Assembly: GCA_947179485.1 (NCBI GenBank)
Contig: OX359246.1
Location: forward strand, 59,995,632-60,059,631
Source of the DNA: Allacma fusca
Lineage: Eukaryota; Arthropoda; Collembola; Symphypleona; Sminthuridae
DNA: 64,000 bases
Direction: 5' to 3'
The first letter of the stretch is position 1, and each line of letters starts with the position of its first letter. The position numbers and the translations under genes were made by a program. Below the pieces are notes generated by a model. It saw only the letters and a program-made list of their open reading frames with translations. It was not told the origin of the DNA and made no database searches. This document shows positions 1 through 64,000 of this stretch, piece after piece.

Positions 1-594
1 TGAAATAACGAGCTGTACTACTTAGAACTGCACATTTTCTTTGCAATGAATTGCATTTTTTCAATAGTAAAAGTCTTCGATTTTGCTCTAAGCCAAGCCT
101 TAAAGCAAATAAAATTAGCTATGCTGCCGTTAATTTTTATGGAAATCGATACTCACATTATATATGTGCAGTTTCGCGGGCTTCGCGAAGATTAATGCAA
201 ATGAAATGGATAACTTTATCTATCCAACACCGTTATTTTGCCAAATAAAGCATGCTTACAAGCCAGAGCGATAAGTATGGGTGCGTTGTTTTATTATTGC
301 CTGGTTCCAGGCTGCCTTGCAAGTCTGCCTGGCATAAGGCTAGTCTGACCACTGTCTGGTTCCAGAATACCTTGGTCAAGGCAACCAGGCGCCAGGCAAA
401 GCCGGTAAAAGCCAAGACAAAACCTTGTCTTGTTTGAAATCAAAGCCACAAGGCAAGTATACATTCAGTCTACAAGATTCTAATCCAACAATTTTTATTG
501 GCACAACTTATTTCTAATAATATCTAATTATAGTATCTAATATTCAATAAATGTATGCTTAACCGCTCAAAGGTTTTATTTTATCAAATTAGAA

Positions 595-1775
595 ATGAAT
601 TTAGCTTTATTTTTGGCAAGTGAAAGTGCTGAAGTTCCGCTAAAAATTGAAAGCACACAATGCGAAACAACATTTCCAATTGGTTTGTTTACTTCCGAAA
701 TTAATTCATCAATAATCAAGGGATATGCGGCACATCAAAATGATTTATTCAAGCGTAAGCTTCGCTACTTAAACAATTATTTTGTACTTGAAAAGCTGCC
801 AACTCTCTCCAACCAAACGTTTAAAGAACATTTCCGTATTACCATGGAGACATTTGAGGTAAATCTGCAATTAAATTACTACTCAATGTCATTTCAAATT
901 GCATAAGTAGTGTACATATAAATGTGTGTTGACAGAATTTAAGGAACTTGTGGGGAAATAGCTTTGAAACCTCCAAGGGAAGACCTTGTTGTGATGCGGA
1001 TCGACAATTATTACTGTCCCTCTGGACGTTGGCTAACCAGGAATCGTTTCGAGGTATTGCGGACAGATTTGATGTGGAACGTGGATTAGCACACAGGATT
1101 TTTACTCGATTCGTGAAATTCATTTTCTCTAAACGGGAAACTTTTATCAGATTTCCAAAAGGGGAGGAACAACAAGTAATGACAATCGTAACGCTATATT
1201 TAAATAATTGATTTCTCAGTAATGTATAAATTTACATTTTATCTGTTTTACAAATATATTGCTGACTCCATTTACAGATTCATCGTAGAAGCTTTGATCT
1301 CCTTCGAGTTCAGTCATTCTCAGGAGTTGTTGGTTGCATTGATGGTTGTCACATTCCTATTAAACAACCCATGGATGATCCACAGAGTTACTACAATCGG
1401 AAAAAGTTTCATTCTGTAATACTGCAAGGAATCTGTGACGCCAAAATGCAATTTATTGATGTCTTCGTAGGATGGCCAGGCAGTTCTCACGATGCACATG
1501 TTTGGAAAAATTCGCCGTTTTTTCAACTTATTGCAGCTGAAGGTGGGAACAATCCGATGTTTCCAGCTGATTGTATATGTGTACTGAGCAACATGGAACT
1601 GCTGCCTATTGTAATAGTAGCTGCTTGTGTCCTGCATAATTTATGCTTGTTGAATGATGATGTGATTGAGTTTGATGAAATCGAAGAAGGATGGGATGAT
1701 GTCAATAATGCTGAAGAAGCTTATGTGGAACTTTTAGGTGTGCAAAAGCGTGACTTAATTTCGCAAGATTTGTAA
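595..1775 (+). pseudogene. Harbinger (HARBI1-like) DDE transposase, internally deleted
   Basis: Three exons join in phase 0: 595-858, 936-1175 and 1278-1775, giving about 333 residues. Exon 3 holds the first catalytic Asp in VGCIDGCHIPIKQP (codon 1341-1343) and the second in GWPGSSHDAHVWKNS (codon 1491-1493), both typical of the DDE_Tnp_4 family. After NPMFPADC the reading frame jumps straight to IVAACVLHNLCLLNDD, which in relatives follows the third acidic residue. The stretch that should hold the catalytic Glu is therefore missing, without any frameshift. The protein may still bind DNA but should not cut it. Introns with good GT-AG borders are unusual for a dead copy and suggest a fairly young deletion. 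The start is the first Met in a clean frame. Confidence 0.85.
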
Positions 1776-1792
1776 TTTGTGCGCGCAATAAA

Positions 1793-3300
1793 TTAATTCA
1801 CGTATATTACAAATTTAATATTTTTTAAACATGGGCGCTGTTTATTTAACAAAGTAGCATACTTATTTAATTTTTCAAGAATAGATTGTAAAAGGCCAAC
1901 TTTTCGATTCTCCAAGTCCAGGCGTTTCTCTTCCATATCGTTTATAGCGTTTATTTTTCGCTCTTCCAGTTCTTTCATTTTTTCAAGCTTAGAGTTTTCC
2001 AAGGCTGCAAATTTTTCCCACATTTGTTCTTGACAAATTAAATTTTGATCTAATACATACGTAAACAATCATTCATTTCTCATGACCGCTATAAGTTGGA
2101 ATCTAAAATTTAAAAACATATGCGTCACATAAGTTTATTTTTCATTTAGTTGTACCTAGCACTTCCGCAACCCAGAGAGGCTTCTCCTGTTTCCGTTTCT
2201 TTTTAGCACAGACATCCACATCTTCACTGCCAAAGTCCAACTCTTCATTTTCATGTATGATGGAATCAGAAACAGTGCTGTCTTGACCTGGTGATTTTGG
2301 ACCCGAAATTATTGTAGAAGCTAAATAGTTTGATGGAGGCGCGATTGAGCGTTTCCTCCCCAAAATGTCTTCCATTTCCCTCTCGAATTTCCAGCATTTT
2401 AAGGCACCCCTTCCAGTGAGATTTTGTTTTCCTGAAAATAAAACAAGCACATTTGATCATTAGTAATAATTTTATTTCATTAAAAAATGACGGCCAACAT
2501 TAAATTGAGTAAAATAACTCATAGTTTACTGTTTTAACCTTTTCGGGACTTGTACGTTGACACCAGATTATCCCATTTTTTCTTGCACTTGAAGCCATCA
2601 ACTTCGTATTGTTTCTTCTGCATTTGGGTGGCGATATCGGACCAAAGAGATTTCTTCGTTTTTCTAAAAATATCATGAACATTTTTGATATTGCTTATAG
2701 TTGCTCTTAACAATGCATTCTGGTGAACACGTTAATATAAATAAAATAAAAGTTTTACTTTGGATTGTCAAATTTATGGTTGAATTGCTTTCGTAGTTCA
2801 ATTAGTAGCAATGTTGGTGCACCGTTTCCAGCATCCCAAGAAAACCCTGCTAATTTGTAATTATGTGCTTTTTTATTATACAATTTTACAATAATACTCA
2901 CTACATTTACTGTAAACGGCTAGAACAGTAAGCATTTACTATAAGCGACAAGAACAGTAAGCAGTGATTTCTATTTTAATTAGCCTACCTTCATCACTTT
3001 CAGCACAATTCTTTGGCCTTTCGTCAAACACTACAGTTTCGGTTTCTTCGGCAGTTATCTTCAAAATTAAAACAGTGATTTTAGTGTCGAATTATGTAAA
3101 TAAATTATTATTTTGATTCCAAGTAAGGTAAAATACAATAATAATAAATTGTACCTCAACTCACTAATATTCATTATTACATTGAATATAAGCACGACAA
3201 AGGACAATTTGGTAATTGTAATTAAATCTGATAAATTCAGATTACTCACCGATTTCATTTTCCGAATCCAAGCTTTGAAGCACAAATGTAACTTCCCCAA
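1793..3300 (-). CDS. Harbinger accessory Myb/SANT-like DNA-binding protein
   Basis: Six exons on the minus strand join with compatible phases: about 3300-3250, 3045-2989, 2846-2759, 2663-2539, 2431-2156 and 2049-1793. Exons 3 and 4 make a Myb/SANT-like (MADF-type) trihelix: WDAGNGAPTLLLIELRKQF, then LWSDIATQM and FKCKKKWDNLVSTYK, with the spaced tryptophans of the fold. Exon 5 is acidic and ends in KKKRKQEK, a likely nuclear localisation signal. Exon 6 is a charged coiled coil (MKELEERKINAINDMEEKR). In this superfamily the second protein helps the transposase enter the nucleus and find the transposon ends. Unlike the transposase, the frame looks whole. The first exon and its start are uncertain: 3300 begins with TTG, and a nearby alternative acceptor for exon 2 exists. 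Confidence 0.75.
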
Positions 3301-3665
3301 TAGTGTTCTTTGGTTAGGACAGTGGAATTATTTAATTGCAAAATTGTGAGATTCAAATGTCTTCATAAAAACGAGTACAATTATTAAATGTACTATAATA
3401 AAGGGTAAGGCAGTAGTCAGACTAGTTTTGAGCGGTCTGGCTGCCTTTATGAAGTATTGATCAAGGTTTTGAGCAGACCGTTGTTTAATTCGCGCCCTGT
3501 TTTTCGCTTTCACTTGGCGCAGGCAGTACCGTTGTTTTATTCTGCCTAGTCTGAGCAAAACCTTACAGGCCGTTGCTTTATTCTGCCTGGTTTATTTACG
3601 TCACACTTTCCCCAGGTTTGCCTTCGCTACCTGGGGCAAGGCAAGAATAAAACAACGCACCCTAT

Positions 3666-3940
3666 GTTTCCATTTTTGTTGAACGATGGCGCAACACTTC
3701 TGAAACAGCACCGAGATCGGATCGGAACGGAACAGAGCAATTCCGCTTTCCGATTACATAAATTATATGTGACATTTTTTGTACCAATGCTCTGAACCGT
3801 CCCAGTCCCAATATCATCGGTACAAGTGCTCATGTTCCGGTTTTGTCCCGATTCAATGACGAAAACAAAAATGTCCCGAAATTGTTCCATTCCGTTTCCG
3901 AACCCGGAACTTCGGGATTTCGGAAACCCGAAGGAAGGTC
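3666..3940. repeat. Degenerate GGAAC/CCGAA word repeat
   Basis: Between the Harbinger element and the next repeat lies sequence made of variants of CGGAAC, GTTCCG, CCCGAA and GGGATTTCGG in both orientations. It resembles the bodies of the hAT-like word elements elsewhere in the window, but I could not find clear terminal heads or a target-site duplication. The open frames here are by-products of the repeat. Confidence 0.5.
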
Positions 3941-4960
3941 TATGCACAAATGAATCTATACACATTATTTGTTAGACCATTTAAAGCAACGGCGTACATA
4001 TAGATATTTATTTACGTCTGCTGCTACTGTATCTGAATCCAGGGTAGTACAAAGGTGCTGCTTTAGGTTCAGCTTTAGAGAAGTTGCATCTATATACATA
4101 ATGCTTCGTTTTGGTTAGTCATTGCCTGTTAGGGTCAAAGACATTTGAGAGGGCCATGAATTTAGCTTTAGAAATTTCATAAAAATCGACGTTTACATCA
4201 TCAAGGAATGGTGGAGTTATCAAATTCTTGGTAGCCCAGGAGAAACTAAACTATGTACCCCATCTGGTAATATGTATCTGCTGGGGTAGAAAAGAGATTT
4301 CATACCCCTGTACAAAATCATCAAGAACGTGAAGCAAAATGAAGATTTTTAATGAATGAAGGCATTGAAAAAAATTTCACAAGTATTTTAGTTTTTGTAT
4401 TTCTAATTTTATGGGAGCCATTACATGTAAATACATAGGTCTGTACATTTTACATACCCGTTTAAAGAAATGTTGGTGATCTTCAGAAATTTATGCTAAA
4501 CCATATCGTTTTTATCCAGGAGAAAATAAATGCTAAAAATGAGTTGACAAAATTCTGACGGTATCAAAAATTTAGTTTAGATGATTTTATGTATATATGC
4601 GTGGAGGAAGTGAATTTATAGCGCCTTAATATGTAATTATATATGAGATGCGGCATCTGGGTGAAATATTATTGAGTTTTTATATTTTTCCACGCAAATA
4701 TCATCAACTGCAACAACCAATTCGAGGAATTATATCGAAGCAACTTATTAAGCAACGCCGTTGTTTTAAAGGGATAATTAATACTACAGATTAATTTGTA
4801 TATGTACATGCGGATTATGAACATATTTATTACAGCTGTGTCCACAGTGTCCGTGAAAGTATTACCCATGTAATTTTCGGGGTACTATATAATAACTAAT
4901 TTTATTCATACACGATATTTGACTTCATCTCCACCCCCCCCCCCCCGAACTGGCGCTGTG
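3940..4960 (+). repeat. Long-TIR repeat R1, copy 1 (left end lost)
   Basis: This copy matches R1 copy 2 (19669-21190) closely from about 3940 on, including the segment containing GACATTTGAG near 4140 and the right TIR with GTCCGTGAAAGTATTACCC at about 4850. The right side ends in a run of about 14 C (4931-4946). The left TIR is missing, replaced by the word repeat before it. No coding potential is seen. Confidence 0.75.
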
Positions 4961-5019
4961 AATGTTCCAGTCTGTTCCAAGATTTCTGGTATGGACTATT
5001 CCATATGATCTATTTCACA

Positions 5020-5545
5020 CAGTGCTTGGACTGGGTACTGGTAATACTCGGGTAAATGGGTATGGGTACGGGCACAGGTACTCCCCGGGTACGGAAGTTG
5101 CGTACTCGCAAATACGCGGGTACTACCCAAATACTCTGGATTTTAAACAATAAAGTGGGTACAGGTACGGGTACGAGTATGGGTACTCACTGAGCGGCAA
5201 TCGGGCAGTACCCTATAGGTACGGGCGGGGGTGGAAAAAGTTCCAAAGTGGGCATGTACTCAGAGATTGGGCACGTATACAGCCATTTTTTTCGAAATTG
5301 GGCATGTGCTTTCGAAAGTGGGTATCTACTCAGAGATTGGGCATGTATGTGGGTAGAGATCTTTGTCCAAATTTGGTAAAACAATTTCCAAAATTGGCCA
5401 TAATTTGATGATCATTTTGGGTATGAACCAGGATCGCGGGATCGCGAACTTTTTCCACCCCCGGGTACGTGTATTACTAGGTAAAATATTTTTACCCGTG
5501 CTTGCTGTACCCGAGTATTTTTGGGTACTTCAAGGTTTCCTACTG
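5020..5545. repeat. GGGTAC word repeat, copy 1
   Basis: Degenerate GGGTACGGGTAC and its complement GTACCC fill this stretch. It starts with CAGTGCTTGGACTGGGTAC, which resembles the terminal head of the other word elements. The homologous copy is at 21178-21450 and is shorter because it lacks the inner insertion at 5227-5462. The right border is not clear. Confidence 0.6.
5227..5462. mobile_element. Small insertion with 14-bp TIRs inside the GGGTAC repeat
   Basis: The ends are GGGGGTGGAAAAAG and its exact complement CTTTTTCCACCCCC. Copy 2 of the host repeat (near 21380) lacks the segment, so it is an insertion of about 236 bp. The interior repeats variants of GTGGGCATGTACTCAGAGAT. I could not recognise a target-site duplication because the flanks are themselves repetitive. 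Confidence 0.6.
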
Positions 5546-6302
5546 GACATGGATTACCATGGCTAATTGTAATAACCGTGGAGTTGGGCCTAAATCTGTT
5601 TTGCTCCTTTGTAGATGGAAACTCGTGTCAGAAAAAGCCACGGGGCTTCGTGTAATTTCTGATTACGCGGTCTTTGCATTTTAACCTTTCTAATGGTTCC
5701 TCGCAGGAATCTAATAAACAAATAGCATGTAAAGAGTCAGACACATCACCTATTTATCGACATACAATGGAGCTAGAAAGAATCAAAGAAGAATTTCAAG
5801 GGGCAGGTTCTTGAGATTAAATTTAATTAGCTTCATTGGGAGCGTAACATTTTAATTATTTTAAGATTCATTGAGATAAGTTCCGAATAAATATACATTT
5901 CTTAGCTTCAAGCAAAGATGCTAGCCTATCCTACATGTAGGCCTACTTGTAGGCCTATTTATAGGGTGCGAGCTATTTTCAGAAAAAATTATAGGCAAAA
6001 TAGGGTGCACTGGTTTTTGCAGAAAAAATGCCTATAAATAGGAAATGCGCGCCTGCATACACCAGGTCATATAGGCAAATATGTAGACAGCACAAGAACA
6101 CGCTTGTATGAAGGCAAATATATAGGATGTATATACATAACTATTGTCACATTTGTCACATTATGGAAGTCTTATCTCAATGCAAACCATAACGATTTTT
6201 AAACGTTGAAATATCAAGCTACTGCAACTGCAGGGATATGGACATGTGAGATTTCCCATTCAAAATAATATCCATACATAACTAACAATAAGTACATGTG
6301 CA

Positions 6303-6892
6303 TATCGTCGGCTAAATTTTAAAAGGTACCATATTCATTTCGTATTACGTGCTTTTTAAATGGGATCTCCATTTGTTCAGACCTGAGAAGTTTACATATT
6401 CCTGGTCCTCAGTTATTTAAGTAGCCTGGTCTTAGCGATAAAATGTCATTGCATTTGACCGGTTAGTCACTCCTAAACCTTAGCGATAAGAATGTTTATT
6501 TATAAAACTTTACCTTCCACAGAAATTTTCTTCCCTCTAAATCCACCTTATCTAAATTCAAATTAACCTATAACCTAACATTCCCTTCACACTCAAAGTT
6601 GCGAACTCAACAATTTGTCCCTTCAACAAACAGTGAGATTTTGGGAGTTGAGGAGTTAGCTTCTTTAGCCTTGTCCAAACCAAACCCCAGTTGTATGTAC
6701 AGAGTATTATTTGTTGTGTATTAAAATTAGTGGAGTCACTCTGCCCCAAAACACAAGTTCTCACTCGGGCTCATTTTCTCATGAACACCAGTCATACATA
6801 CACGCATCATTCATACATCCATCCAGCACTAAAGCTTCTTTCCATCTCAAACACCATTGAAAATGGTACTTTTTAGAATTTAGGCAACGATG
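6303..6892. repeat. Element with TIRs of about 28 bp nested in E1
   Basis: The left end, ATCGTCGGCTAAATTTTAAA, pairs with TTTAGAATTTAGGCAACGAT at about 6867-6886. The same TIR type forms a compact palindrome at 33540-33640. No reading frame of interest and no clear target-site duplication. Confidence 0.55.
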
Positions 6893-6979
6893 TATTGTAT
6901 GTGATTGCTCGATGGCTTATACTTACTGTAACGTGCAATAGGCCCGATCAATACGAGGTTTCAAATTATAATGCATGAG

Positions 6980-8264
6980 CACAGGTGACCATTCAATTTT
7001 CCACTACACTCACTACTCTAAAAACTTTTTCAGGGTAAATACCACTAGTTACCACTACACTACCAACAAGAATGATATTTGACAACTACTCTACTAATAC
7101 TCTATTTGATCGATAATCAAGACTACCACTACACTACTTTCCAGTAGAGTTTTACTTTCAGAGAGCACCTTTACTCTACTCTACCACTACTTGCCGGAAG
7201 CTAAAAATTAGCGTTACTCTACAGTACAACTATAACACTACTCTACGCAGTAAGAAAAGCCACACTATGCAATATACTACCTATTCACTGAATAGCCGTG
7301 CAATTTAATCTCAGCCTAAAATCAAATAATTTTAATATGCCTAAAAAGGCTCCTAATTTCTAAATATATGCTATAAATATGATTCCTAGCGAAAAAATCC
7401 CGTTTCATCGTATGTAAATACAGTTTATCCTCTGTCGATGAAGCTAGACGTTTATGCTAAATTAAAGGCATGCAGGACCGATCTTTACAAGAATCAATTG
7501 TAGGTTCGGCATTTTGAAAAACTAGTTTATTGTTTTAGACAACATTCACATGCGTGTATAACTCAAGTACATACATGAGAACGAGAACCACTGATTATAC
7601 CTATAAAAACCTGACTATAAAAACTTGTTACAAGTTGACTAAAAGATTAATAAATTACAATTGGCAATGGACTGTCCGTTGCCATTTTATGTACGGAATC
7701 TGCCTTACTCTGGATTTGGCTTGAATTTCAGAACTGTTAATTAACGGAGGATTAAAGCACTTAAATAAAGAAATCAATACTAAGATTTTGTTTTTGCAAG
7801 TTCAAATGCTGCTGAAAAGTACCAAAAAGTAGAATCCGCAATGCTCCAATACAAATACAAGATGTTACTATATCCATCCACGCAATCGCACAATAATATT
7901 TCGAGTATTTAAACGCGGCGTAACGGTGTAAGATATAGAAAGTTATGAAAAAACACATAATCACACATTCCATGTTTAAGTATAGTGCTTACTCGGGTAG
8001 CACTACTTTTTATTGGACTTTGTGTATGCATGTAAACTACTTCTACACTACATCCAAACTAAAGTCGGTACCACTATTCTACACTACATTTTAGGAACAA
8101 TGGTGAACGGGCACTAGTAGTTACTACTATTTACTTGCCTGCTGATGTCTCCTTCGTTCTACACTACCAATAAATATTATTTTATTTCATTTTCAACAAC
8201 TACTCTACTTTTTGCCACTATTCCACTACCACTACTAAAAAGTAGAGTAGTGTGGCCATCTCTG
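6980..8264. mobile_element. hAT-like element E2 (CTACTCTAC word), 8-bp TSD
   Basis: The left end reads CACAGGTGACCATTC and the right end, on the minus strand, CAGAGATGGCCACAC. TGCATGAG flanks both sides exactly (6972-6979, 8265-8272). Large parts of the body are degenerate CCACTACACTACTCTAC, especially 7000-7260 and 8030-8250. The element sits inside E1, so it inserted later. It encodes nothing recognisable. Confidence 0.85.
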
Positions 8265-8730
8265 TGCATGAGTAACATTAATTTTGAAGAAGTACTCAAA
8301 ATTAGTTTGTTTAAATATATGATACATAGTAACAAACAATTGCGAGTGTTTGCTGAATAGTTGTTGCACATGAGGGATATCCTAAATTTTTTCTAAACTA
8401 ATGTTATATGTCCAAAATTTTGCTAAAATATAATGTAAATATAATGTAATAATGTAATTTGTGAATTTCAATAAAAATATAATTTAATTCTGCAGTATAG
8501 GGTCACATGTAGGAAGGGGATAACACTTTCCGTATCCCTATATAGGCAGAAATGTAGGCAGCCACAAATGCCTACTTGTAGGGAAGGATATAGGCCCTAT
8601 AATTGCACAAGTAGGGAAGAAGGAAGGCCCCTCCTAAACTAAATGTATAGGTTGGATGTAGGGTAGGCAAAATAAGTTTAGCATCTTTGGCTTCAAGGCA
8701 AATCAGTTTCTTATTGATGATACAAGTACC

Positions 8731-9473
8731 CAGTGTTGACCATTTGAAAATGCCAAGGCATTTTGGGTGTTTTCAATCCTAGACATTTATTTCACTTTGG
8801 ACATTTATTGCTGTAAATATTCAATAAATTTTAGGCTTTCATGAAATGTTGGACATTATCATTCCCTGCTTTGATTATTCTTGATAATTTTGGTGTTACT
8901 AGCGGAGGCAGGTCGTTGATGGGAAAATTGCAAGAACAGAAAATCCTTCTTTCCTCCTATTTTATTTACCTAGCGTCCTATGCTAACGGCAATGTACACA
9001 CAATCTATGTACGTAGGGGTCTAAAAAGAAGCTTCCTGAAAAGTATCTTAGAATCCTCTATGACAAAAGATTTTTTGAGAAAAATATTTAGCCAGGAACA
9101 ACATTTTTTATGTCCTCGAAGTTTAAAGCAGATTTTTGGTTATAAAGAGTGGTATTAAAGAATTCGTTTCAATTGGGTATCGTTACACCATACAATGCAA
9201 TAACCAATTCGCTAGAGCATCTTTCATTTCATTCATCTGGTTATTATTCTGGCATAGTAGCATTTGAAATTCTTCAATGTTTATTTATAATAAACCATAA
9301 ATGAATTTAAATAATTTTTTAAACAATCTGAAAAAAGACTCTTAATGCCTAGGGAAAATACCTAAAATCCCCAGCATTTTCAATGCTGGGCAAAAACGGG
9401 ACAAATTGGGCATATTTGGCATTTTGAACTAGGCAACCAAAAATCGTGTGACATTCTCAAACGGCCAACCCTG
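8731..9473. mobile_element. hAT-like CAGGGTTG element, copy 1
   Basis: The left end is CAGTGTTGACCATTTGAAAA and the right end, on the minus strand, begins CAGGGTTGGCCGTTTGAGAA. AGTACCC overlaps or flanks both junctions, consistent with a partly decayed 8-bp duplication. Near the ends the body uses GGCATTTT/AAAATGCC and GGGCATATTTGGC. It contains an open frame (8841-9158) also present in copy 2. Confidence 0.65.
8841..9158 (+). CDS. Short conserved ORF inside the CAGGGTTG element, copy 1
   Basis: A 105-codon frame begins MKCWTLSFPALIILDNFGV and ends in FGYKEWY. Copy 2 (21949-22296) encodes a 115-residue homologue with scattered substitutions and a shifted C-terminus. The segment containing YFIYLASYANGNVH is shared. 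I do not recognise a family. It may be a remnant of a transposase exon, since the host element has hAT-type ends, but no RNase H-like motif or BED finger is visible. The frame may also simply be conserved because the copies are young. Confidence 0.3.
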   Translation: MKCWTLSFPALIILDNFGVTSGGRSLMGKLQEQKILLSSYFIYLASYANGNVHTIYVRRGLKRSFLKSILESSMTKDFLRKIFSQEQHFLCPRSLKQIFGYKEWY

Positions 9474-9703
9474 CAGTACCCGAGTAATACCCGGGTACAA
9501 ATTATAGGTACTCGGGTGCAGGTACAGGTTTTGTGTACAGTGCATTACGGGTAAATTCTGGGTACAGGTACTACATTTTATTTTCAAGTATGGGTACGGG
9601 TACTGAAAAAATTTACCCGAGTACTCGGGTACGGGTATAGGTACAGCATTTCGTCCTACCTGATATTCGGACGGGTATGGGTACGGGTACACGGTTTCTG
9701 TCA
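9474..9703. repeat. GGGTAC word repeat, second block of copy 1
   Basis: CAGTACCCGAGTAATACCCG starts a run of GGGTAC and GTACCC variants. It is matched by 22584-22850, and homology between the copies stops within GGTTTCTGT at about 9703. No gene. Confidence 0.6.
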
Positions 9704-11464
9704 GACCTGGATAACGTTATGGAATAACGTTATTTCCTGAAAAATGACAACGGTTTTTGAAAGCCAACCGCAAACCAAAAAACAAATATTTACGATAAAC
9801 GGGAACAAACGATAAATGTGTGTTTAAGTAAAAACCAAAACCGAAACGGAAAAAATACTGTTATTTTATGTTTTTTTCCAACTGTAAAGGCGACCAGTAC
9901 TCCAACTTCCAACTGTCGATTGAAATCAACGTGAATGAATGCCGTTTGAATACTTGGCTAATGTTGTAAACGTATTTTACATGAGTATGATGTATGTATG
10001 TACATATATTTACACTGATTACTTACCTAGTACACATAAATTGCTTATTGTCAGATTCATTACATGTAAATTTCGACTTGTGTATTGTTAGTGTCATACA
10101 AACATACGTCTGCTGCTTCTATTTGTTTTTGAATTTCAGCATATTTCGGTTTCTGCTAATAGTGCTAATTGTTAGTTCCACTCTGAGGAATAAAGATGAA
10201 AACAAAGAATCTGCATATACAGCTTCTCTTTCCAGTAGCAGAGCATTGTTGGAAGGTTTAACCTTACATGAGAAAATTCCGCGTGAAAGAAAGGCGTAAA
10301 GTGTGATCAATTCGTGTGGTGGGCCGATATAAATTTCATTCCGTGTATGAACAGCGATCCTTTTGCGTCCGCACATACTTATATGTATACTCTTTAAATC
10401 AGTTCAAAAATCCAACTATCTCAGGAAGGTAATTACAATGTGCTAAAGTTTAAGCAACATATTAATAATTGATAATTTCCGCATTTTAGTCAAAATTATT
10501 ACCAAGCAATAAGTTTATCAATTAATTTGTTCATTCATCCTTTAACCGCTTCCGACTCGACATAATAGTCTGTATGGAAAATTAAACATTGCTCAAACAT
10601 ATCAAAATGAAAAAACTAAGCAGCAATCAGAAAAAGAAAATTAAATATTTTAAAGCTGTTGAGAAGAATGAACCGCAACGATACTAATGAATACTCATTC
10701 TGAAACCGCAGAAACCACACTGAATTTACAACGTTGAAAGAGCCTGAAAATACTCCAGAATCGCCCAAAAATTGTGCATGTCTTCTTAGTAAATTATGTA
10801 TTACCCACGGATCCTCCAGCGAAAATCGTATCGCAATGGTTTCCACCTAACAAAGGTAAGACATTCATAATTTTTGGGCGATTCTGGAGTGCGTTCAGTC
10901 TTGCTGACGTCATCATCATGGGCGGGTCCGTCACTACACTATTTGATGACAGGAGGTGATGGCAGTATGGGGGGGTCTTCTTAAAACATACAAAATTTTG
11001 ATGACATCATTAACATGGACGCTCCCTTATCCGACATACATATACACTAAATCCGAGGATTCCTTGCTATATTTTAGGCAACATTTATATGAAACCAAGT
11101 CCTGCCTATATTCCTTCATACTTGCAGTACAAAACGCTGCCTATCCTATTCCTATTTTTGCACGCTGAATATTTCGGTTACTATCCTATCCTACCTACAT
11201 AAGAAGCCCGATTTTAATACCTATCCTATGTATATGCCTATAAGTCCTATCCTTCGAGGAAGGATGTGCACCTTTGGGTGAGGGAATGATGGCTTAATTA
11301 CATTCCTTGATGCACTTCGGATTGCTTTCCCCAAAACAGAACAAACCAAAAACAAAATCCCAAGGAACTGGGCGGCTGCTGTGACAGCTTCCATACTATA
11401 TGTAAATCAATAGCACATATCACTTTGTACACATATTTAATATTGCTTGTAATAATGGTTCCAG
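9704..11464. other. Gene-poor stretch with repeat fragments
   Basis: AT-rich sequence with short AACGTTAT and AAACGATA words near 9710-9860. There is a perfect 22-bp inverted repeat at 10752-10773 and 10869-10890. A CCTATCC word block (about 11100-11276) ends, on the minus strand, with the head CAAAGGTGCACAT, i.e. one end of an E1-like element. No supported gene. Missing 5' exons of the coiled-coil gene could lie here, but I could not identify them. Confidence 0.4.
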
Positions 11465-13069
11465 CAAGGAGAACAACGCAAGCAGGAGCAGGAGGAAACT
11501 AAAAAGCAAATTCAGCAACTAGCACTTGCGTCTTCGAATAAAAGCCAGGGGAATACTGGTGACTCTGGTGAAGCCACACAGAGACTTGTGACTAAGTTTG
11601 ATGGTCTGAACGACAAGGTAAATACTTCCGTTTGATCTCTTGAAGTTTGGAACTATTTAACCCCTTGCCTACATTTTGTCATTGTGACTAGCTCAACGAG
11701 GTCTCCTCATCCGTGGAGAAAGTACAAGTGAAGTTAGACAAAGTACAAGAGCAAATCCAGGAGTCAACAGCAGCTACGGCAGCAGCTGCTGCCTCTGCAG
11801 CTGCAGCTGTAACTACTTACAATGCCAGCCCATCCAATCAAAACTCTACGGCGTTGGCAGCGCACTCTAGCATTGAACTCAGTGAGTCCCTCATGAATGA
11901 GTTAAATGAAATAAAGGAAGCCCTCGCTCGAACGGCGGAGATAGAGAACCAAATCCTAGCGACCCAAACGTCCTCCAGTGAGACCAACTGGAAAGGTGAG
12001 CTGATGGAGTCTATGGACGGTCAACGAAAGCAACTGGCTCAGTTGGAAGAAGAGATAAGCAAAGCAGTGACACTCCTCGGAGACATGACGACCTCTGCTG
12101 GAGTTCTCCAAAAAGTATTGGGTCAATTGGAGAATGAGACGAAGAGAGGCTTTGAGACGCTGGACCAGCAAGTGGATGTTTTGAGGAGCAACACTACTGA
12201 AGACATGGATGACAAGTTGTCCAAAGTTCAGGAGATACTCAAAAGTGGGCAGAAACATTTGGAGGGGAAGGTGAAAGAGGCGGAGTTTGCTATTGAGACT
12301 TTGTTCACCAAGATGGAGACTGGCTATGACCATCTCAGCAAGGAACTCAAAGGGCTGTCCAACGTTGAGAGTGTTCTTCTGGACACTGGAGACAGTGTTT
12401 TGGATACAAAGCGAAGGCTGGAGTATGGTGTACAACAGATCATGGGCGAAATGAAAAATCAGTTGACGGAGAATACTGTCAAGTTGAACGAATCCCTTCA
12501 GATGAGGTACTGTACCATAGCGGTTTAAAAAAATATTAGTACAGATCTGTATTTTGTATTCCCAGGGAAAAATATAAAGAGGATTTTGAATTAGATTTGA
12601 TGGCCTTGCAACAGCCGTCCTCGGAAACCAGAGTGTTGCATTAACTAATCTCACGTCACGGATGGAGGAAGAGATTAGTCAAGTATGGCGACAAATTGGA
12701 ATCCTCTACCACCAGATGTCCCGGTCGGCTAATCTTCTGGATGAGATACATTCTCAAACCTCCAAGTACGTAAACAACAGTCTGGACACAATGACATCCA
12801 TGGATGGGAAGGTGGGAGCAATTACCTACCGAATGGGAGAGGTGGATGATAATCTCAACTACCTTCTCGGGAGGATGTCGCTCGTGGTACAAGAGTTTAA
12901 TATGATCAAAGGCGGCCTGGGAAGTGCTCTCCAGAACTTGAAAGAATCTTTTACTGAGATCACGGAGTTTGAGAAGAAACCATCGGTAGAAACTCCTGAA
13001 CCCACGGATACCAATGAGATTGATAAGGCCGGAGGTGACAGTGACGGTGGCCAGCCCGAGTCCGATTAG
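11465..13069 (+). CDS. Long coiled-coil protein, 3' three exons
   Basis: Exons 11465-11617, 11692-12506 and 12595-13069 join in phase 0 and phase 2 to give 480 residues ending in a TAG stop; the first begins at a splice acceptor, so the 5' end is missing. The exon 1 part is Gln/Lys-rich (QRKQEQEETKKQIQQLA). Exon 2 has an Ala-rich linker (AATAAAAASAAAAV) and then long heptad-rich helices (ELNEIKEALARTAEIENQIL; EEEISKAVTLL). Exon 3 has SRMEEEISQVWRQIGILYHQ and an acidic tail. NETK, NTTE, NESL and NLTS are possible N-glycosylation sites, which would fit a secreted or extracellular protein, but no signal peptide is visible. I do not recognise the family. The acceptor at 12595 is needed because the one near 12566 leads to an early stop. 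Confidence 0.78.
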
Positions 13070-14804
13070 CATTTAATCTAATGTTTTTCTGCATCACTGC
13101 AATTGATCTGTCTGACATCCTTTTGAATTGTTTACTTTAACTTACTTTATAATTCCTGTCATAGGCTATAGATTTATTTATTTATTACAAATTAAAATTA
13201 ATTATAGATACATTTCGTAATTAAATTCTAAATTTTAACCAGAATAAAATTGTAAATTGTAATGTTCCTCTCAGATACAATAATTATTATTAGAAGTCTA
13301 TGCCAGAGAGATTGAAATTATCCACAAAAAAACCAATTATTACAGGTTTAAATTGTAAAGTAGTCATACAAACATTTCTTTAATAAAAGTGCGAAGATAA
13401 AATGATCAGGTTCAATTAGAACCACTCCCCATCAAAAACTAGCTATTTCATGGGTCTTCCCAGTTTCTATCAAACTGATTTACATTCAGGAGGTGTCTTC
13501 TCTAAAATATCTTGTGGTCCAACAGTCATATTTTCATTTAGAAGCCCCAAACATGGACTATGCAAAAATTTAAGTAGACCCGATGTTGAAAAAAACACAA
13601 GAGGTACATATTTTTAAGTTACCCACAGAAGGGTAGATACACTCTTGTATGTATGTACGTATATATGCATAGAAATGTATGTGCTGCGCGAAATGTAGTC
13701 TTCATTCAAGTATTCCCGTAAACACTCTTTATTGGGGATGCCTGTCTAGGATTTTTCAGTATTGAGGAAAGTGGACTTGCATTACCTAATCTCGTTTGAA
13801 TAACGATTAAAACCTTATTTATACAAGGTTGGGTAATAATAAGAGACAAGGGGTAATAATCCTGGTCCAATGAGCATCTCTAATAGCAAGAGTTTACTGT
13901 ATTTCCTTTGAGGCTAATAATCCTCTGTAAGTCCTTTGATGTTTTTATGTAATTGACATAAAAGTTTTCAAAATAGTATTGTATCCTTTAAAAGTCCAGT
14001 TTGGTTTTAGAGTTTAGCACGAGTTGCATTTGTTTGAAACATTAACTGTAATAATTATCATTTAAACTAAAGCACAGAGGAAAGAATTGACCTGAAAATT
14101 TGAGTAATTATAATTAAAACCTCAGGATTTAGATTTTTATCTACTAATCAACGATATGCAAACATTTCCGCTGCATAAAGCATTTACATTTGTGTGTCTA
14201 CTTATCTATCTACATATGTCTGTACCAGTAGGTGCATAAAAGTATTTGTACTACCACGACCCTTACCTGAGGGGAAGATAAGATAGCATAAAAATTTAAT
14301 TTCTGCAGCACTGGAACAGCTTTTAAAATAATTTACTCAAAACATGTAAATAGTACTGCGGCTCCTACATCTACAACATAATTATGTATAATCAATAAAG
14401 TTGTACATACCTAGAAATGCTGGGAACATTTTCTATAGAAATCAGTTCATGCTAATTAATACCAGAGTTTGTTCTCATAAAGAGATGATGTAAAGGGTGG
14501 TTCAAAATATTCGTCGTCCCACCAGCCCATGTAGCGATAAACACAACTGAGCTTTGATCTTCCAGTTTGTAGCAAATTTTCGTCCAGAGTTTTAACAATT
14601 TGTTCCATCCTCGTAGCTCATAACGTCTCGATACAGCGCCCAGCAATCTGGAGCAAAGTCGGGATTTAAAAAATTGATTTTATTTTTTAATTTTTGGATT
14701 TTTCAAAAAATAAAGTCGACGTTTAATTGCTATCAATTTAAAGGGCTTACAAGCATGAACAAGAGTTCACTATGTTGAATAGTTAAGACATAAGCCAAAC
14801 TCTA
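13070..14804. other. 3' UTR and intergenic sequence
   Basis: AATAAA near 13243 could serve the coiled-coil gene as a polyadenylation signal. The rest is AT-rich with no supported gene. A minus-strand frame near 14460-14640 (containing RRYELRGWNKLLKLWTKICY) looks protein-like but matches nothing I know. Confidence 0.4.
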
Positions 14805-15010
14805 CTCGTCGCAATGTTAATTTTGGTATTAAACTCTAATTCCGCAATGTTACTATTGTTAGCAAACTCTGCTCTCCGGAATATTAATTTTGCTACCAGT
14901 TCCTATTTTTCAAAATGTTGGATTTGACATCAATTCATTGTCAGCAGAGATACTTTTGTTAGCAATTCCAATTCATCCCACTGTTAACTTCGTGGTCAAT
15001 TCTTATCAAT
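14805..15010. repeat. Degenerate minisatellite, period about 35 bp
   Basis: About six diverged units follow the pattern CGCAATGTTA, then TTTTGNTA, then a segment like AACTCTAATT. Examples start near 14810, 14850, 14878 and 14915. No coding role. Confidence 0.5.
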
Positions 15011-15634
15011 GAAGATGCTTTGAATAGCTGGAAATTTAACGTTTTGACCCGTTACAAGAAGATAGAGAAAAAGACATTTTATTTCCGATAGCTTCAATGT
15101 GATCACGTCATTGACTCATAGCAAGGTCAAGAGGTGACCGGTTATCTTGATTTACAAGGAATAAGGCTAAACAAGGATTTTGAAGATGATTGCCCCCATT
15201 TTGTGGTTAAATCTTGCTACACTCTATTTCGGCTTGTGCAAAATATTTAACAGTTAAATTTTGGGCTTATTTCAAAGCCCCTTAAATTGACTACCAAAAA
15301 AGTGCATATTTTATTTTTTGAAAATTTTTACAAAAGTTAAAAACGTTTTAAGGTTTTAGTTCCTGACTCGGCCCTCCTTCCCTGAGCGCTCCATTTAGAA
15401 ATTTTTAGCCACACGTGGATGGACCTATTTTCAAAAAAATCGACAGGACAATTCGTTACTAACTGCTAGTCTAATGTTTTTACCGTTGCCCCTCATATGG
15501 GATTGGGGAAGAAAAATGTTTTGAGGTACGCTGCGTCACGTAATGACTTCTAGAGCATGATGCACTAAAAGTAACAGACTTGTGTAAAGATACTCGCACA
15601 CTCACCGTTGTAAGGTCACGCAAAAGAAACCAGG

Positions 15635-17508
15635 ATGCAGAAACTTGAAATATTTTTTGGTAAGTAGTTCCTATAATATAGAAATAGTAATGAATTTGTG
15701 CTTTTTTTATTGCAAATCATAGAAAAATACAAGCATATTTTAAAATTAATAGGGAATTTTACACCAGTTGAAATGAGATTGACAAGGATGTGGACTCCTT
15801 TTGGGGAGTATTTGCTAAACCAAACGACTGCTGAAAATTCGCTGGAATATAATAAGCAAATTATTTCAAATAGCGTAGCCGTTCATTCGTCAGTGCCCCC
15901 ATGGTAAACTTAGTAACGTTTTGGGGATGGTGGTATATAATTATAATACAAATCTACGCTTCTGACCTTCCATAATCATTTTCTTTCTTTTGTGAATGTT
16001 TTTAGGGAACACGGAAACTTTTCGTTTCAGTTTGCACTGGGTTCTCAGCTACTCAATCTTATTATAAAACCTAATTTCTCTATAAAAGCTGAGGGGATGA
16101 TGTATGGGAAGCTTTTCAAGCCATCAACCGAAGCAGAAGAAATTCTACCGTTCGACATGAATGACACCGGATTGATCACAAACTGCCGTTCAGAAAAAAA
16201 GGAACATGTATGATTATAAGAAAATATTTAGAATTAGTTTTTCATCATTACTTTTTGGAATTCGTCTTTTTTCACGATTGCTATCAATAATGTAAGGTTT
16301 TTGAAACAGCACGGATGACAGATACACAAATGTGGACAAGGAACATTTTGCCTAATTTAACACATCCTGTAGCCCAACCACTCCCATTTGTTTTGTTTAA
16401 TTTATCGAAGTTCTTTACTTGACTAGGTCAAAATATTATATACAGTTAGCAATGAACTAGGGCCGATAGCTAGGGATGCCTGGAAAAGCTGAAATAGTTT
16501 TTTTTGTTTTTTTCTAAAGTCACGGTTAAGCTTTTGTACTCATTCAAAGTCAGAGATGTAGTCTGCAATTGTTTTGAAACCACATCTTCTCTGAAATAGT
16601 GAATTTCTCTCTCCTTAAATCTTACATGAATGAGATAGAAAACTTTCAATTTTCTTTCTATTTTCAACATTCAACGCGGGTTCTCACTAATACTGTAAGT
16701 TGGAGTACCTGACATATTCTGGATGCGGCAATACTATTATTTGGCTAGTAGGCTGGACATTTATGCTCTGTTCAAAATTAATATTTGGCTGAATTGTTCA
16801 CCCTTTCAGCTTACAATATTTATACTTAATATTTATATCTCACCTCCAGCACTCGAGCTAATTAATGATACCCAGCCCTGCAGCCTATTAGTGAGACCCC
16901 ATTCAATGAAAGGGACGAGAGAAACTCAGTTTGGTGCGCTTAGATTAGAGAGAAAGTTTTCCAGTGAGCTCATGTTACTCACATAAGTTGACAAATTGAT
17001 TTAATGAAACAAACGTAGAGTTAAAAAGCCATATTGTCACATTTTGATTTAATTCTTTTCTTCATTTAAATTTTTGGTTAATTGTTTTGGTTAATTGATA
17101 ATTTGAGTTAATTTGCAAATGTTTTTTCGATCCTTTAAAATCATATACCTATATAATGGCCAAAAAGTAATCAAATGGTTTGGTGGACCAATATAACGAG
17201 CGTAATGAAACGAGTATGTAATAATCTGAAGATAATGTGCTTAAAAATGGGAGACTTTTATCCTTATTTTAAGACCGGGGTTATAAACTGATATTGTCCT
17301 GGGTCCTGGTGAATCACTTGGTTAATGAATGAAATTTCGTTCTACAATCAAATTTTCCTAATTCCCAAAATGCTTCCTATTTCAGTTTGGAAGTTTGCTT
17401 GAGATTGAGGATGAAAATTACAAAGTTCTGGAATATCTTCTCCAACACAAGAAAAGCCGAAGCGGGAAAATAGTCGTCCGAGTAAACATCTGTATACATA
17501 AGAAATAA
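15635..17508 (+). CDS. Unrecognised small four-exon gene, 176 residues
   Basis: Exons 15635-15659, 15723-15903, 16006-16207 and 17386-17508 have GT-AG borders and join in phases 1, 2 and 0 into one frame of 531 nt. The protein begins MQKLEIFFEKYKHILKLIGN and ends VVRVNICIHKK. Visible features are an amphipathic N-terminus, WTPFGEYLLNQTTAENSLEY, a middle segment containing FQFALGSQLLNLIIKPNFSI, an acidic stretch, and a basic end with LLQHKKSRSGKIVVR. There is no signal peptide, membrane segment or zinc-binding pattern. I cannot assign a family. Intron 3 is about 1.2 kb and holds no gene I can see. The start is the only Met in the first exon and is followed by a strong GTAAGT donor. It lies just upstream of the F-box pseudogene. 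Confidence 0.6.
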
Positions 17509-17629
17509 GATCATCTTAAAATCTTCAAATGTGGACGTGAAGATTGAACTTCACAGTTCATTGTTATTTTCAGGGTTTTCAACGATTAATAATCATAATA
17601 CATAATGATACATAATTATATGTATTGTA

Positions 17630-19275
17630 TACATTAAAACAAATGGGACAGACAACAAGCCCTGTTTTCCAGAATTAGAATTCTTGGAGATTGGTATGAC
17701 TTGTGCGAATATCGTGAATCCGTTTCTTCTGTCGTCCCCAAAGCTAACAGTAATTCGTGGCCCAATATTTCTGCAACACCTAATGAATTCTAATTTTTGT
17801 TCACCTTGTATGCCTAAGGATAAGTGGGGAATGTTCACGTGTTCAGAGGTCGCAAGACCTCAAGAACTAATGACACTAGGGATAAGATTTAGAAAAATTA
17901 AAAATTATGAATGGCATGGTGTCCATGTTCTGGCCAGAAGACACCCAAGACTTCCAAACCAGTTTAACTCTGCCCCAACAAATGTTTACAAAAACTCTCA
18001 CAAAACTGAGTACTTGGTGTAGAAATGCGTCTTTCATAGCAACTCGTGCCACCGAACCGCTTTTAAAACTGGAATCTTTGAGCCTAGGCTACTACAGATC
18101 TTCATGTCCTGATCCACCACTCATCTCCATGCGTCAATGTACTTTAGGAGCAATTGATTTTGATCGCGCCTTCCCTCGTCTAAGAAAAATGACAATTAAA
18201 TATCTACAATTGGAAAATGCTTTTCTCTCTCGAGAAGTAAGTCTTCGGCCGGGTTTATACAAGAGCAGCTCCGTGACCCACTTGAAAATTATGCACAAGC
18301 TCTCTGAGGACTGTTTAGCAGAAATTGCCAGAATGTTCCCCAGCGTAGAAATATTAGAAGTAGTCGACATTAGCAATGTCTCCGTGGCGTCCCGTCAGGA
18401 TTTACAGAAAACATTTCGATTTTGGGGAATCAGTGGTAATTTCCGGCGCCTCAAAACTGTGAGACTTGTTTGCTCTTTGCCTGCCGTGAGGTTTGATGAC
18501 TACATGGGATACGTAGAGTGTGGGAAGACAATCGGAGACTTGGATTGTCGGTGGAAATTCACGCTGGCCTCCAAACAATTTTCCGTATTTAACAAAAGTA
18601 ACGTCTTATATTCACTTCCTTTTTCCTGCGGTTTGTATCAAATTTTGAATTCAGTTATTTATGACCAGCTGATACTATACTATGCATGTCTTCATTCAGC
18701 TTCTTACTGTATTTCACAGATCATTTGAGAAGCATTGAGATTCACGTACGGAATTGCAGATCCAGTGTCTTGACGCATGTTGAAGCCTCCAACATTTTGT
18801 CAATTCGAGTTGCAAAGATGATCCGAGCCAACGTTCCGGGATTTATGGTCATTCTACGGTTCCTCTGCCGTTGTGAGCGGTGTGAGTAATTTTCATATCT
18901 ATACCTTTATAGGATGAGATCACTCTCACTTTATAGGGGATGCTCTTGTAAAACAATTCATTTGGGATATAATGGCTTTACAGCCCCTTTTCCCGTTTAC
19001 ACAATATTTAAAACTATGCATCAAAGAAACAGTATTGCGAATATTTACACCGAAAAATAATTCCATCATTGGAGCATCATTTTCATCAAAAATGCCCTGC
19101 GTATCAGAATTTGGATCTAATTGAACTTCTTTTTAATTTCTTCCAGGCAATCAAATAGATGAAACATATTTCCAGCATTTGAGACCCTTTTCTACAATCA
19201 CGCATTCCCTATGTGTTCATGGTTTACTGGAGATCAAAATAATATTCGGGAATAAGAGCCTTAAAATGTGGCCGT
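17630..19275 (+). pseudogene. F-box/LRR gene copy A, 5'-truncated
   Basis: From TACATTAAAACAAATGGG on, this is nearly identical to copy B (from 26271), but the F-box exon and the first third of exon 2 are absent. Relative to B there is a 9-nt net deletion near 17878 and a 1-nt insertion near 17889 that shifts the frame. After that an open frame (17907-18597) carries LRR strands such as LLKLESLSLGYYRSS and FPRLRKMTIKYLQ. The equivalents of exon 3 (about 18722-18883) and exon 4 (from about 19147) survive with their splice sites. The stop at the end of exon 4 has become TGG. Close identity to B over introns and 3' flank shows a recent segmental duplication. No product is expected. Confidence 0.85.
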
Positions 19276-19668
19276 GTTATAACTTTCACAGACCAAGATG
19301 AAGATCATTTTTAAAAGTGTCCTGCATTATTGGAACGTAAATAAAGTTAATGCTATAAAATGTGAAATAATTGTAGTTAAAGTTACAATATTATTACTGA
19401 ATATACTGTGTCTTTAGGCGAGCACTGTTGAAGTGTCAGTGAATTAAATAAATTTCTATCTCTCTCTCTCTCTACACAGAATATATGTATGTATAGTTCC
19501 AACCACAAACAAGTTACTGTAAGGGTTTCCAGCTTCGGTTTTTGCCTAATTACGATTTTTAACAAATTAAAGGACTTTGTTGACAATAATTACTTGTGCT
19601 TTACTTATTGCTTTTCATGCAACGCATATGTTATAAAATGCGCATATTAAATGCTGAAAGTGAGCTGA

Positions 19669-21190
19669 AGTAGGTGATGTATTATCAATAATGTTTCATC
19701 CGAATGATACAATTAATTCGTTCTGGACTGGTCAGACTGATAGACCAGATCAAATGTTTCTGGCCAAGAAATTCGGCGGATCATGCTCCTTGGTCTGAGT
19801 GTGTGGAATAGATCATATGGAATAGTCCGACACTTGGACTAGAAATTTTGGAACAGAGTAGACATTTAGTTGGGGGGGCTGGGATTGGGTTTGATGTCAA
19901 ATATCCTTCATTAATAAAATTAGTTATTTACCGCGAAAATGACTGTCGTAATACTTTCACGTACACTGTTGGCACAGCTTCAATAAACGTTCATAATATC
20001 TATGTATACAAATTAATCTATACACAGTATTAATTATACCATTTAAAACAACGGTGTACATGTAGATATTTATGTACTTCTGTTGCTACTATATCCGCAT
20101 CCAGGGTAGTACAAGGATACTTCAACTGGTTAAACTTTAGAAAAGTTACTTCCATATACATAATTCTTCGTTTTGGTTAGTCATTGCCTGTTAGAGTCAA
20201 AGACATTTGAGCGGACCATGAATTTTGCTTTAGAAATTTCATAAAAATCGACGTTTACATCATCAAGGAATTATGGAGTTATCAAATTCTTGGTAGCCCA
20301 GGAGAATCTAAACTATGTACCCCATCTGGTAATATCTGCTGGGGTAGAAAAGGGATTTCATACCCCTGTACATAATCATCAAGAACGTGAAGCAAAATGA
20401 AGATTTCTAATGAATGAAGGCATTGAAAAAAAATTCACAAGCAAAATTTTAGTTAAGTTTTTTTATTGTTAATTTTATGGGAGCCATTACATGTAAGTAC
20501 ATATTTCTGTACATTTTACATACCCGCTTAAAGAAATGTTGGTGATCTTCAGAAATTTATGCTAAACCATATCGTTTTCAAGATTTGTAAAAGTTCATCA
20601 ATGACAACCATATTTAGAGGGACTGTAGGTAGTATCATTTCTTCTAGGAGAAAGTAACTGCTAAAAATGAGTTGATAAAATTCTGACGGTATCGAAAATT
20701 TAGTTTAGATGATTTTATGTGTATATGCATGGAGGAAGTGCATGCATAGTGCCTGAATATGTAAAAATATATGTATGAGATGCAGCATTCTGGTGAAATA
20801 TTAATGATGTTATTGTGTTTTTTTTAATTTTCCGCACAAATATCGTCAACTCCAACAACCAATTCGAGGAATTATATCGAAGCAACTAATTAAGTAACGC
20901 CGTTGTTTTAAATGGTATAATTAATACTACAGATTAATTTGTATATGTACATGCAGATTATGAACATATTTATTACAGCTGTGTCCACAGTGTCCGTGAA
21001 AGTATTACCCATGTAATTTTCGGGGTACTATATAATAACTAATTTTATTCATACACGATATTTGACTTCACCTCCAACCCCCCCCAACTAGCGCTGTGAA
21101 TGTTCCAGTTTGTTCCAAGATTTCCGGTTTGGTCTGGTCCATGCGCAGGACTATTCCATATGATATGTTTCACACAGTGCTCGGACTGGG
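19669..21190 (+). repeat. Long-TIR repeat R1, copy 2 (most complete)
   Basis: The left arm from about 19794 and the right arm up to about 21190 are imperfect inverted repeats of roughly 300 bp. Matched marks are ATCATATGGAATAGTCC in both arms, AGTTGGGGGG (19868) against CCCCCCAACT (about 21090), and AATACTTTCACG against CGTGAAAGTATT. The centre is unique AT-rich sequence. The outer edges contain TGGTC/GGACC words. No protein is encoded, so it is a fold-back-like or MITE-like non-autonomous element. Other copies are at 3940, 28216 and, inverted, 33458. Confidence 0.7.
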
Positions 21191-21450
21191 TACTGGTAAT
21201 ACTCGGGTAAATGGGTATGGGTACGGGTACAGGTACTACCCTAGTACAGAAGTTGCGTACTAGCAAATACGCGCGTACTACCCGAATACTCTGGATTTTA
21301 AACATTAAAAAAGGTACAGGTACGGGTACGAGTATGAGTACTCAGTGAGCGGCAATCGACCAGTACCCAAAAGGTACGGGTATCACTAGGTAAAATATTT
21401 TTACCCGTGCTTGTTGTACCCGAGTATTTTTGGGTACTTCAAGGATTTCC
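21178..21450. repeat. GGGTAC word repeat, copy 2
   Basis: Starts CAGTGCTCGGACTGGGTAC and consists of GGGTACGGGTAC variants, as in 5020-5545, but without the 236-bp insertion. This makes it the empty-site reference for that insertion. Confidence 0.6.
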
Positions 21451-21855
21451 TACTGGACATGGATTACCATGGCTAATTGTAATAACCGTGGAGTTGGGCC
21501 TAAATCTGTTTTGCTCCTTTGTAGATGGAAACTCGTGTCAGAAAAAGCCACGGGGCTTCGTGTAATTTCTGATTACGCGGTCTTTGCATTTTAACCTTTC
21601 TAATGGTTCCTCGCAGGAATCTAATAAACAAATAGCATGTAAAGAGTCAGACACATCACCTATTTATCGACATACAATGGAGCTAGAAAGAATCAAAGAA
21701 GAATTTCAAGGGGCAGGTTCTTGAGATTAAATTTAATTAGCTTCATTGGGAGCGTAACATTTTAATTATTTTAAGACGCGTTGAGATAAGTTCCGAATGA
21801 ATATTCATTTGTTAGCTTCAAGGCAAATCAGTTTCTTATTGATGATACAAGTACC
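21451..21855. repeat. Unique part of the duplicated block, with the E1 empty site
   Basis: Nearly identical to 5546-5912 joined directly to 8690-8730. The single GCTTCAAG at 21815-21822 is the unoccupied target of E1. No gene is seen. Confidence 0.75.
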
Positions 21856-22583
21856 CAGGGTTGACCATTTGAAAATGCCAAGGCATTTTGGGGCTTTTTC
21901 AATCCTGGGCATTTATTGCTGTAAATATTCAATAAATTTTAGGATTTCATGAAATGTTGGACATTATCATTCCCTGCTTTGATTATTCTTGATAATTTTG
22001 GTGTTAATAGAGGAGGCAGATCGTTGATGGAAAAATTGCAAGAACAAAAAATCCAACTTTCCTCCTACTTTATTTATCTAGCTTCCTATGCTAACGGCAA
22101 TGTACACAAAATCTACGTAGGGGTATATATACAGAGAAGCTTCCTGAAAAGTATCTTAAAATCTTCTATGACTAAAGATTTTTTTAGAAAAATATTTAGC
22201 CAGGAACAAAATTTTTTATGTTCTCGAAGTTTAAAGCAGATTTTCGGTTATAAAGAGTTTGGTATTAAAGAATTCGTTTCAATTGGGTATCGTTAAACCA
22301 TACAAGAATTGTGCAATAACCAATTCGCTAGAGCATCTTTCATTTCACACATCTGGTTATTATTCTGGCATAGTAGCATTTGAAATTCTTCAGTGTTTAT
22401 TTATAATAAACCATAAATGAATTTAAATAATTTTTTAAACAATCTGAAAAAAGATACTCTTAATGCCTAGGGAAAATACCTAAAATCCCCCGCATTTTCA
22501 ATGCTGGGCAAAAACAGGACAAATTGGGCATATTTGGCATTTTGAACTAGGCAACCAAAAATCGTGTAACATTCTCAACCCTG
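21856..22583. mobile_element. hAT-like CAGGGTTG element, copy 2
   Basis: Left end CAGGGTTGACCATTTGAAAA; right end, on the minus strand, CAGGGTTGAGAATG. AGTACCC is found at both junctions. Length about 728 bp, collinear with copy 1. The 115-codon frame at 21949-22296 (MKCWTLSFPALIILDNFGV and onward) matches the frame in copy 1; it has no recognised domain. Confidence 0.65.
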
Positions 22584-22850
22584 CAGTACCCGAGTAATAC
22601 CCGGGTACAAATTATAGGTACTCGGGTGAGAGTACAGGTTTTGTGTACAGTACATTACGGGTGAATTCTGGGTACAGGTACTACTTTTTATTTTCGAGTA
22701 TGGGTACGGTTGAACAAATTACCCGAGTACTCGGGTACGGGTATAGGTACAGCATTTCGTCCTACCTGATATTCGGACGCGTATGGGTACGGGTACACGG
22801 TTTCTGTACCTGTACACATACCCGACCGGATTTCTTGAGAAGCATTTGAT
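22584..22850. repeat. GGGTAC word repeat, second block of copy 2
   Basis: Degenerate GGGTAC/GTACCC, matching 9474-9703 up to GGTTTCTGT. Beyond that the two copies differ. Confidence 0.6.
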
Positions 22851-22904
22851 CTGGTCCATCCGTCTGGCCAGTCCCGAACGAATTAACCAGACCATCCGTA
22901 CAAA

Positions 22905-23545
22905 ACATTATGGGTGGCTGAGTTGTCAGAGCGTCCCGTTCTATGCGGCTGGAGGCGGTTTCGATTCCAGTAAAGCTCTGATACTTTAATAATTTCCACT
23001 GCTCTTTCTATCTTCTACTATAGCTTTGGGTGGGGTGAGGAGAAGGGCGTGAAAGGGGCTTGCACTCTGAAGACTGAAACCATGGCCTGGATGCACAAGG
23101 GGAACTAGCAGTGGACATCCTTTAGACGGAGAGGAACCAGGAGAAGCTGCCAATCTGCATTGCTCGCTAGACATTCCAGTCTAATGAGCGTCCGTTAATC
23201 TCCTTCAATTAACCCAAAAAACCTCTCCCTCCCAATTCCTTCTACTCTACATTTCCTCGGCTGGAGCAAAGACTAGTGATATACTCCCTTAATGGGAGGA
23301 ATGGACTGAGGGGTGTTTGTCCCACTAGTCTAGCTCTGTGCCTACGTGCTTTAGGGGAAGAAATGTGTACGACACCCTGTACATATGATTCCCAACCCTC
23401 TATAAACCGTGGAGAGCCGGTATAAGCTTCTCGGTTGTAACCTCACAAGTTAGAAAAATTGTGTATGGCATGATGAGTAATCTCAAGTGCAAGAATAAAA
23501 TGCGCCCCTGTGGGCCTTAAAACATTATTGACAAGGAGCAGCTCA
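22905..23545 (+). mobile_element. Probable tRNA-derived SINE
   Basis: TGGCTGAGTTG near 22916 fits an RNA polymerase III A box, and GGTTTCGATTCC near 22960 approximates a B box about 40 bp later, as in tRNA-derived SINE heads. The following 580 bp are GC-richer than the surroundings and non-coding (GGTGGGGTGAGGAGAAGG, GGTATAAGCTTCTCGG), ending near AATAAAATGCGCCCCTGTGG. I see no second copy here, and the ends and target-site duplication are not resolved. Confidence 0.5.
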
Positions 23546-23583
23546 AATTGACAAAATGTTGGGGGATTCATCATGCATCAAAC

Positions 23584-24051
23584 TAGTGATGCCAATGGAC
23601 TGGTCTGATCCAGATTTTATGAAAATGGTCTGGTTCAAAGCACAGACCAGACCATTGGTCTGGCCCAGTTTTTCGGACCAGACCAATGGTCTGATCCATT
23701 CGTTCGGACCAGACCAGACCAAAGACCACGGTCTGGACCATGGTCCAGAAAACCATTGAGAGCAATTGAAGAATCACAATTTAGTCCAGTAAATTTTTCT
23801 TTTATCCCCAGAAATGACATTTATAATTTGTTCCATAGGATTTCGTTCACTCATAAATTTTTATTTTGCGTACTTTTGGGACCATGGTGCTGTGGTCTGG
23901 TCTGGTCTGTTCCTGAAGCTGGACCAATTGTATCTGGTGCGGTCCAAGTGTTGGATCAGACCGGACCAGACCATACAAGTCTTGGACCAGACCGGACCAG
24001 ACCAATAACGGACCATTAATAATGGTCCGGACCAGACCATTGGCATCAATA
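23584..24051. mobile_element. hAT-like element E8 (TGGTCTGGTCC word)
   Basis: Ends TAGTGATGCCAATGG and, from the right, TATTGATGCCAATGG. The flanks CATCAAAC and ATCAAAAC look like a decayed 8-bp duplication. The body is degenerate TGGTCTGGTCC and its complement, orientations switching between halves, with a non-repetitive core of about 110 bp (23760-23870). The many overlapping frames here are artefacts of the repeat. Confidence 0.7.
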
Positions 24052-24642
24052 ATCAAAACACTGAAATCTGCAATTCAGTACGGGAATCTCAATACTTCTC
24101 AAATAATCGGTGAAGTACAGTAAGAATTTATGTAGACTAGCAGCGTCCCTGTCATACAATGCTGGTTGAAGATATAGTAATTAGTTGAAATTGTAGACAG
24201 CTGGTCATAAATAAGTAACTGAATTCAATATTTCATACAAACAGCGGAAAAAGGAAGTGAATAATGAAAGTTACTTTTGTTAAATATGTACGTATGAAAA
24301 ATTGTTTGGAGGCCAGCGTGAAACACCAACAATCAAATTCTCTAATTGCCTTCTCACACTCAACGTATTCCCTGAGAGAGAAAGAGAGATACACATACAT
24401 ATGTATGTATCTACATACTTGTAAATAGGAATGTAATTTCCATGCAGTCAGGTTTTTGCAGTACTCTATAGCCTCCGGTCTTCTGTTACTTCTAGGGAAA
24501 GAGAAAGCGATTTAAAAATAGTTCTAACCTATTTTCAGAGTCGGACTTGCCCAACGCTATATACCTTCAAAAGGTTTCAAAATCTAAGAACTACTTTTCC
24601 AAAGATTTTCTAATATCAGTCTTTGAAAATTCACCTTCCAGC
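24052..24642. other. Upstream region of F-box gene copy B
   Basis: AT-rich with a short GAGAGAAAGAGAGA tract at about 24373. An acceptor, CTATTTTCAG at about 24538, followed by an open frame to MDQEEY suggests that a 5' exon or 5' UTR intron precedes the start used here. The matching stretch before copy C is also open. No promoter motif is convincing. Confidence 0.35.
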
Positions 24643-27600
24643 ATGGATCAAGAAGAATACAATCTCATAGGACATCTGGCAAGCCAAGTTTTTTCAAATC
24701 ATTTGGTAAATCTAATAGATTTACTATTAATTATTATTTAAGAGAGAATTAATTTTTACAGCGCTCATAAATCTCTATGCATACATACATAGATATACAT
24801 CCACACAGGGCGGCTCAAAACTATTGGTCATTTTAAAGTACCTATATATAAATCATAAAATATTTGATTCCCCCAGTTTCATATAAATTTTGTTTCCAAT
24901 TTCCTCAAATTTGGTTGACTTAACTTGGTGAATATTTGGGGACACACGATTAGAAAACGTGAACCAAAATCGGAATTATTTAAGAATTTGGAAATAAACA
25001 TTCAGAGATTTCATTTCATTCCAAATTGGAATAAGAGCTTGTGATTCGGTCAGAAATTCCGTCAGATTATCAATCCCGGTTATTGTCCCCGTCCCAGCCC
25101 GATATTTAAAAAAATGGAGTTCCCAATTAAGTCCTGGAAATTGGGCACAGGATTAATTACTGTCGTGTCCGTGCGCCGACATATTTCTCACTATCAACTA
25201 TCTCGACGCGTTTAAAATTGCCTCGAAGCCAAGTTGCTTAAGTACTTTGTCTGTAAATATTTTGTCAAATTATTCTCAATAATTTGTAGGTTTAAGGCAA
25301 CCCAGTTCATGACTACTATGTATAGCTAATTATCTAACAATATCTTCGATTGAAATACATGGGGGCACAAGTGTGTCTACCTATGTATATTTAAAGTGTA
25401 CTTGCGCATGTACCGTATAAAGTATCTACTACAATTACTTTTTTTCAAGTATTTTGCGCAATATATTTCATGAGAACTGAAATGTTTATATAATCATGTA
25501 TCAGCGCTAAAGAGACGAAATGACGTATACAGTTTTAAATCAAACATTTTCAAATCGTTTTGAGTCATCCATTTCATATATAGACCATTTGTACTACATA
25601 GATATGAAGCTTAACTAGCGATGCGTAATAATTATTATCTCTTATTACCTTTTATTTTCAACATTTTCTATAGTCACATTTAAGTGGTAATCAATACAAA
25701 ATTCAATACGATTTTCTTTCCAATGTTGTTATAAAAATTGTAGGCTATTTTAAACCCACAAAAATCATTCTCTTAACTAACCAAACTTCTATTTCAGCTC
25801 CTCAAAACGATATGGAGATATTTTTCCGTGGAAACTTTAAATACGCTGTCTCTTGTCTGCCGGGATTTTTGTGCCATTTCCCGAAAGGTATTACGAGATC
25901 ATCATATCACAACATTGGGCATAAGTATTAGTTTTGATGGACCGTGCCAGCGGTTAGAAATTGCAGAGGAAATAATCCGAAATTCCAAGGACAGTCCATA
26001 CAACAGCATAGCACTTTTCAAGCCCAAGAAATGCCGTTCTTTCTATTTCAGTTGTTCGAACAATTGCAGGGAAGGGAATTTGGAGGTCATGTATCCGAGT
26101 ATATTACAATGTGACAAATGGAAAAGTATAGGGATCTTCGTGCCCTACCATTGTGACCAAAATTGCCCATCCCTGAAACTATTTTGGATGTTGATCTTCC
26201 AGAATGCCAAATCAGTCAAAAAGCTATGCTTCACTGGTAACGCCACTGTAATTCGAAAAAACCTCGATGATTACATTAAAACAAATGGGACAGACAACAA
26301 ACCCTGTTTTCCAGAATTAGAATTCTTGGAGATTGGTACGACTTGTGCGAATATCGTGAATCCGTTTCTTCTGTCGTCCCCAAAGCTAACAGTAATTCGT
26401 GGCTCAATATTTCTGCAACACCTAATGAATTCTAATTTTTGTTCACCTTGTATTCCTAAGGATAAGTGGGGAATGTTCACGTGTTCAGAGGTCGCAAGAC
26501 CTCAAGAATTAATGACACTGGCAGCCTGTGGGATAAGATTAGAAAAATTAAAAATTATGAATGGCATGGTGTCCATGTTCTGGCCAGAAGACACCCAAGA
26601 CTTCCAAACAAGTTTAACTCTGCCCCAACAAATGTTTACAAAAACTCTCACAAAACTGAGTACTTGGTGTAGAAATGCGGCTTTCATAGCAACTCGTGCC
26701 ACCGAACCGCTTTTAAAACTGGAATCTTTGAGCCTAGGCTACTACAGATCTTCATGTCCTGATCCACCACTCATCTCCATGCGTCAATGTACTTTAGGAG
26801 CAATTGATTTTGACCGCGCCTTCCCTCGTCTAAGAAAAATGACAATTAAATATCTACAATTGGAAAATGCTTTTCTCTCTCGAGAAGTAAGTCTTCGGCC
26901 GGGTTTATACAAGAGCAGCTCCGTGACCCACTTGAAAATTATTCACAAGCTCTCTGAAGACTGTTTAGCAGAAATTGCTAGAATGTTCCCTAGCGTAGAA
27001 ATATTAGAAGTAGTCGACATTACCTATGTCTCCGTGGCGTCCCGTCAGGATTTACAGAAAATATTTCGATTTTGGGGAATCAGTGGTAATTTCCGGCGCC
27101 TCAAAACTGTGAGACTTGTTTGCTCTTTGCCTGCCGTGAGTTTTGATGACTACATGGGATACGTAGAGTGTGGGAAGACAATCGGAGACTTGGATTGTCG
27201 GTGGAAATTCACGCTGGCCTCCAAACAATTTTCCGTATTTAACAAAAGTAACGTCTTATATTCACTTCCTTTTTCCTGCGGTTTGTATCAAATTTTGAAT
27301 TCAGTTATTTATGACCAGCTGATACTATACTATGCATGTCTTCATTCAGCTTCTTACTGTATTTCACAGATCATTTGAGAAGCATTGAGATTCACGTACG
27401 GAATTGCAGATCCAGTGTCTTGACGCATGATGAAGCCTCCAACATTTTGTCAATTCGAGCTGCGAAGATGATCGGAGCCAACCTTCCGGGATTTATGGTC
27501 ATATTACGGTTCCCCTGCCGTTGTAAACGATGTGAGTAATGTTTATTTCTTTCCGTATATACATGCATAGGATGAGATTACTCCCACTATATAAGCGATA

Positions 27601-27936
27601 CTATTGTAAAACAATGATGATTTATGATATAAAGGTTTTACAGTCCCAATTCCCGTTTACACAATATTTAAGACTACGCATCTAAGGAACAGTATTGACC
27701 GTATTTACACAGAGAAAAATAATTCCCTGGTCAGTGGACATCATTTTCATCGAAAGTGCACTGCGTGTCGAAATTTGGATCTAATTGAACTGTTTTAAAA
27801 ATTTTTTCCAGGCAATCAAATAGATGAAACTTATTTCCAGCATTTGAGACCCTTTTCTACAATCTCTCATTCCCTAAGTGTTCATGGTTTACTGGAGATC
27901 AAAATAATATTCGGGAATAAGAGCCTTAAAATGTAG
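24643..27936 (+). CDS. F-box/LRR protein, copy B
   Basis: Exons 24643-24705, 25798-27247, 27370-27531 and 27812-27936 join in phases 0, 1 and 1 into 599 codons. Residues about 14-50 are the F-box: QVFSNHLLLKTIWRYFSVET then LNTLSLVCRDFCAIS, split by intron 1. The rest contains irregular leucine-rich repeats (FPELEFLEIG, LLKLESLSLG, FPRLRKMTIKYL, FPSVEILEVVDI, FRRLKTVRLV). F-box proteins usually dock on Skp1 and present substrates to an SCF ubiquitin ligase; the LRRs would be the substrate side. The substrate is unknown. Copies A and C share the exon plan. The Met at 24643 is conserved in copy C as MDPEEY, but the frame stays open upstream, so an earlier start in another exon is possible. Stopping at the end of exon 2 would lose the C-terminus conserved in copy C. 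Confidence 0.85.
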
Positions 27937-28215
27937 GCGTGTAATGACTTTCACAGACCAAGATGAAGATCTTTTTAAAAAGTATCCTGTATTATTGGAA
28001 CGTAATTATACACAGGATTTATGTACAGTTCCAACCACGAAACAAGATGCAGTTAGCGCTCCCGCTCCCGCATCAGTTCCTGATTCCTGCCTAATTACGT
28101 TTTAAAAGTAATTAAAGGCTATTGTTTACAATAATTACTTGTGTTTTCTTATTGCTTTTCATGCAATTCATGTGTTGGAAAATTTACACATTAAATGCTG
28201 AAAGTGAGGGGGTAG
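27937..28215 (+). other. 3' flank of F-box copy B
   Basis: Matches the 3' flank of copy A (about 19276-19668) up to GAAAGTGAG, the point where R1 sequence begins in both places. No separate gene. Confidence 0.5.
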
Positions 28216-28930
28216 AATTTGAGGTCAAATAACCTCCATGAATAAAATTAGTTATTTACCACGAAAATGATTGGCAAAATAATTTCACGTACACGGTGGG
28301 CACAACTTCAATAAACGTTCAAAATATTTATTTATACAAATTAATTTATACATAGTATTAATTACACCATTTAAAACAATGGCGTACATGTAAATATTTA
28401 TGTACGTCTGTTGTTACTACATCTGAATACAGGGTAGTACAAGGATGCTTGAACTGGTTAAACTTTAGAGAAATGTAAAAAAAAATTTAAATGGCTTAAC
28501 TAATTCATATTTTTAAAAATAACAGTAATGATTATTTTAAATAATCGAAAAATCAATATTCAATTTTTCAATTTTTATTGATTGTAATATGCAATATATT
28601 GAATGTTACTACTAGTATATCATTTGCCTGACGAAGAGTAAAAGCTCGAAACGTTGCTGCGAATAAAATATAAGCCTTGTGTTAAAAAGTGAACCTCTAC
28701 CCTTATTTAATATATTAAACTTTAGAGAAGTTGCTTCCATAGATATAATTAAATAATTCCTCGAATTGGTAGTCATGGGCTGTAAGGGTTAAGGACATTT
28801 GAGCGGACCATGAATGGTTGACTTTATGCTTTAGAAAGTTCATAAAAATCGAAATTATCGTTAAGGATGGAGTTATCAAATTTTTGGTAGTCCTGAGCCA
28901 AATAAACAATTGCCTCACCCTGAGCCTTCA
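28216..28930 (+). repeat. Long-TIR repeat R1, copy 3 (left half)
   Basis: From TGAATAAAATTAGTTATTTA (about 28239) it follows R1 copy 2, including CATTTAAAACAATGG and GACATTTGAGCGGACC (about 28795). It carries a 242-bp insertion at 28473-28714 and stops at about 28900, where the fold-back structure begins. The outer left arm seen in copy 2 is absent. Confidence 0.7.
28473..28714 (+). mobile_element. Short retroposon tail with 15-bp TSD
   Basis: TTAAACTTTAGAGAA occurs on both sides (28458-28472 and 28715-28729), and R1 copy 2 is uninterrupted here. The 242-bp insert contains CTGACGAAGAG followed by AGCTCGAAACGTT, a motif often found near the 3' end of Penelope-like and some non-LTR elements. 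The duplication length fits target-primed insertion of a 5'-truncated copy. There is no coding sequence. The family is a guess from the motif. Confidence 0.6.
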
Positions 28931-29158
28931 TAATTTCCCGGAGATTAAAAGGACACCGCACAATCCTTACGAGAATATGCCCCCTGTTTGATCTCGATAA
29001 GAAAATTACTGGAGGGTGCACCTTGAAGAGTAGATCATTTTTGATAATTGGCCCAAAGAAATCGTAATGCAGGATTCGGAGATATCCCGGGTTAAAGTTA
29101 CCGAAAAATGAGGGGGGGGGGGCTCAAGGGGTCCCAAAAATTTCAAACCGTGAATATT

Positions 29159-29790
29159 GGTGCCTTAAAATCATTCGAATTGCCCGCAAATAGACTAGAA
29201 CTTTTAGTTTAAGCCCAAATAAGCTGCCTGTCAAGTTTGGTTTCATTTAGTGACACGATGACCAAGCTGTGACCTCCGAGGTCAATATCTTGTCCATACC
29301 GGATTTGGTGCCCTAAAATCATTCGAATCGCCTGCAAATAGACTAGAACTTTTCGTTTAAGCCCAAATAAGCTGCCTGTCAAGTTTGGTTCCATTTAGTG
29401 ACACCATGACCAAGCTGTGACCTCCGACGTCAATATCTTGTCCGTACCGGATTTGGTGCCTTAAAATCATTCGAATTGCCCGCAAATAGACTAAAACTTT
29501 TAGTCTAAGCCCACATAAGCTGCCTGTCAAGTTTGGTCCCATTTAGTGACACGATGACCTAGCTGTGACCTCCGAAGTCAATACCTTATCCATACCGAAT
29601 TTGGTGCCTGAAAATCATTCGAATTGCCCGCAAATAGACTAGAACTTTTAGTTGAAGCCCATATAAGTTTCCTGTCAAGTTTGGTTCCATTTGGTGACAC
29701 GATGACCCGGCTGTGACGTCGGAGGTCAATATTACATCCATACCGGATTTAGTGCCTAAAAATCATTCTATTTGCCCGTAAATATTCATA
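29159..29790 (+). repeat. 148-bp tandem array, left (4 units plus part)
   Basis: Units start at 29159, 29307, 29455, 29603 and 29751, exactly 148 bp apart, each opening with a GGTGCC-like motif followed by AAAATCATTC. Each contains GTGACACGATGACC and the palindromic GACCTCCGAGGTC with variants. Units are roughly 90% alike by eye. Open frames of 61 codons in the units are by-products. Confidence 0.9.
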
Positions 29791-31300
29791 TAAATATATA
29801 TACAAAATTTGTGAAATCAATTTTTTTCCTCACAACAGCAGTGATGGGCATTTTAGCAAGCTCTATTCTATTGTACTTATATTTATTTATATATTTTCCA
29901 CGGGTGCCGCCACTATCAAACTACTCCACCAGCGGGTTTGGATAGAATAGACGAGCTCTACTGCTATTATGATTTGCTGACTTGCTAGCAATTATTTTAT
30001 TCAATTATAAGTTAAAGTTATTGGCGCTACACTAACTCTATTTTACTCTCCAAATTTGTGTTAACTCTGCTAGCTACTACTGCCTCTACCCAAAAATACA
30101 ATGTTTAAAGAGAAATTCATGGTGTTTTAGAATAAAGTAGTAGAATTTAATACAAACAGTAATGAAGTTAGATCCAATAGTCGTCACTGGTGGCTATAAA
30201 TGGTCATTAAGAATCTGAATTATAATTCCATTTCTGCTAATTTCACGTTAAGAGCTTTTGAGGTATTATTGAATACAATAAGATCGGTACTTCATCAGTA
30301 CAGCTAAAAAATTACCCGAATATAAAGGGAATGAAACAATATGTGTATATATACATATATATCTTCGCAGTTATTATTATTGGAACCCCTAATGGCTGTG
30401 TACATTTCCGAGCATCCTAAAACGCATAACATCGTTATTTAAAGCTCCGGACTGCCCGGTTCTTTGGAAATCGTATGAATAGTAATTATATACATATCTA
30501 TTAGTATTACATTATTATACATTTAGCAGTTATTAAAGAACTGTTACAAATAACGGCTATACGCAAAAATCAAAAGTGAAATTTAAAGCTTTCGTCAGAA
30601 TCTAAAATAAAGATTTTTTTAAAGATCATACTCGCGGAAGGGAGTGCAATACCCACTTACTCACTTTATGAAAAATCAAGAAGTGAATAAAATTTAGAGC
30701 ACTGGTTCTACCTCTACTCGTACTACAGGTATCGAAATTGGGATCCTAAACAAAGCTCCTCTTCTCACTTAATTTTATGCGAACATACTATGTTCCTCTA
30801 CCTCGATTATGCTAATATATTTGCATACCTGTACTAATTTTTAACTAAAGTTTTAAGCAATTTTGGAACAATTGCTATACTTGTTCTTACGACAACAGGT
30901 ATGAGATTATGCTGACATACGATGTCATTGCCGGGATATTACGTCAACAGTGTAAACATAAATACCATCATAGTGAATGGAGCATATGAGAAACGTATAG
31001 TATAATCTCGAAGTCGTCGACTACGATGTAGAAAAAACGATACTTTAAAGCTACCCACGTGGTCACTGACCAAATTCAAAAAGGAACCAAACTCAGAAAC
31101 TGCAAAAATTGTACATATTCAAAAGGATTGAGGTAATTTTGAGACCACTCAAACACGTTTTATCTAAGTATAAGTAATATATTTATGAACCCATCAGTTC
31201 TCTGCAACGCCCAGAGGTCACCAACTGGAACCAAACTTGGCAGGCGACTTACTGGTACAACATGAGAAAGATCTATTCCGGGCCGATTTCATTAAGGTTA
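29791..31300. other. Centre of the fold-back element
   Basis: AT-rich, with no gene. At 29839 the sequence CAGTGATGGGCATTTTAGC followed by CTCTATT/TCTACT words is a single visible head of a word element; its other end was not found. TCTACTC words recur near 30060 and 30710. Confidence 0.4.
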
Positions 31301-32150
31301 GGGGCGGGAAACCGGTATAGATGCGCTGTTTGTATACAATGTCACTGATGCTTCACAAGGTCACTAACTGAAACCAAACGTGACAGGCAGCTCATCTGGG
31401 CTTAAACCGAATCTTCTAGCATATTTGCTGGAAATTAGAATGATGTTTAGGCAATAACACCGGTATGTGTGTGATATTGCCCTCGGAGGTCACATCTGGG
31501 TCATCGTGTCACCAAATGGAACCAATCTTGACAGGAAACTTATCTGGACTTGAACTAAACGTTCTAGTCTATTTGCTGGTAACTCGAATAATTTTTAGGA
31601 ACCGAATCCGGTATGGATAAGGTATTGACCTCGCGGGTCACATCTGGGTCATCGTGGCACCAAATGGAACCAAACTTGCCAGGAAACGTATCTGGGCTTA
31701 AACTAAAAGTTCTAGTCTATTTTCGGGCAATTCAAATGATTTGTAGACACTAAATCCGGTACGGATAAGGTATTGACTTCGGAGGTCACAGCTTGGTCAT
31801 CGTGTCACTAAATGGAACCAAACTTGACAAGCAGCTTATGTGGGCTTAAACTAAACGTTCTAGTCTATTTGCGGGCAATTCAAATGATTTGTAGACACTA
31901 AATCCGGTACGGACAAGATATTGACCTCGGAGGTCACAGCTTGGTCATCGTGTCACTAAATGGAACCAAACTTGACAAGCAGCTTATGTGGGCTTAAACT
32001 AAAAGTTCTAGTCTATTTGCGGGCAATTCGAATGATTTTAAGGCACCAAATCCGGTATGGACAAGATATTGACCTCGGAGGTCACAGCTTGGTCATCGTG
32101 TCACTAAATGGAACCAAACTCGGCACACGTTGAATATATGTCTAATGAAA
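31300..32150 (-). repeat. 148-bp tandem array, right (about 5-6 units, inverted)
   Basis: Equivalent points lie at 31449, 31597, 31745, 31893 and 32041, again 148 bp apart, with a more diverged unit before them. The units are the reverse complement of the left array (GGTCATCGTGTCACTAAATG). Units close to the right arm are most like the left array; those toward the centre have diverged more. Confidence 0.88.
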
Positions 32151-32539
32151 GCCCTAGTTCTAATCTGGGCCAGTTTCATCAGCGTTTAGAATATGAAACC
32201 GGTATCGACGTTCTTTGACCTCTTGAGGTCAGTATCTTGGAAAGTTGAGGTCATATCTGGCTGAAATTTTTTTTACACGTTATTTAATTTTTATTCTTGT
32301 CATTTTTGAAGTTCTAAATGTTCTAATCGCTAATTTTCACGGTTTGAAATTTTTGGGACCCGTTGAGCCCCCCCTCATTTTTCGGTAACTTTAACCCGGG
32401 ATATCTCCGAATCCTGCATTACGATTTCTTTGGGCCAATTATCAAAAATGATCTACTCTTCAAGGTGCACCCTCCAGTAATTTTCTTATCGAGATCAAAC
32501 AGGGGGCATATTCTCGTAAGGATTGTGCGGTGTCCTTTC

Positions 32540-33449
32540 CAGAGCTGCGGTCAAGTTCATGTTAAAACTTGTCATGTTCATGTCAAGGTCAAGTTCATGT
32601 CAAGTTCGGTTTGACGATTATTTTAACTTGACCATGAAGCATCATGTTCGAGTTTACGTCAAATTTTCACTCGACATTCAAGTCCGAATCATGTTCAAGT
32701 TCAAGTCTTCATCCTCCAACTTGACAACATTGTCATGTTCATGGTCGGTTCAGCCATCTGGAAAAACTTGAACATGAGCATGTCATTTCAAGTTGATGTT
32801 AAAAACGATGAATAAAACGTGATTGCAAGATATCCTTTATTTACAGCTTGTACCTGATTTAAAATTTCAACGGTTTGCAAACAGGAGCATCTAAAATACA
32901 TACACGCATGTATAAAAAAAACTCAACGTGCTTATTCCCGTCAACCGCATGGTAAAGTAAAGTCATATCATAAAGCTGAAATACAGTAAATGAAATCAAT
33001 AAAACTAAGTTAATTAGAAGTGGTCCACATTTATACTGACTGAAAAAGCGTCCGGTGGTCAAAGTTTCAGAGAAACCCCTGGGGGAATGTTGATTAAAAT
33101 ATTGTGGTTATTAATTTTGTCTATTGCATTTTAAGCTGACATAACATAAAAGGTTGCAATGTTGAGTCCTTACTTAATTTATTTTTTACCCGTATAACTT
33201 TAAATTCGTGATCATGTTCAAGTTCAAGTGCATGTTCGGGTCAAGTAACGGAGCTAACTTGATCTTCATGTTAGCACCATGTTCAAGTTCGGTGAAATCA
33301 ACTTGAACTTATCATACTTTCATGGTCAAGTTATGACGTGAACTTGAAGTACTCAGGTCATGTTCAGATCGTGGTTTATTTAAAATTGTCATGTTCGAGT
33401 CATGTTCACGTTCGAATCGCTATTTGAACCGAACATGAACGCAGCTCTG
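32540..33449. mobile_element. hAT-like element E7 (AAGTTCATG word), 8-bp TSD
   Basis: Ends CAGAGCTGCGGTCAAG and, from the right, CAGAGCTGCGTTCATG. GTCCTTTC flanks both sides exactly (32532-32539, 33450-33457). About 230 bp at each end are degenerate AAGTTCATGTC in both orientations around a core of about 430 bp (32790-33210) without a recognisable gene. It splits the edge of the right arm of the fold-back element. Confidence 0.87.
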
Positions 33450-33457
33450 GTCCTTTC

Positions 33458-33745
33458 ATAAAAACCACAATAACATCAATAATATTTTACCAGAATGCCG
33501 CATCTCATTTAATATTACATATTTAGGCACTATATCGTTGGCTAAATTCTAAAAAGTACCATTTTTATTTCATAGCCCATGCTTTTCAATTGGTTCGCAA
33601 ATGAAAATGGTACTTTTTAGAATTTAGCCAACGAAATATTCTTTTCCTCCACGCACACACACATAAAATCATCTTTTCGATACCGTGGTCAGAATTTTGT
33701 CAATTCATTTTTAGCATTTATTTTCTCTTGGAAGTAATGTTTTGA
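33458..33745 (-). repeat. Inverted R1 fragment with a small palindrome inside
   Basis: The minus strand matches R1 copy 2 at about 20640-20820 (GATGTTATTGTG, TTCTGACGGTATCGAAA). It is interrupted at 33540-33640 by a palindromic MITE whose arms read CGTTGGCTAAATTCTAAAAA and pair with the complementary right arm. The same arm type bounds 6303-6892. Confidence 0.65.
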
Positions 33746-34665
33746 AACCTAGTTCACCTAGTGACTAACAATACGGTCACAAATATTTCTTCAAATGAGC
33801 CTGCAAAGTGTACAGATGGTAGGGGTTTCGGAAATAAATATCCCAAATAAAAATACATACTCAGGAAAAAAATGCCAACTGAGGGATTCTCCTTTGCTCG
33901 AGGTTTTTGAAAATTGTGAACATATTTGATCGCCTATGGGTCTGGGTATAATTGTTTGTAGTTTTGAAAAAAATGCTTGAAAATGGGAATGAACTACTAT
34001 GAACTACTAACTTACCCCATATGCTGGAGTAGAAAAAGGATTAATTACATTGTAGATATCTGTTCTAACAAGGTTCATAGATACTTTTACATAAAAATAA
34101 GTCAGAAGCTGATTTTTTTAACATGTATTGTGAATTCGGGACTTGAACTTATATCCTAAATTCGTTCTTTTCATCCTTAGCTGTAAATTGCAGATATAAT
34201 TTTAGTTGCAACTATGTATTAACATGATAACTTTCATTATCATTTTTTCACAATCATAAACTATATACACATGTCAATGAGTCCAAGTTGGGAAATGTTG
34301 TCGGGAGTTGTTGTTATACGGTAAATCATTTATCCATTCTAGAAACTTATTTTTTTGCATACAGATCGACACTTATTTAAATTCAAGCAAAAACCGTCCA
34401 AACAACAACATATAAATAGTTAAAGCCCCATTCCAGAGACAAACTCACGCCCTATTTTTCCTCTAACAATAAATTTAAGAAAGTTTTAAAGCCCTTGATT
34501 CGTTCGGCTTCCCTTATTGGTGGGCAAGTAAGAAAAACAGTTTATAAATAGTTCATACCTAATTTGATAGTTTGACTTCGTCCTACACCCAATATTGTCA
34601 ACATCGACCAACTATACTTTCCCAAATATTTTCTAACCTCAGTCTTGGAAAATTTCCCTGCCAGC
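33746..34665. other. Upstream region of F-box gene copy C
   Basis: AT-rich with no supported gene. From about 34575 the frame leading to MDPEEY is open, and CTAATTTGATAG could be an acceptor, so a further 5' exon is possible. Confidence 0.35.
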
Positions 34666-37028
34666 ATGGATCCAGAAGAGTATGCTTACGTAGGACATCT
34701 GTCCTACCAAGTTTTCTCAAATCACTTGGTAAATCTAACATAATCAATATTGACGCCATCAATTAATTTCATATCTGAATAAAAGTTTGATTATATATAA
34801 GTGTTTAAATATGACAGTTTTTAATCTTGAATTTCCAATAATAATTAATTATTGTATTATGAACCTGCGGTTGGAATGAAATTTGAAATCCATTGAAGCC
34901 AATATTTTCTAACTAGTTTTGTTTATTTTAGCTTGTGAACACGATATGGAGACATTTTTCAATGGAAACGTTGAGAACATTGTCCCTCGTTTGCCGGTCT
35001 TTTTGTGTTATTTCTCGAAAGCGCCTACGAGATCACCACTTCCTACCATTGGGTATCAGTATAAGTTTTGACGGTCCTTGCAAGAGGTTGGAAGCTGCAG
35101 AGGAAATAATCCGAGATTCCACGGACAGTCCCTACAACAGCATAGCTCTCTTCAAGCCTAGGAAATGTCATTCATTCGAATTCGGCTGTTCGAACAATTG
35201 CAGGGAAGGGAAAGTGGAGGACATGTGTCCGAGTATATTACAATGTAACAAATGGAAAAGTATAGGGATCTTCGTGCCCTATCACTGTGACCAAAATTGC
35301 CCGTCCCTGAAACTATTTTGGATGTTGATCTTCCAGAATGCCAAATCCGTCAGAAGACTGTGCTTCAGCGGGGACTCCGCTGTAATCCGGGACAACCTGG
35401 AAATGTACATTAAGTTACATAGGAAGGAAAACAAATTCTGCTTCCCGGAATTAGAAATCTTGGAGATTAATTTTAATTGTTACGATGTGATCAGCCTATT
35501 TATTATGTCGTCCCCAAAACTTGCTGTCATTCGTGGCCCTTTAAAAACCCCTAACGTAATGATACGTAAGAGATTTCCACTTTATATTCCGAAAGAAAAA
35601 TTCGGGGTGTTCGCTTATTTCCACATCTACAGTCCTCGCGAACTGGTGACACTGGCAGGGGAAGGGATGATATTGGAAAAATTAAAATTTATAAATACTA
35701 TGACGTCCAGGTTCTGGCCCAGTGAGATACGACATTTCCAAACAGGTCTAACTCTACCCCAGCAAATGTTTACAAAAACTTTGAGAAAAATTAGTTGTTA
35801 TTGCAGTACTGCGGCTTTCATTGCCACTCATGCTAAGGAACCGTTTTTAAAACTTGAGTCTTTAAGCCTTCGCTCAAACTTTGTATGTCCTAGCCCAACC
35901 GTCATTTCCATTCGTGAAAGTACCTTAAGGGCAATAGATTTCGACCGGATGTTTCCGAACCTTCGGAAAATGACAATCAAATTTCTAGAAGGGGGTAAGG
36001 CCTTTCTCTCTCCAGAGATAACTCTTCTTCCGGGATTGTACAAGAGCAGCTCCGTAACCCATCTCAAGATCATTCACAAGCTCTCTGAAGACTGTTTAGC
36101 AGAAATTGCCAGGATATTCCCAAACGTGGAATTATTGGAAGTAATCGACATGGACTATGGTCCAGTGGCATCCCGTCAGGATTTACAGAAAATATTTCAA
36201 TTTTGGGGAAGCAATGATAATTTCCAGCGCCTCAAAACTGTGAGACTTGTTTGCTCATTGCCTGCCGTGAGTTTTGATGACTACATGGGATACGTAGAGT
36301 GTGAGAAGAAAATCGGAGACTTGGATGGTCGTTGGAAGTTCACGCTGGCCTCCAAACAATATTCCATTTTTAACAAAAGTAATTTCCTTTTGGCTTAATT
36401 GTTGTTTATATGAAATTTTGAACTCAATAATTTATGATTGGTTCATCACTATCTTTTTACTATGTCTTAATCCAACATATTGTAGATCAGATGTAGATCA
36501 GGTGTTCGTGATGTTCCTAAGATTCACTTTATGTTTCACACATTTCATAAATTCCTGTATTTACTTCACAGATCAGTTGAGAAGTACTGAGATTCACGTC
36601 CGGCATTCCAGATCCAGTATTTTGACGCATGATGAAGCTACAAAAATTTTCTCAATTCATGCTGCGAAGATGATTCGAGCCAAACTTCCGGGATTTAAGG
36701 TCATATTACGCTTTCCGTGCCGTTGTGAGCTGTGTGAGAAATTTTGAAATTCCTTTTGAAGATCAGAGATCATATAGTTAGAATTTATTATGAAATATTC
36801 TGTGTACTCAATGGTAAATAATGTAATTATTTGTTCTCTGTATGTAGATGTATCTAAATTAGCATCAATATTTAAACTTGTCTTGGTTTGTAATTCATTC
36901 CAGGTCATCAGATAGATGAAACGTATTTCAAGCATTTGAAGCCTTTTACCACGATCAGGCGTTCCCTGAATCCTAATGGTTTACTGGAGATTCAAATTGC
37001 ATTCAGTAATAAGAATTTTAAACTCTAA
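34666..37028 (+). CDS. F-box/LRR protein, copy C
   Basis: Exons 34666-34728, 34932-36378, 36572-36733 and 36904-37028 join in phases 0, 1 and 1 into 598 codons, the same plan and nearly the same exon lengths as copy B. The F-box reads QVFSNHLLVNTIWRHFSMET then LRTLSLVCRSFCVISRK. LRR strands include FPELEILEINF, FLKLESLSLRS, FPNLRKMTIKFL and FPNVELLEVIDM. The C-terminal exons encode NQLRSTEIHVRHSRSSIL and HQIDETYFKHLKPFTTI. Identity to B is high in the N-terminal third and the last third of exon 2 but much lower in the middle, where the likely substrate-binding repeats lie. No damage is visible, so it is probably a working SCF adaptor with a different target. Confidence 0.86.
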
Positions 37029-37092
37029 CTGTCCTCGTCTATGATAAATACAAATTCGTTCTTCTCTGAACTGCGTCTTCCTGGACGTGAAC

Positions 37093-37924
37093 TAGTGCTG
37101 TCCATGGGAACAGGAGACACCCAGGTTTTTGGGAACAGGAACAGGAATGGGTGCGTACGGGAACACAAATTTTGTTCCCAAAATACTTTGGGAACATTTG
37201 GGAACATAGAAATTGTTCCCAAAATATGGGAACAAAAGCGGGTTTGGAAACAGGAACAAAACGTGTACCTACCTGGTATTCACATGAAGTTTATAATATA
37301 AAAATACCTCACAAATAAAATATTATTGTAAAATTACGTCGCAACATGTCAAATACGTCACTTTTTCGCACGTTATTATTTAACAAAATAATAAATATTA
37401 ATTATTTAGCAAGTGGCAAAAATGGAACTCTCATTAACTTAAATCCAAAATTGTAGCTCAGAAAACTCCAGCGTGCTCTTATCCTTGTTAGTTCAGCAAA
37501 AGTATATTGAAATTGTTACTTCTCTTAGCTAATTTCAGTTACTACTGTACTTTGCGCTGCGATGATTAATTTAATGATTGTTACTGAATTTTCATTTAAT
37601 TTCGAGTAGCTAAAGGTATTGGAGATGGTGTGCTGTTATTTATTTTTAATAAAGTGGATTTGATATTTGGTTTTTTAAATCTACGCATAATTAGAGCTAC
37701 CTGGGGTATAAATGTGTAGGTTGTACTTTTCTGCTAGTCTTTAAATACTTTTGGGAACAGGAACAGGAACATTCCTGTTCCTGCAGGAACAGGTCCAGGA
37801 ACTTTGAATTGGTACCCATTTTTATGGGAACAGGAACAGGACCATTGCTTTAGTTCCTGAAAAAATGGGTACAGGTACAGGAACAGGTATGGGTACCAAA
37901 TTTCCGTTCCCATGGACAGCACTA
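37093..37924. mobile_element. hAT-like element E4 (GGGAACAGGAAC word), 8-bp TSD
   Basis: Both ends read TAGTGCTGTCCATGGGAAC, a perfect 19-bp TIR. ACGTGAAC flanks both sides (37085-37092, 37925-37932). The outer 190 bp on each side are degenerate GGGAACAGGAAC and complement; the core (about 37290-37730) is AT-rich and non-coding. It lies only 64 bp after the stop codon of F-box copy C, so it may sit in the 3' UTR and could influence RNA ends. Confidence 0.9.
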
Positions 37925-37932
37925 ACGTGAAC

Positions 37933-39595
37933 CCTGTACTTGTCCGGACACGGGATTACTGTATTTCACAACTTGCACCGCCGTATTCAATTGACACCCA
38001 CCACTTTCACACATCCGCTTTCCATGGACCCGCTGTTTTTTATAACAGGCTTTAGGCAAAACTTAAAACACATTTAAACACCCCCAGCTGCTGGAACTTT
38101 ACGTTTGAGCTATAAGACCTAATTAATTATACCTGATCATATCTTGGGTAGCATCACAATTTTTCTTTCCAACATACTTTTGGTCTGTAGGTACACTTTT
38201 CTCCTGCACTATGTTTTGGACATTGACATCTCCCAATATCCTCATTCGACAATGAGGGCTTTCGTAACGGTAGTTCGCTATATAAATTCTTTTTTGAGGC
38301 AGGTAGCATTTTTTAGTTCCTCCTAGGTACAGTCTCCGGATTAAGTTTTTGTAAATGGTTGGTACACATAACTGATTATCGAATTTACTAAAAAATATTT
38401 GTGATTACAAATTTTACTGAAATTAAAACCACGGGTAACATATTTGAAATCTTAAGAATCCCCTCTATGCAGCCATTTCTACTCCATACCAATGATCCGG
38501 CAAATATTATTACTTGGAAAATTTTGGTGTATTTAGTAATGCCATTTACAATTGGTAATACAACGAGAGTCTACTGTATTGGATAAAAAAGTCATCTGAG
38601 GTAACTGTCCTAAATGTAAGAAAAAATTCAATCCAGCTTTTATGCAAATAAAGTAATTATAAGCGTGTGTGTGACGGGGAAAGTGCTCACAATGAGGATG
38701 TCAATTTATGCACCGTCTCTTTCTTTTTGAGGAAAATAAATCGTATTTTTATGAATAGGTTATGAAACCATTATGGTCAACGAACTGAGGCCAAAACCAA
38801 ATGGATTTTTTTCCACGAAGTTAAGCACAAGTTTAATTTAGAATTATGGATCGCAAACCATTGAACATTGAAGAATCCAATGTATTTTCCAAAACAATTT
38901 AAGATATTTCCAATATAATATATTTTAGTACAAGTCTATCCTTCAAATACGGCGTTTAGACTCATAATTATGCCCAGTGATCATTCAAACCAATTTTATT
39001 TTCAGAGTTGCTGTTAATTGAAAATGCATATTGCTAACTCATGATCTTCAGTAGTTTTATGACTACAAATACAAATAACTCCACACGACAGCATGAGAAA
39101 TATTTGTTAAAACATGGGGTATTGAATTTGTTTCACTGTCCCTACTTCTACGGGGTAGAGAGGGGCTGGATCGTTTCTTGACACCCTGTGAATAGCGTAA
39201 TTGAACACAGTCAGGATTAAAATCGTCCGGAACTCAATGTATCCCAACCTCCGGGCATTCCGACCTTCAGACCGCCAATTAGTAAGACTCTGAGAATGTA
39301 TTTTTCAAAAATTATTTCAAATTCAAAAAATTCAGGACAAGTTTGTCCCCGATAAATTTGTGCATTGCCCCATTTAGACTAATTGTGATACCTTGAACTT
39401 TTAAAGTAAAAATTCGAAAGTAAATCGGTATATGAATGATAATTATCCGGGTGGTGTAATTCACTTTGACGGAAAGAACAGCTTGAATAATACACTGCTA
39501 AATTAATAATTAAATGGTATTCATTAATTTTTCCCGTAAATTAAAACCAAGCTTGAGGGCTAAATGAAATCTATAGTTATTACTGATATTATATA
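37933..39595. other. Gene-poor stretch
   Basis: No supported gene. The segment 38090-38340 is homologous, at perhaps two-thirds identity, to 42300-42540. Both keep open frames that start like IDIS or IDMS and end like FLRQV or FVRQV, suggesting an old dispersed repeat or decayed exon. The rest is unremarkable AT-rich DNA. Confidence 0.4.
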
Positions 39596-39720
39596 CAGGG
39601 TTGTGCATTTGAAAATGCCACGGCATTTTCGTCGTAATGCCTGGCCAAAATTCCCTGGCATTTTGGATATACATATTCAGTCTATCGCAGGCATATTTGG
39701 CATACTCGCTCAATTTTTTT
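39596..39720 (+). repeat. One end of a CAGGGTTG element
   Basis: CAGGGTTGTGCATTTGAAAA, followed by TGCC and GGCATTTT words, matches the left end of the elements at 8731 and 21856. The right end was not found, so the copy is truncated or decayed. Confidence 0.5.
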
Positions 39721-39913
39721 TTATATGTGGCTGTAGCTATCTACTAATTTTGCCAACTAAATCACAAAGCAGTATGTTCCAAGTTGATATAGACAACTTT
39801 ATGAAAAACAATATTATATTTATGTTGTTGTAAGAAGTTTGCACAGTGTCTCTAATTATTAAAGCGAAGATTATCCCCGAATTCACTTAAAAATCTAATT
39901 TAACCGTACAAAC

Positions 39914-40200
39914 GAATTCGTTGATCACTGAAGTCGTGGAAAATACCTTTCCCGCCCAAATTTCCTGAAATTTCGAAAATATTCCGAATTTTTGTAAAAT
40001 TCTGATTTACCCGCTCGAAAGAATTCCTTGATCAATAAAATCGTCGAAAATACATTCCCCGCCACAATATTCAAAATTTTATGAAATTTCGAAAAACTTC
40101 GAATTGACGTGAAAACCTGGGTTAACCACAGGAACTAGATTTTAACTCGTGGATCACTAAGGTCGTAAAAAATACCTTCCCTGCCTTGAAATCCGGCTTC
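39914..40200 (+). repeat. Degenerate tandem repeat, units of about 107-123 bp
   Basis: Three units start near 39914, 40021 and 40144 with GAATTCGTTGATCAC or relatives, followed by TCGT and AAAATACNTT and CCCGCC. Arms of GAAATTTCGAAAA are shared between units 1 and 2. No coding role is visible. Confidence 0.55.
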
Positions 40201-40740
40201 GCTTTTGTTGCAATCGATGAATCGATTGCAGTTTTGGATTTTTTAAACTTGGTGAGCAAACATATTCGTGCAAAAATGGAATACGAAAAGATTAAATACT
40301 TGTTAATAGACTTAAAACACAATTGGGAGCTTGAAAACTCAACACAGTTTCAATCCTAAAAGTTTATTGCAATACTGAATGACCTAAAACTATTTAAATA
40401 AATTCAAAATCATTGCCAAGGATGAAAAGGGTTGCTTTTTCGGACTTCCGTAGCACGACCCCGAATTGTCAATTCAATTTTGTCCCATTCGTAAAATTGT
40501 TGATTGCTCTGCTCGACTCATTCTTTTTCTTTCTTCTCTTTTGGAATTCGAACAAATGGACCCATATGCAAGAATTCTCCACAATTTCGTGATTTAGTGC
40601 TCTTCTGTCTATATCGAACGGATAGAATTGTTTTTACTAAATAATTAATTTAGCCTGCTGATCTACCATCAGGATAATTTTGATAGTTATCTAGATAAAC
40701 TAATGCCCACAAGTATGAAAATACTATATCTACTCCTGCT

Positions 40741-41792
40741 CAGAGGTGTCCATCCTTTGAAGGATTTCCTTCAAAGAAGACTTCTTTGAACGAATTAAGC
40801 GTTAGCTTTTGGCAATTATGAAGGGAGCGGAAGGAAGGCTGGAAAGTAGAGCTACTTTTGGGATCGGGATACACCCGGGAATTGGGTTCGGGATCGGGAA
40901 CGGGTTCGAGTTCGGGTGTTTAATTTATGTTCCCAAATACTTTGGGACCAGGTTCAGGAACATGCTCAGCAGACCCGGGATTTCGGGATCGGGACCGGGT
41001 TTGGGAACGGGTTCAAGCTTGATGAAGGTATTTGCGTTCCCGTCGGGAACCGGGAACATCTTCGTTCCCACACCCGTTACACGCTTCACGTTCCCGGGAA
41101 CTACGCAACCATCTAGCGGAGAAAAAAATACAAAGCATGCACGGCTTCCCTCGTTAAAATGTTGAGATAATAATTTTACGTAAGCGACTTGAGCCGTTTC
41201 GCATATTGTCAGTTGGGATCGCGCGTAGTAGTGATTTCCGCCTACTCTAACTTGCAAGATGAAAGTCATTGCAAAACTCATAGTGGGAATCGTTTAAGCA
41301 GTCTTCCTGCATCTTTTTCGGCAACGCAGACCAGACGTTTATTTTCATGACCATTTTTAATGTTCCTAAATCTATTGTTGCATGCACAAGTATTGTTAAA
41401 TCAATAAAAATGGGAAGAAAAAAATTGATTTACACTAACTACGCTGGTCCCGGGAACGAGTCCGGGTTCAAGGGATTCGGGATCGGGATTGGGAGCAAAT
41501 TTTATCTGATTTCGGGTTCGGGATCGGGATCGGGTTTGAGATCAACGATTCAAGCATATTTAATATCTGGGTTTTTGTGCACCCGATCCCAGTATTTCGG
41601 GAACGGGTTTGGGTGTGAGTCCGAAAATATTGATGACCCGATTTTCGGGATCGGGTTCGGGAATGGGATCAAACTTTTCGTTCCCACAAGTAGCTCTACT
41701 GGAAAGGAAACAAAGGCTGAACGAAGACCTCTGCTCTTTGCAGAAATAATGGAATGGGAACGAACGAAGGTGATTTCAAATGGACACCTCTG
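40741..41792. mobile_element. hAT-like element E5 (TTTGAAGG word), 8-bp TSD, host of E6
   Basis: Both ends start CAGAGGTGTCCAT. CTCCTGCT flanks both sides (40733-40740, 41793-41800). Excluding the nested E6 only about 200 bp remain, made of CTTTGAAGGA and TTCAAAGAAG words, so E5 is a very small MITE. Confidence 0.85.
40847..41698. mobile_element. hAT-like element E6 (GGGATCGGGTTC word), 8-bp TSD, nested in E5
   Basis: Ends TAGAGCTACTTTTGGGA and, from the right, TAGAGCTACTTGTGGGA. CTGGAAAG flanks both sides (40839-40846, 41699-41706). Both flanks of the body are degenerate GGGATCGGGTTCGGGAACGGG-like words; the core (about 41160-41440) is not repetitive. Large Gly-rich frames (from 40809 and 41347) come from the repeat and are not genes. 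Confidence 0.88.
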
Positions 41793-41800
41793 CTCCTGCT

Positions 41801-43884
41801 TGTATGTGCTGAAATGAGAACAATATTTGACAACACTGTGTAAACATGTTTGTTTAGAAAAAATAGATTGCGTCAACTTTTTTAAATACAGTTAATAGTA
41901 ATTTGTACAGGATTTAAAAAGAAAATTGAAGCTTTATTGCAGTTTTGACAGCAAAAAGTCAGTGAATAGCTAATTTTACTGACAACAAAAAAGTTAGTAA
42001 GGGCTAATTTGATTCTTGAAAAAAGTAAGGGGGTACTAGTTGTAAAGCCTGTCCTCATGTAATGTGAGAAAAATTAAATATATATTTTTCAAATTTAAAT
42101 TAGTTTCAGTGGAACCTATATATTACTAAATAAAATAAATAAATAAATAAAATATATATTACTACTACCCAATTAGCCTTAGCCGGAAAATTATGAAAAT
42201 GACACATGAATTGTGAATATTATTACTTCCATGAATAAAACCCTGCTACATTTTTAAACATATTTTAAAACAGCCAGACATTTCAATTTTATCTTTGGAT
42301 AGTTATTAGTTGGACCCCATTAATCATACCTGATAATATGTCAGGTAACACCGAGATTCCCCAAAACGCTACTGGTATCTTTCATTCACTACATTAGCCT
42401 GCCCAGTTCCCATTGAGGATCTTCTTCTAGGTTATTTGGATATTGACATGTCCCTGTCATCTCATTTGATAATCAAGGCCTTAGTAGTTCTTCACATGGG
42501 ACGTTTCGTCAGGCAAGTTCCATCGAAGTACAGCAGCAACGATCCCCAATCCCCAGATAATCCGTAACAGCTAAGACTAAAACGGATCCAAATTTCTGAA
42601 CATAAATTTCATTTTCAGGGGCGAAATGATCCCAGTTTTAGAACCGGAGTGAACCAAAGTTCTAGGGACGGAGTGAAACAAAATGTGCAGGAGTGTACAC
42701 CATAAACGAAACAGTTTCACGGGCGATAGAAAACAAAGTATTAATAGCGGAGTGAGCGTGACTGCTCTATTTAGAACAAATGTCATTGATGAGAAAAATC
42801 CTAAAGTTTAGAGGAGCCAACTGGAGTTGTTTATTTATTCCCATGTGTTTGTATTAGACCGTCTAGAAATTCAAGTGGTCAAACGGATGACCTGATCTCC
42901 TCCTTTAGTTTCAGACAGAAATCAGGTCATGTGTCGTTCAAACATGTTCGAATTTTCTGGCGTACGCAAATAACCAGACATTTATGACATTCACATTAGA
43001 GAACTTCCTCTCACTCCATCCCTTAAAAATTTCTGCAGCATTATTTCTCAAGCGTTTTGGGCTTTGAAAAGCTCTTCGGTGTTTTTGTAAATGGACGTTT
43101 AGTCCAGTTTGCATTTATAATATTCACGTGAACTAGTGCTTTTGTCATTTTTCTGGAGTTCGGGTAAAAAAATTGAAAGTGTAGAACTAGAACCCACAAC
43201 TTGCATGTCCCGCTGGTTAACGACATTAAGGGGTTGAAATCGTGACAGCAATAAAATATCCGTCACATTCGTCTCACACTGTCTGTGACTTCTGTTATGT
43301 ACATTGTTACAAACCATCACATCAAGAAGTATTTATTATTTCCAGGAACATGTTCCCGTCGGGAACAAAATATTTTAGACGGAAACGATTTCAACCCCGA
43401 TTGCAACTTGCAACCTTCATTCATTCATTCACGTGGTTCAAATCTGTGGAGAATTCAAGTTTCCCCCAATTCGTCAAGGCATACTGGCATTGATGGGCAT
43501 AACTTTGTAACTCGAACTCTTTTGCCTAACACTACGAAAACGAGTTTATCCAAAACATTTTAACCCCACCTGTATGTATACGTATTTTAATGACCAATTA
43601 TAGTGAAAGTACATGATAATGTATGTGTAGAGTGACAATAGTCATTTACATTTACATCCCCTCTAGCCCTCATAAGGGCTTGACTTTTAAAGCTTTTGAT
43701 TACCCCAGTTTATTGCAAATTATTTTCTAGATTTTCTAAAATTTGCTTCATTGACATGTACATGCACTGATATTTGAGGTCACAAGGAAACACACTATCA
43801 GCCAAAGTCGACTTTTCAGAATGCTGATTTCTTCATTTTATATTATTGCATTTTTTTCAAGTAATGTTTTTATGCTTTTTTCAG
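41801..43884. other. Gene-poor stretch
   Basis: Contains an AAAT microsatellite (about 42125-42153), the diverged repeat 42300-42540, a GGAGTGAA word patch (42600-42750), and the inverted repeat GGGGTTGAAATCGT (43230-43243) with its complement at 43385-43398. No supported gene. Confidence 0.4.
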
Positions 43885-44056
43885 GAAATTTAATCGCTTT
43901 TCTAGGAGGCTGTGCAATGGATGTATCGTCTTTGAGAACTGTGAACATGCCCGGAAAAGACTCGGAGCAAGGTTGGAGAAATTAAGCATCAAAAGCAAAA
44001 TGCCGAAGAAAGAAATTTCTGATTTTGTCAATTTTTCAAGGACGATCAGAAGTTAA
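43885..44056 (+). CDS. Possible isolated 3' exon
   Basis: After a good acceptor (polypyrimidine then TTTTTTCAG) one frame stays open for 56 codons to TAA. It contains FNRFSRRLCNGCIVFENC and ARLEKLSIKSKMPKKE. The basic, amphipathic composition and the clean acceptor look like a real terminal exon, but no partner exon was found and the length could arise by chance. No family is recognised. Confidence 0.25.
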
Positions 44057-45421
44057 TACAATTTTTGCTGGCTTCCTTGTTTATAACAAATTTTATGGGG
44101 ATTCATTTGAGTGTAATACCTTCCCAACTGTAAAATGACTGTATCAGAAAATGAATATGTGAGGCCAAAATTTTTATTCCTTTAAAAAAATAAACACAAT
44201 CTTGATAAGACAACAATATTAGCAGTTTTATCAACCAGAAAAGTAAAACCAAGTTTATGAATTGATTTAAAAGTTTACCATAAAAATAAACATGTTTTAC
44301 TTTAATCTTGCCCCCTAGGTCCTGAGAACAAAATTGTTTACTCTCTCTTGATTTTTAAACGTCGATGATCATGAAATATCTCCTTAGGAAGTTCATAAAA
44401 TTTCCCACAAACAAGCATCAAAAAAGTATTTGAAAAATAAAAATTTATTTTTCCACCGTGACCTGGTGTTGCCATCTTTTATTGATATCCCCTGAAGGCA
44501 GCATTCCGTAGACATCGTGGTTGTGTATGATAAGAGATAATGGTATTATATATTATTGAAGAATTTGAGCCGGAACCTCAATTTTACAGAGCGGGGCAAC
44601 GTTAAAACAAAATTTTGGTTTTACAAGTTGACTTGTTACAAGTCAAACTTGTCAAACTTTACATCCACCGATCGATTGCCATTTTCCCCTGAACGGCTTG
44701 ACGATCGTAAAAATCTTCCAGAATCCTCTTGTTGTTGTCAACTGCATGGGGTTTCTATTATTCCTTTGTCAAAAATTTCGGTCCCAGAACTTTTTCAGGT
44801 GAGGCAAAAATTTTATAAATAAAAATCTATAATACGAATTTGTATTTTTTTCAATCTTGTCTCCCGAAACTTTTGAAGAAAGCGATGATCGTAAAAAGAG
44901 TCCTGTAGGGACGGACGCCTTATAATGAGTTTTGACGTTGGGTCCGTATATCGTGCATAATATTGTGCCAGATAACGATGACATTATGGTAGGGGTAGGG
45001 GCATGAGCATATGACTAGTGTTGACATAAAGTCGGAGTTTTATAGTCTCAGTTTTTACATGACGTGTTGAGCGCTTGAAGAAGAACACACAAACTCGTGT
45101 TTTTAGTATCAACTCATGAGTGCGAGGCCTTGAGCCGTCATAATTAAATGATGCGCCTACCATTGCACAGTCGACAACTGAGCAAGTTCCTTTCAGGCTG
45201 ATTTTAGAGCTAGAGCTCAAACTCAGTCATACATCAAACCGCGTGTGTGAATTTAAAAAACCTTATTTATTCTCCCTTCCGTCGTAATTTCATCACCACA
45301 TTTCAACAAATTTGGTAAAAATACACATTATTTGGTTTGTTGATTTAAGTTAAAATATAAAAGTTAAATATTAGTCTGGATTAATTAACTGAATATAATT
45401 TTGTATTTTTCAGTGTTTTGC
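44057..45421. other. Upstream region of PUS1
   Basis: No supported gene. A TTTTTCAG acceptor at 45413 just before the PUS1 start implies a 5' UTR intron; its upstream exon may end near 45315 (ATTTG before GTAAAAA). Short palindromes of ACAAGTTGACTTGT type occur near 44620-44650. Confidence 0.4.
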
Positions 45422-46882
45422 ATGGCAGGTTTTGCCGCTCGTATGCTCTTCACAAGTAGTAGTTCCCTAGTAGTGCCTTTAAGGACTTCATTTATTCTTC
45501 GATACCCCAAGAAGCATAAAAGTATTGTGACTTTATCCGTTTTTAACGCTAGTGTGTCAAGGATGTCCAGCTCAGTCTCTGTAATTCAACCGGTGGAGGA
45601 AGTTAAAGTAAAGGAAGAGGTTAAATTAGAAGGACAAGAACTAGAGCCCGTTGTGAAAGTCACAGAACCCTCCCAAAAGCCAGAATCATCGGAACAATCC
45701 CTACCCGTAGAGAAACCATTCCAGCGAATTCGAAAAAGGAAACTGGTTATCATGTTGAGTTACTGTGGTCAAGAATATTTTGGAATGCAAAGGAATCCCT
45801 TGACGAAAACAATTGAGGAAGAGCTATTCAAATCCTTTCTCAAGAATGGCTACATGGATGATGAGTCTTTCAAGAAACCTCAAACAGTCAACTTCCAAAG
45901 GGCTGCCAGAACGGACAAGCATGTTTCGGCAGCGAGACAGATTTGTTCCTTGAAGGTGGATGAGAACCTTGATATTGCTAAAGTGAATGAGTTCCTCCCC
46001 CCGGAGATTCGGGTCATGGGGACGAAGAGGGTGACGCAGGGATTTGATTGTAAAAACAATTGTGATGCCCGAACTTACATGTACATGACCCCGACCTTTG
46101 CCTTCACTCCAGTGGATATCCCGACGACGGAGGCGTACCGAATCAGTCCGGAAAGAGTTGCGGAAATCCAGTCCGCTTTGGATCTGTACTTAGGAAATAA
46201 AAACTTTCATAATTTTACTTCTAGGAAAAGACCTCATGATCCTTCAGCCATGCGTCGGATATTTAGCTTCACTTGTGGAGAACCCTTCGTGAAGGATGGG
46301 TTGGAGTACGTCATCCTCCGTGTCAAAGGCCAAAGTTTCATGTTACATCAAATTAGGAAAATGATCGGACTAGTAATGGCCTACATGCGAGGCTTTGCTT
46401 CGTTAGAGACATTTAACAAGTGTTGGACTGCGGATCGTATTGATATACCCAAGGCTCCTGGAGTAGGTCTGATGCTGGACTATGTGCACTATCAAAGATA
46501 TGATCAACGCTTTGGGTCCGATGGCATGCATGATCCTATAACTTGGGACAGTGCCGAAGACCAAGTCCGGGAATTCTGTGACCAATTTATTTATCCTGTG
46601 ATTACCAAGGCCGAGAATGAGGATAAGAGCATGATCAACTGGTTAGCCACGTTGGCCTACCACACTTACGATGTGAGGGATGAGGTTGCTAATGACACGG
46701 GAGTGACAATTCCTGGGGAATTCTCTAAGATTGGCAAGGCGTATCTTGCTGTATGTCATCATCAGGGAGTGGAACCTCTGGTATCTGCTAACGATTTGGC
46801 AAAAGTCAAGCGATCCAGTTCACCTGACCAAACCCAGGAGGATGAAAGTGTAGCGAAACAACCAAAGTTGGAGCAAAATTGA
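45422..46882 (+). CDS. PUS1: tRNA pseudouridine synthase 1 (TruA family)
   Basis: A single coding exon of 486 residues. The enzyme isomerises specific uridines in tRNAs to pseudouridine, in the nucleus and, in animals, also in mitochondria. The catalytic motif is RAARTDKHVSAARQ with Asp at about residue 165 (the family usually has GRTDKGVSA). Other TruA marks are MLSYCGQEYFGMQRNP near the start of the domain, FHNFTSRKRPHD, and GQSFMLHQIRKMIGLVMAYM with the conserved histidine near the end. Residues 1-45 (MAGFAARMLFTSSSSLVVPL and onward) are basic and hydroxylated with few acids, like a mitochondrial presequence; an internal Met (MSSSVSV) could give a nuclear form. A Glu/Lys-rich linker follows. 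The frame is open upstream to 45401, but that codon lies in the intron, before the acceptor. Confidence 0.93.
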   Translation: MAGFAARMLFTSSSSLVVPLRTSFILRYPKKHKSIVTLSVFNASVSRMSSSVSVIQPVEEVKVKEEVKLEGQELEPVVKVTEPSQKPESSEQSLPVEKPFQRIRKRKLVIMLSYCGQEYFGMQRNPLTKTIEEELFKSFLKNGYMDDESFKKPQTVNFQRAARTDKHVSAARQICSLKVDENLDIAKVNEFLPPEIRVMGTKRVTQGFDCKNNCDARTYMYMTPTFAFTPVDIPTTEAYRISPERVAEIQSALDLYLGNKNFHNFTSRKRPHDPSAMRRIFSFTCGEPFVKDGLEYVILRVKGQSFMLHQIRKMIGLVMAYMRGFASLETFNKCWTADRIDIPKAPGVGLMLDYVHYQRYDQRFGSDGMHDPITWDSAEDQVREFCDQFIYPVITKAENEDKSMINWLATLAYHTYDVRDEVANDTGVTIPGEFSKIGKAYLAVCHHQGVEPLVSANDLAKVKRSSSPDQTQEDESVAKQPKLEQN

Positions 46883-48277
46883 GATAATTATTGGCATTAG
46901 TTAATCAATGCAAAGGAAACTGTTTACATGATTCTTATGTATGTTGTGGATTTAAGAATTTAGGCATTTTTGTACAGAAAACGAAAATTTGGCTAGAGAA
47001 ACACTTTCTTTTCTAACATTGTATATTGTATCGTTTGTTTGGTTTTTTTCCAAGTTGGTTTGTTTATATTCAAATTACCGATTATTTAATGTTTTAGTTT
47101 GGACTTCAGTTGGCTCGGAGTAAATTAACCAGCCGGAAGCAGTGTAGTTGCAGAACTAAGAGAAGATGAAATACTCCGCAACTACCTGGACCCTTTTGCG
47201 TTCGAATTTTAAAAAATCGATTCCTAGTGAAGATTAATATAAATTTATGAAATGCGGCTTGCACATTTTCCTCAGTCTGTGAACAAGTATATTTCACACA
47301 TATTATAACTGACTAAATCTGCAAGAAAACCTTTATTCCCCCGAGTAAAATCTGGCTACGGGTTGTGGGGGAAATCCGGACTAACCGAATACTCGGAAAT
47401 TGACCTGTCTATCCCAAACCGTTGTATTTTCTTCAAAATTCCAACGCAGAAGGGTCCGGGTAGGGTTAAAGTATTTTCACGGGAATTCTCGTCACATTCT
47501 GCTGCTACAACGCTTTCGGCTGGTTTGTTTCCTTAGAGCTCACTGCTGTGTAGTAAAAACGTTGTACCATGCAATGGATATTTTACACATTGTACTGTGT
47601 AAGTCGTTTTAAACACTGTTATTAATAAAATGATGTTTGATCAGTTAGTAATTTTTCTGAACTAAACACTAAATATTGGCTTGCCATAAACCTTTGTGCG
47701 TAGGATTTTATTTCAACAAGACCTTAGGTAAAGGTTGAACAGTTATTAAATCAATACTTATAAGAGAACAGATTTGCGAAAAAGTGGAGTTTCATCAGCT
47801 CACAGAAACGTGAGTATCACACATGATAATTATTTGGTTCGTAATTCGTTCAGTATCCTATGCATGCACCAGCTTTGGGTCAGTGTATTTCTCACCGAAG
47901 TTGTTCCTTACAGCTGTGTCCACCTTTGATAATTATTTTACATCGAAGATATTAAGTATCTATACATGCGATAATATTGAGTCATGTTAGGAGCTCATTG
48001 CCCCGTACGAGTATAAACAGACAATTACATACATACATTCAGTATTAGCTTATACTCAAGTCCATGCAACTCGTAAGAAAATCTACACAATTCGGAAGAA
48101 CCTTAAATAATCTATGTACTAAAAGTACTGACAACAATAACAGTAAATACAAACATGTAATTATCATAAAATTATATAAACATGCAAACAGATAGCGCTT
48201 AATCAAGTTACACTACAATGCAAGTATTTCAAGTTAAAACACAATAGAAAAAGATTTCAGAGAATGCTAATGGAATT
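46883..48277. other. Convergent intergenic region with an old MITE
   Basis: Lies between the 3' ends of PUS1 and the SLC26 gene. At about 47109-47547 two arms of roughly 100 bp pair imperfectly: AACCAGCCGGAAGC on the left and GCTTTCGGCTGGTT on the right, also GGACCCTTTTGCGTT and AACGCAGAAGGGTCC. This is a decayed palindromic element without clear target-site duplication. No gene. Confidence 0.5.
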
Positions 48278-51200
48278 TCAAACGGACAACCTAGGTTTAG
48301 TAGTGTTTGCCAGGAACTCTGATAACTGTCCAGAGTCTTCACAGCATGGAGGATTCTTGAGTCCTGCAGCCTCAAAAGCTTTGGTCCACTGATGACTGCA
48401 GTTGTAGAATATCAAGGAAATGTCAATTTTTTTCATGCCTCTCACAAGAGCCACGAGGGAATTGATTGCCGTGTAATCCCAGGATGTCCACCGCTCCATG
48501 TCAATCACGATAATGCGTACATGACTGTAGCGGTACGTTACTTTGTTTACTTGCGTTCGCAGATGATCTATGCTGGGGAATTTCAGACCTCCTTCGGGCT
48601 TCACTAAAAGATATTTGAGACCTGTCTGAATATCTACTCGGACTTCCGGACCCATGGGAGGCCGCAGAGTTTGGATTAACAATGCTGCCACGCTGATTCC
48701 GACCCCGATCACAATCCCATACTCCATCCCAAGAAAAACTGAGCCGACGAACGTGATCATGCACGTGACGACGTCCAAGCCTGCATACAAATAAAAAACA
48801 TTATGGATATAAAAAACTGGTAAACGCGCGGATAATAAAACGGTAAATAAAAAGATTAATAAATTATTGTATGACCTTATATATTATATACAAATTTATT
48901 TTAATAAATATATTCTTATAGTAATTACGAGATATCCGCCACATTGGAATAAGAGCCTGGTACTCAATCATGGTCATCACGGCGGAAATAATTACTGCAG
49001 CTAGAGAAGCTTTTGGAATGTAATAAAAGGAAGGCGTAAGAAATGCTAATGAGAGAAGCACCAAGGTTCCTATTTTTAAAAACGCATGTTTAATAAAACG
49101 AATTAATAAAACCTGATCAACAAATTAATGAATGACATAATTATTAAATATTAATCACGTATTTAGAGTTAAAAAGCGTCTGAAACATACCAGTAAAAAG
49201 ACCCCCCATGGGTGTTCTCACCCCTGAAGCGTCGTTGACTGCAGACCTGGAAAAAGATCCACAGGAAGGAATGGCACTAAAGAAAGACCCGAAGACATTT
49301 GTAACACCAAGTGTGAGCATCTCCTGCGTAGCATCTACTGACTGTCCACTTCCAAAAGCTTTGGAGATTGCTACATTCTGAAGAATTGCAATTATTGCTG
49401 CCACAAGAGGGGCAGTACTGTACTTTTGCCAGGTTTCCCAGAAGTCTAACATCTCCGTGGAATCTGTCCCATTTGCATAATTTTCAGCTGGAAGAGAAAA
49501 TTTAGGTGGAGCAACAGCAGGAAGACCACTTTGAACTTTTCCAGTTAGTTTGAAGGGGGGATTTGACCAAATGAATGCTATGATGGTTGTTGTGACGACG
49601 ATGAGAGCATTCCGAGCCACTGTCACGTACCAAAAGCACTTCTTCCAAAAACGCTTTCTACGGCCTTCAGGAGCTTTGAAATCTTTGACACGCTGTTGAA
49701 TTTGAATCAAGATAAAAGGTTAAAAAATTATCAACTTGAGTTTCAGATTAGTTATTGTGCAATAGTAGCATCAAAGCATATAAATAAGAGTAATCTCGTA
49801 AACAAAAATAAAATGTCCTAAAAAAGCGAATGTTATCCGTGTACATATTCAATTTGAGTTTTAGTTAATTTAATTCTCCTTGTAGTGAATAGAACGAGAT
49901 AAAATAAACAGTTAGTATACTTTGAGGAATAGCAGTGCTAAGAATGAGGTGATTCCCATCACAGCATCCCCAGTTGTTACAGTATCATAATGCCGGAATA
50001 GCTCCTTCCAAATGCTAACGATTCCAGAGCCGTTCGCAACTTTCATTCCAAGTAGGTTCTTAATCTGAGCAGACATAGTAGTAATAGCAGCACCTGCTGT
50101 AAATCCCACTGTAACTGGCTCCGAAATAAAACTCACTATCACTCCTAAGCGTCACCAAAACATTAAAATTATTGAACCAAAGAAAACAATTTGTATTATT
50201 ACAGTATGACTAATTGTAACTTATAGCCATTATGCGGAATACTAGCACATCTATCATACATTATCCAGAATCTGTAGGAAAACAGAAACTCGGGACCAAA
50301 TGTTCCAAGAATGACATTTTCCTAGGTAATTTGTTTAAGAAACCGTTTTTGCCTGGGAAAACCATGGACGGCCTGCGAACAAATTCAGGGATTTTTTGGG
50401 AAAACTGTTTTGTTTATTATAAGAACATGGACGATCGGAGAAAATTCTCAGGGATATTTTACTGAAAAGTAGCAAAAATCAGGGATGATACAAACCCCTG
50501 ATCTATGGATCAGTACAGATTCTGGAACCCAGCATACATGATTTCATTATAACAAATTCAAGCTACTTCACAAAAACATGTTTTAAAGCAAATCTCACCC
50601 AAATGCAAGCCAGCCATAAGCAGCTGGAAGACTCCACTCCAGAAACCTATCCAGATAGCACATTGAGGGAATTCTGTTCCACACGTCTGGAATACCAGCA
50701 GACTAAGCAAGGATACCGGACCAACCGTCACTTGCCGACAAGAGCCCAAAATAATATACAGAAAGCACCCAATGTACGAGGAGTAAAGTCCATACTGTAG
50801 AAAAATATAAGAACATACATATGTCGATATTTAAATAATTATTAGACCCATTGTAGATAATATTTGCACAGTCACAGACCCTAATTAGATAAAATAAATA
50901 AGCATGACATATGTCCGTTTCCTGAAAACCCTGGGTATACTCGGACGCACTCTTAAGCTCTTAAGACTCCCTTGCAACCAGCTAAGGCTTCCATCCGACC
51001 GGATAAATCGAATATCCGATCCGAATCCGATCCGAACCGAAATTTTCGGATAAGTTTTCTTAATATCCGATCCGACCGTTACGGATTCGGATAAAAATTT
51101 TATTCATCCGTATCCGATCCGAAATTTTCGGATCGGATAAGTGCAGTATCCGATCCGATCCGCGGATATCCGAAATTATCCGAATTGATACCATTGGGTG

Positions 51201-52129
51201 ATAAAAAAAAGTATTAGGAATTTTCACTGCAAAAATGCATTAGCTTTTTGCTACATCACAATATTAATAATTTTTGCATGCATTACGTCATATGTACAAA
51301 CTGAAGAAAAACTTTACAAACAACGCTGTAAATGTGAAGCACAGAATTAAGAAGAAAACAAGTAAAAAGCGGCACAGTTACTCTTTGGACAAATTGTTGT
51401 TGCACACTTCGTTCTTATTGGTCGCTCGAACGCGCTAAAAATTTGATTTTCGGATATCCGTCGGATTATCCGATATTTATTATTTGTGATCCGAACCGAT
51501 CGGATAAAGTCTTTTCCAAATCCGATCCGATCCGAATCCGATGACCGGATAAGGGGTACGTATCCGATCCGATCGGATTGTGTTCGGATCGGATAAGTAT
51601 GTATCCGATCCGAAATTTCGGATATCCGATCTTCGGATATCCGAGGATCATCCGATCGGATGGAAGCCTTACAACCAGCCATAAGAAATAAAAATAATTT
51701 AGTAAACAAATAAAATTGCTGAACTCAAAATAAAAAGGTTACCTCTGGAGTTAACCCGGCCAGAGCAGCAAAGCCCATGCTCTGTGGAACCACAGTGAGC
51801 CCAACAGTAATACCAGCAATAGCATCATTAATCAAGTAATTTTTCTTATAGCTCGGTAACCACTTGATGATCGGTATCCTCCTGCGAAGTAGCTTTCCTA
51901 AAAAGGACCGCCTTGGTTTTGGTTCTGCAAAAAATTGGAGATACTTCTCAAGGCCACGGTTATATAAAAATAATTTCGTAATTATAACAGTTTACTCAAC
52001 CCCGTAAACCTAGTTACCTTGTACCATGAATGTAAAAATACCTTTATGCTGCTGATCCGACTCCGGCTCAAGACTGTCATTTGTAGTGCAAGACTCTGTC
52101 TCAATATCCGGGACAAATGTATCTTTCAT
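48278..52129 (-). CDS. SLC26 family sulfate/anion transporter (A11-like)
   Basis: Seven exons join without frame error into 611 residues: 52129-52042, 51924-51743, 50794-50599, 50144-49921, 49692-49191, 49069-48929 and 48780-48278. The protein should be a multi-pass membrane anion exchanger. Seen in order: a hydrophilic N-terminus; VGLTVVPQSMGFAALAGLTP and YGLYSSYIGCFLYIILGSCR, the sulfate-transporter signature; further membrane segments (FISEPVTVGFTAGAAITT, SFLALLFLK, LVAAIIAILQNVAISKAF); the loop SCGSFSRSAVNDASG; FTGTLVLLSLAFLTP; and a C-terminal STAS domain with VRIIVIDMERWTSWDYTAIN. Length and short STAS tail fit SLC26A11 better than prestin-like members. Met at 52153 is in frame eight codons earlier, so the start is open. 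The last exon ends in TGA. Intron 2 contains the hAT-like element E3. Confidence 0.92.
50983..51671. mobile_element. hAT-like element E3 (TCCGATCCGAA word), 8-bp TSD, in SLC26 intron 2
   Basis: Left end TAAGGCTTCCATCCGACC; right end, on the minus strand, TAAGGCTTCCATCCGATC. CAACCAGC flanks both sides (50975-50982, 51672-51679). The outer 190-220 bp on each side are degenerate TCCGATCCGAA and GGATATCCGA; the middle (about 51190-51440) is AT-rich. The element has no gene. It contributes no exon to the SLC26 model. Confidence 0.92.
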
Positions 52130-52391
52130 TACGGTAACACTTCGGCAGGACATGACCGTCTTCACTATTTCCAACCCCGCTTCCTTTCACCAGTAAACTA
52201 CAATCCTTCCTTGAAAAGAACTCTGTTTCCCCACAATCGGCAAAACTGTGCTACTCTACAAAAGTATGAACGCTGCAAGGATTTAAATGTGTCCATCACA
52301 TTTCACTTCATTTCCTTGAATGTCTTTACCTCACAAAACCATTAGAACTACTGTGTATTTATAGTTAGTTGGAATCAGAGTAACGCCACAG

Positions 52392-52616
52392 GTTGTCAGA
52401 CTTGATAGAGGATCAACTGCTCTTACGCTACCTGATGCCAAGGAGCAACTGTTGGAGAAAGGTGTTCTGGTTAACTCTAATCAAGCTCTGCAGACAATGC
52501 ATCCATCCCAAATCCCAACTGTACTCATAATGTCTCCGTATGCCACAGATCCCGTTCCCGTTCAACATGAAACTGCTGAAACGCTGAATAATGATGCTAC
52601 TGCTGATGTTGATTGA
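52392..52616 (+). CDS. Possible 3' exon of an unknown gene, or exon fragment
   Basis: After the acceptor GCCACAG at 52391 one frame is open for 74 codons to TGA, containing TALTLPDAKEQLLEKGVLVN, PTVLIMSPYATDPVPVQHE and the tail NNDATADVD. Composition is protein-like and quite unlike the AT-rich surroundings. AATAAA follows at about 52638, as for a terminal exon. It lies upstream of and divergent from the SLC26 gene, so preceding exons on the plus strand would have to overlap that gene. A duplicated or captured exon is therefore more likely than an intact gene. The frame begins without Met. The family is not recognised. Confidence 0.4.
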   Translation, partial: VVRLDRGSTALTLPDAKEQLLEKGVLVNSNQALQTMHPSQIPTVLIMSPYATDPVPVQHETAETLNNDATADVD

Positions 52617-53317
52617 CAGTATTAAGTCCACGGAAATAAATAATTGAGAAAATTAGGGCTGGCGGGAGGTATTCAGCATTCCTGCAATAATAAAAATGCA
52701 TACAATAAGAAATACAGTAATATAAAATGCATGTGATGCTCCACTGTAAATAATGCAGTTTACGATAAACAAATATGAAATGTCCTAACCAAAGCTGAGC
52801 ACGTATCTAACTCACTAGCTTGTGTGCGCAAAAACAATTTATCGACAAAATTTCAAGTTGACAGCTCCGTACTTCCTACCCTACCAATTACAAGCACAAG
52901 CGAAAAGTGCTTGCACTTTGCCAGCTACGGTCATGACAATAAATAATATACTTACACTTCAACAACAGGGTAAGGCAGGAGAGTACAAGGCAATACATAA
53001 AAGTAAGCATAGGGAAAAAAATAAAATATTGCCTGGTTGGTACCTCAAACTACATCTATAGATCTTCAAATAGAAATGTTATTCTTAAGATCATCTGACT
53101 AGACAATTACTCATTATACTAAAAGTGATTTCTCTTTTCTATGACACAATATAAGCAACAATGGAAGCAGATGGGACTTGGTACTTCTGATCTCGGCCAT
53201 GCCAATTATTTCACAAGAGGGGCGTAGGCAACCGCACATGCATACATACGACACGAGGCTAATGAAAACTTCATTCAAATCCAAAGAAACTTGTTTGCTA
53301 ATGTGTTACTATTATTA

Positions 53318-53350
53318 GCGTGCTTACATGCTTACAACATGTAAGCACGC
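53318..53350. repeat. Perfect 13-bp hairpin
   Basis: GCGTGCTTACATG, a 7-nt loop CTTACAA, then CATGTAAGCACGC. The loop itself repeats part of the arm (CTTACA). Confidence 0.8.
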
Positions 53351-55486
53351 AAATAGAGACAAACAAATCCGAAATGCTCATTCTGCAAAACACAGTAAGT
53401 ACAAGTGATTAGAAGTTATTGACTGGGTATGGTAGCGTTATCACAGAATTAGGGGACAAGTGGCTATTGGGATTATCTCCCAAATGCGACTGACGTACTC
53501 AGCACATTGAATGGGTAGTGTGACTTCCTCGGATCTATGGACTTGTTAAATCAAGACTGAGAATTCATTAAATTATTAGTCATTAATGAGCGAAGTTAAT
53601 GGAGGAAAATATCACATCAAGAAGACACCGCCCCGAATCAGCGTTCGTCCCGTGAACGGTCACTACTCGACAATCGGGTAAAGAGTTAATTGGTGTAATA
53701 ATTGGTTCATTGGTAATTCTTTTGCTTGGGTAGTAATTACATATACTACATATTTTTACAACATTTTTAAAATTGCACAAATATTCACGCTCATCATTTA
53801 AGAGGTGCATTCAACAGCATGATTTAGCATCCTTAAACCGGACATTACGAACTGGAGACATACAAATGTACCAGGTTAATTTTTTCCGGATGAAAAAGTG
53901 TAAAATATGCATTTACAGAGTACTGGGACGATAGTATACTCGCACGTAATGAGCATCTAATGATGGGTGCTGCTTTTCTGTACCCGTTCCGAGCACTGCC
54001 TCTTATATCATAACAAGACGGCGACGATACTTCTACGAACTTGACTCTTCTTGGATGTCTCCGGCGGAACACATGTCATTAATAAAAAATCATAAACGCA
54101 AACCATCACAATCGCATACATTTCCCCTGGAATTTAATGGCTTCAATAATTGATAATCCTTGTGTCGATTAAATCCATTTGATTCCCAGTTAGCAGCTTG
54201 TAATGCCATAATGTCATGCATGATAGTGCAATATAATTACCATTTAGATTACAGATTAGAATGCTTTTTTCCTTATTGGGGATTACTATTTTTTAGGGTT
54301 TTAAACCGAGTATTTCAGATAACACTTGACCCTTGCTTAAGTCAAGCGCAGTAATTCCGCCATCACAAAGGCGAGAATATAAAAAGATTATTTTTGCACT
54401 CTCACTGGATAAAAAATCGACCTTAAAGTATATGGGCCATGTCATCACTCTTTGAATAGCATGGGACAACCATTGTTACAGACAGTGAATCAGATGAACT
54501 TCCTCATTTCAGAACACGCAAAGGTCACGTTGACTCTGTCCTTCATGTTCAGACTAAAATTTGTTATACACCCAATGTGACAATAATGGCCACTATATCA
54601 GTTAACCCCGTTCAGTGCACATAAGGGAATGAATAATCAAATATTTAATTCCCCGTTTGTAGCAAATTCTTCTTCAGATTTACATAGAAATTAGATAGAA
54701 AATTTCATTGGGATTCATTTTATTACTGTATATTACAGCAAACACGTTTTATGGATTAGAATCGCATCAAGCACCTTTATAATAATTACGTCAATGTCAT
54801 TAAAAGCTAAACTCAGAGTGGGACAAAGAACAATGGACTTCAGCTCAGATGATGGGATCCTCGATGGCTATTCATAGATTAACAGAACTTTCACAGGGAA
54901 AAACGCCTAAAGGATGTGCGAATTGGTACTTCGTAATTGTAACAAAGCACTGATGACTTAGCAGCCAGTAAATACCCTTCCTTTCAATACACAATAATTG
55001 CGTTTGTCAGAAACGGCTATTACGAAAAGGTACAATATCTATATATAATTAATTATATAATTATATACACAATATATATACACAATTTAACCTTGAGATT
55101 GGTAAGCTCAAATGCTAAATTTACGCCGAACATTTTGGTTATTTGATCGTTGACAAATTTTGATTGGGAGAACTTTTGTAATGTCCCTGTAAAAATTGTT
55201 TACTTTGCATTTTTGACTAATTTTGGAGTCTCACAGATATCGGAAAAAATGTAATGTCTGTTATGAAACTGCTTTACTGATAGATATTTATACTTGGATT
55301 TTTTATGTAGACCACGTTCACATTACATTGTAAGAATTCACAAGTACTGCAATACTGAACTGCATAATCTCTCTTTTGTATATTTTCTCTTGCACGAATG
55401 TTTCTGTAATGAGACGCTCATTCAAAAATCATCATGACAAGGAGGATTTTGGAAGAAATTGATGGTCGGAATTGTAACTCCAACAG

Positions 55487-55516
55487 AATCGCAAGGGTCA
55501 GTTGACCCTTGCGATT
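55487..55516. repeat. Perfect 14-bp hairpin with 2-nt loop
   Basis: AATCGCAAGGGTCA, GT, TGACCCTTGCGATT. Outside it AATTGTAA (about 55470) and TTACAATT (55515-55522) can pair further, so the cruciform would be longer with one bulge. Confidence 0.8.
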
Positions 55517-57995
55517 ACAATTAACAGTTTTCATGTATTAAAGCACACGGTTACCAAAAACCGTTCTGTGTCACTGTCGAAGTCAGAAAGACCTTAGACA
55601 TAGGACTGTGAGAAGCTCTTCTGCCTGAAGTTAGCAAGTTAAACAAAGATCCTTACTGAATCACGGACTAGTTAGACATTCAAATGAAGACACCAAGAGA
55701 CTCCATATCCTAAAGTGTACGAATTCAGAGTCTAATGTGTAAAGTATTCATCAGATATGCCAACGCTTTATTTATGACTCAAAAGAAAACAATTTTAGGA
55801 TTTTAACCTGTTCGAGACAACCATTATAACACTTGCTTAAATTATTAGACGTTATGAGCTTGACTTGCTTGGGTAATTACGGAAGCATATAATTAGATAT
55901 ATGTACATATATGATGAAATAATGTTGATAAATGTAAAGGCAATGCAGAATTACAATTAATATATATAGATCTCTCATGCAGCCGTCTGACAATGAGACA
56001 CATAGCCATACCATATACGGGAAAGGATTCTATGGCTCAGTGTAATCCAGCGTCAGAGTTAACGCAAAAGGCAAACCTAATGACAATGGGTATGCAATGG
56101 CTAATTTTTATCGTATGTAATTCATCAGGAAGTCATGAGAAACAAATTTATATACTGCGTACAATTAACTCCACAAAATATAAAGCCAGGAAAGCGTGGC
56201 AAGCCAATAATGAGCCAGGTGTTAAAAACAAGATTTTCTGAAGGTTGCTGTAAGGAGCCCAGAATGTTTGGAACAATGAAATAATTCATTTCGATTGCTG
56301 TCAGGCTTCACTCATTTATCACGTCATCAAATGTTTGACAGTTTGACCTACACTTCCCCCCTCCGCTTACAATAAACCAGAAAATCATCCATGAACTTAT
56401 ATACAGCCCTTTCTACCACATCACTACATGTTTGTTACTGTTTATTACGTCAGCACTAGAATTTAAATGATTACATTTTTGAGTTGAGACTTGCAGATGA
56501 TTAAAATCGTAACTTTATCGAACCATCTCTACCCTACTACCTGTCATCTTCGTCATATCTTGCCTACCCCCTAATTTATGTTCATGTACAAAAGGATGAA
56601 GCCTAAATTCATAAGCTTCTCTAGTATAGTAATTCAAACATGCTAATACTTTCCCGAAGGACAACAAGTTTTAAAAAGCCTGGCACAAATATAAAGTGGC
56701 CACTCGGAAAAAGCAAATACTGACTTGAAGATTGAAAGCCATCAATCAAAATCTGAGGGGGGTCCACAATGCAAGCAATATGATTAGGCAATATCCCAAA
56801 GTGAATACATCCAGGAAACTCACAAACAATCACGATAATCCCGAGCATCAGGACAACGGCAAGATGAAGTTCACCAAAACAACTTGTAGTAATTCTCTAC
56901 AGAGAGTGGTTTTTCTAAGGTTCAGAGCTTGACAAGCAGAAATTGACTGCATGACTTGAGGTGAGGACCACACATTCATAAAAAACTACTTGTCAATTAT
57001 GGAGCCATAACCTTGATACACTTACATATCGTCGCTGAAGAGGCAAAATGGTCTAATTGTAAGTACTGTACAAAAGCATGAGCATGTAGATCATTTTCCA
57101 TCTTCAGCGAGGATATTGTTGATGCCATCAAATGCAAACTCACGTCAACAATCAAGGGAAGATATCATGTTCATGACTAGATGAGTAGAAGCAGGTGACT
57201 ATCAGCACGTTTTATACAAGTGCTCCATCCCAATATTTCCAGAATGTTTTGGTTTAGCTGTCACTCATAATCCTACAATCTTGGTTCAATCACTGAAAAA
57301 ATTCCAATCATATTAATTTTAGAGGGAATGCAAGTGCAATTAACTTTCAACGACTTGCCTCAATTCAGTAAGAACAATCATTACTCGAGCTAAAAGCTCT
57401 TCGTTGCGCCTAGATCTTGTGACGACTGACGAAGTGACGACCCAGGAAAATATAACAAGAATTCAAACAAACTTTAAAATTCACTAATTCTTGAACCTCT
57501 TTAGAGAAAACTTTAGTTTACCCCAGCTTTTTTTTATTTTGATGCAAAACAGTGAAAAATGAAGGTGATACTACACTAATTGTGGGGATTGGATGGGGCA
57601 ATGAAACCAAGAACTAAACTAAGGTATGGAACGTTACAACAGAACACGTGACAGATCAATTTTTCACGGCAACGGTCCTTATCCCATGATGGGAGCCCAA
57701 GTTTAGGGTCCCCAGGAAAGCATATTCCAGAAAAAAGCTTTATAATCATTAGAATCATTACGAGTCTGAAAGTTTATACGTTAATGATCTGTACTCATGT
57801 CTCATGTTCTGAAATCTTAGAAAGACGATCAGTCCTCTCCGGTTAAAATAATATGTTCAACAAATTATATTAACAATTCAATTTTATGGCCTTCAAAATT
57901 TCGTATTCTTGAGTTACACGAGAGGCAGGGTTGCAGGAAATGAGATGTGAAAAGGACAAGTTGGAAATAGGCAGGGAGAGTGAAACACTGGTTAT

Positions 57996-58070
57996 TAGTG
58001 CCTCTCATGGGTGCAGGTTTTACCCGGGTATTTGGGTACAGGCTCCTACGTCACTGTTTTAATTTTTGAA
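57996..58070 (+). repeat. Single end of a word element
   Basis: TAGTGCCTCTCATGGGTGC, followed by TTTTACCCGGGTATTTGGG, matches the head type of E4, E8 and E9. GGGTACCC words also occur near 58630. No right end was identified. Confidence 0.35.
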
Positions 58071-61000
58071 AAATTCATAATCTTTTAATCATCATAGTTT
58101 TTTACGCTAACCGAAAAAATTCCTGAACGGCAAGCCTGTTTGTTAACGATCACATTGATTGTTTTGGGTTTGACGACTTTTCACCTCGTTATTAGTGACA
58201 GTCTGGAATTCGCTGGATAAAATCGTATGAAAATAATAACCGGAAAAATGAATGCGCAAAAGACGCTCTCATGGACAGAGTTCACTTTAGCGACAAAGAT
58301 TAAAATTCGCTGTGTTGCTTGAGTATTTAAGATACAGATGATATTTTTTGGGGGTTTTCTTAGTTTTGATTAAGATTTGCCATTTACGTGCTAGTGATAA
58401 ACCTTGCATCACACTTTTGCTGCCGCTTTCTGAAGCGGCGCTTTACAGCGGTGGTCCCATGTTGTGCTTGTTTGAAAACTGCTTAAATTTGCTACAAACA
58501 ATCTATTTTTGAATTGTAAATTGACTACAAAATCCTGAGTATGATTAATTTCCTTCACCACTGTTTCGAGATTTTGAGGCTACTGCTTTATTAAATAAAA
58601 TTTAGAATATCCGGATGAAACGCTAGGGTGAGGGGTACCCAAATATTTTCTAATTATTGATCCCTGGGGTGGAGCAATATATTTTTCCCGCTAGCACATA
58701 GATGGGACAATGATAGAAAAAAAATTAGATTCCCCAAGTTTTAGAAAATATCCAGATTCAAATTGGCTCCATGTCTTTGCCCAAAAACTCTCGATGTAGC
58801 GCAATCTTGTCCCCGGAGCCAAAAAACGTGTATCATTTTTCGGCTGAAAATAAATATTTGCAATACATTTATTTGAATTCATTTTATGGGATGTTCCATG
58901 TTTGAATTGGAACACATCTAGTTGCAAATATTTTGACTCCTGCTTTAGCTCCATTGTGTACAGTTTTGCTGGACAGAAATTATATAAGCATGGAGTGGGC
59001 AAATGTGAGCAAGCACTTACAACTGAGCAAATATTTGAGCATCTCCGTCTAATAAAATTGTTCAAACTGATTATATTTCAATCGATACCCGATAATCTCA
59101 TTGTCGGTCATTGTAGAGCACATTGCTGATTACCCGTTCTAATCTTAGCGTATACACTGCAAAACCTACATACAGTTGATTTTTTCTAGTATATATGTAA
59201 TTACTTCTGTACCCCATTACAATATTTCCATTACTTATTCTATTATGCATTACTATTGATTTTTGGGGAGACCTTACAGACAGGTCACCGTAAATGTATG
59301 GTGCTTTAATAAAGAACCTTCCAGTGAAAGAAATTAGACAACGAAAATTATTGCTTTACTTCATCATTATCATTGGTAGCAATTATTTACGCCTAATCAT
59401 TGAACAATATTTTGTTCAAGTCGCCCGAAATTTCTCTGGAACGAGTGTAAGGCACGCACTCAATTATTGAGTTAATGAGTACCTGAGACAGCACTTGCCG
59501 TTATTGTTTTGGTCAGCTCTCGTGATAAAGAGAGGGGAAGTGTTGCACTCACCATCTGACAATGAGTGCAACCAACAGTGCAGAACAAATCTCAAGCTTT
59601 CTTTGATGATGCTTCCTCGACTTTAATTTCCAAAAGATAATGGATTCTTTTTTTTAGAATTTTTTGTGAGTCATGTCCTGGACCTGTACAGTCTTCACGA
59701 TTCCCTATTTGGAACAAGTGTAGTTTGCTTGCCAAACACCGATTTAAAAATGTATAATGTAATGCCGAGTATGTAGGCACTATTAGGCTGAAGACTGAAA
59801 TAAAATTCGGAAAACATTTTTCTCTGAACACATTTCCGCTTTTAAACCCCCAAAACGGACCCGGTATCCCGGGAAGGTTACCCTAGAATGATTTTCCCCT
59901 TGTGGAAGGATACCGGAGAAAAAAGTTTCCCATTTGGGGACGGACACAGTCTAATGAGTTCTGCCTTCCTTCCTCCGATCCCCTCCCCCAAAGGGTCATT
60001 CTTTCCCCCGACCCTCATCATTCTCCTTAGCGTCGGGGGACGCCTATTGTTAAATAATTTTTATAAATGAGGACGGATCCCATACACTCAGTTTTGAAAT
60101 TGGGGATGAATTCCGTCGTCGGCCTCTCAAATTGTGTCCATTTTTTTAATCCAAATCGGTGTTTCGCAAGTAAACTGTCCATACTCGCGAGGAATTGTCC
60201 CGTACCTAGTGTCAGTGTCCTGTGTCCCGTAAGAAATTCTTCTGTCCCCCAAAGATCCTTCAGCCCGTTACCCGTCCCTTAGTTTAATTCTTGATGTCAG
60301 TGTCCCGTCGTCTCGTCCCTTAGTGTCTAATCACCCAAAAACAAATAAATTGCGTGTATAGATTACAAATTTGAAATTTTGAATAAAAAATCAGTTCTAA
60401 TAAACTAGACTAATAATTACCAAAATTCACAACCCAAAAAATTCATTAGATGGACGCAAGAACATTTCACTCTCATGACAATCAATATATATCTAAAAAA
60501 AATACCACCGACATTCCGGTTGCTCTTAAACGGCAGGTCAAACAACTTTTTAACAATCAACAGAACATCTACATACACATTGCAAAATTGCAAAATTCCC
60601 ATTCGCTCCCTAATTCACTCAAATAGGACATTTTACTGAAGTACAGAGATAGTTCCAACATACCTTTTCTACCAGAGCCACAAATAATTCTGTAAATAAA
60701 TAAATACACGAAAAATAAACAGATGAGATCAACGAACTGACTTTTTTTTTCCTACATCACAACAACTCACAACATACTATGAATTTGGATAGTACCATCA
60801 ACACTTGTGGACTTCACTTATGGTTGATGTTGGAAGTGAAATAAAAAAATTAATTTCCTTTAAATAGTAAATATCTCGTAACCATTTAAATTAGTGACTA
60901 GGAAATGACTATTTAATTAGGAAGAATGTCTATCTTTAGCAGCACTCACACCATGCTCAAACTCTTGGCAGTCAATAAATACACTGCAGATTAACGCAGA

Positions 61001-62013
61001 CTGCGAGACTGCATTCTCCTCCTGCAGAAGAATGTCAAGCACGAGCACGACCCCCAATCAATATGATGTATGTACATACTTACTTCCAGCACCTTATGTA
61101 TATACCACAGGCCTTCGGGATTTGCCGCCGTCTGTTATCAAACACCGAAAGGACCAGTGCTCACCAGCCTCGCACTGTCTCCCACCGAAAATGAATTCTT
61201 TCCGCTAAAAAAAATTAAATAGGTTTTTTCCACAATAAACGTTTTTTAGAAGTTGCTTTTAAAGGACATGTGCCCAGGTCTGTGTACGTGCCCAGGTTTG
61301 TCCCCTAAAAAAAGCAACCTATATGCTTTTACCCATACCTCAAAAAGTGACTTTCTTAGATAACTCTTGAACCAAAAATCGTACTTGGAATGTCAAAGGC
61401 TTAAAGTCAATGGGAGTGCAAGGCGAATCTCCATGAATTTTTACAATCGCATATCCCTTAAGGTTTGGCATTCCTTTGCAAAAATAAACAAAAATTGGTC
61501 CCAATTTCATAAAAAAATATCCATGGCCTCCGTTCATTTAGCATTGCGAGCTAGAAAAGTGCGTTCCACCCCTTGGAACTACATGAAATTTTTCAGGAGG
61601 GTGCCTTTAGTAACTAGGACCTTAGCATAAAAATTTGGTACTGTGATCTTTAAGGGATCAGCCCTTAAATATAGTTTTCCTTAACAATCATTGTCAACAA
61701 CATTTTTAACTTTCTGAACAATAAATATTAAAATTAATAAAAACTAAATTTCTTGAATTCATTTTCATAATATCAATCATTCAAAAAATTGTAATGTATT
61801 TTCGTCTATTAAATTATTAAAATCTTAAAGTTAATACTATTCAGCTAAGCAGACGTATCTGCAGATATAAATATGCTGCAATCTAAGCAAACCACAATAA
61901 TTCCCTCAAACTGAAAGTGCCGGTCCGGAAATAAAACTGACATTGAACGAGGTGAATCCTTTTCCAGATATTGAGCGTCGTTAATTATTCTGATATTTAA
62001 CTCATGGATGTAG
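58071..62013. other. Gene-poor stretch with an inverted-repeat element
   Basis: At about 59700-59810 and 60095-60180 lie imperfect inverted arms around AAATCGGTGTTT, with GTCCCG words at 60160-60330. Between them is a C/G-rich patch (59860-60020). AAAGCAACCTATATGC near 61311 and similar words suggest other repeat remnants. No gene is supported. Confidence 0.35.
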
Positions 62014-62287
62014 GTGCAAAGTTTGAGTTTAAACAAGGCAGTGATAGACCTCTCTAATAAGCATTTTGCTAAAGGTATGTAACATACTATGTATGTATGT
62101 ATATATGTATATACTAACATGTGAACATTTACCATGGTGTTTAGGTTCGGAGTATGTTGCCCTTAGTCGTGTGAGAACGCTCAAAGGTTTAGGTATTCTA
62201 AATTTTGACACTCACCGATTCTCCTCTAATCTAGCTAACCAACAGGCTATGGAAGAGATCCAGAGATTAAGGAATATTTTAGTTTGA
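62014..62287 (+). pseudogene. C-terminal end of a PIF1-like helicase
   Basis: Two exons, 62014-62074 and 62145-62287, join in phase 1 to 67 codons ending in TGA: LNKAVIDLSNKHFAKGSEYV then ALSRVRTLKGLGILNFD. The YVALSRVR motif and the preceding KAVIDLS are the C-terminal helicase motifs of the PIF1 family, found in cellular PIF1 and in Helitron Rep/helicase proteins. The ATP-binding motifs expected several hundred residues earlier are not found upstream, so this is a fragment rather than a gene. AATAAA follows at about 62304. The fragment shows no damage of its own. Introns are possible in both cellular and Helitron-derived versions, so the origin is open. Confidence 0.65.
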
Positions 62288-62411
62288 TATTTTTGATGTT
62301 TGAAATAAATAATTTGTTTTACTGTTGTTAAAATTACTGGGCGCGAAAATCATTTTTGTTTCTTAGCATTGGATACCATTGTAATCTGTGCTTTTGCATC
62401 AAAAAGTCGGA

Positions 62412-62953
62412 AATAAACTAATAGCTAAAAAAAGCTTAAACAGAAGTTGCTTTTGCGCCCTCAAAAGTTAAAAACAAGTTTTCTGGTGGGGTTTGTCAAA
62501 GGAATCAATATTCTGTTACTGAAAATGATGAAAACGATTTAAACGACGAAAAGCAACGCCACGATATTTGTATAGTTCATAGTAACCATAAATTAGAATA
62601 AGGATTGATCTAACGTTATGCACTTCCACAAAATGCTGCATTTATTATCCACTGATTACGTATTGTTGACAACACTACGGCGGAACTTCGTATTTTATAG
62701 AATATTAGGATGAAATACATAATTATTGTATTTCCAGGAAATTCAGAAATTATGTATCAGAAACCACTAAGGCGGAATTTCGTAGTTTAGAACATTGTCT
62801 TCGTGGCGTTGCTTTTCGTCGTTTAAATCGTTTTCATCATTTTCAGTAACAGAATATTGATTCCTTTGACAAACCCCACCAGAAAACTTGTTTTTAACTT
62901 TTGAGGGCGCAAAAGCAACTTCTGTTTAAGCTTTTTTTAGCTATTAGTTTATT
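62412..62953. mobile_element. Inverted repeat with perfect 153-bp arms
   Basis: The left arm (62412-62564) and right arm (62801-62953) are exact reverse complements by direct reading, starting AATAAACTAATAGC. The spacer is 236 bp and non-coding, with two related pieces (CTACGGCGGAACTTCGTA and CTAAGGCGGAATTTCGTA). No target-site duplication is visible, so it may be a MITE or a palindromic rearrangement. A transcript would fold into a long perfect hairpin. Confidence 0.85.
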
Positions 62954-63678
62954 CTCAAATGGGGTGAAATGCAGTACTGTACCATGCTGACCAAAATTAA
63001 TTACCCCTCTCCTTTTAGCACGGTAGCAAGGATGAGGGAACGGCTAATATAATTTCATGAAAATAAATAAAACAAACAATTATAAAATAGGATTATTAAA
63101 ATTAAAAAAAAAATCCCCCTTGATTGTAGGACATTTAGTTGCAGATTTTAAAAAATTTTCTTCATTGACCAAAGTTAATATTTAGGGCGACACTATGGGA
63201 GAGGGATGGCAAGTATAGGAGATTTTTTAAAATAACTTCAATTTTTAATTGGTTTTGACGAGCGTTTGCACGGTAAATGGGCTCTCCGCAGTCCGTAGGG
63301 TTAATATCTGTTAGGTCTCTGGGTTGAGAATTGTGGGTACGAGGGCAGAAATAAAGGAGCCTGGGGGAATTCAGCTTCAAAAATGTGGAAGATGGAAAAA
63401 AGAAGGGATTTCTGAGACCGATTTTATTTCGGAAGATTCGGGAAGATTTTCCAGTTGGAATGTTAGAGAACTCTCTGATGCGGCCGTTTTGTCATGAACG
63501 ATGTTCCAAAGTATTTGGAAACACTGGGATTGTAATAAATTCTATGGTAATTCATTTCAGAGCCCAATGCAAAATTGGAAACGGAGGAACGGAGTGTCGC
63601 AAGATGTGTAGTGTTCCAAATGTTATTGAGAGAAACATTTTGGCTTTTTAATCTTCCATCACACCTGTGTCTCCTGAT
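62954..63678. other. Gene-poor stretch
   Basis: AT-rich. Short frames on both strands (63162-63651) show no recognisable motif. No repeat unit stands out. Confidence 0.35.
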
Positions 63679-64000
63679 TAGTGCATCGCATGGGTTCAAA
63701 ATAGTCGAACCTGTACCTGGACCTGGACCCAAACTTTGGGTACCTCAAAAGTGTGAACCTGTACCTGAAAATTTACCCATTTAGCAGGTTCAAATTTTTC
63801 GATCCTGAACCTGACCCAATTGTGTTTTTGCAGTACCCGTACCTGATTAGTACCTGAACCCGAAAAAGTACCCAAAAGACGACCTGAACCCGGGTATTTT
63901 TGAACCGGACCTGAACATGTTTGGGTATTTGAGAATCAGAAGGTTTTTATTTTATCGTGTATTAAAAGTACAATTAGGTACAAAATATATTTAAAATGAA
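63679..64000 (+). mobile_element. hAT-like element E9 (ACCTGGACCTG word), cut by the window end
   Basis: Begins TAGTGCATCGCATGGGTTC, close to the head of E4 and E8, then ACCTGTACCTGGACCTGG words and complements up to about 63920. The right end would lie outside the window, so no target-site duplication can be checked. Confidence 0.6.

Follow-up and report, generated by a model that had tools for sequence, protein, structure and literature searches.

Nonautonomous hAT-like elements with mostly element-specific word arrays at their ends in a 64-kb stretch of the Allacma fusca genome

Elements in the window

We analyzed a window of 64,000 nt from Allacma fusca (OX359246.1, positions 59,995,632 to 60,059,631, forward strand); coordinates below are positions within it. 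The window contains seven elements, E1 to E7, two of them nested inside others, with 192 to 1,484 bp of their own sequence when nested inserts are left out (Table 1). A preliminary description of this DNA had proposed seven hAT-like elements with perfect 8-bp target duplications, and all seven are real elements: at the exact coordinates each is flanked by a duplication (TSD) matching at 8 of 8 positions, and 14 of 14 ends carry YA..G tips that match within the element. A blind scan of the window, in which a pair needed an 8/8 duplication, a YA..G tip at each end, a match at 9 or more of the 14 terminal bases, and a span of 120 to 6,000 bp, returned seven pairs that were exactly E1 to E7, compared with a mean of 0.23 pairs (maximum, 3) in 100 dinucleotide shuffles. 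At a terminal match of at least 11/14, six pairs were observed against a shuffle mean of 0.01. Allowing 7/8 duplications gave 13 pairs against a shuffle mean of 4.64 (maximum, 11), and the six extras were indistinguishable from chance. With the YA..G requirement dropped, six of the seven elements were recovered, E2 (9/14 matching) falling under the threshold of 10.

Table 1. Elements and associated features, in window positions
Feature	Coordinates	Strand	TSD	Word	Remarks
E1	5913..8689	.	GCTTCAAG	TAGGC/CCTATA	nonautonomous hAT-like; holds E2
E1 left word array	5913..6162	.			shuffle test and coverage profile
E1 right word array	8440..8689	.			shuffle test and coverage profile
E1 paralogous empty site	21703..21917	+	single GCTTCAAG		94.4% identity over 215 bp
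E2	6980..8264	.	TGCATGAG	CACTAC/CTCTAC	inside E1
E3	50983..51671	.	CAACCAGC	ATCCGA	period 5 bp
E4	37093..37924	.	ACGTGAAC	GGGAAC/CAGGAAC	period 6 bp
E5	40741..41792	.	CTCCTGCT		192 bp of own sequence flanking E6; without significant word array
E6	40847..41698	.	CTGGAAAG	GGGATC/GGGAAC/GGGTTC	inside E5; period 6 bp
E7	32540..33449	.	GTCCTTTC	AACTTGA/CATGTTC	period 6 bp
E8a	5020..9705	.		GGGTAC	approximate span; paralogue of E8b; contains E1 and E2
E8b	21175..22835	.		GGGTAC	approximate span; arrays at 21175-21445 and 22575-22835
E9	23584..24051	.	ATCAAAAC, left copy short by one base	GACCA	ends TAGTGATGCCAATGG/TATTGATGCCAATGG; period 5 bp
E10	63679..64000	+		GGTTCA/ACCTGA	left end only, runs off window; TAGTGCATCGCATGGGTTC

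Assignment of E1 to E7 to the hAT superfamily is well supported by the 8-bp duplications, which exceed the shuffles and are reduced to a single copy at the E1 empty site, and by short terminal inverted repeats of the YARNG type at all 14 ends. Short subterminal repeats, also typical of hAT elements, were found at both ends of six of the seven, the exception being E5. As in nonautonomous elements of the MITE or Ds type, the seven are small, with no transposase domain inside them among the open reading frames (ORFs) scanned; they are too small to encode a hAT transposase. Of the 185 window ORFs with 66 amino acids or more, 136 were scanned without a hAT or BED domain match at an E-value limit of 0.01, and nine window ORFs checked separately at 0.001 likewise gave none. 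Searches of the window for tRNAs and Rfam families gave no matches.

Additional elements lie nearby. E9 was missed by the blind scan because one base is missing from the left copy of its duplication; the corresponding empty site lies in the other arm of a palindrome, at 27351-27463. We sought the terminal ends and duplication of E8, which could not be fixed, so that the spans of its two paralogues are approximate; between these paralogues the words are no better conserved than the spacers (12/192 versus 17/242 mismatches). For a solo E1-like end at 11262-11276, no left partner was found by tip or duplication. Foldbacks proper are also present in the window (28948-32538), and a PIF/Harbinger element nearby has arrays of its own.

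Word arrays at the element ends

The best 5-mer and 6-mer common to both ends exceeded all 300 shuffles in E1, E2, E3, E4, E6, and E7; at 7-mers, the E1 value was matched by 10 of 300. The common word of E5 was not above chance, being equaled or exceeded in 139 of 300 shuffles at k = 5, 298 at k = 6, and 228 at k = 7, and TTTGAAGG is present exactly twice in this element. In the six array elements, the first word copy lies 11 to 23 bp from the tip at all 12 ends, and the arrays extend 166 to 267 bp inward. Word coverage is zero in the 50-bp bin directly outside each tip and at 300 to 450 bp inward, and in the 400 bp outside the tips E3, E4, and E6 each have a single bin with an isolated word copy. 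The words are private to each element, except for GGGAAC, common to E4 and E6; words of E4 cover 15% of the E6 ends. The preliminary description, which gave every element an array and each array a different word, thus stands for six elements and fails for E5 on the first point, and on the second holds for mostly private words with E4 and E6 as the overlap. It was right that the words occur in both orientations, although one absolute strand is favored at both ends, and the spread of arrays past the termini, which it had named as a result that would speak against it, was not seen: the arrays stop at the tips.

Beyond the tips, the two ends show no inverted-repeat alignment: in six of the seven elements tested, the left end aligned better directly with the right end than with its reverse complement. 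Each of the six array elements showed an excess of words on the same strand at every k from 5 to 7, with P values of 0.001 to 0.023 against random flips of 30-bp blocks. Compared with random non-element window pairs, this polarity was strong only in E2 (0/1,500) and E6 (0.003); the observed values were reached by 10% of such pairs for E1, 27% for E3, 9% for E4, and 9% for E7, and E9 showed no strand polarity in this control. The flanks lean toward the same strand as well in six of nine elements. Overall, one absolute strand is preferred at the two ends, a lean that is clear for E2 and E6 and weak elsewhere.

Several words form a series, GGGWWC, that differs mainly in the central two bases, a pattern that we picked after inspecting the arrays. 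E4 has mainly GGGAAC; E6 mixes GGGAAC, GGGATC, and GGGTTC; E8 has GGGTAC; and the cut-off element E10 has GGGTTC and GGGTAC. The tips are alike too (TAGTGC in E4, TAGAGC in E6, and, without a checked duplication, CAGTGC in E8 and TAGTGC in E10). The E7 tip, CAGAGC, is similar, yet its word differs. In a single transposase lineage, the specificity of the BED finger may have changed one base at a time while dozens of passenger sites, at left and right ends alike, were rewritten together, with E6 in mid-transition, a tentative idea that we think has perhaps one chance in a few of being right; we lowered its odds slightly because the non-element-pair control weakened the one-way polarity.

A candidate role for the arrays

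The reading that we favor, with a probability of roughly 0.8, takes E1 to E7 as nonautonomous, Ds-like hAT elements and their arrays as subterminal repeats to which cognate transposases, absent here, would bind. We infer both transposase binding and family membership. The N-terminal BED zinc finger of a transposase encoded elsewhere would bind each word copy weakly, and a multimeric transposase engaging many weak sites could gain affinity and specificity beyond what a 10- to 13-bp tip offers. Different words would then reflect different cognate transposases. The preference for one strand at both ends might make the left and right ends nonequivalent, much as Hermes and Herves form asymmetric complexes; this step is the weakest point of the proposal. 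The principle of hAT subterminal repeats is already known, and what is unusual is the count of different words within 64 kb.

Other origins for the arrays account for part of these observations. A foldback or Galileo-like element whose long terminal inverted repeat had decayed would carry the same word at both ends, as seen here, and real foldbacks do exist in the window; however, long colinear inverted ends of the Foldback type were not found, direct alignment beats inverted alignment outside the tips, and all six array elements show the strand excess in its direct form, whereas inverted arms would produce the reverse, making this origin very unlikely. Slippage inside MITEs, yielding micro- or minisatellites with no role in transposition, would produce degenerate words and runs periodic at 5 or 6 bp such as those of E3, E4, E6, and E7. 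It is hard to reconcile with one word dense at both ends but not in the interior or flanks of six elements, or with words in both orientations, which plain slippage is not expected to leave, and we consider it very unlikely. The P and Merlin superfamilies have 8-bp duplications too, and the scanned window ORFs hold no transposase to decide the assignment; still, 14 of 14 ends obey the hAT YA..G rule and short tips are followed by subterminal repeats, so that another superfamily is, in our judgment, slightly less probable even than slippage. Somewhat better placed, though improbable, is a DNA-bending or regulatory host protein on the inner word copies, which is compatible with transposase at the outermost ones. 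The Hermes authors propose such a factor for a needed region beyond 50 bp because transposition did not drop dramatically when sites farther inside the left end were mutated, a result that also counts against our main reading (PMC10368747). A host factor would be expected to use one word for all elements, whereas the six here mostly differ.

Significance and relation to known systems

Recognition motifs have been mapped for a handful of hAT transposases (Ac, Tol2, Tag1, Herves, and Hermes, in the excerpts that we drew on). Here, passengers flanked by target duplications display six distinct words directly, and E9 supplies a seventh; together they amount to a useful natural catalogue. Pairing each word with its transposase would allow BED-finger specificity to be decoded and would permit asking how dozens of dispersed sites co-change when the enzyme changes, and the one-strand lean at both ends offers a simple prediction of end asymmetry for other hAT families. 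No match to the E3 or E9 array or to the E4 tip was found in viral contigs; at least 120 stretches with a GGGTAC-type pattern in IMG/VR contigs were taken for chance or coding repeats and given no weight.

In the open-licence literature we found no animal genome described as having several hAT families that each use a different word. SIMPLEHAT1/2 of Arabidopsis (a Repbase name), from a plant rather than an animal, are a further possible parallel, as nonautonomous members of the hAT superfamily with much simple sequence. hAT arrays of this kind are not described in the excerpts of PMC2872659, on coral piggyBac-type MITEs, or of PMC4423477.

Galileo, of the P superfamily in Drosophila, resembles the elements here in that its repetitive ends contain several sites for the THAP domain of its transposase, and its authors attribute specificity to the multiplicity of a short site (PMC3688188); it differs in superfamily and in its long inverted repeats, which the ends here are not. 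Hermes of the housefly likewise has many short sites at both ends: AAG(T/C) occurs 17 times in one end and 14 times in the other, mostly not mutually aligned, and its BED binding is asymmetric (PMC10368747). In contrast to the arrays here, its motif is 4 bp long, only AAGT followed by AT-rich DNA was bound well, and neither end has more than eight additional putative sites after bp 50 (PMC10368747). In the cryo-EM complex, the BED fingers are not on right-end sites, which counts against our main reading (PMC10368747). In Herves of Anopheles gambiae, one short motif repeated at both ends is critical and sufficient for transposase binding, and the ends are bound asymmetrically (PMC3143072); Herves encodes its own transposase and has several motif copies in its binding regions, compared with dense arrays here. 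In Ac and Tol2, the motif at one end reportedly differs from that at the other (PMC3143072), unlike in the elements here, which likewise counts against the main reading.

Another close parallel is Ac/Ds. Ac transposase binds AAACGG hexamers in the outer 200 bp of maize Ds and Ds-like elements, so that the preliminary statement that ordinary MITEs lack such arrays fails for hAT passengers, although 314 of 331 Ds1 elements have fewer than three AAACGG copies (PMC3260210). Shared with the elements here are 8-bp duplications, 11-bp tips, a repeated hexamer, and many nonautonomous passengers (PMC3260210). The difference is that a single word serves the whole family in Ac/Ds, whereas in this window there is mostly another word for each element.

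Seven hAT-like elements and an empty insertion site

The preliminary description had claimed seven hAT-like elements with perfect 8-bp target site duplications (E1 to E7), and identical flanks were found at all seven. A blind scan of the window for 8/8 duplications around YA..G ends whose tips agree at 9 or more of 14 bases returned E1 to E7 alone, compared with a mean of 0.23 pairs (maximum, 3) in 100 dinucleotide shuffles. With the tip match raised to at least 12 bases, six pairs were observed and none in any shuffle. These data indicate that the assignment of E1 to E7 to hAT is right. Permitting 7/8 duplications gave 13 pairs (shuffle mean, 4.64; maximum, 11), and the additional pairs therefore carry no weight. 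Without the YA..G requirement, tips matching at 12 or more of 14 bases gave 14 pairs: six were among E1 to E7, five came from a single large palindromic tandem block, and the remaining three belonged to neither group.

Insertion of E1 is shown directly by a paralogous empty site. The joined flanks of E1 (5793-5912 and 8698-8809) match 21703-21917, which lies in a paralogous block, at 94.4% identity over 215 columns, and the latter stretch contains a single GCTTCAAG and no element. For E2 to E7, the same joined-flank comparison gave no additional copy of the insertion site that spans the junction. E9, a further hAT-like element, has an empty site at 27351-27463, on the opposite arm of a palindrome.

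The window resembles nuclear DNA of an animal, with a PUS1-like pseudouridine synthase (top match, chain Pseudouridylate synthase 1 homolog; E = 1.9e-102) and exons of a sulfate permease that has a STAS domain. It also contains three related long open reading frames (ORFs), which by eye we take to be F-box/LRR-like. The stretches holding the first two ORFs are 94% alike across 1.7 kb. The insertion point of E7 is right at the end of a large foldback.

Coordinates of elements and other features in the window
Feature	Position	Remarks
E1	5913-8689	identical 8-bp flanks
E2	6980-8264	identical 8-bp flanks; inside E1, own duplication
E3	50983-51671	identical 8-bp flanks
E4	37093-37924	identical 8-bp flanks
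E5	40741-41792	identical 8-bp flanks; contains E6
E6	40847-41698	identical 8-bp flanks; inside E5, own duplication
E7	32540-33449	identical 8-bp flanks
E9, hAT-like	23584-24051	word GACCA; left duplication with one base lost
E10, left end	from 63679	runs off window
PIF/Harbinger-like element	279-3662	tips GGGTGCGTTGTTTTATT; flanks TAT
Solo E1-like end	11020-11276	words ATAGGA/TAGGC; tip CAAAGGTGCACATCC, minus strand
Related long ORFs	17886-18728, 25777-27378, 34932-36747	no Pfam match at 0.001
Large foldback	28948-32538	perfect 171-bp arms, inverted 148-bp tandem repeats
Inverted repeat	62412-62953	perfect, 153 bp; 236 bp separating arms

Content and limits of the word arrays

Each element had been said to carry near its ends an array of its own short word, unlike ordinary MITEs. 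Within 250 bp of each terminus, excluding tips and nested inserts, we counted nonoverlapping words on either strand and compared the counts with 300 dinucleotide shuffles. The top shared 5-mer and 6-mer exceeded 300/300 shuffles in E1, E2, E3, E4, E6, and E7, as did the shared 7-mer in all of these except E1, whose value was reached by 10/300. No shared 5-, 6-, or 7-mer of E5 exceeded all 300 shuffles; the observation is sound, E5 excepted. Words covered 21 to 52% of their own ends, a figure that is high by construction. Coverage elsewhere, which is free of this bias, was 0.3 to 0.8% in the remaining window and at most 1% in other elements' ends, except that E4 words covered 15% of E6 ends and 3% of E5 ends, so that a separate word per element holds except for the sharing between E4 and E6.

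The arrays stop at the termini. The outermost copy lay 11 to 23 bp from the tip at 12/12 ends and the innermost 166 to 267 bp inward (300 bp inspected); coverage was zero 300 to 450 bp inward and in the first 50 bp beyond every tip, with three lone copies farther out, within 400 bp. What was not borne out is that such arrays set these elements apart from the hAT superfamily: literature on Herves, Ac, and Hermes makes them a known trait of that group.

GGGTAC arrays flank the two paralogous blocks (E8a, carrying E1 and E2, and E8b), and GGGNNC hexamers, a pattern picked after inspection of the arrays, form a series across E4, E6, E8a/E8b, and E10. Their two central bases were AA in 11/15 for E4; AA (12), AT (9), and TT (6) among 32 for E6; TA in 14/14 for E8b and 19/21 for E8a; and TT (3) and TA (3) among 7 for E10. 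The 160 such hexamers in the rest of the window were dispersed, with at most 16 per pair.

The PIF/Harbinger-like element has a DDE_Tnp_4 domain within 1266-1772; a match to HTH_Tnp_4 was weak and fell short of the cut-off. Subterminal words of its own (AGGCA/CCAGG) occur at both ends, above 300/300 shuffles. Adjoining its end, at roughly 3680-3930, GGAAC/CGGAAC words are abundant by eye. A search for a left partner of the solo E1-like end found none.

Strand polarity of the arrays

Left ends were aligned locally with right ends, directly and reverse complemented, omitting 18 bp per tip. The direct alignment scored higher in E1, E2, E3, E4, E6, and E7, so these arrays do not form a long inverted repeat; the reverse complement scored higher in E9. 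Same-strand agreement of directed spectra exceeded inverted agreement in 9/9 array pairs for 6-mers (E9 by merely 154 to 153) and in 8/9 for 7-mers. Random flips of 30-bp blocks reached the polarity at p 0.001 to 0.023 in those six elements; p was 0.024 and 0.004 for the paralogous E8 blocks and 0.49 for E9. A stricter control, 1,500 random nonelement stretch pairs of equal length and spacing, gave 0.000 for E2, 0.003 for E6, and 0.009 for E8a; 0.086 for E4, 0.087 for E7, 0.099 for E8b, and 0.10 for E1; and 0.27 for E3 and 0.50 for E9. Element flanks lean to the same strand in 6/9 cases, those of E3 exceeding its ends, and interiors show little polarity. Considering this control and the flank lean, polarity is clear in E2 and E6, and E1, E3, E4, and E7 lean in the same sense. 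Words recur at 5 bp in E3 and E9, 6 bp in E4, E6, E7, and E8b, 12 bp in E1, and 3 and 5 bp in E2.

Comparison with known hAT systems

hAT transposases bind short repeats located inside the tips. In the Herves work, a single motif repeated at both ends is described as critical and sufficient for binding, and its authors state that hAT transposases differ in bound sequences, which ensures specificity (PMC3143072). Ac transposase is reported to bind cooperatively to AAACGG repeats within 200 bp of the ends; these are named the most likely specificity source, and some Ds-like elements carrying them stayed immobile when tested (PMC3260210). For Hermes, BED fingers of several subunits are described as binding three left-end sites, with right-end sites unbound in the complex seen (PMC10368747). 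By analogy, the arrays in the window probably serve as transposase address labels, and since words differ between elements, different transposases would be indicated. BED-finger specificity becomes testable through the features worth keeping: the number of different words found so close together, the GGGWWC series, and, with less weight, the polarity. Repeat polarity is reported to differ between the ends of Kat1 (PMC4763223). The sites of the two Hermes ends are described as mostly unaligned, with left-end sites 2 to 7 antisense and right-end sites 1 to 5 sense (PMC10368747); if sense is counted from the tip inward, which is our own reading, the Hermes sites share their one-way arrangement with the polarity lean seen here.
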